Below are positions 1 to 33,308 of a stretch of DNA of 33,308 nucleotides, in pieces. The notes beneath the pieces were generated by a model that was not told the origin of the DNA, ran no database searches, and was given only the letters and a program-made list of their open reading frames with translations. Each line of letters starts with the position of its first letter. Position 1 is the first letter of the stretch. Location: assembly GCA_937919685.1 (NCBI GenBank), contig CALFOM010000254.1:1-33308 (forward strand), given 5' to 3'. Source of the stretch: an uncultured Phycisphaera sp. Lineage in GTDB: Bacteria; Planctomycetota; Phycisphaerae; Phycisphaerales; SM1A02. The position numbers and the translations under genes were made by a program.

Positions 1-1919
1 GCGAGCGTCGACGTTTGCTCACCGGTTCCCAAAGCGCAGTCGTTCGGGACGAAACGGTCCCGCATCGAGGCGTCGAGCACCGGGTGCCGTGCCTCGGTCA
101 GCTCGAGCACCGCCGAATCCTCCATCTCTGGTCTGACCCAGCCGAGTCGGTAGGCCGTCTCCGCGAGGCAGGCGGTGCAATCGATCTCCGCGATGGCGTC
201 ACCGAAGGCCGCGATCGGCTCGACGGCATCCGCGATGGCGAGGCAGAGCTCGGCGAAAATCCGCTTCTCTCGTTCAGTGGCTCGGGCGCCGGCGGTGAGC
301 ACCTTGTCCTCGAACGTCTTCAATTCGTCAGTGATGTAGCGTTCGGCGTTCTTGAGCGTCTGCTTTCGCACGAAGTTCGCCGGCACCTTCGCATCGTTGG
401 CCTTGCTGACCTCGATGTAGTACCCGAACACGCGATTGAATCCGACCTTCAGGGCACCGATACCCGTCTCCTCGATGATCTTCGTCTGATAGATCGCAAG
501 CCACTCGGTCGCGTCGCGTTCGAGGCCGCGGGCTTCGTCGAGGACTGGGTCGAGACCGTCACGGATGAGACCTCCATCGCGAAGATGAGTGGGGGCGTTT
601 TCGATGCAGGTTTGCTCGATTCGTTCCGCGAGGGGTGCGAGCCGGGCTACCGCGGCATCGAGTTGTTCATGGGCGGCGGCGAAGGCAGGGCGAGCGGCCA
701 GCAGCTCGACCAGCGGGCCGGCGGCGACGATGCTCCGGCCGAGTGCGACGACGTCCCGCGGGGTGGCTCGACCGACCGCGATGCGGCCAGCGATCCGAGC
801 GACGTCGTTGACACCGGTGATCGCATTCCGGACCTTCTCGGCGGCATCGCGATCCTCGATCAGTCCGCCGACAGCGCGGTGACGGATTCGAATCTCCTTG
901 ACATCGAGAAGAGGCCAGCAGAGTCGACGTCGCAAGGCGCGTCGGCCCATGGCGGTCCGGCAGTAGGGGAAGACCGAGAGCAGTGAGCCGGCGATTTCTC
1001 CACTGCGACTGGTGCGTTCGATCTCCAGGCTGCGAAGCGTCGAAAGGTCCAGACGCATGCTTCGGTCTTCGTCCCGGTGACGGGGCGGACGCAGGTGGGG
1101 AAGTGGTCGTTCGACTCCTCCGGCCGCTTGGGTCTCGAGCAGATATCGGAGCAGGCCTCCGGCCGCGGCGCTGGCAAGATCACCGGGGGCCAGTCCGAAG
1201 GCTTCAAGACTGGCGACTCGATAGTGCTCCCGCAGCACCCGCTCGCCTTCGTCGATCGCGAAGTTCCAAGCAGGACGATGGGTCACCACTGCGCCGATCA
1301 TTTCGGCAAGATCCGGGTCGATGGCGTCCGCTTCCGCCAGATCTCCCGGATCCGGAATCAGGAGTTCACTTGGTGCGTATCTGGCAAGGGCGTCGGCAAG
1401 TTCGCCACGGTTGCAACTCTGCAACGTGAAGGCCCCGGTCGAAAGTTCGGCGATGGCGATGGCCATCCGATCATCCGGTCCCGGTGCCACCGCGGCCACG
1501 AGGTTCTCGCGGCCGGCCTCGAGGAGGGTTTCGTCTACCAGCGTTCCCGGTGTGAGGACCCGGGTGACCGCTCGATCGACCACGCCCTTTGCATCCTTCG
1601 GATCCTGAATCTGGTCGCAGACCGCGACGCGAATGCCTTGTTCGACGAGTCGTCGAAGATAATTCTCTGCGGCATGGTGCGGCACCCCGGCCATGGGCAT
1701 GCCCTTGGTCCGTTGGGTCAGGGTGATTCCGAGGAGTCGGTGGGCCGCCTCCGCATCAGGACCGAACAACTCGTAGAAGTCGCCCATTCGAAAAAACAGC
1801 AGGCAGTCCGGATGCGCCGATTTGAAGCGAGTGAACTGTCGCATCGCGGGGGTTTCCCACTGGGAACCGCGATAGGCGTCCGGAAGTCCGGGGCTGTCTT
1901 GGACGGGTGTCGAAGTCAC
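1..1919 (-). CDS. mutS: DNA mismatch repair protein MutS (C-terminus runs off the left edge of the window)
   Basis: Reverse-strand translation from GTG at 1919 gives VTSTPVQDSPGLPDAYRGSQWETPAMRQFTRFKSAHPDCLLFFRMGDFYELFGPDAEAAHRLLGITLTQR...GMPMAGVPHHAAENYLRRLVEQGIRVAVCDQ, the MutS domain I signature. Later FNRVFGYYIEVSKAN and TEARHPVLD follow. Missing from the ORF track because it is open at the edge. An in-frame TAG lies just upstream of the GTG. Confidence 0.95.
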   Translation of the reverse strand, partial: MTSTPVQDSPGLPDAYRGSQWETPAMRQFTRFKSAHPDCLLFFRMGDFYELFGPDAEAAHRLLGITLTQRTKGMPMAGVPHHAAENYLRRLVEQGIRVAVCDQIQDPKDAKGVVDRAVTRVLTPGTLVDETLLEAGRENLVAAVAPGPDDRMAIAIAELSTGAFTLQSCNRGELADALARYAPSELLIPDPGDLAEADAIDPDLAEMIGAVVTHRPAWNFAIDEGERVLREHYRVASLEAFGLAPGDLASAAAGGLLRYLLETQAAGGVERPLPHLRPPRHRDEDRSMRLDLSTLRSLEIERTSRSGEIAGSLLSVFPYCRTAMGRRALRRRLCWPLLDVKEIRIRHRAVGGLIEDRDAAEKVRNAITGVNDVARIAGRIAVGRATPRDVVALGRSIVAAGPLVELLAARPAFAAAHEQLDAAVARLAPLAERIEQTCIENAPTHLRDGGLIRDGLDPVLDEARGLERDATEWLAIYQTKIIEETGIGALKVGFNRVFGYYIEVSKANDAKVPANFVRKQTLKNAERYITDELKTFEDKVLTAGARATEREKRIFAELCLAIADAVEPIAAFGDAIAEIDCTACLAETAYRLGWVRPEMEDSAVLELTEARHPVLDASMRDRFVPNDCALGTGEQTSTL

Positions 1920-1987
1920 TCCGGAAGTCTACGCGGACGCTTCCTCGTCGATCGTGGACAACCTGTCGGACCGACCTGAATGGCCGC

Positions 1988-2497
1988 TCAGGATTTTGGT
2001 TTCGAAGTTGAATCGGTCTTCCAGAAGATCCGAACCCGCTTCTTGCCGAACTGGAGAGCGCCTTTTAGGTCGGTGCCGAAGTACACGTCGATTCGGTGCT
2101 TCCATCGCTTATTCATCTTGTCGAGGACGAGATAAGGACCGGACTCCATGCCGTCCTCCTCGATCCAGACGTCGGTTCGGTGGTGCAGGCCCTCGTCGAG
2201 GAGATCGCGGCTCACCGCGATCGACTTCACCTTCGGGTTGAGTCGGTCGTTCCAAGCGGCGATGAACGGATCGCCGTCGGTCTCTTCGGGTCTGGAGCAG
2301 TAGGCGGTCGCGGTCACCCACATCGAGTGTCGATCACCATGCTCGGCGTGTTTTTCGATGGTTCGAGTGGCCGGGCCGGTGTTTGGATAATTCTCGTTGG
2401 CCGCCTCGGTCGATCCGGGGCTACCGAGGAAGATGAACCCGAGCACCACCAGAGTGACGATGACGGCGGACGAAATGGCGAGTGGAAGGTGTTTCAT
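1988..2497 (-). CDS. 3D (Asp-Asp-Asp) domain protein, secreted or membrane-anchored
   Basis: N-terminal hydrophobic anchor, then VTATAYCSRPEETDGDPFIAAWNDRLNPKVKSIAVSRDLL...GPYLVLDKMNKRWKHRIDVYFGTDLKGALQFGKKRVRI, resembling the 3D-domain fold. Confidence 0.75.
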   Translation of the reverse strand: MKHLPLAISSAVIVTLVVLGFIFLGSPGSTEAANENYPNTGPATRTIEKHAEHGDRHSMWVTATAYCSRPEETDGDPFIAAWNDRLNPKVKSIAVSRDLLDEGLHHRTDVWIEEDGMESGPYLVLDKMNKRWKHRIDVYFGTDLKGALQFGKKRVRIFWKTDSTSKPKS

Positions 2498-2528
2498 GGC
2501 TTCATGGCTTCATGGCTTCATGGCTTCA
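2493..2528. repeat. Tandem repeat (TTCATGGC)x4 plus partial unit, period 8
   Basis: ttcatggc ttcatggc ttcatggc ttcatggc ttca read directly. It contains the stop codon of the upstream ThuA gene and the start codon of the 3D gene. Confidence 0.95.
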
Positions 2529-3408
2529 AGACATCAACGGGCTTGTCGACGTTCGCCGGAAGGGGCGATCGCTTCTTGGCGGGGGTATTGACGATTCCCG
2601 ATGCCCACATGATGGCCCCGGTGAGGTGCTTCCGGAAGAGCGGCTCGGCGTACGACTCGTTGGTATGTCCACCACCCGTGTAGAACGCTCGCCCTCCATC
2701 GAAGTCGTGATACCAACTCGTGGGGTGGTCGCCGTTCATTCCACCGCCCTCATAACTGGTCTCGTCGAGACTCATCAGGACCGTGACGTTCGGTCGTGGG
2801 TTGTCGCGGTAGACGTACCACTCATCGGTTCGATCCCAGACGGGCGGGAGCATACTTGTCGCAGGGAACGTTCGGTCCTCGACGTTGATCTTCGCGGGCT
2901 GGATGCGTGGATGAGTCTTGAACCACGCGCCAACGAGTCGGCCGTACCAGGGCCAGTCGTATTCCGTGTCAGCGGCACTATGGACCCCGACGTACCCGCC
3001 GCCGTTGCGAATGAACGTCTCGAAGTGCTTCTGCTGAGCGTCATCGAGAACGTCGCCGGTGGTGTTCAAGAAGACCACGCAGGAGAGCGTGCTGAGCTCT
3101 TTCTCGTTGAAGCGCGCGGGGTCTTCGGTGGTCACGACGTCGAAACCATGTTCCTTCCCCAGTTCGACCATGGTCTTGATGCCGGTGGGGATCGAACCGT
3201 GTCGGAATCCGGCGGTCTTCGAAAAGACGAGCACCCGAGGTTGCTCGACGACTTTCCTCGGGGCCGAGGTCGGCTTCCGCGGGGGGGTCGATTGATCCTG
3301 TTCCACGGATTCGGCGAAGGCCAACAGCAAGGCCGCCGATGTGACGCACGCGAGGATTGGGGTGAGGACTCGCGACGCGCGACGTGCCCATGAGAGATTG
3401 ATATTCAT
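2518..3408 (-). CDS. ThuA-like domain protein (trehalose-utilisation / class I GATase-like fold), secreted
   Basis: From MNINLSWARRASRVLTP: signal-like N-terminus, then VLVFSKTAGFRHGSIPTGIKTMVELGKEHGFDVVTTEDP...GGGYVGVHSAADTEYDWPWYGRLVGAWFKTHP...GRAFYTGGGHTNESYAEPLFRKHLTGAIMWA. Confidence 0.9.
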   Translation of the reverse strand: MNINLSWARRASRVLTPILACVTSAALLLAFAESVEQDQSTPPRKPTSAPRKVVEQPRVLVFSKTAGFRHGSIPTGIKTMVELGKEHGFDVVTTEDPARFNEKELSTLSCVVFLNTTGDVLDDAQQKHFETFIRNGGGYVGVHSAADTEYDWPWYGRLVGAWFKTHPRIQPAKINVEDRTFPATSMLPPVWDRTDEWYVYRDNPRPNVTVLMSLDETSYEGGGMNGDHPTSWYHDFDGGRAFYTGGGHTNESYAEPLFRKHLTGAIMWASGIVNTPAKKRSPLPANVDKPVDVLKP

Positions 3409-3579
3409 GAGGTGGATGCTACTGGCTTGGTTCCCTTGGGCAAAGGGCGACTTCGATCTGTGGGGGGCCGTGTGACCTGGCCTGCATGGTCGCTGACCCA
3501 AAGGGGGGGAGACGAGGCTCTTGCCGCCGTCGGACGGTCTGCCGCCAGGAATTCGGGATCGAGGGTCTGAGAGAAAGAA

Positions 3580-3607
3580 TGACGCCTGGTGCGAGCACCA
3601 GGCGTCA
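3580..3607. other. Perfect 12-bp hairpin TGACGCCTGGTG-CGAG-CACCAGGCGTCA, possible terminator or regulatory element
   Basis: Inverted repeat read directly. No long T-run on either side. Confidence 0.6.
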
Positions 3608-3632
3608 CTGAGGAGAATCTCATCCAGAACGG

Positions 3633-3679
3633 ATGAAAATGCAGAACATGCAGATCATGCGCGGATCATGCGGATCATG
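3633..3679. repeat. Degenerate tandem repeat, period about 9 (CAGATCATG / CGGATCATG)
   Basis: ATGAAAATG CAGAACATG CAGATCATG CGCGGATCATG CGGATCATG. Confidence 0.75.
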
Positions 3680-3867
3680 CTTCTCCCGATTTCCCCGACT
3701 CTCTCGAACGGGATCTTGCGGCGACTCAGCTCATTGTCGATCTCTCTCTGGCTTCGCCAATGAGTCGAACCTTCCTGCCGCAAACACTCATGCGAGATTG
3801 GTGGAGACTCATCCGCGTTCCAGAGTGTTTTCTTGTTCTTTTTAGTTGGAGGGGCGTTTTTTGATGC

Positions 3868-3894
3868 GATACAGGCGATAGATGCAATACATGC
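3868..3894. repeat. Degenerate tandem repeat, period 9 (GATACAGGC / GATAGATGC / AATACATGC)
   Basis: Three consecutive diverged 9-mers read directly. Confidence 0.55.
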
Positions 3895-3995
3895 GCTTAA
3901 TAAGGTGGCGAAATCGCCGGCGTGATGGAGATACGCCCTCGCTCGCTCCTATGGTGGTGATCATGCGTCTCGGCCTGAAATTCGAGGGGTTCCGC

Positions 3996-4040
3996 CAAAG
4001 AAAAGCCCCCTTCCCCCGAGACGGGGTGAAGAGGGCTTGC
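3996..4040 (-). terminator. Rho-independent terminator downstream of tRNA-Ala
   Basis: Reverse strand: GCAAGCCCTCTTCACCCC-GTCTC-GGGGGAAGGGGGCTTTTCTTT, a GC-rich hairpin followed by a T-rich tail. Confidence 0.75.
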
Positions 4041-4047
4041 GGGCGAA

Positions 4048-4120
4048 TGGAGCCGATCGGGATCGAACCGACAACCTCCTCGATGCGACCGAGGCGCTCT
4101 CCCAATTGAGCTACGGCCCC
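4048..4120 (-). tRNA. tRNA-Ala (anticodon CGC)
   Basis: Reverse strand GGGGCCGTAGCTCAATTGGGAGAGCGCCTCGGTCGCATCGAGGAGGTTGTCGGTTCGATCCCGATCGGCTCCA. Acceptor GGGGCCG/CGGCTCC; anticodon stem CCTCG/CGAGG with loop GTCGCAT; CCA not encoded. Confidence 0.93.
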
Positions 4121-4264
4121 GCAGATTCCGACGGTGGTGGACGTCGGTGGGGCCGCAGTATATCCCGACCGCTACCTGCCATCCAGCCGCCGTCAACGAT
4201 CGGACTCATCCGAGATCCGCCCCAGACGGCCTTGGGCGGTATCTTTGGTCGAGGAGGCTCTTTC

Positions 4265-5224
4265 ATGTCCGCGTTCGTAACCCTGATCGTCTACAGCGGG
4301 ATCATCCTGGTCGTCTCCGTGCTTGGCGGGCTCGTTCCCGGTTGGCTCTCGCTGACGCACCGTCGGATGCAACTGGCCCTCTGTCTTGTCTCAGGCGTCA
4401 TGCTCGGCGTCGGGATGCTCCACATGCTCGGGCACGCCGCGGAAGCAGTGGTGCACGCGCATGGTTCGGGCCCCTCGATGCACGACGTGATGCTCGCCGC
4501 GGTCGCCGGCTTCCTCGCGATGTTCCTGCTCGAGCGGTTCTTCTGTTTTCATCATCACGAAACTCCCGACGAACAAGGGCATACCTGCGGCCACGATCAC
4601 GGATCGACGGCCGTCTGCGCTGAAGATGCACCCGTCACCGAACACCGCCTTGGTTGGATCGGGGCGCTCATCGGCCTGACGGTTCATACCCTTCTCGCCG
4701 GAATCGCCCTCGGGGCCGCCGTCGCGAGTGGAGAGGCACAACTTGCGACCCTCGGGCCGGCACCCGTTTCCGCGGACGGGATGTTCTTCGGCTTGCTGGG
4801 ATTCACCGTGTTTCTCGGAATCGTCCTGCACAAGCCCTTCGATGCCTTCACGATCGTGGCACTGATGCAGCGCTCCGGAAGAAGCCGAACCGCGATGCAT
4901 CTGGTCAACGTCGTCTTCGCGTTGATGATTCCGCTCGGCGTACTCCTCTTCCGGCTGGGGGCGGATCTCGCATCCGACGCCGAACTCTTCACGATCTATG
5001 CACTGGCGTTCAGCGCGGGCACCTTCATCTGTATTGCGGCGAGCGACGTCCTTCCTGAACTGCAGTTCCACAAACATGATCGAGTCGCGATGGCCTCGAT
5101 GCTCATCCTCGGGCTCGTCATCGCCTGGGGCAGTGGGCTCCTCGAAGAGGGGGGTCACGCGCACGATCACCTTCAATCTGAAGCCGACACCGACCTCCAA
5201 GGTCCCGAGCCGCCGAGCCAATAA
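4265..5224 (+). CDS. ZIP-family metal (zinc) transporter
   Basis: Multi-TM protein with MLGVGMLHMLGHAAEAV, a His-rich loop (CFHHHETPDEQGHTCGHDHGS), LTVHTLLAGIALGAAVASG, GIVLHKPFDAFTIVALM and FSAGTFICIAASDVLPE. Confidence 0.9.
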   Translation: MSAFVTLIVYSGIILVVSVLGGLVPGWLSLTHRRMQLALCLVSGVMLGVGMLHMLGHAAEAVVHAHGSGPSMHDVMLAAVAGFLAMFLLERFFCFHHHETPDEQGHTCGHDHGSTAVCAEDAPVTEHRLGWIGALIGLTVHTLLAGIALGAAVASGEAQLATLGPAPVSADGMFFGLLGFTVFLGIVLHKPFDAFTIVALMQRSGRSRTAMHLVNVVFALMIPLGVLLFRLGADLASDAELFTIYALAFSAGTFICIAASDVLPELQFHKHDRVAMASMLILGLVIAWGSGLLEEGGHAHDHLQSEADTDLQGPEPPSQ

Positions 5225-5420
5225 ACGATCGAAAAGCCACGTTTCGAAGCCGAGATCCTCAATTTTATTGGGTCAGTCGTAACATCGATTTGAGAAACAA
5301 AAAAAAGGGAGTTCTTTCAGTTGCGACGAGTTTCGAAGCCGTCTACCTTGAGCCCTCTTCGAAAAATCTGAGCGTTGAGTTGAGCGACCTTGGAGGAGAG
5401 TCGCCCGATTCAAACAAATT

Positions 5421-5462
5421 CGGCCTGCTGGACACAATTCAGCAGGTCGGGTTTTTCTTTTG
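5421..5462 (+). terminator. Rho-independent terminator
   Basis: CCTGCTG-gacacaatt-CAGCAGG followed by tcgggTTTTTCTTTT. Confidence 0.75.
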
Positions 5463-5608
5463 GGCAGTCTGCATCAGCCATCGATTCACTCCCGAATCGA
5501 ATCGAATCGAGCACTTGGATCAAATTTTAGTACTCCGGGTGGCATGATCGATGCCCGTCCTCGACGATCGGGCATCTTGCGATCGCGGCCGTGATACGCT
5601 TCCTCACC

Positions 5609-5791
5609 ATGAAATCTGAAAAAATCCTCGCCGAGCTGAACCGTATCCGGGCCGATCTGGACAAGGATCCATCCGACATCGAGTGGTTCACGCTCCACCA
5701 TGTCTTCTGCTTCATCAGTTATCAACAGGGGGCGTTCCAGCAATACCTGGATGAGGTCATCAAGCCCGGAGACGAGGTCCCAGAGGACTGA
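5609..5791 (+). CDS. Small hypothetical protein (60 aa)
   Basis: MKSEKILAELNRIRADLDKDPSDIEWFTLHHVFCFISYQQGAFQQYLDEVIKPGDEVPED. Balanced, protein-like composition between two other plus-strand genes. No family recognised. Confidence 0.5.
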   Translation: MKSEKILAELNRIRADLDKDPSDIEWFTLHHVFCFISYQQGAFQQYLDEVIKPGDEVPED

Positions 5792-6017
5792 GTTTCTCGT
5801 CCATCGGGCGGAAGGCCGGCCTGATTGGGCCCGGGTCCGGTGTCTCGGCGGGAGTTGGTCGTGTCCGGGTCTGGGACGGGCAGTCGCGGGACACCTGCCT
5901 TCAGATCGCGTCAGAGCGATGGCAAAGACAACCTTCCACGGCTCTTGGGCCAGGGTGAGGACAAGGGCTTTCGGTATCCTGTGGCGTCTCCCACGCATCT
6001 CCGGATTTCCATTTCCC

Positions 6018-8870
6018 ATGTCCGACCAGTCCACCAACCCGACTTCGAAAAAGCCCCGAGGATTCAAGGACACCCTGAATCTCCCCGCGACCACATTCGC
6101 GATGCGGGCCAACCTCGCCCAAAACGAACCCCAGACCGTGGCCCGCTGGGAAGCCGCTTCGATGTACGCTCGGATCGACGATGCTCGTCGCGAGGCGGGC
6201 GCCCCGACCTTCCGATTTCATGATGGTCCGCCATATGCGAATGGTTCCATCCACGTCGGGCATCTGCTCAACAAAGTCCTCAAGGACATCGTGGTTCGCT
6301 CGCGTCTGATGGAGGGCATGCGATGTCCCTACACGCCGGGTTGGGACTGTCATGGTCTGCCGATCGAGCACCGCGTGATGATCGAACTCCATGAGAAGGG
6401 GAAAGCCGCCAAACTCGCGACGCTTCCGGAGGACTCTCGACGAATTGCGATTCGCCGAGAGTGCGCGAAGTACGCGGAGAAATTCATCAAGCTCCAGGCA
6501 GTCCAAATGCAAAGACTGCTCACGCTCGCGGACTACGACGAACCGTATCTCACCATGGATCCGCAGTACGAAGCGCGGACGATCGAGGTCTTTGCCGAGC
6601 TTGTTGAGCAGGGCGTCGTCTATCGCGATCTCAAACCCGTGCACTGGTCCATCGAGAATCAGACCGCGTTGGCCGAGGCGGAACTCGAATACGAGGATCG
6701 AGAGGATCCACAGGTCTTCGTCGACTTTGAAGCCGTCGATCGCGAGGCGGTCGGGAAGGCTTTCGAAGTCGAGATCGAGACGACGCCGAGCTTCATGATT
6801 TGGACCACGACGCCCTGGACCCTCCCCGCGAATCTTGCCATTGCGGTGGGGCCGAGGTACCGATACGTGCTCGCCCGCCTCGATGGGCAGGAGTCGGTGA
6901 TCGCACGCGAGCTGCTGCAAGCGGTCGTCGAACAATGCGGAATCGAAGAGGTCGAGGTGCTGGCGGAATGCGCCGGCAGTGATCTGCTCGGACTGGAGTA
7001 CCGTCATCCGCTGCTGGAACGGATCGGTCGAATCGTCGAAGCCGATTACGTGACACTGGAAGATGGCACCGGCCTCGTGCATACAGCGCCCGGGCACGGG
7101 CAAGAGGACTATCGAACCGGCCAGCGTGAGGGGCTCGAGGTCTACTGTCCCGTCCTCGGAGACGGCACGTACGACGAGACGGCACCGGACTGGCTGCAGG
7201 GCAAGTCGATCTGGGACGGCAATGAACTCATCACCGCTCGGCTGCGGGAGAGTGGTCATCTGGTTCATCACGAGCTGTTCATGCATAGTTATCCGCATGA
7301 CTGGCGTTCGAAGACACCGGTGATCTTCCGATCCACCGAGCAGTGGTTCGTCGCAGTCGATCGGCCGACCAAGCGAGACGGTCAGAGTCTGCGTGCGATG
7401 GCGATGACCGCGACCGGCGAAAACGTCAACTTTATTCCTGCGTGGGGTCGAAAACGCATGCAAGGCATGATCGAATCCCGACCGGACTGGTGCCTTTCCC
7501 GGCAACGGGCCTGGGGACTGCCGATCCCAGCCTTCCGAATGCCCGACGAACAAGTTCTCCTCACGCCGGCCTCCATCCGCGCGGTCGCAGCTGCCTTCGA
7601 AGCTCGCGGCTCGGACGCCTGGTTCAGCGATCGCCCCGCGGAACTATTGGAAGGCTGGGACCCGGCGTCGGATCCAGACGCTCCGGAAGGTGTGGATGTC
7701 ACGACGCTGGAGAAGATGCAGGACATCTTCGACGTCTGGTTCGAGTCAGGCTCGAGTTGGGCGGCCGTGATGCGTGCCCGCGGGCAGGGGATTCCGGCGG
7801 ATCTCTACCTCGAGGGGAGTGATCAGCATCGTGGGTGGTTCCAACTCTCGCTGCTTCCCGCCCTCGGGGCGACCGGTGAGGCGCCGTATCGAACGCTGCT
7901 CACCCACGGCTTCATGGTGGGCAAGGACGGTCGGAAGATGTCCAAGTCCTCCGGAAACGCCCTGAGCGTCGATGAGCTCCTCAAGGACTTTGGCGCCGAT
8001 GTCTGTCGATGGTGGGTCTGCTCGCTTCCCTTCGAGAACGACATCAAGGTTGATCTCGATTTCTTCAGGGTCGCCGGAGAGAGCTATCGAAAGATTCGCA
8101 ACACCCTTCGGTTCTTGCTGGGGAATCTCGCGGACTTCGATGTGGATCGAGACGGCGTGTCACTTGATTCGATCGAGCCCGAGTCGATCGATGCGTGGGC
8201 GTTGGCCGAGGCCGTCCGGGTCGAACAGCGGGTTCGCCATGCGTTCTCGACCTACGCTTTTCGAGATGCCCATCAGGTCATCTATGACTTCTGCAATGAG
8301 ACGTTGAGCGCCATTTACCTCGTGGCCACGAAGGATCGGCTCTATTGCGACGCGGTGGGATCGCCTCGGCGTCGGCGAACGCAGACCGTCATGCACGCGA
8401 TCTCAAGTCTGCTTTGTCGCCTCCTCGAGCCGGTCGTGCCACACACCGCCGACGAGGCTTTTCGAGCGCTCCAAGGATCAGAGGACGCCAACGTCCACCT
8501 CTGCGAACCGCTCGATCTCTCCGCGCGATGTGATCACGAATGGTCTGCGGTGATGAACCTGCGCCACGCCGTGCTGAAGGCGCTCGAAGAGGCCAAGGCC
8601 GAGGGGATCGACAATCCGCTCGACGCGGGAATCGTCATCCCCGATCCGGAGGGAACCTTCGGTCGATTCGGCGACGATCTTGCCGACGTCTGTGGAGTGA
8701 GCCGTGCAAGATGTGTGGCTTCGCTCGGCGAAGTGGCGATCGAGGATCTGCGGAACGAGCCTCGATGCGATCGCAGCCGTAAACGAGACGGCACGGTGCG
8801 AGAACGATCCGACGGGGCGATGCTTTCCGATCGTGACGCGGCCGCCATCGGGCTCGATCCGGCGAACTGA
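6018..8870 (+). CDS. ileS: Isoleucyl-tRNA synthetase
   Basis: Class I aaRS signatures: HIGH-type PPYANGSIHVGHLLNKVLKDIVVRSR...CPYTPGWDCHGLPIEHRV, the editing domain, and KMSKS in GRKMSKSSGN. Confidence 0.97.
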   Translation: MSDQSTNPTSKKPRGFKDTLNLPATTFAMRANLAQNEPQTVARWEAASMYARIDDARREAGAPTFRFHDGPPYANGSIHVGHLLNKVLKDIVVRSRLMEGMRCPYTPGWDCHGLPIEHRVMIELHEKGKAAKLATLPEDSRRIAIRRECAKYAEKFIKLQAVQMQRLLTLADYDEPYLTMDPQYEARTIEVFAELVEQGVVYRDLKPVHWSIENQTALAEAELEYEDREDPQVFVDFEAVDREAVGKAFEVEIETTPSFMIWTTTPWTLPANLAIAVGPRYRYVLARLDGQESVIARELLQAVVEQCGIEEVEVLAECAGSDLLGLEYRHPLLERIGRIVEADYVTLEDGTGLVHTAPGHGQEDYRTGQREGLEVYCPVLGDGTYDETAPDWLQGKSIWDGNELITARLRESGHLVHHELFMHSYPHDWRSKTPVIFRSTEQWFVAVDRPTKRDGQSLRAMAMTATGENVNFIPAWGRKRMQGMIESRPDWCLSRQRAWGLPIPAFRMPDEQVLLTPASIRAVAAAFEARGSDAWFSDRPAELLEGWDPASDPDAPEGVDVTTLEKMQDIFDVWFESGSSWAAVMRARGQGIPADLYLEGSDQHRGWFQLSLLPALGATGEAPYRTLLTHGFMVGKDGRKMSKSSGNALSVDELLKDFGADVCRWWVCSLPFENDIKVDLDFFRVAGESYRKIRNTLRFLLGNLADFDVDRDGVSLDSIEPESIDAWALAEAVRVEQRVRHAFSTYAFRDAHQVIYDFCNETLSAIYLVATKDRLYCDAVGSPRRRRTQTVMHAISSLLCRLLEPVVPHTADEAFRALQGSEDANVHLCEPLDLSARCDHEWSAVMNLRHAVLKALEEAKAEGIDNPLDAGIVIPDPEGTFGRFGDDLADVCGVSRARCVASLGEVAIEDLRNEPRCDRSRKRDGTVRERSDGAMLSDRDAAAIGLDPAN

Positions 8871-8888
8871 GCGAGGGCAGAGGCGATC

Positions 8889-9095
8889 GTGGTTCCGACG
8901 GTCACCTTCCACACCATCAACCATGCAGAGCGACCCCTTGGATCTTCAGGAAGATCCGAGGGGGCTCGCATCGAATTCGATTGGTCCCGCTGGACGGCGT
9001 TGACGTCGAAGGTCCCCCGCGACGTCACCACGATGCTCGAGAACGAGGGGATCGGACGCGATCCTCGTCACTTCATGTGCCGATCCGGGGAGTGA
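8889..9095 (+). CDS. Possible small protein downstream of ileS
   Basis: 68-aa ORF MVPTVTFHTINHAERPLGSSG...FDWSRWTALTSKVPRDVTTMLENEGIGRDPRHFMCRSGE. No family recognised, and it contains a strong hairpin. Confidence 0.25.
   Translation: MVPTVTFHTINHAERPLGSSGRSEGARIEFDWSRWTALTSKVPRDVTTMLENEGIGRDPRHFMCRSGE
8934..8963. other. 13-bp near-perfect hairpin 64 nt after the ileS stop codon
   Basis: CCCCTTGGATCTT-CAGG-AAGATCCGAGGGG, one G-U pair, 4-nt loop. No T-tract follows. Confidence 0.65.
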
Positions 9096-9242
9096 GTCGG
9101 CCCGAGGGTTTTGGTTCCAGGCGTCCGTAGCGGCGGCGCACGGTGGTGTGACGGTTTCGGTTTTAGGAATACCGAAAGAGATCTCGCGACGGGAGGCCGT
9201 CTCTGGACGCCCGAATCGGATGCACATGAGACAGTAGCCACG

Positions 9243-9284
9243 GGCTCATGGCTCATGGCTCATGGCTCGCGGCTCATGGCTCGG
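9243..9284. repeat. Tandem repeat (GGCTCAT)x6, period 7, with two variant units
   Basis: GGCTCAT GGCTCAT GGCTCAT GGCTCGC GGCTCAT GGCTCGG. Confidence 0.95.
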
Positions 9285-9300
9285 CATCGCGCCGTTGGTT

Positions 9301-9705
9301 TCAGCTGACGCGGGAACCCGGCTTGACGGGCTTGTCGATGGTCACCATGACCACGTCTCGCTCATCGGGCCCTGGTTTTCCGTCGCCCGAGGTCTCGTCC
9401 GAATCGGCGATGTCCTTCAGGTTGCTGGCGGCGAGGATCATGCCTTGGCTGATCTCGCCACGAAGTTTCCGGGGCTCGAGATTCGCCACGATCACGACCT
9501 GCTTGCCGACGAGCTCTTCCGGCTCGTACCACGCCTTCACGCCCGCGCAGACCTGGCGTCCCTCTGCGGTGCCATCATCGAGCGTGACCTTCAGAAGCTT
9601 GTCCGCATTGGGGTGGGCTTCGCAGGCGGTCACCGTAGCGACGCGGAGGTCGAGCTTTGAGAACAGCTCGAAGTCGATGTTCGGGAGTGGTTCGATGTTG
9701 CTCAC
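9301..9705 (-). CDS. tRNA-binding domain protein (MetG beta-chain / CsaA-like OB fold)
   Basis: IDFELFSKLDLRVATVTACEAHPNADKLLKVTLDDGTAEGRQVCAGVKAWYEPEELVGKQVVIVANLEPRKLRGEISQGMILAAS, the canonical tRNA_bind domain. Confidence 0.93.
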   Translation of the reverse strand: MSNIEPLPNIDFELFSKLDLRVATVTACEAHPNADKLLKVTLDDGTAEGRQVCAGVKAWYEPEELVGKQVVIVANLEPRKLRGEISQGMILAASNLKDIADSDETSGDGKPGPDERDVVMVTIDKPVKPGSRVS

Positions 9706-9793
9706 GGTTCCATCCGGGAGAGGGGGAAGGTGGAGGAGGTTCGAAAGCCCGGAGTCGGTCTTGACCTTGCCACGAATTCAATCGATCAGTCGA

Positions 9794-11713
9794 TCAGACG
9801 GCTGGGCCCTTGTCCGCAAACTCGTCTTCTTCCAAGTCTTCGCGGGACCGTTCGAACTTATGACGGTCCTTCATAGCCTCGAAACCGAAGACCGACTCGG
9901 CATCGAAGGCGGCGAGGTCCTGAGCAATTGCCGCCTGAAGGGGGCCTTGATTCGCGGCGAGTCCTGCCCATTGTTCTTCGGTGAGCGGTGCCAGTTTGTC
10001 GATCGAGACCACGAGGATCGAGAGCTTGTCGGGAAGGGCGATCGCAAAGATCCTCTCGTCGACCGGCTGATCCGCGACCGGAATGGTCGGATCGAGTTTC
10101 ATGGCTCGTTCGATCACGGCGGAGATGGCAGGCGCATCGGTACCGAGTCCAGGAATCGAAGAGGCAAGCTGGATTCCGTACTGCAAGAGAAACTGGAGGT
10201 TCGCCTCTCGGATGTCCGGAGCGAATTCGATTGGGACGCCGTACTTCACCGCAAGGGATCGAAGTCCGTCGGTTCGAGCCGCCGATTCGATTTCGCCGAG
10301 TCGAGCGGCCAGTGCCTCGTACTTGAAGATCGCCTCGACGTCAGTGCGAACCGCCAATCGGACCTCGTCGAGGTCTGCCGGTGGACGAGAGGGATCCGTG
10401 GCGATAATCCGGGCAAGGAAGAGATCTCCGTTCGGCGCCGTCATCGGTGGGAGACCAACCTCGGCTTGCACGGCGACCGTATCGCTGCCGCCGAATTCCT
10501 TGATCGCCGGGATCACTTCGGGAAGCGACATTTGATTCCGCCCGAAGAGCTCAGTGCCACTTTTCGCCAGATCGCCGAAACGATCCTGGTCGTCGAGGTC
10601 TTCGATTTCGAGCCAATCCTGACCACTCGAACGGTAGGTCGGCAGAGGGAGATCGAACTCCGCGGCGGCTTCATCTGCGAGGGTGGTAAGACTCTGTCGC
10701 CGCTCGGGCCAGTTCGCAGGGAGATCGTAGTGGAGGCCGATGCGGTTGATGCCACGGCGGGGAAACTGCAACTGGTCGGAGAGAAACTTCGCGATGGCCT
10801 TCATCCGAGCATCGGTCAGTTCGTCCAAGACCACGTTTCGGACCTGGTCTTCGCGGCTGCTGAAGTCACCGGAGTTGGCAAGGGCGCCGAATCGGGTTGG
10901 ATCCTTCATGAACGACTTGCGGAGTTCGATCGGGCCGAGTTCCGGGCTGTCTTCCAGTGAGTCACGGACCGAGGACTTCGGAATCATCAGCCACTCGAGC
11001 TTGAACCGATCGGGGATTCGATAGCCGAAGCCCTTCTCACTTTCGTCGCGGAGCGTTTCGCGGTGAGCGGCGAGTTGATCCGTCAGGCTTGATTCTTCAA
11101 CCACGGGCGCCGGCAGGGTGGTATTGGTTCGCGCGTCGATGACCATGACGTCGGCGGCGACGCCGAGTGACTTCTGGGCCGCGGCGCTGCGGAGTCGAGT
11201 ATCACTAAACCGACCCGCGGTTCCGACGAGGGCCAAAAGCTGGGTGACGCCCCGGATTTCTGCGAACGTCTCAAGCGTCTGCTGCGGGCTTAAGCCGGCT
11301 TGGCTGGCAAAGCTGCGGATCACCATCTCGGGCGTGACGCCTTCGTCGGCGGGCCGGTTGGCCGCGATGGACTCTGCGACTTCGTAACCCGAAGTCGTCC
11401 CTGCAATCAGCCCGGCGGCGGCGGCCTCTCGAACCAGGAGATACCAGTGGGCCGGATTGTTCCCGACCCCCAGTTGGCCGAGGGGGGTTCCGCTTCCTAG
11501 GAGATCGATCAAGCGGGTCTGTCCCCGGAGCAGATCGGCCTCACCAGACGACACGGATTCGTTTGAGGCCCCGACCGTGGCCCAAGTGGCGCCCGTCTGT
11601 GCGCTGTATTCAGAGAGTCCCTGAATGGCTTGAGGAACCAGGAAGGTGATCATCAGCAGCGAACCGCCCACGGCGAGGATCCACTTGTCGTACTTGCGGA
11701 GGAACTGGAACAT
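9794..11713 (-). CDS. Large membrane-anchored PpiD/SurA-like protein of unknown activity
   Basis: MFQFLRKYDKWILAVGGSLLMITFLVPQAIQGL anchor followed by a long helical periplasmic region, with an architecture reminiscent of SurA_N/PpiD. No clear parvulin domain seen by eye. Confidence 0.6.
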   Translation of the reverse strand: MFQFLRKYDKWILAVGGSLLMITFLVPQAIQGLSEYSAQTGATWATVGASNESVSSGEADLLRGQTRLIDLLGSGTPLGQLGVGNNPAHWYLLVREAAAAGLIAGTTSGYEVAESIAANRPADEGVTPEMVIRSFASQAGLSPQQTLETFAEIRGVTQLLALVGTAGRFSDTRLRSAAAQKSLGVAADVMVIDARTNTTLPAPVVEESSLTDQLAAHRETLRDESEKGFGYRIPDRFKLEWLMIPKSSVRDSLEDSPELGPIELRKSFMKDPTRFGALANSGDFSSREDQVRNVVLDELTDARMKAIAKFLSDQLQFPRRGINRIGLHYDLPANWPERRQSLTTLADEAAAEFDLPLPTYRSSGQDWLEIEDLDDQDRFGDLAKSGTELFGRNQMSLPEVIPAIKEFGGSDTVAVQAEVGLPPMTAPNGDLFLARIIATDPSRPPADLDEVRLAVRTDVEAIFKYEALAARLGEIESAARTDGLRSLAVKYGVPIEFAPDIREANLQFLLQYGIQLASSIPGLGTDAPAISAVIERAMKLDPTIPVADQPVDERIFAIALPDKLSILVVSIDKLAPLTEEQWAGLAANQGPLQAAIAQDLAAFDAESVFGFEAMKDRHKFERSREDLEEDEFADKGPAV

Positions 11714-11968
11714 GGGGGCTTCCGGATACGGCGATGATCGGGAGGGGAGTTGTTTCGTCCGCTTCTGGGACGACTCCATGAATGACGACGAGCGTTCTGC
11801 GAGCGTTCAACCGATGGCACGAGAACTGATGGACGTTTCAAGCGAAAGGGCCGTCGCATCGGTCCATCGGTGCCACTGAAGGCCTCGAAGGGATCCGGAC
11901 GCGACGGCCCGTTTTGGTGCGCAGACCGTCAAGCGGACCGACACGTCGAGGCCGAATGCCCATTGGGG

Positions 11969-12568
11969 TCAACGGTAGAATTCGACGATCAGGTTGGTGT
12001 TTACATCGAACGGGATCTGGTCCGAGGTCGGATTGGCGACGGCCTTGACGGTCAGTTCCGCCGGGTTCATCGAAAGCCAACCGGGGACCATGTGGCCTGC
12101 AAGTGATTCCATGTTCTCGCGAACGAGCGAATGGATCTTCTCACGCAGGGTGATCTCGTCACCGACCTTGATCGCATAACTCGGACGGTCGACTTTCTTC
12201 CCGTTCACGAGCACGTGCCCGTGGACCACCATCTGGCGAGCGGCCCAAACGGTACGGGTGAGACCTGTACGTCGGAGAACGTTGTCCAGTCGGCATTCGA
12301 GAAGCTGAAGAAGCAGCTCACCGGTGTTACCCGGGCGCCGCGTCGCTTCGTCGACGTAGCGACGGAACTGTCGCTCCATCACGTTGTAGTGGTAACGAAG
12401 CTTCTGCTTCTCATCCTTGCGGATGCCGTAGTCCTTCGGGCGACGACCACGGAAACCGTGCTGGCCCGGCGGGTTCAGCTGCCGCTTGGAGGTGTGCTTC
12501 GGGATATCCGCGATCGGAACACCGACGCGACGGGAGAGTTTAACCTTGGGGCCGAGATAACGGGCCAT
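11969..12568 (-). CDS. rpsD: 30S ribosomal protein S4
   Basis: MARYLGPKVKLSRRVGVPI...RQLNPPGQHGFRGRRPKDYGIRKDEKQKLRYHYNVMERQFRRYVDEA...LLLQLLECRLDNVLRRTGLTRTVWAARQMVVHGHVLVNGKKVDRPSYAIKVGDEI. Confidence 0.97.
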   Translation of the reverse strand: MARYLGPKVKLSRRVGVPIADIPKHTSKRQLNPPGQHGFRGRRPKDYGIRKDEKQKLRYHYNVMERQFRRYVDEATRRPGNTGELLLQLLECRLDNVLRRTGLTRTVWAARQMVVHGHVLVNGKKVDRPSYAIKVGDEITLREKIHSLVRENMESLAGHMVPGWLSMNPAELTVKAVANPTSDQIPFDVNTNLIVEFYR

Positions 12569-12866
12569 TCGAGCATCCCACTGAATGGAACCCCGATCCA
12601 TGCCCGTAGGCTTCGGAGCGGGTCGAATTTGAACCGGCGCTGCCCACCAATGAAGTGGAGAACGCCGAAACGATGCCGGATCAGGAGTGACTCCGGCGAG
12701 TCGCGTAGTAGAGCAGCCTGACTCTCAAGCGTCAAGACACCGAAAGGGGGTTTCGGGAGGACCTTAGCGTCGAAAGGCGGAGCCCTCACCGGCCGTTTTT
12801 GGTTGGTGGTCTCTCTTTCGGATGGGGGATAGCCCTCCGGAAGAAGGCCCAAAGCCCCGAGAAGCC

Positions 12867-12900
12867 AAAAAACGGAAGACCCCGCTCCTCCAGCGGGGCC
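12867..12900 (-). terminator. Rho-independent terminator
   Basis: Reverse strand: GGCCCCGCT-GGAGG-AGCGGGGTCTTCCGTTTTTTGG. Confidence 0.75.
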
Positions 12901-13151
12901 TCCCGATATCTCAGCCTCTGACTTTGAGGATGACGAGTCGACACACCTGATTCAAGAAGAATTCAGGTTTCTTTCGCCGGGTGACGGAGTTGTCCTTCAG
13001 GCGACCATCAATCCTGTTCGGACACGGTGGCCGGCCTCCTGACCCGGATGGGCGTTGTCGAGCCGCCCGTGTTAGAGCCGGGAGATCAACTCTCTTTGGG
13101 CAGAAGGGCCAAGCGGCCCGTTCCCACTGGCCAGCGTGGCGAGATCTCGAA

Positions 13152-13343
13152 TCATGGCTGCTCGGAGGTCGGCTCGGTGAGGCGAGGTCGTCGTCCACCG
13201 GTCGGCAGAGGGTCTCCGAGGTCCGGCGAAAATTCGCGAATGGCCTTGTCGAGGGGCATTTTCAGGAAGCATTTGTTGATCTCAGGGTCCTGACCACCAT
13301 TCGGATGGAATGGCGTCGTCAGAGACGCGTCCTGATTCGTCAA
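13152..13343 (-). CDS. Possible small hypothetical protein
   Basis: 63-aa ORF MTNQDASLTTPFHPNGGQDPEINKCFLKMPLDKAIREFSPDLGDPLPTGGRRPRLTEPTSEQP, downstream of purF on the same strand and upstream of a minus-strand terminator. No homology recognised. Confidence 0.3.
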   Translation of the reverse strand: MTNQDASLTTPFHPNGGQDPEINKCFLKMPLDKAIREFSPDLGDPLPTGGRRPRLTEPTSEQP

Positions 13344-13395
13344 CTTGACGACGGTTCGTCTTGACCGCCATCACCGAGGTTCGGGTCTGAGGGCC

Positions 13396-15312
13396 TCAAT
13401 AGGCCCGGCTTTCGTCGTCTCGCCGCCAGTTCAGATAGGCGGTATTGAGGACGCGGTATCCGCCTGGAGTCGGATACTCCCCGGTGAAATACCAGTCGCC
13501 GGTGTGTCCGGGCATCGCCTGTCGGAGTCCGTCGATGTCCTGATAGACCATCTCGATGTCGCCCTTCCATTCGAGAGAATCACTCCGGATCAACATGGCG
13601 ACCCGTTCGGAGAGTTCATCCAAGGTGAACCGGTCGTAGATCATCGAGACGTGGTTCCGCATCGCGGTCGGTTCGAAGTCCACCTGCTCCTCGCACTTCG
13701 CTTCGACCTCGACCAGAAGTTCCTCCTCGCCACAATCTCGCAGCAGGGAGACGGCCGCCTCGAACGCGATGAAGCGGCCAAGTTGGCTCATGTCGATTCC
13801 GTAGCAGTCCGGGTACATGATTGGCGGTGCACTCGAGACGACCACGATTCGTCGTGGCGCCAGGCGTGCGAGCATGGTGATGATCGAATCCCGAAGGGTC
13901 GTTCCGCGAACGATGGAATCGTCGACGACCACCAGCGTGTCTTCGCTGGTCACCGTTCCGCGAGTGACGTCGTACACATGGGAGACCAGATCCCGGCGAG
14001 CCGAATCGTGGGTGATGAAGGTTCGAAGTCGCTGATCCTTGTGGGCGACTTTCTCCGAGCGTGCCCGGGTCCGGATCAGTCGATCGACGTCCTCTCTTGT
14101 CACGGTTCCGGACTGGATGCGTTTCCAGAGTTCCTCGCCGTTGCGTCGGCGGAGATTGGCGTCGATCTCCTCCCGGAGGCCGGCGAATGCCGTTTCAGCG
14201 GTGTTGGGGATGAACCCGAACACGGTATGTTCGATGTCCCAGTCGATTCTCTGAAGCACGCGCTCCGCGAGGTTGGCGCCCAGTCGCTTCCGTTCCTGAT
14301 AGATGTCACGGTCGTTGCCGCGGCTGAAGTAGACGCGTTCGAACGTGCAACGCTTGAGGGGCAGCGGTTCGGTGAACGGCGCAATGCGGATATCACCGTT
14401 TCGCTTGACTTCGAGTGCGTGGGCCGCGGGGAGCTCCTCGATCTGGTCGGGTTCGACGTTGAAGGCGGTCACGAGGGCGGCGCGTTCGCTCGCCGCCGCC
14501 ACCACGGCTTCATCGCGGTAGATGAACGCGGGTCGGATTCCCGCAGGATCGCGGCAGATCAGAAGATCGCCGTTTCCGACGAGCGAAGCGAAGACATAAC
14601 CGCCGTCGAAGCGATCCGCGGCGTTCCGCAACACCCGGACGAGATCGAGTTGATTGGAGATCGCCTCGGCGAGAGTCCGGCCTTCGAGGCCCTGGAACGA
14701 TCCCGGTCCCATCGTCGCCGCGAGTTGCTCGTGCTCGCGATCGAGGTAGTAGCCGATCTTCTCAAGCACCACTTGGGTATCGGAATCACCCACCGGATCG
14801 AGGCCGTACTCCACGAGTTCCTTGAAGAGGTGAGGTGAATTGGTGAGGTTGAAGTTCCCCGCGACCGCGAGATTCCGACTGGCGACGATGCTCTTGCGGA
14901 GGTAAGGGTGGCAGGCGTCGATCGTCCGTCCGCCATGTGTGCCGTATCGCAGGTGGCCCAACATCAACTCGCCGAGCAGCGGAATTCGTTGTTTCAATTC
15001 GGCCGCGGAGAGTCTGGCGAACTTTTCTTCGGAGATGTTCCGAAGGGGCTTCATCACGGTATCGAACAGTCTTTCGATCGGGTTCCGCTTGGCGCTTCTG
15101 AGCCGACTGATGAATCGCTCGCCGGCCGGCATGTTGAATCGAACGGATCCGATGCCGGCCCCGTCCTGCCCGCGGTTGTGCTGCTTCTCCATGAGCAGAA
15201 AGAGGCGACGAAGCCCCCAGAGCGCATCGCCTCGGTTGTCTCGATACCAGTCCAGAGGCTTCAGCAGCCTGACGACGGCAAGGCCGCATTCGTGGAGGAT
15301 CCGATCGCTCAT
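13396..15312 (-). CDS. purF: Amidophosphoribosyltransferase (PurF type, enlarged, about 638 aa)
   Basis: Class II glutaminase start HECGLAVV (propeptide-type Cys), RGQDGAGIG, GHLRYGTHGG, CRDPAGIRPAF, PRPP motif TLVVVDDSIVRGTTLRDSI, and SSAPPIMYPDCYGIDM. Confidence 0.88.
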   Translation of the reverse strand: MSDRILHECGLAVVRLLKPLDWYRDNRGDALWGLRRLFLLMEKQHNRGQDGAGIGSVRFNMPAGERFISRLRSAKRNPIERLFDTVMKPLRNISEEKFARLSAAELKQRIPLLGELMLGHLRYGTHGGRTIDACHPYLRKSIVASRNLAVAGNFNLTNSPHLFKELVEYGLDPVGDSDTQVVLEKIGYYLDREHEQLAATMGPGSFQGLEGRTLAEAISNQLDLVRVLRNAADRFDGGYVFASLVGNGDLLICRDPAGIRPAFIYRDEAVVAAASERAALVTAFNVEPDQIEELPAAHALEVKRNGDIRIAPFTEPLPLKRCTFERVYFSRGNDRDIYQERKRLGANLAERVLQRIDWDIEHTVFGFIPNTAETAFAGLREEIDANLRRRNGEELWKRIQSGTVTREDVDRLIRTRARSEKVAHKDQRLRTFITHDSARRDLVSHVYDVTRGTVTSEDTLVVVDDSIVRGTTLRDSIITMLARLAPRRIVVVSSAPPIMYPDCYGIDMSQLGRFIAFEAAVSLLRDCGEEELLVEVEAKCEEQVDFEPTAMRNHVSMIYDRFTLDELSERVAMLIRSDSLEWKGDIEMVYQDIDGLRQAMPGHTGDWYFTGEYPTPGGYRVLNTAYLNWRRDDESRAY

Positions 15313-15334
15313 GAAGCGAGGAAGGTAACGGGTC

Positions 15335-16216
15335 GTGAAGGTTGCTGCTGGGGATGAAGGGCACCCGCCACGTTGCCTCCGCATCTATCCTGTGGATGTG
15401 GAAGACGCGCCGGATCATCGATCGAAGCTACCGACCGACCTCGTCACGTGGACGACGCTGCTCGGGCACTGGACGGACCTCGTCAAGGCGGGCGAAGGAC
15501 TTCGCCGCGCTGCGGATTCGAACCAGGACGCGGCCAGATGGCGTGACTCGATTCCCGAGGTGATCCGCCTGCAGTCAATCACCTTCGCGCTGGGGGATCT
15601 GGATCTTCTCGACGCGTCTGATCGCGGCCTTGCCCGAGATCGTGCCCGGATCGGGATCGACGCCGCGTCTCGCATCCTGGAGTCGGTCTGGGTGGGCACG
15701 CCGATTCCCGACGCCTTGACGGAGATCGCCCAGGACGCGTCGCATTCGATTGAAACGGCGGTCTATTCGGGGCTGCGATGGTCTCGCTGGGTCGGTTCGG
15801 ATCTGCTGGAGATGCCCCAGGTCGATTTCGACGCGGCTGGAATCCGGGGGACGCTGGCCTGTGCTCAGCCAGGGACCATCCTCCAATCCGGGTCGCCGGT
15901 CGCCTGGTGGACCGAACGGGAGCCGCCCGGAGAACTCGGGGGCTCGGGTTTCGAGGTCGTTCCCGGGCCGCCGGTGCAGGTCTACCGCCGAATCGAGGAC
16001 CACGGCCAAAGGGTCTGCGACTTCGTCGCGTCGATTTTTGAGAGGTGCGAAGGGCTTCCGCTGTTGGTACCGATCTGTCTCGCGGGCGATCCGATCGGTC
16101 GGTTCACGGTCGACGCGGTGGCGTGGCGCGAACTGAACCGGGCGGCTTTCGAGTCGGCCACCGCGGACGCCGTGCTCGAATTCGACGTCGGCGTAGAACC
16201 CCCGGTTCTAGGTTGA
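15335..16216 (+). CDS. Hypothetical protein
   Basis: 293-aa ORF with protein-like composition, divergent from purF and convergent with the MBL gene. Its stop codon lies in the repeat array at 16211. No family recognised. Confidence 0.65.
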   Translation: MKVAAGDEGHPPRCLRIYPVDVEDAPDHRSKLPTDLVTWTTLLGHWTDLVKAGEGLRRAADSNQDAARWRDSIPEVIRLQSITFALGDLDLLDASDRGLARDRARIGIDAASRILESVWVGTPIPDALTEIAQDASHSIETAVYSGLRWSRWVGSDLLEMPQVDFDAAGIRGTLACAQPGTILQSGSPVAWWTEREPPGELGGSGFEVVPGPPVQVYRRIEDHGQRVCDFVASIFERCEGLPLLVPICLAGDPIGRFTVDAVAWRELNRAAFESATADAVLEFDVGVEPPVLG

Positions 16217-16242
16217 TCAGGTTGATCAGGTTGATCAGGTTG
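16211..16242. repeat. Tandem repeat (GGTTGATCA)x3 plus partial GGTTG, period 9
   Basis: Three identical 9-mers read directly. The plus-strand gene stops at TGA 16214-16216 and the minus-strand gene stops at TCA (TGA) 16235-16237. Confidence 0.97.
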
Positions 16243-17155
16243 GGATGCCGGGCATCAGATCGGGATAGGGGAGCAGGTCTGGGGTGCCAGGATCGGTCGC
16301 CTTGAAGACCCTGATCGGATCGAGGGGAATATTCTGGTCCGCGATGTGGAGCCGCTCCGCGAGTTCCGCGTCCTGCTCGTTCCAGAGTTGACGAACGATC
16401 GCGGGATCGTTGCATTCGCGAGAAAGGTGGAGGAGCACGATCGCGTCGAGTCGCGAGCGATCCGTCGTCGAGCGGACGGCATCCATCGCCTCGCGATTGG
16501 AGAGGTGGCCATGGCCTCCGGTGATCCTCTCCTTGAGGAAGGGGGGGCGTTGCGATGCCGATTGGAGTCCCGGGTCGTAGTTTGATTCCACACCGATCAG
16601 ATTGCATCCGGCAAGCAGACCTCGCACCTGCGGGGTCACGCGGCCAATGTCGGTCGCCCATCCGATCGTCGTCGGAATGGGTCCGGTGCGGAGTCCAAAA
16701 CGAAGAACGGCCGATCCGTGGTCGTCATGCGGTCCGAGCGTGATGGTCACGTCCAGAAGTTCCTTCACCACGGGCACGCTTCTTCCGCCATCGGAGAGCG
16801 GGAGGAGTTGTCTTCCCGGGACGCCATGTCGGGCGAGGGCGGCATGATGACTCGGGGCCGCGAACACCGGCCAGCCTCGAGCCTCGAGAGAACGACGCCA
16901 GGTGGGCCGAAGGTGATCCGTGTCGGGGTGGGTGACGACGACGGCTCGAACATGATCGAGGTCGATGTCGGGGGCGTGGGCATCGAGACGTCGGGCGAGG
17001 GTTCGGGGGCCGATTCCCAGATCGATGCAGACATGGATCGGGCGCGGGTCGCCAGATCGCCGGAGGGTCAGAATGGAGAGATTCCCCGCAGATCCGCTGG
17101 CGATCACGCGCAGATCGACCGCGATCACGGGAGGTGGCATCCCGGTCCCGTTCAC
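16235..17155 (-). CDS. MBL-fold metallo-hydrolase (YycJ-like)
   Basis: GTG start (VNGTGMPPPVIAVDLRVIASGSAGNLSILT...), CIDLGIGPRTLARRL, VVVTHPDTDHLRP, GWATDIGRVT, ESNYDPGL, and GHGHLSNREAMDAV. Confidence 0.85.
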   Translation of the reverse strand: MNGTGMPPPVIAVDLRVIASGSAGNLSILTLRRSGDPRPIHVCIDLGIGPRTLARRLDAHAPDIDLDHVRAVVVTHPDTDHLRPTWRRSLEARGWPVFAAPSHHAALARHGVPGRQLLPLSDGGRSVPVVKELLDVTITLGPHDDHGSAVLRFGLRTGPIPTTIGWATDIGRVTPQVRGLLAGCNLIGVESNYDPGLQSASQRPPFLKERITGGHGHLSNREAMDAVRSTTDRSRLDAIVLLHLSRECNDPAIVRQLWNEQDAELAERLHIADQNIPLDPIRVFKATDPGTPDLLPYPDLMPGIPT

Positions 17156-17982
17156 GTGGAGTCGGTAGCCTGGAACGAAGCGTTCCGTGCCATGGTCTTG
17201 CGGCCTCGCATCGTGCAGATCGCGCGGGTCGATTTCTCGAGGAATGCCAGATACTCGTCGGCCATCGGTTGCCCGGCGTGTTCACGAAGTCGTTGGGTCG
17301 CGGCGGCCACCGTGAGGCCGCTTCGACAGAAGAGCTTGTGGGTTAGTCGGACGATGTCGATGTCCTCGTGGGTGTGCCCAGCGCGACGAAGACCGATGAG
17401 GTTGACACTGCTCGCGTTGTTCAGCAGCGTCACCATGAACCATGGAAGGACGTCGAGCGCGGTTCCTGCGGCGCCGCTGATCATCGAGCCACGGCCCATC
17501 CGGACGAATTGATGGACGCCGGCGTTGCCACCAATGATCACGTTGTTCTCGATGATGGCGTGCCCACCGAGCACGGATCCCTTGGCGAGAACGACGTGAT
17601 TGGCGACCTGGCAGTCATGCCCCGCGTGTGCCGAGTCCATGAAGAGATTGTCATCGCCGATTCTGGTCGGTTCCTTGTCGTCGATCGAACGATGGACAGA
17701 GGAATGTTCCCGAAACACGTTCCGATTCCCGATCAGCGTTCCCGGCCCTTGGGTCTTGGGGTCAAAATCAAGGGTCTGGGGCGCGACGCCGAGCGACGAG
17801 AAGGGCCAGATATCGTTGTCTTCACCGATGATCATCGGCCCCTGCATGAAGCAATGGGCTCGCAATCGGGTACCTCTGCCGATCCGGATCGCCCCCTCGA
17901 GGACGCAGTAGGGGCCGATCTCTACGTCTTCGGCGAGTTCGACGCGTGAGTCAAGAATGGCTGTGGGATGTATCCGCGACAT
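17152..17982 (-). CDS. lpxA: Acyl-[ACP]--UDP-N-acetylglucosamine O-acyltransferase
   Basis: MSRIHPTAILDSRVELAEDVEIGPYCVLEGAIRIGRGTRLRAHCFMQG..., left-handed beta-helix hexapeptides, NVFREHSSVHRS, HAGHDCQVANHVVLAKGSVLGGHAIIENNVIIGGNAGVHQFVRMGRGSM. Confidence 0.93.
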   Translation of the reverse strand: MSRIHPTAILDSRVELAEDVEIGPYCVLEGAIRIGRGTRLRAHCFMQGPMIIGEDNDIWPFSSLGVAPQTLDFDPKTQGPGTLIGNRNVFREHSSVHRSIDDKEPTRIGDDNLFMDSAHAGHDCQVANHVVLAKGSVLGGHAIIENNVIIGGNAGVHQFVRMGRGSMISGAAGTALDVLPWFMVTLLNNASSVNLIGLRRAGHTHEDIDIVRLTHKLFCRSGLTVAAATQRLREHAGQPMADEYLAFLEKSTRAICTMRGRKTMARNASFQATDST

Positions 17983-18045
17983 GAATGAACCGGACTCTCG
18001 AAAAGAGTTCTCCAAATGGGAGATGGAACCGAATACGGTACACGG

Positions 18046-18840
18046 ATGAACCATCCGTTGCAGCCCCCAGATCAGCTCGATTTCGCGTCTGGAAGCCCCC
18101 CGGCGGATTGGCTGGAGATTCGCCGGCTCGGTCCCATCGACTATCAGAGCGGACTGGCATTGCAGAGAGAACTGCATGCACGGGTCCTCGAAGCACGTGC
18201 GGAGGGCACCCGACGCGGGTTTGTGTTGCTCCTCGAACACGATCCACCCGTGGTGACGGTCTCACGGAGGCCTGGAGCGACCGAGAACGTGCTGGCATCT
18301 CCAGAAGCGCTTGCCGCCCACGGTGTCCAACGCCACGAGACGGATCGGGGTGGGGATGTGACCTATCACGGTCCAGGCCAGCTCGTGGTGTATTCCATGG
18401 TCGATCTCAATGATCTCGGCGTCCGGATCCATGGTTGGATCAGACTTCTTGAACAAGTGTTGATCGAGGCGATCGGGATGTGCGGGTTGGTGGCGGGCCG
18501 CGATCCGGGAGCGACTGGTGTCTGGGTTGGTCGGCAGGAAGAGGATCAGGATGGCGAGGGCGGTCGGAAGATCGGGGCGATCGGCGTTCGGGTATCTCGC
18601 TGGGCGACGATGCACGGCCTCGCACTCAATGTCGATCCCGATCTATCGCACTTCGACCTTATCGTGCCGTGTGGACTCGCCGGTCGGCCGGTCACCAGCA
18701 TCGCGCAGGAATGCCGAGAAGCCGGGGTACCCTCGCCGACATTCGATTCGGTCCGAGAGGTGGTCGCGAATCGACTGATCGCCCGCCTTGAGGATCCTTC
18801 CGACTTTCGAGATCGCGCAGCGTCGGATGTAGAGGGCTGA
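18046..18840 (+). CDS. lipB: Octanoyltransferase LipB
   Basis: LGPIDYQSGLALQRELHARV...GFVLLLEHDPPVVTVSRR...RGGDVTYHGPGQLVVYSMVDLNDLGVRIHGWIRLLEQVLIEAI...GATGVWVG...RKIGAIGVRVSRWATMHGLALNVDPDLSHFDLIVPCGL. Confidence 0.96.
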   Translation: MNHPLQPPDQLDFASGSPPADWLEIRRLGPIDYQSGLALQRELHARVLEARAEGTRRGFVLLLEHDPPVVTVSRRPGATENVLASPEALAAHGVQRHETDRGGDVTYHGPGQLVVYSMVDLNDLGVRIHGWIRLLEQVLIEAIGMCGLVAGRDPGATGVWVGRQEEDQDGEGGRKIGAIGVRVSRWATMHGLALNVDPDLSHFDLIVPCGLAGRPVTSIAQECREAGVPSPTFDSVREVVANRLIARLEDPSDFRDRAASDVEG

Positions 18841-18843
18841 AGC

Positions 18844-18883
18844 GATCAACCCCGATCAACCCCGATCAACCCTGATCAATTTA
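18844..18883. repeat. Tandem repeat (GATCAACCCC)x4 with a diverged last unit, period 10
   Basis: GATCAACCCC GATCAACCCC GATCAACCCT GATCAATTTA. The last unit carries the stop codon (TTA = TAA on the minus strand) of the OmpH-like gene, and the lipB stop is 3 bp before the array. Confidence 0.93.
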
Positions 18884-19600
18884 GAGGCCGAGTTCCGCTG
18901 AGACGGCCTCGGTGATGTCGATCGCGTCCGGGTAGCGAAGGAAGAGTCGCCGTCGCACCTGCTCGCTGGCCAGTTCCATGCTGTCGGCTTTGAACGGATC
19001 GCTGGTTGGTACGAAGCGAGTCACGATGTCGATGTTTCGCTTCTCCGCGACGATGTCCACCGCTTCGATCAGCTCCCGATATGCAACTTCGATCTGCTCC
19101 GCACCGAGTCGCTGCTGGATCGCCATTGTTCCCTTTTGCCAGGTCTGGTACTCCTGCATCATCGCCTGGAATCGGGCCTGTACTTCGGGGAACTCCGGAC
19201 TCTCCGGGGTGACGTCGACATGCTCTTCTTGAAAGTCCTTGAATTGCGCCTCGAACGTCGCGTTCTGCGTTTCGGCCGTCGCCTGAATCTCCTTGCGGTC
19301 CTCGCCGAAACGATCGCTCTCCATCAGCAGGCCAAGAAGTTTGGGCACGTTGACGGCGCCGATGCTCCAGGCTCGCGCCGTCGGGTCGTCGCCGAAGGCG
19401 AGGTCGCCGTCGTCGTCCCGCAGGGTGAGGTCACCCGACTTGCCTCGGAGGATCAGTTCGTCGGCGGGTCCGAGGGTCTCCTTCGCAGGTTCGGCGTCGT
19501 CGCCGATCGCCACCGATTCTCGGCCACCGAAATCGGCGAGCATCGCGACGGTGAGAAGGGCGAGCAGGGAATGGACGACGAGTCTCTCGTATCGGTGCAT
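18881..19600 (-). CDS. OmpH/Skp-like periplasmic chaperone family protein
   Basis: Signal-like N-terminus MHRYERLVVHSLLALLTVAMLADFG, IGAVNVPKLLGLLMESDRFGEDRKEIQA, a coiled-coil central region, and EQIEVAYRELIEAVDIVAEKRNIDIVTRF. Confidence 0.75.
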   Translation of the reverse strand: MHRYERLVVHSLLALLTVAMLADFGGRESVAIGDDAEPAKETLGPADELILRGKSGDLTLRDDDGDLAFGDDPTARAWSIGAVNVPKLLGLLMESDRFGEDRKEIQATAETQNATFEAQFKDFQEEHVDVTPESPEFPEVQARFQAMMQEYQTWQKGTMAIQQRLGAEQIEVAYRELIEAVDIVAEKRNIDIVTRFVPTSDPFKADSMELASEQVRRRLFLRYPDAIDITEAVSAELGL

Positions 19601-19686
19601 GGTTCTACCCTTTGGGTTCCTTCGTGTGAATACCTTCGAATCTGGCGTGATCACGGCGGACCGTCAGCGCGAGACCTCCTCGGGCA

Positions 19687-21495
19687 TCAACCTTCCTGTT
19701 CCAGGACCGCCATGAAGGCCTCCTGCGGAATGTTGACGCTTCCGATGTTCTTCATCCGCTTCTTGCCTTCCTTCTGCTTCTCGAGCAATTTCCGCTTTCG
19801 CGTGATATCGCCACCGTAGCACTTGGCGGTCACGTTCTTCCGCAACGCCTTGATGGTCTCTCGAGCGATGATTTTCCCGCCGATCGCCGCCTGCAGCGGG
19901 ATCTCGAACTGATGTCGATCGATCTGCTTCCGAAGTTTCGCCAGGATCGCCCGGCTTCGGCCTTCGGCGCCCGAGCGATGGCAGATGATGCTGAGTGCAT
20001 CGACCGGCTCTCCGTTGATGAGGATCTCGACCTTCACGAGATTCTCCACCTCGTATCCGGTGATCTCGTAGTCCATCGTGCCGTAGCCGCGGGTGATCGA
20101 CTTCAACTTGTCATAGAAGTCGTAGATGATTTCGGCGAGTGGAAGTTGGTAGTCCAGAATCTGTCGGGTCTCGCTTACGAAACGCTGGCCTCGGAAGCTC
20201 CCGCGCCGGGAGTCGGCGAGTCTCATCAGATCGCCGATGTTCTCCACTGGACAGATGATCTCGATCTTGACGATCGGCTCCCGGATTGCCTTGACGCGGG
20301 ACATGTCCGGAAGGTCCGCGGGGTTTTGGATCTCGAGGGTGCTTCCATCGTTCAGATCCACGATGTACGAGACGGTGGGAGCCGTCTGGACGATCGCGAC
20401 GCCACCCTCGCGCTCGAGTCGCTCTTGGACGATGTCCATGTGCAGCAGACCGAGGAAGCCGCAACGGAATCCGAAGCCGAGCGCTTCAGAGTGCTGGACT
20501 TCGAACGTGAAACTCGCATCGTTCAAGTGGAGCCGCTCGACGGCCTCGCGGAGGCTTTCGAAGTCGCTTCGCTTTCCGCCTTCGTCGTCTCCCGAAGACG
20601 GATAGAAATCGCAGAAGACCATCTGCTTCGGCTCTTTGTAGCCCGGCATCGGTTCGGGGGCGGGATCGTACTCCAGGGTCACGGTGTCGCCGACTCGGAC
20701 ATCGCCGAGGGTCTTGATCGCGGCGACCATGTAGCCGACCTCCGATTGTCCAAGCGTCTTGAGTTTCTGGGCGAACGGGGTGTATCGACCGAGTTCGGTG
20801 ACCGTGAAGGTCCGACCCGTTCCCATCATCCGGATCTTGTCACCGACGGAGATGGAGCCGTCGAAGACGCGGACGAAGACCACCACTCCTCGATAGTCGT
20901 CGTAGTGGCTGTCGAAGATCAGGGCCCGGAGTTTGTCTCCCATCGAAGGAGCGGGGTCGGGGAGTTTTTCGCAGATCGCGTCGAGGAGTTCCGGGATTCC
21001 CTGGCCGGTCTTCGCACTGACATAGATCGCATCTTCCGCAGGGAGGCCGAGTACATGTTCGATCTCCATCGACACCCCGTCGGGATCGGCGGCGGGCAGA
21101 TCGATCTTGTTGATCACCGGGATCAGTTCGAGGTTGTTCTCGATCGCGAGATACGCGTTCGCGACAGTCTGGGCTTGAACGCCCTGGGTGGAATCGACGA
21201 CGAGGATCGCACCCTCGCAGGCGGTGAGAGCCCGGCTGACTTCGTAGGTGAAGTCGACGTGACCCGGGGTATCAATGAAGTTGAGTTCGTAGGTCTCTCC
21301 CCGGTACTCGTGCATGACGGTGACCGCGGAACTCTTGATGGTGATGCCGCGTTCGCGCTCCAGATCCATCGAGTCGAGCATCTGCGCACGCCCCGTTCGC
21401 TCGTCGACGGCGCTGGTCGCGTGAAGGAGTCGATCCGCAAGGGTGCTCTTGCCGTGATCGATGTGGGCGATGATCGAGAAATTCCGAACCTTCAA
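19687..21495 (-). CDS. lepA: Elongation factor 4 (LepA)
   Basis: MKVRNFSIIAHIDHGKSTLADRLLHATSAVDERTGRAQMLDSMDLERERGITIKSSAV...DTPGHVDFTYEVSRALTACEGAILVVDSTQGVQAQTVANAYLA...C-terminal GGDITRKRKLLEKQKEGKKRMKNIGSVNIPQEAFMAVL. Confidence 0.98.
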   Translation of the reverse strand: MKVRNFSIIAHIDHGKSTLADRLLHATSAVDERTGRAQMLDSMDLERERGITIKSSAVTVMHEYRGETYELNFIDTPGHVDFTYEVSRALTACEGAILVVDSTQGVQAQTVANAYLAIENNLELIPVINKIDLPAADPDGVSMEIEHVLGLPAEDAIYVSAKTGQGIPELLDAICEKLPDPAPSMGDKLRALIFDSHYDDYRGVVVFVRVFDGSISVGDKIRMMGTGRTFTVTELGRYTPFAQKLKTLGQSEVGYMVAAIKTLGDVRVGDTVTLEYDPAPEPMPGYKEPKQMVFCDFYPSSGDDEGGKRSDFESLREAVERLHLNDASFTFEVQHSEALGFGFRCGFLGLLHMDIVQERLEREGGVAIVQTAPTVSYIVDLNDGSTLEIQNPADLPDMSRVKAIREPIVKIEIICPVENIGDLMRLADSRRGSFRGQRFVSETRQILDYQLPLAEIIYDFYDKLKSITRGYGTMDYEITGYEVENLVKVEILINGEPVDALSIICHRSGAEGRSRAILAKLRKQIDRHQFEIPLQAAIGGKIIARETIKALRKNVTAKCYGGDITRKRKLLEKQKEGKKRMKNIGSVNIPQEAFMAVLEQEG

Positions 21496-22037
21496 CGACG
21501 TATTCCGTTCTGAGGGTGGTTTGCCGCCGCGTCCTGCGACGGGTGTCCGAGGGGCTCGCCGTTTTTCGGCGAGTCAAGATCGATCAGTGTAGTCGCCAGC
21601 CGCCGGTGGCCGCACTCCGGACATGCTGATTCAGGACGATCAGGGGAGAGGAGTTGGCCGCATTGCTCGCAGAGTGGAATACCCCGGTCGCGAAGCACCG
21701 CTCGGACATGGTGGAGGTAGGTCAGGTTCATCGCGGTGACGAAAGCGAGGTGCTGGAGCACCAGGAAGACCAATACAAGCAGCACGAATGCCGGCACGAT
21801 CGACTCAAGCTCGACCCAGGGGGCCCGGGGGGTCGCCGTGCCGCTTTGGAACGGGCCCGGAAACCACTCGGCAACGAGGAGTAGCAAGAGCAGGGGGATC
21901 AGGGAGATCACCGTGAATAGGCCGAGGTCGCGGGGGAATCGCAACATCCGAAGATTGGCCTTCCAATGGATATCCAGCCGCTCAAGGTGGGTCGGCCGAT
22001 ATGCAGGATCATGAAAGCAGGGCCAGATCGGATTCAT
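21492..22037 (-). CDS. Membrane protein with C-terminal zinc-ribbon (CxxC...CxxC)
   Basis: Two hydrophobic segments (LFTVISLIPLLLLLLVAEWF; IVPAFVLLVLVFLVLQHLAFV), then LCEQCGQLLSPDRPESACPECGHRRL. ATGA overlaps on both sides (22034-22037 and 21492-21495). Confidence 0.75.
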   Translation of the reverse strand: MNPIWPCFHDPAYRPTHLERLDIHWKANLRMLRFPRDLGLFTVISLIPLLLLLLVAEWFPGPFQSGTATPRAPWVELESIVPAFVLLVLVFLVLQHLAFVTAMNLTYLHHVRAVLRDRGIPLCEQCGQLLSPDRPESACPECGHRRLATTLIDLDSPKNGEPLGHPSQDAAANHPQNGIRR

Positions 22038-22831
22038 CGCTGTCTCGAAGGTACCCACGCCGTGGTGCGACCGGCAACCGTGGTGATCTCGATTGGTTCG
22101 CCACGGTGGGTCCGGGCATCGTCGGGTCGCCCCCATCGATGATGGAAGAGCCAGGTCTTCGGGAAGCGACTGGAGACGGAGTTCACCGCTACCGCCTTGC
22201 GAATCACCGAGCCGAGTCGTCGTCTTATTGACTCGATTTCCGCGGTTTCAAGATCTCGGACTCGCCGGTGCGGCGCGATGCCAGCCTGGTAAAGGACCTC
22301 GTCCGCAATCCAGTTTCCGACTCCGGCGGCGAAGGACTGGTCGAGCAGGAGCCCTTTGACGGTCACCCCACGCGACCCGGCGAGGGTTCTGAAAGTCGCC
22401 GGGCCGGGTAAGTCGAGAAGCGGGTCGAATCCGAGTTTCGAGATCGGCAGCTCATGGCGCGGATCATCACGAAGTCGAATGCGTCCGAACCGGCGGGGAT
22501 CCGGCATGGCGAGTCGTCGCCCATCTTCGAATTCGAGTTCGATCTTCCAGAATCGAGGTCGTTCTGATTCGTCTGTGTACCCGTGAAGGGCGCCGGTCAT
22601 GCCGAAGTGAAGGAGCAGGGCCGGTCCGCCTTCGAATTCAAGCCACAGTTGCTTGCCGTGCCGACAGGCGCGGACCACTCGCGTGCCGCGAAGGCGTCGC
22701 GACACGGTGCTCGGAGTCTGGTCGCAGAAGACGATGCGATCGTTGGCGCATCGGACTCTGCGAACCGTCCGACCCGTCGCCACCATGTCGGCAATGCGCC
22801 GGCCTCGTTCGACTTCGGGAAGTTCGGGCAT
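22034..22831 (-). CDS. mutM: Formamidopyrimidine-DNA glycosylase (Fpg/MutM family) lacking zinc-finger cysteines
   Basis: MPELPEVERGRRIADMV, HGKQLWLEFEGGPALLLHFGMTG, DPRRFGRIRL, GVTVKGLLLDQSFAAGVGNWIADEVLYQAGIAPHRR (H2TH). The C-terminus FHHRWGRPDDARTHRGEPIEITTVAGRTTAWVPSRQR has no Cys. Confidence 0.92.
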   Translation of the reverse strand: MPELPEVERGRRIADMVATGRTVRRVRCANDRIVFCDQTPSTVSRRLRGTRVVRACRHGKQLWLEFEGGPALLLHFGMTGALHGYTDESERPRFWKIELEFEDGRRLAMPDPRRFGRIRLRDDPRHELPISKLGFDPLLDLPGPATFRTLAGSRGVTVKGLLLDQSFAAGVGNWIADEVLYQAGIAPHRRVRDLETAEIESIRRRLGSVIRKAVAVNSVSSRFPKTWLFHHRWGRPDDARTHRGEPIEITTVAGRTTAWVPSRQR

Positions 22832-22856
22832 TCGTCCGTGAGACTCCTTCGGAGGG

Positions 22857-23666
22857 CTACCCGTCGATCGTGGGTGCCGGCGCTTTTCCGGATTCGGTCG
22901 AGGCCGGGATCGGATTCGGCGTCTTGGCCTCGCCTTCTTCAGGGATCGGTCGAGCCACTTTGACCAGAGGCCGTCGAAGCGGCCCTTTGGATGTCCGGAA
23001 CTCGACGATGCCGCCATCGTCGCCCAGAATGACTTGCTCGATCACGGGGGTCTGGCGTGCCACCAGCGGCTCCATCACGAGCCGATCATCTTCGAGCAGA
23101 TACCAATGGCCCCGCTGCCCAGCCACTTCGGCGATCGACGTGCTCTCCGGTGCGATCCACTGGTAACTCTGGTCGACCCGGAACATGATCGTTCCTCCTG
23201 GGCCTTCCCAGTGACCAAGCAGGCGATCTTCGCTGATCCTTGGAGGCGCGACGGCCTTCGAGAATGTCCTGTCCTCACCGGCGAGGGATGCCATCAGCAG
23301 GTCGTCATGGAGCGAGAGGGCGACCCGCTGCCGAACCTTGCGGGGGAGGGTGTACGCCTCAAGCCAGAACACCGCATGGTTCTGTCGATGCCAGCGACCG
23401 ATTTCCGATGGTGGTTCGAACCGATCGTGGTTGCGCCATTGGCGGTAGCGGCCGTCTTGGGAGATCTCAAGAAGCCCTGTGGGGGTCACCCACCAACCGG
23501 TGATCGAGCGCGGTTTCTCCGGATCCATCTGAAGAGTGGTCACGATCACCGGCGTCGCCACCGCATCGTCGAAATCCAGGGGCGGTGCTGCTTGCAGCAG
23601 GAAGTTGACCAGGGAGAGGCTCGCGATCAAGTTGAACAAGTTGAGCATGTTGAACATGTTGGACAT
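22857..23666 (-). CDS. Hypothetical secreted protein with repeat-encoded N-terminus
   Basis: MSNMFNMLNLFNLIASLSLVNFLLQAAPPLDFDD..., a signal-like N-terminus followed by GWWVTPTGLLEISQDGRYRQW and HWEGPGGTIMFRVDQSYQWI (two similar beta-rich segments). No family recognised. Confidence 0.7.
   Translation of the reverse strand: MSNMFNMLNLFNLIASLSLVNFLLQAAPPLDFDDAVATPVIVTTLQMDPEKPRSITGWWVTPTGLLEISQDGRYRQWRNHDRFEPPSEIGRWHRQNHAVFWLEAYTLPRKVRQRVALSLHDDLLMASLAGEDRTFSKAVAPPRISEDRLLGHWEGPGGTIMFRVDQSYQWIAPESTSIAEVAGQRGHWYLLEDDRLVMEPLVARQTPVIEQVILGDDGGIVEFRTSKGPLRRPLVKVARPIPEEGEAKTPNPIPASTESGKAPAPTIDG
23625..23666. repeat. Tandem repeat, period 9 (GTTGAACAT and variants)
   Basis: GATCAA GTTGAACAA GTTGAGCAT GTTGAACAT GTTGGACAT. 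The last unit carries the start codon of the minus-strand CDS. Confidence 0.9.
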
Positions 23667-23828
23667 GCGGAATCACCTTAGGAGGGGGATCTGGATGCGG
23701 GTCACCGGAGGTGGCTCGGCGATACGACGACCTTGAGACTCAAAATGGTATGCGCTCCCCACTGCGGCCGAAGGAGAAACTCGTCGCATCATCTCGCGCG
23801 GTTCCGAGAGGGCAGCGTTTCATAGGCG

Positions 23829-24353
23829 TCAGCCGTTGCCGAATCGAAGCGGGGGACTGCGGCGGCGCTGCGCCTTCATCTCGGCGACTCGTTCGTCGGC
23901 TTCGACTGGCGGGAAGAACTCGTCCGGCAGATCCGGCATCTCCGAACCGCACTCGCTGCAGGGCAACTGCTGGCGGTGTCCCTGATTGTAGAAACCACAG
24001 ATGAGGCAGACTGGGTGGCCGAGTTCGGCGGCGGCGGCGCGGAGCACGCTCCGGCGGCGTCCGCGAAGGATGATGACGAGAATCAAGGCCTGAGCGATGA
24101 AGGTCATGCCAAACGCGAACGCGGAATTGGGAGTGCCGGCGAGCAGCAACCCGACGATGACGAGCACGCACGCGATCGGCTGAATGACGGTCAAGAAGAT
24201 CAGGAAACCAGTGCGGCCAAACGCCGGGAATCCTCGCGGGTATCCGGACCAGTCCGTTCGGCCGAACATCGAGATGCGGCGATCCCTGATCCGACGACGG
24301 TCGTCTTCTTCAATGGGCCATTGCGCGAGTTCGGGGTCGAGGATGCGACGCAT
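23829..24353 (-). CDS. Membrane protein with C-terminal zinc-ribbon-like CxxC...CxxC
   Basis: MRRILDPELAQWPIEEDDRRRIRDRRISMFGRTDWSGYPRGFPAFGRTGFLIFLTVIQPIACVLVIVGLLLAG..., VCLICGFYNQGHRQQLPCSECGSEMPDLPDEFFPPVEADERV. Confidence 0.7.
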   Translation of the reverse strand: MRRILDPELAQWPIEEDDRRRIRDRRISMFGRTDWSGYPRGFPAFGRTGFLIFLTVIQPIACVLVIVGLLLAGTPNSAFAFGMTFIAQALILVIILRGRRRSVLRAAAAELGHPVCLICGFYNQGHRQQLPCSECGSEMPDLPDEFFPPVEADERVAEMKAQRRRSPPLRFGNG

Positions 24354-24523
24354 GCCTCTGACCTTTCCGGCGCCGACGCCTGTCGGAGCGAGCACCAAGC
24401 CGGTCGACAAAGACCGGAGCGAGCACGTCGGGAACGCCTGAGCTCGGGATCACTCTTCTGAAAAGTATCCCTCCAAAGCGGGTTTTAGGACCATGATTTC
24501 AGGCGATAAATTGAGAACCGCCG

Positions 24524-24554
24524 AAAAAACACCGCCCTTGGTCTTGGAGGGCGG
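24524..24554 (-). terminator. Rho-independent terminator downstream of the 24664..25098 gene
   Basis: Reverse strand: CCGCCCT-CCAAGACCA-AGGGCGG-TGTTTTTTC. Confidence 0.75.
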
Positions 24555-24555
24555 C

Positions 24556-24625
24556 ATGAAGATCCATGAAGATCCATGAATATCCATGAATATCCATGAA
24601 TATCCATGAAGATCCATGAAGATCA
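24556..24625. repeat. Tandem repeat (GATCCATGAA / TATCCATGAA), period 10, six full units plus flanking partial units
   Basis: ATGAA GATCCATGAA GATCCATGAA TATCCATGAA TATCCATGAA TATCCATGAA GATCCATGAA GATCATTGAT. Confidence 0.97.
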
Positions 24626-24663
24626 TTGATTTTGAGGTGAATCCCGGCTTCGGGGCCCGGGGT

Positions 24664-25098
24664 TCAGGCGGCGGTTCGTTCGACTTCGGCGGAAAAGGCG
24701 GACTGTCGTCCACGTCGCTTCGGAATCGAGCTTTCGACCTGGCGGACATGAGTCTCGGCAAAGAAGTGGAGATCAAGTCCGAAGGCGGCGAGCTGGATGA
24801 ACCAGACAACGGCGGTCGTGAAGACCATTGGCACCTGAGCGCCGCCGACCTCGATGCCGAGGAATACGGCTCCGAGGAACTGGGCACCGAATGCCATCAA
24901 GGCCAGAATCAGACCAAACATGAGGTCGATCGACTTGGGAAGACTCAAGGCTGCGGAGAGGCCGAGCAGGCCCACGCCGAAAATCGATCCGACGACTCCG
25001 TACGCGACTCCGAACGGCCAGAATGCCGTCAGCAGGATCAGGGCAAGAATCGGGGAGACTCGAAACTTCAAACTGACTTCGGGAATCTGAGCGTGCAC
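24664..25098 (-). CDS. Hypothetical integral membrane protein
   Basis: Four hydrophobic segments (VSPILALILLTAFWPFGVAYGVVGSIFGVGLLGLSAAL; LMFGLILALMAFGAQFLGAVFLGI; VPMVFTTAVVWFIQLAAFGLDL). Start taken as GTG 25098. The ORF is open to 25167, so the start is uncertain. Confidence 0.6.
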   Translation of the reverse strand: MHAQIPEVSLKFRVSPILALILLTAFWPFGVAYGVVGSIFGVGLLGLSAALSLPKSIDLMFGLILALMAFGAQFLGAVFLGIEVGGAQVPMVFTTAVVWFIQLAAFGLDLHFFAETHVRQVESSIPKRRGRQSAFSAEVERTAA

Positions 25099-25185
25099 GT
25101 TTGGACTCCGATCAACTGACCTGGTGAGGAGAAGCAATGGCCCATGGCCATGGCTCGTGGTGAACATCGATCCTGAAGAAACAGA

Positions 25186-25209
25186 CAGGCGGAAATTCAG
25201 GCGGAAATT
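25186..25209. repeat. 12-bp perfect tandem duplication CAGGCGGAAATT x2
   Basis: CAGGCGGAAATT CAGGCGGAAATT in the rimO 3' intergenic region. An imperfect ATGGCCC/ATGGCC/ATGGCTC run lies nearby at 25137-25156. Confidence 0.85.
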
Positions 25210-25440
25210 GTGAGGGGCGCCTCTGGGCGGGGTTCAAGCTAAAAAAAGGTGTTTGAATCCTGCATTTATGGGAAGGCGATCTGATCTTCGAATGCCGATC
25301 GAGCAAGGCTCGATCCGGAGCGTGAACAACCGCTCGCGACTCGTAATCCGACAAGGTTAGCGTTTTCATCGGTTCGAAGAAAGCACTCGTAGATCAAATT
25401 GTGAAAAAAAACACGAACATCTCCCCGTTCGCGGTTTTTC

Positions 25441-27003
25441 TCAGCCTCCGATGACCGGAAGCGATGTTTTTCGGACCAGTTCGTCACTTGGCCGGGCGAT
25501 GAGGTCGTACCCGTCGCTCGCGACGATCGTGCAGCGGACAAGCTCGCCGGGGCTAAGTCGTCCGACGCTCGCGATACAGGTCTGGGAGTCGACTTGCGGA
25601 GCTTGGAAGTAACACCGACCAACCGAGAGTTGCATTGGAATCTCAGCTTTGACGGCCGGGTCGTCCTCGGGAAGGTCGATCTCAGACGCCGCTGGCGCCT
25701 CGCCATCCACCAGCACGTCCATCTGTACCCGTTGCTCGGCCAAGTAGGCCGCGTTCTCGAAGGCGATCTCCTGTTGGCAGAGCATCAATTCCGATTCGCG
25801 TTGCCGCTTGATGTCATCCGGAACGGCAAGGGAGGGATCCTTCTCCATGGTTCCAGCCGGAGTTCCCGCTTCTCCCGAGTATCGGAACACGCCCATCGCA
25901 TCGAAACCGATTTCGCGGATGAATTCGAGGAGTTGCTGGTGGTCTGCTTCGGTCTCACCGGGGAACCCCGTGATGAACGTCGTGCGGAGGGCCATTCCCG
26001 GGATCCGCTCCCGCAGTTTCAACGCTAGGGTGCGTTGCTGTTCGGCCGTGACGTTTCGTCGCATCGCGGTGAGCATGGCATCGCTGGCATGCTGCAATGG
26101 CATGTCGATGTAGTTCACGATTCTCGGGAGGTCCCGGATCGCGTCGATCATCTCGTCGGTGAAACTGCTGGGATACGCATACATGAGCCTCGCACGTCCC
26201 GCACCGCCATGGGATTCGCAGAGGTTGTGAATCGATGTGAGCAACCCCGGGAGTCCCCGTTCGTCGCCGATGTCCCGGCCCCAACTGGTGGTGTCCTGAC
26301 CGATGAGATTCAACTCCACGCAGCCGTCGTCGAGGAGTCGGCGGGCTTCGTCCAGGAGCGTGTCCAGCGGTTTGGATCGCATCTTTCCACGGATTGAGGG
26401 GATCGTGCAGAACGCGCATTTCTGGTTGCATCCTTCGCTCACGCGGAGGTACGCCCAGTGCCTTGGGGTGAGCCGGAAACGGTCCGAATCGTCTTCGAAG
26501 TACCCGATGCCGCGGCCGTCATCCCCGGCGACCGTAAGACCGACGACGTTTCTACCTCGCTCGGTCGCCGCCTGAAGTGCGTTCCCGGCGATCCAGTACC
26601 GGGGTCCTTCCGCGTCAAGATGGTCTCGAGTCGGCGGCTCGCTCATGACCGCTTCGACGATCCGATCCCGATCGAAGACGCCGATCATCGCGTCGATGCC
26701 CGGTGCCCAATCCAGTAGTTTCGCTCGGTGGCGTTGGACCAGACATCCGGCGACTACCACGCGTCCTATCTCGCCCTTGGACTTCCGGTCGATGGCATCG
26801 CGAAGCACCTGAAGCGATTCCTCGCGACTGGCCTCGAGAAAACCGCAGGTATTCACGACGATGGCGTCGGCGGGTTCATCGCTGGGAACGATCGAGATGC
26901 CGGCGGCCTGGAGGGAGCCGAGCATGCTCTCGCTATCGACGAGGTTCTTGGGGCAGCCAAGGCTGATGAACGCGACGGTGGATGGGGTCTTGCGAGAAGT
27001 CAC
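25441..27003 (-). CDS. rimO: Ribosomal protein S12 methylthiotransferase RimO
   Basis: VAFISLGCPKNLVDSESMLG, VVNTCGFLEASREES, VVAGCLVQRH, LRVSEGCNQKCAFCTIPSIRGKMRSKP, LIGQDTTSWG, MPLQHASDAML, TTFITGFPGETEADHQQLLEF, C-terminal TRAM-like region. Confidence 0.96.
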   Translation of the reverse strand: MTSRKTPSTVAFISLGCPKNLVDSESMLGSLQAAGISIVPSDEPADAIVVNTCGFLEASREESLQVLRDAIDRKSKGEIGRVVVAGCLVQRHRAKLLDWAPGIDAMIGVFDRDRIVEAVMSEPPTRDHLDAEGPRYWIAGNALQAATERGRNVVGLTVAGDDGRGIGYFEDDSDRFRLTPRHWAYLRVSEGCNQKCAFCTIPSIRGKMRSKPLDTLLDEARRLLDDGCVELNLIGQDTTSWGRDIGDERGLPGLLTSIHNLCESHGGAGRARLMYAYPSSFTDEMIDAIRDLPRIVNYIDMPLQHASDAMLTAMRRNVTAEQQRTLALKLRERIPGMALRTTFITGFPGETEADHQQLLEFIREIGFDAMGVFRYSGEAGTPAGTMEKDPSLAVPDDIKRQRESELMLCQQEIAFENAAYLAEQRVQMDVLVDGEAPAASEIDLPEDDPAVKAEIPMQLSVGRCYFQAPQVDSQTCIASVGRLSPGELVRCTIVASDGYDLIARPSDELVRKTSLPVIGG

Positions 27004-27032
27004 GTGGACATACTACGAGGTTGCCGACCTGC

Positions 27033-28442
27033 TCATGGGTTTTTTCGATAGAGGCCGCGATCGGTGATCACCTTCAGCACGCCTTCCGGGAGTAATGCCG
27101 AGACGTCCTCTCCATCGGCCAGACGTCTCCTGATCTCGGTGGAACTCACCCCCTCGGCGGCCAGATCGAGCGTCCAGGTCGACCAGCGGCTTGCGAGGTT
27201 CGAGTCGAAGTGCGCCCGATATTTGGCCGCGAGCGAGGTTCGAGTCTCGGGAGGCCTCGGCATCACGACCGGCGGCGCGAGGGCGATGATCTTCTGCCAG
27301 TCCCGCCAACGGTCGAAATCGAGGGCCTGGTCGCTTCCGATCAGGAGTCGAAGCTGAGGTTGCTGGCGGGCCACGTTCTCGTCTCGACCGGCCTTCTCGA
27401 GGAGTTCGCGTTGAATCGCCTCTAGCGTGTCGATGGTGAAACTCGGTCCTTCTCGATCGACTTCGCGCCGATCGATCCGGGCGGTGATCACGGGAGATCG
27501 GGGATCTGGTTTTCGATGTTCGATCGCCGCCTCGAGCATTCTGATTCGATCTGCCGGATCGGCCGGGGGCGTCTCCTGCTTGAGCGGGTTGACGCGTGCC
27601 GGAACGAAGACCACCTCATCGCAGCCGAGTCTCGCTGCCGCCTCGAATGGAAGGGTCAGATGTCCCCGATGCGGTGGATCGAAGGAGCCACCGAAGATCA
27701 GAATCGACCCGGCGCCAGGTTTGCGAACGGATCGGATGCGAACGTCGCCGATCTTCGGGCCGTCAAAGGGAGGAAGGACCAGTTCGCGAAGGGAATCGCC
27801 CAGGGCGAGGAGTGCGACTCGCGTTTGTCGCCCGAGTGCTCGAAGTCGCTTGAACAGGGCGGGGCGTTGGAACAACTCGATCGCAACCACGACGATTCGC
27901 GTCCGTCCGAGGTGATCGACGAAGCGATCGAGTGCCGCAGGAACCGCTTCTTCCATCGGATCTCCGACGACCCGGATGATGCCCCAGTCCCATCCGCGGC
28001 TGTCGGCCAGTTCAGCGAAGTGCACCGACTCGAGATCGACGATGGAGGCGCCGGTCGCTCGTCCGAGCGCGTGTTTCGCCTCGGAACTCGCGACGACTCT
28101 GCCGGTGGTGGTGACGCGACCTCGACGGCTGCCGGGTAGATCGATGCGGCAGGCGGCGGGCGGCACCGTGACCCGACCTCGCTGATCGACGACCTCGTCG
28201 ACGACCACGATGCTCCCGGAGGCCAGGTCCGGTTCGAGCCCCCCGGCGATCCCGACGAGGATCACTGGGCCACTGTGCTCACTGTGACCGTCCGCCCATC
28301 GACGAACGCCTTCTCGGCCAGGCCCGCACACGTGCAGACGATCCGCCGGAATTCCGGTGGATGCGAGAATCTTCCGCTCGTGTACCAGCGGGGTCAGAAA
28401 TATCAGATTGGTTGTCGAGACCCGTGGCTCAGGTGTCGTCAT
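27033..28442 (-). CDS. nadD: Fusion: nucleoside-phosphorylase-superfamily domain (HpnG/MTAN-like) + nicotinate-nucleotide adenylyltransferase (NadD)
   Basis: N-terminus ILVGIAGGLEPDLASGSIVVVDEVVD...ASIVDLESVHFAELADSRGWDWGIIRVVGDP (phosphorylase-like). C-terminus ILIFGGSFDPPHRGHLTLPFEAAARLGCDEVVFVPARVNPLKQ...LLIGSDQALDFDRWRDWQKI...GVSSTEIRRRLADGEDVSALLPEGVLKVITDRGLY (NadD). One uninterrupted ORF. Confidence 0.88.
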   Translation of the reverse strand: MTTPEPRVSTTNLIFLTPLVHERKILASTGIPADRLHVCGPGREGVRRWADGHSEHSGPVILVGIAGGLEPDLASGSIVVVDEVVDQRGRVTVPPAACRIDLPGSRRGRVTTTGRVVASSEAKHALGRATGASIVDLESVHFAELADSRGWDWGIIRVVGDPMEEAVPAALDRFVDHLGRTRIVVVAIELFQRPALFKRLRALGRQTRVALLALGDSLRELVLPPFDGPKIGDVRIRSVRKPGAGSILIFGGSFDPPHRGHLTLPFEAAARLGCDEVVFVPARVNPLKQETPPADPADRIRMLEAAIEHRKPDPRSPVITARIDRREVDREGPSFTIDTLEAIQRELLEKAGRDENVARQQPQLRLLIGSDQALDFDRWRDWQKIIALAPPVVMPRPPETRTSLAAKYRAHFDSNLASRWSTWTLDLAAEGVSSTEIRRRLADGEDVSALLPEGVLKVITDRGLYRKNP

Positions 28443-28487
28443 GCGCAGAGGCTACCCGCCCCGAGGTCATTCGTCTTGAAAGACGGT

Positions 28488-28844
28488 TCAGTCCCAGTCG
28501 TCGATGGTGGGAACGTCGGCGAGTTGCTGGCTCGGCGCGGGAACGCTGAAGGCCGCGATCAACTGATATTCGCTCTCGAAGCGGCCGACCAGCGTGCCGT
28601 TCTCGTCGAGAACTTCGTACCCCGGACCGAAGGGGCCAGAGATCACTCGGATCGAAAGCGTTTGGCCACTCAAGGTTCCGAGATCGACGGGATCTGACGT
28701 CCGGTCGAAGCCACCCTCGACCGTGGCCAGGGTGGAACTCGGGTTGACGGTCCAGAAGACCCCCAAGGCCAACGCGACGACGCCGAGGCCGAGCATGACC
28801 TTCTGGAATCGAGCATCAGCCGTCATGAAATCGAGGTTCTTCAT
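28488..28844 (-). CDS. Hypothetical small membrane-anchored protein
   Basis: MKNLDFMTADARFQKVMLGLGVVALALGVFWTVNPSS..., one TM helix followed by a compact domain. No family recognised. Confidence 0.6.
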   Translation of the reverse strand: MKNLDFMTADARFQKVMLGLGVVALALGVFWTVNPSSTLATVEGGFDRTSDPVDLGTLSGQTLSIRVISGPFGPGYEVLDENGTLVGRFESEYQLIAAFSVPAPSQQLADVPTIDDWD

Positions 28845-29041
28845 ACGAGCAGCATCGACGTTCCAACGTCTTGCGATCAGTCATCGACGGGTTTTCCTCT
28901 GTTTCGGGAGTCATGAAAGTCGGTCTGGAAGGCCTGCCAGCAGTTCGAGCGCGGGCCGGGAATCAGGGGCACTGGTTGCCGTGGTGGAAATCCTCGCTAC
29001 CATGCCCCGCACGCTGGGTTTTCCCGCCCGGCCACTTGACT

Positions 29042-29116
29042 GGCCCCATCGTCTAGTCAGGTCCAGGACACCAGGTTTTCATCCTGGGAACAGGGGTTCG
29101 AATCCCCTTGGGGTCA
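29042..29116 (+). tRNA. tRNA-Glu (anticodon TTC)
   Basis: GGCCCCATCGTCTAGTCAGGTCCAGGACACCAGGTTTTCATCCTGGGAACAGGGGTTCGAATCCCCTTGGGGTCA. Anticodon stem CCAGG/CCTGG, T-arm GGGGTTCGAATCCCC, acceptor GGCCCCA/TGGGGTC. Confidence 0.95.
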
Positions 29117-29204
29117 TTGCGTAAGTCCTTGTCAGACAAGGGCTTGCCAGGTCAGGAAATGCTCTGGAACGGTCGCCAAAACGCCGTGCCAAGCACACGA
29201 AAGA

Positions 29205-29240
29205 AACCCCGCCTAGCGATAGGCGGGGTTTTCTTTTTTT
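29205..29240 (+). terminator. Rho-independent terminator downstream of tRNA-Glu
   Basis: AACCCCGCCTA-GCGA-TAGGCGGGGTT followed by TTCTTTTTTT. Confidence 0.9.
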
Positions 29241-29388
29241 GCGCGATGGTGTTCGACGTCGGAGACGCCTGAGAAACCAGGCCTCTGAATTCCGGTCTCG
29301 TTTGATTTTGGAAGGGTGTCTCGTCGGTTTGGATTTCGGCGATGATCTGCCCGGTGGCTCGACTCGATCCCCGGGAAGGGCATGGCAC

Positions 29389-30264
29389 ATGGAGCGCCTC
29401 GTGACTCGATCAACCTGCTCGCTCACGCCGTCCGTTTCGGCGGTTCGACGCTCCTGTTTTGCGTCGTCGTGCCGTCGTGGCGTTCTGCTGTTCAGCATCA
29501 TGTCGGCGCCGTTGCTCCACGCGGGGTGTCAGTCCGTCGCGGGGACCGATCGGCGGCAGTTGAACACCTACTCGGTCGATCAGGAGATCACGCTTGGCAA
29601 CGAGGCGTACGCGGAGATGCAGGTTGGCGCCAAGGCGATCAAGTCCGGACGGGATTTCGAGATGGTGGTGCGGGTCGCGGACCGGATCGCGGCCGCGGCA
29701 GATCGACTGCATCCGGAGATCGCGAACCGTTTCGAATGGGAGGTCATCCTCATTGATGATGACGAGATCGTGAATGCCTGGGCGCTGCCCGGGGGGAAGA
29801 TGGCGGTTTACACCGGCATCCTTCCGTTCACGAAGACGGAGGACGGACTGGCCGCGGTGATGGGGCATGAAGCGGCTCATGCGATTGCGCGGCATGGTGG
29901 CGAGAACATGACGAGGCAAGGATTGGTGAGCCTCCTTGCCATCGGCGCCGCGGTCATGGTCGATCCTGAGGATCGAGTGATCGTGGCAGCTGCAGCGGGT
30001 GCGTATGGTCTGCTCGGCGAGCCGGCATTCAGCCGGGCGCAGGAATCAGAGGCCGATGAACTCGGCCTTTTTCTCACCGCGGATGCGGGGTATGACCCGC
30101 GAGAATCCGTCGCACTCTGGGAGCGGATGGGTGCCCGGGGCGGCGAGCCGCTCGAATTCCTTTCGACTCATCCCAACAGCGAGACGCGAATTCGCGACCT
30201 CGAGGCGTTGATGCCGGTTGCGATCGAGATTCAGCGAAGAAGGCTTCTCGACCGGATCGATTGA
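29389..30264 (+). CDS. M48-family metalloprotease, probable lipoprotein
   Basis: Lipobox-like LLHAGC, VNAWALPGGKMAVYTGILPFTKTEDGLAAVMGHEAAHAIARHGGE (HExxH), RAQESEADELGLFLTADAGYDPRESVALWERMG, STHPNSETRIRDLEALMP. Confidence 0.93.
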   Translation: MERLVTRSTCSLTPSVSAVRRSCFASSCRRGVLLFSIMSAPLLHAGCQSVAGTDRRQLNTYSVDQEITLGNEAYAEMQVGAKAIKSGRDFEMVVRVADRIAAAADRLHPEIANRFEWEVILIDDDEIVNAWALPGGKMAVYTGILPFTKTEDGLAAVMGHEAAHAIARHGGENMTRQGLVSLLAIGAAVMVDPEDRVIVAAAAGAYGLLGEPAFSRAQESEADELGLFLTADAGYDPRESVALWERMGARGGEPLEFLSTHPNSETRIRDLEALMPVAIEIQRRRLLDRID

Positions 30265-30410
30265 GCGTCCGAGGGGCCGGCGGTTCGTCCGTTTCGTAAT
30301 GATTCGAACGCCGAATCCGGACCATATTTTCACCCCGATCTCCGCGGACCTGTCATGATGCCTGCCAAGAAGCTCGGCGGTTGCTCAATGGTGAACGCCG
30401 CGTGAGTCCA

Positions 30411-30427
30411 CCGTTCCGTTCCGTTCC
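30411..30427. repeat. Pentanucleotide repeat (CCGTT)x3 plus CC immediately upstream of a start codon
   Basis: CCGTT CCGTT CCGTT CC AT ATG (CDS start at 30430). Confidence 0.85.
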
Positions 30428-30429
30428 AT

Positions 30430-32349
30430 ATGGCCTCCTCTTTGAGTCGTATTTTGACCTCGAAAGACCCCATCTCACCCGTCCGGATTCCCAATCCCGG
30501 CCGCAATCGCTTTCAGCGGTTCGTGTTCGAGATGCTGCGTCCGGCGATCGATTCCGGTCTGGGGCTGAAGCAACTCAACAAGATCTACCACGAGCGGGTT
30601 CTTGCGACCGACGAGTCGCTGCCCGTCGGCGAACGCTTTCTCCGGGGGTTCAATGCTGGCTACCTCACCAGCGACGAGGAACTGGCCCGGATTCCGAAGG
30701 ATGGCCCGTTGGTGGTGGTCGCGAACCACGCGTTTGGCGGGCTCGATGCGATGGTCCTCGACGACATAGTCACGAAGGTCCGGCCGGACGTTCGATTCAT
30801 CGCCAATTCGATTCTCGCCGCAGTCCCCGCGATCGGCGACCGGATCTTTCCGGTCGATCCGTTCGGCGGTCGTGACGCGGCACGCCGGAATGCGGGGTCG
30901 ATCCGTCGTGCGAAGGATTGGATCGAGAATGGTGGAAGTCTGGCGGTTTTTCCAGCTGGCGAGGTCGCACACTCTGACTGGCGGCGCTTTTCGGTCACCG
31001 ATTCGCCTTGGAATCCGATCATCGGTCGACTGATCAAGTCGACGGGCGCGTCGGTCACTCCAGTCTTTTTCGAAGGTCGCAATTCATGGGTCTTCCAGGC
31101 TGCCGGGCTGATTCATCCCAATCTGCGAGCGGTCCTGCTGGGACGGGAATTGTTGAAGGTCCAGGGGCGTCGAGTCAGGGTTGCGATCGGGACGCCGCTT
31201 CGGGTCGACCAACTCGACCGGTTTGCTGATCCGAAGGACCTGATCGAATTCCTGCGCCTTCGAACCTTTGTGTTGCGCTCCCGGCTCGAGCGGGAGAGTT
31301 TTGAGGACAGTCCGCGTCTCCATTCAATCGTCCGCTCGATTCCAGCTCGAAGTCGGACGCCGGAGCCGGTTCGAATGGAACCCGTGGCCACCAAACCCGC
31401 GGATGCACCTTCCGATCTGGCGGCCGAGATCCTGGGGCTTCCACCCGAGCAGATTCTGGTGAAGCGAGGTGATCAACGGGTCATCTACGCGGAGGCGGAT
31501 CAGATCCCCATGGTTCTTCAGGAACTGGGTCGACTTCGCGAACTCAGTTTCCGCGCGGTGGGTGAAGGCACCGGGAACGCGTTGGACATCGATGAATACG
31601 ATCAAAGCTACCTGCATCTCGTCCTCTGGGATGAGAAGTCAAGCGGGGTCATCGGCGCCTATCGACTGGGTCGGACGGACCGGCTGATCGAAACTCACGG
31701 GATCAACGGGCTCTATACCCGCACCCTCTTCCGTTACGACGAGGATCTCATCAAGGAACTCGGACCGTCGCTCGAGATGGGGCGTTCGTTTGTCCACCCG
31801 GATTATCAGCGTCGAGTGGAGCCGTTGATGCTGCTCTGGAAGGGGATCGCTCGTTACTCGGGCAAGTTCCCGAAGTACCGCAGGCTCTTCGGTCCGGTTT
31901 CGATCAGTGCGGATTATCACGCGACGTCAACGCGGCTTCTCCTTTCGTTCCTGAATGCGACCGAACGGATCTCGAGGCTGGAGCGGCTCGTGAAGCCTCG
32001 CAATCCTTTCCGAATCAACACGCCACGTGACTGGGATCCGACGTCGCTTCGTTCGGTCCGCAGTCTCGACGACATCGATGAACTCGTCCTCGAGATCGAG
32101 CGGGGCGAACGTTCGGTCCCCGTGCTGGTCAGGCAGTATTTGAAGCTCAATGCGGTCTTTCTCGGATTCAATGTCGACCCCGACTTCAGTAACGTCGTCG
32201 ACGGGCTGGTTCTGGTCGATCTGCTGCGGATGAACCGGCGCCTCCTTCGGTTCTACATGGGCGAGGAACTCGTGGATCCTTTCCTGAAGATCCACGCCAA
32301 AGCGGATGCCGACGTCCAGGCGGAGCCTGCGAGTCAGCCGATCTTCTGA
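30430..32349 (+). CDS. Two-domain acyltransferase: PlsC-like N-terminus + GNAT/hemolysin-like (OlsB-type) C-terminus, resembling OlsF
   Basis: PlsC-like GPLVVVANHAFGGLDAMVL...GSLAVFPAGEVAHSDW...TPVFFEGRNSWVFQAAGLIHPNLRAVLLGRELL. C-terminal ELSFRAVGEGTGNALDIDEYDQSYLHLVLWDEKSSGVIGAYRLG...SLEMGRSFVHPDYQRRVEPLMLLWKGIARY...LFGPVSISADY. Confidence 0.85.
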   Translation: MASSLSRILTSKDPISPVRIPNPGRNRFQRFVFEMLRPAIDSGLGLKQLNKIYHERVLATDESLPVGERFLRGFNAGYLTSDEELARIPKDGPLVVVANHAFGGLDAMVLDDIVTKVRPDVRFIANSILAAVPAIGDRIFPVDPFGGRDAARRNAGSIRRAKDWIENGGSLAVFPAGEVAHSDWRRFSVTDSPWNPIIGRLIKSTGASVTPVFFEGRNSWVFQAAGLIHPNLRAVLLGRELLKVQGRRVRVAIGTPLRVDQLDRFADPKDLIEFLRLRTFVLRSRLERESFEDSPRLHSIVRSIPARSRTPEPVRMEPVATKPADAPSDLAAEILGLPPEQILVKRGDQRVIYAEADQIPMVLQELGRLRELSFRAVGEGTGNALDIDEYDQSYLHLVLWDEKSSGVIGAYRLGRTDRLIETHGINGLYTRTLFRYDEDLIKELGPSLEMGRSFVHPDYQRRVEPLMLLWKGIARYSGKFPKYRRLFGPVSISADYHATSTRLLLSFLNATERISRLERLVKPRNPFRINTPRDWDPTSLRSVRSLDDIDELVLEIERGERSVPVLVRQYLKLNAVFLGFNVDPDFSNVVDGLVLVDLLRMNRRLLRFYMGEELVDPFLKIHAKADADVQAEPASQPIF

Positions 32350-32402
32350 TCGACGCGCCGTTGAAACAACACGGCCGCATCATTCGATCTCCCATGATCT
32401 AT

Positions 32403-32431
32403 TCTAAATGCTCTAAATGCTCCAATGCTCC
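32403..32431. repeat. Short tandem repeat TCTAAATGC, period 9 (two perfect units plus a shortened unit)
   Basis: TCTAAATGC TCTAAATGC TCCAATGC TCC. Confidence 0.75.
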
Positions 32432-32464
32432 GAGGAGAGGACTTGAAGGGCTAGAGTGGCGGCC

Positions 32465-33301
32465 ATGATTCCGTTTCGAATCAGTCCGGCCCGACTTTGG
32501 CTCGCGATCCTCTTCCTCGCTGTTCCCGGTTCGTTCGGCGCGGAAGGGCAGGTTCTCGAAGAAGTGGCCCCGAAGGAGATTTCGGTCTGGCCGGTCGACT
32601 CGGTCGGAGTCGCGCTGTCGGCGCGAGTCGCCGAGGGTCCCTTCGTCGATGCGACCGATCCCGCCCTCGAGCCGATCATCGACGAAATCAGTGGCTGGCC
32701 TGCGCTGCGGGTGAAGTCGACAGGAGGGGACGCGGTGCACTTCTCCGAGATCAAATCAATCGACGAGGTGGGTCGACTGGTTGAAATCGAGGGCATCATT
32801 CGTCAGGTGTCCAACCTTCAGGGATCTGGGAAGGGGCCGCTACCGCTACAGGAATGGGCGATCGAGATGACGGATGGCAGCATCGCCATCGTCGTCACCA
32901 CCGTGGAATCAAGCGGCCTCACGGTCGGACGGCGAGTCGGATTCCTCGGGCGATATTCGGGGAGCATCGAGACACGGTCGCGGGATGGCCAGATTCGATC
33001 ATGGCCTCTGGTGATCGGTCGTGTTCGCCACCTTTCGGATGACGGCGGCTGGATCGGACTTCCGTTCTTCGTCCTGCTGCTCGGTGGTACTGTCCTCTTC
33101 CTTCGTCGCCGAGCCGCGACCGCTCGCCATTCGTCACCGATCATCCGGGAAGGTCGATCCGGCTCGGAAGACGGTGGAACGGGAGTGGAACTCGTCGCGG
33201 AGCCGATGTCTCTCCCGACGGATCCCGCCGACGCCCTTGAAGCGTTGGCGGGACAGGCAGACGCAGCGCCCCGCAGCACACCGGCGAAGGATGCGGGATG
33301 A
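32465..33301 (+). CDS. Hypothetical membrane protein with signal peptide and C-terminal TM
   Basis: MIPFRISPARLWLAILFLAVPGSFGAEGQ... signal-like, late TM WIGLPFFVLLLGGTVLFLRRRAA. No family recognised. Confidence 0.7.
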   Translation: MIPFRISPARLWLAILFLAVPGSFGAEGQVLEEVAPKEISVWPVDSVGVALSARVAEGPFVDATDPALEPIIDEISGWPALRVKSTGGDAVHFSEIKSIDEVGRLVEIEGIIRQVSNLQGSGKGPLPLQEWAIEMTDGSIAIVVTTVESSGLTVGRRVGFLGRYSGSIETRSRDGQIRSWPLVIGRVRHLSDDGGWIGLPFFVLLLGGTVLFLRRRAATARHSSPIIREGRSGSEDGGTGVELVAEPMSLPTDPADALEALAGQADAAPRSTPAKDAG

Positions 33302-33308
33302 TCAGATC

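What the first reader, a model, noticed from the sequence alone, without database searches (positions are those of the whole stretch)
2493..32431. Dispersed family of unrelated-unit mini-tandem arrays located at gene boundaries
About ten short arrays occur in 33 kb: 2493 (TTCATGGC, period 8), 3633 (CAGATCATG, 9), 3868 (GATAGATGC, 9), 9243 (GGCTCAT, 7), 16211 (GGTTGATCA, 9), 18844 (GATCAACCCC, 10), 23625 (GTTGAACAT, 9), 24556 (GATCCATGAA, 10), 25186 (CAGGCGGAAATT, 12) and 32403 (TCTAAATGC, 9). The unit differs at each locus, so this is not a single dispersed repeat family. Period (mostly 7-10 bp), copy number (2-6), frequent GATC/CATG/TTGA cores and position (between genes, at stop codons or at start codons) recur. 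I saw none inside the conserved housekeeping ORFs. This suggests either a lineage-specific local duplication process tolerated only between genes, or a functional boundary element whose architecture is conserved rather than its sequence. A period near one helical turn would place the motifs on the same DNA face.
Basis: partly seen in the sequence, partly recalled or inferred. Interest (0 to 1): 0.75.

Follow-up and report, generated by a model that had tools for sequence, protein, structure and literature searches.

The report
Local mini-tandem arrays sharing a TCAT core
This planctomycete keeps turning short 8-10 letter words of DNA, very often ones containing TCAT/ATGA, into small tandem arrays that survive mainly just after genes end; it looks like an unusually active local copying error, stronger here than in its relatives, rather than a built-in gene-boundary device.

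Summary
The arrays are real and not chance: six of the ten listed reach a score (>=14) never seen in simulated windows; the weakest (3868, parts of 3633) are marginal. In 719 kb of this genome the density is 9.2 arrays/100 kb, against 3.2 in a same-genus genome, 2.5 in a same-family one and 0.75 in diverse bacteria. They lie between genes, within 100 bp of a stop codon twice as often as expected, and are scarce between divergent genes. Inside genes only periods divisible by three occur. At six of eight window arrays tested, the unit stands once (or 1.5 times) at the same place in sister species, so each array was born locally and recently. This refutes a conserved boundary element. 26 of 48 contain ATGA/TCAT (4-5.5 expected), and TCAT arrays of period 8, 9 and 10 recur genome-wide in several species of the genus, while commoner tetramers do not. 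I could not show selection on that core, nor a strand preference. Best reading: raised, sequence-biased tandem duplication (slippage type), filtered by selection. Polymorphic intergenic tandem repeats are already reported for lake Planctomycetota; the TCAT bias is the new part, its cause unknown.

The parts
2493..2528 (.). Array TTCATGGC x4.5 (p8); holds the stop of the ThuA-like gene 2518-3408(-) and the start of 1988-2497(-)
   Evidence: single TTCATGG at the same place in G003 and G006
3635..3680 (.). Imperfect 9-bp array (ATGCAGATC/GCGGATCAT) between the ThuA-like gene and tRNA-Ala
   Evidence: 82-88% matches; gap-free pieces score 9-11, weak
3864..3895 (.). Weak 9-bp array (GATAGATGC-like), same intergene
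   Evidence: only, 73% matches; not significant by the gap-free scorer
9243..9282 (.). Array GGCTCAT x5.7 (p7) between convergent genes, 32 bp from the stop of 9301-9705(-)
   Evidence: G003 has only GGCTCATGGCTCGAGGCTC here
16210..16242 (.). Array AGGTTGATC x3.7 (p9) spanning the stop codons of convergent genes 15398-16216(+) and 16235-17155(-)
   Evidence: single TTGATCAGTTG in G007, TGATCA in G006 and G005
18843..18879 (.). Array CGATCAACCC x3.7 (p10) filling the gap between the stops of the LplA/B-type gene 18016-18840(+) and the OmpH-like gene 18881-19600(-)
   Evidence: one related copy CGATCGACCC in G007
23628..23667 (.). In-frame 9-bp array GTTGAACAT x4 at the start of ORF 22857-23666(-)
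   Evidence: single GTTGAACATG in G007 and G006
24555..24624 (.). Array CATGAAGATC x7 (p10), 39 bp from the stop of 24664-25098(-), next to a GC-rich inverted repeat
   Evidence: single CATGAAAATC in G007
25186..25209 (.). Two perfect 12-bp copies CAGGCGGAAATT
   Evidence: one similar copy in G007; near chance level
32403..32431 (.). Array TCTAAATGC x3 (p9) between 30430-32349(+) and 32465-33301(+)
   Evidence: no counterpart in G003, G006 or G007; near chance level

Best explanation
These are young minisatellites (long-unit simple sequence repeats). In this genus, and most strongly in this species, a stretch of 7-12 bp (mode 9-10) of ordinary local sequence is tandemly duplicated, then expands and contracts, most likely by misalignment of the nascent strand during replication or gap repair. 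Words containing TCAT/ATGA, in either orientation, are duplicated or expanded preferentially. Selection then removes arrays that break reading frames or promoters, so survivors sit after stop codons, between convergent or codirectional genes, or inside genes only when the period is divisible by three. Shown: local recent origin from one pre-existing unit, the lineage-specific rate, the TCAT/ATGA bias, the frame rule, the placement near stops. Inferred: slippage as the physical step, absence of function, and that the TCAT bias is mutational rather than selected.
For: Own genome 66 arrays (score >=14) in 719 kb, 9.2/100 kb; G006 (same genus) 3.2, G016 (same family) 2.5, other planctomycetes 2.2, 68 diverse bacterial loci 0.75. 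None at score >=12 in three shuffles of 463 kb. Intergenic density per kb is about 17 times the coding density, while coding density equals that of relatives. All 13 coding arrays of period >=7 are 9 or 12; 24 of 48 intergenic ones are not divisible by three. Orthologous sites in G003/G006/G007 carry the unit once or 1.5 times for six window arrays, likewise three further own arrays and one G006 array seen from the other side. One array is shared by own and G006 with different copy number and unit variants. Within 100 bp of a stop: 14 of 27 against 22% of random intergenic points, P=6e-4; divergent gaps 2 of 27 against 29%, P=0.016; starts not enriched. ATGA/TCAT in 26 of 48 units against 5.5 (GC-matched, maximum 11 in 300 draws) and 4.2 (local flank, maximum 10). 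Genome-wide hits with four TCAT: period 9: 68, period 10: 28, period 8: 11 in own; fewer in G003, G005, G006, G007; nearly none outside the family. The commoner tetramer CTTC at period 10: 0 in own. 19 of 86 non-masked contig ends have an array within 100 bp against 1.6% of interior positions, so arrays longer than the assembly word probably break contigs.
Against: The TCAT/ATGA bias is not predicted by plain slippage, and I found no physical reason for it: units do not fold better than shuffled ones, and it is not a stop-codon effect, since it holds far from stops (14 of 30) as well as near (12 of 18). Partial pre-existing second copies are only slightly commoner than chance and rest on two loci. 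No altered repair gene was found; only polA and Y1 transposase were looked at.
Confidence: 0.66

Rival explanations
1. Arrays are multi-copy binding sites for a genus-specific DNA-binding protein that reads TCAT once per 8-10 bp; the spacer is free, so units look different. Arrays near gene 3' ends would act in termination, insulation or nucleoid folding.
For: The TCAT core recurs at periods 8, 9 and 10 with different spacers; some arrays keep TCAT while spacers differ (G006:C19, G000:C18); placement near stops and away from divergent promoters.
Against: Within arrays found without regard to TCAT, the core is not significantly less variable than the spacer: 25/461 against 45/603, P=0.21, similar. 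Orthologous boundaries lack arrays. Orientation relative to transcription is 14:11. About half of the units lack TCAT.
Confidence: 0.15
2. A functional gene-boundary element whose architecture, not sequence, is conserved.
For: About half of the placed arrays lie within 100 bp of a stop; the intergene next to tRNA-Ala holds arrays of different units in own and in G003.
Against: At the eight window boundaries compared, the sister species show no array of comparable length. Intergenic arrays are 3 to 10 times rarer in close relatives with the same gene order. Periods 8-10 do not keep one helical face.
Confidence: 0.05
3. Sequence-specific amplification: an enzyme (nickase, primase, transposase of IS200/605 or RAYT type) acts at TCAT and makes 8-10 bp duplications, as in target-site duplication or flap mis-processing.
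For: The strong TCAT/ATGA bias, present in the single-copy relative at 2493, 9243 and 24555; genus-restricted distribution.
Against: Y1 transposase has 0-1 copy in the genus and does not track array counts: G007 has many TCAT arrays and no match. Orientation is mixed within contigs, 9 same against 11 opposite, which disfavours a leading/lagging-strand primer model. No enzyme identified.
Confidence: 0.12
4. Assembly artefact of a metagenome-assembled genome.
For: Many arrays sit at contig ends and two contigs share a 55-base array overlap.
Against: All ten window arrays lie inside one contig with syntenic flanks; independent assemblies of sister species show the same TCAT type and one orthologous array. 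The contig-end excess is the expected effect of real arrays on short-read assembly.
Confidence: 0.02

Closest known systems
Intergenic tandem repeats behind structural variants of lake Planctomycetota (PMC9426551)
   Same: Same phylum; [quoted passage not shown] slippage proposed
   Different: That study reports polymorphism, not unit sequence, birth from local words or a shared TCAT core; whether its organisms belong to this genus was not tested
Tandem repeats of archaeal Borg elements (PMC9879509)
   Same: Independent local origin, rapid turnover, unit virtually unique per locus, divisible by three inside ORFs, composition-biased units, flanking partial repeats, replicon-specific
   Different: Borg units are longer (18-21 nt in the examples read), perfect and A-biased, on an extrachromosomal element; here units are 7-12 bp, imperfect, chromosomal and TCAT-biased
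GGGAATC heptamers of Xanthomonas and GGGGA(C/T)T of Nostoc (PMC4692102)
   Same: Intergenic, scarce in coding regions and between divergent ORFs, often near stop codons, length variable between relatives
   Different: One fixed unit per genome able to form G-quadruplexes; the majority lie between the same genes in two Xanthomonas species, unlike here
TAACTGA direct repeats of marine Beggiatoaceae (PMC4679880)
   Same: Short intergenic tandem units, genome-wide, patchy among relatives
   Different: One unit, just upstream of start codons; here variable units near stops, not starts
Long-unit simple sequence repeats in prokaryotes (survey PMC4060949) and VNTR loci used in MLVA typing
   Same: Tandem repeats of 6-11 bp, over-represented between genes in a few genomes
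   Different: Generally normally represented; no shared core in otherwise different units is described in what I read

Membership tests
Long-unit simple sequence repeats / minisatellites (VNTR type) | Head-to-tail copies of a short unit beyond chance | tested here: met
Long-unit simple sequence repeats / minisatellites (VNTR type) | Copy number differs between related genomes at the same locus | tested here: met
   Single against multiple copies at six window loci; L002:11507 against G006 L100:2468
Long-unit simple sequence repeats / minisatellites (VNTR type) | Copy-number polymorphism within a population | not testable with these tools
   No reads available; contig breaks at arrays are only suggestive
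Borg-type tandem repeats | Unit lengths in ORFs divisible by three | tested here: met
   13 of 13 coding arrays of period >=7 are 9 or 12
Borg-type tandem repeats | Perfect units without SNPs | tested here: not met
   Many arrays carry variant units, e.g. 24555-24624
Dispersed repeat family (REP, IS-derived, transposed satellite) | Same sequence at many loci with shared flanks | tested here: not met
   Units differ in the spacer; at six loci the unit derives from the local ancestral word
Conserved gene-boundary element | Array present at orthologous boundaries | tested here: not met
TCAT-binding protein array | Core more conserved than spacer | tested here: inconclusive
   5.4% against 7.5% variable, P=0.21; limited power

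The most novel reading that the evidence does not exclude
The genus carries a factor that specifically duplicates or expands 8-10 bp segments containing TCAT/ATGA, so that minisatellites are born from local sequence at a motif: a sequence-specific source of tandem repeats in bacteria, or else a periodic TCAT-reading chromosome protein that selects them.
Probability: 0.25. Interest if true: 0.75.

Novelty: new variant of a known kind. Interest (0 to 1): 0.45.

Why it matters
How tandem arrays are born, as opposed to how they expand, is hard to see because the starting sequence is usually lost. Here sister species keep the single-copy starting word at the same gene boundary, and half of the words share one tetramer. 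That makes the birth step testable: which words get duplicated, and by what. The arrays also explain part of the fragmentation of these genomes and would serve as strain markers.

Tried and rejected
Hairpin-stabilised slippage: units fold no better than shuffled units and less well than random intergenic words. Stop/start overlap (ATGA) or RNA-level role: sense-strand orientation 14 ATGA to 11 TCAT. Replication-strand (primase start) model: mixed orientation within contigs. Pol I 5'-exonuclease loss: the domain is present in own and in every relative at least 90% complete that was searched; the own gene seems split only because its halves lie on two contigs. RAYT/Y1 transposase: 0-1 copies in the genus, not correlated with array counts. 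Selection on the core: not significant. The built-in reversed control TACT is unfair, because TACT is 5.5 times rarer than TCAT between genes; CTTC and TCGA were used instead. Rfam found no RNA explaining arrays. Six own contigs are all N and slightly deflate the densities; one search leaves them out. My gene caller is home-made, so coding/intergenic assignment of single arrays can err.
Full report
Observation. With a simple gap-free score, six exceed anything in 40 simulated windows, and nine arrays in the window score >=12 where simulation gives 0.02-0.08. The arrays at 3633 and 3868 are weak; 25186 and 32403 are borderline. The array at 23628-23667 is in frame inside the start of ORF 22857-23666, not between genes.

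Scale. The window is one whole contig of a 3.45 Mb, 254-contig draft genome, apparently metagenome-assembled; the nearest named LepA relatives are Phycisphaerae/Phycisphaerales. I read 719 kb of real sequence of it and comparable samples of relatives. Arrays scoring >=14: own 9.2/100 kb, G006 (same genus) 3.2, G016 (same family) 2.5, other planctomycetes 2.2, 68 loci of diverse bacteria 0.75. G030 (6.3/100 kb) is high too, but on 80 kb and with five period-8 arrays of another, GC-rich type. Intergenic density at score >=16 falls from 0.29/kb in own to 0.10 and 0.03/kb in G006 and G016, while coding density is the same, 0.015-0.017/kb. The excess is therefore a lineage property of intergenic DNA.

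Placement. Of 27 intergenic arrays with a gene called on both sides, 14 lie within 100 bp of a stop codon (22% expected, P=6e-4) and 2 lie between divergent genes (29% expected, P=0.016); starts show no attraction. In genes every array of period >=7 is 9 or 12 (13 of 13), between genes half are not divisible by three. This is the signature of a process acting everywhere and filtered by selection on frames and promoters.

Origin. Gene order around the window is conserved in G003, G006 and G007, at about 70-95% protein identity for most genes. At six of eight arrays compared, the unit stands once or 1.5 times at the same spot in at least one sister: TTCATGG, GGCTCATGGCTC, TTGATCAGTTG, CGATCGACCC, GTTGAACATG, CATGAAAATC; a seventh (25186) has one similar copy and the eighth (32403) none. 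Conversely G003 and G006 have arrays where this genome has none. One array is shared with G006 but with different copy number and variant units. Arrays are thus local, recent and turn over.

Shared core. Counting each unit as a circle, 26 of 48 contain ATGA/TCAT, against 5.5 for GC-matched intergenic words and 4.2 for words from the array's own flanks; the maxima of 300 draws are 11 and 10. CATG rises with it; GATC and TTGA do not stand out after GC matching. Genome-wide, four TCAT at spacing 9 occur 68 times in own, 31 in G007, 17 in G005, 15 in G006, 7 in G003, 0-5 in other members of the family and almost never elsewhere in the order (overlapping hits of one array are counted apart and some lie in genes). 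Spacing 10 gives 28 and spacing 8 gives 11 in own. CTTC, commoner than TCAT between genes, gives 0 in own at spacing 10, and TCGA one palindromic place.

Why TCAT? The core is not significantly better conserved than the spacer (5.4% against 7.5% variable, P=0.21; one search likewise); it has no preferred strand relative to transcription (14:11) or within contigs (9:11); it occurs near and far from stops; the units do not fold better than shuffled ones. It is already in the single-copy word of a sister at 2493, 9243 and 24555. The bias therefore most likely acts when an array is born or first expands. Its cause is open. polA and Y1-transposase searches gave no candidate.

Assembly. 19 of 86 real contig ends of this genome have an array within 100 bp, against 1.6% of interior positions, and the start of contig 246 shares exactly 55 bases of array with contig 68. 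Arrays longer than the assembly word probably break contigs, so the longest arrays are under-counted.

Known background. Intergenic tandem repeats associated with structural variants were reported for lake Planctomycetota (PMC9426551). Borg elements show the closest behaviour: independent recent origin, frame rule in ORFs, composition bias, flanking partial repeats (PMC9879509). Xanthomonas heptamers share the avoidance of divergent gaps and the closeness to stops (PMC4692102). None of these, in what I could read, describes different units sharing one tetramer.

Verdict. Real, lineage-specific, locally born minisatellites with an unexplained TCAT/ATGA bias; not a conserved boundary element.

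Noticed in passing
L077:10383-10937 (-) (G003, between ileS and the tRNA-binding-domain gene): A sister species carries an extra ORF here made of two similar halves, with LSQVAGG near the C-terminus; from memory it resembles a RiPP precursor with a nitrile-hydratase-like leader. No counterpart lies in the corresponding gap of the window.
   Followed up: partly
L019:11013-12788 (G000:C18): Six different arrays of periods 8-12 in 1.8 kb near a contig end, the densest cluster seen.
   Followed up: no
L002:11230-12404 and L100:2468-2790: A region with four arrays in own and two in G006, including the only array found at an orthologous place in both.
   Followed up: partly
G000:C151:6727, G000:C199:5718, G005:C54:7995, G007:C80:38735: The same ten-base unit TCATGCTTGA forms arrays at two places in own and in two sister species; whether these loci are orthologous was not tested.
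   Followed up: no
window:3408-4048 and L077:16417-16469: The same intergene next to tRNA-Ala holds arrays of different units in own and in G003.
   Followed up: partly
G000:C166:13359-13856 and G000:C129:387-1553: polA seems split between two contigs (519-aa open frame each, about 1010 aa in sisters), probably an assembly break.
   Followed up: partly
L016:11148-11251: TPP riboswitch (RF00059, 58 bits) on another contig of the same genome.
   Followed up: no
L011, L014, L018, L035, L036, L142: Six short contigs of the genome are delivered entirely as N.
   Followed up: yes
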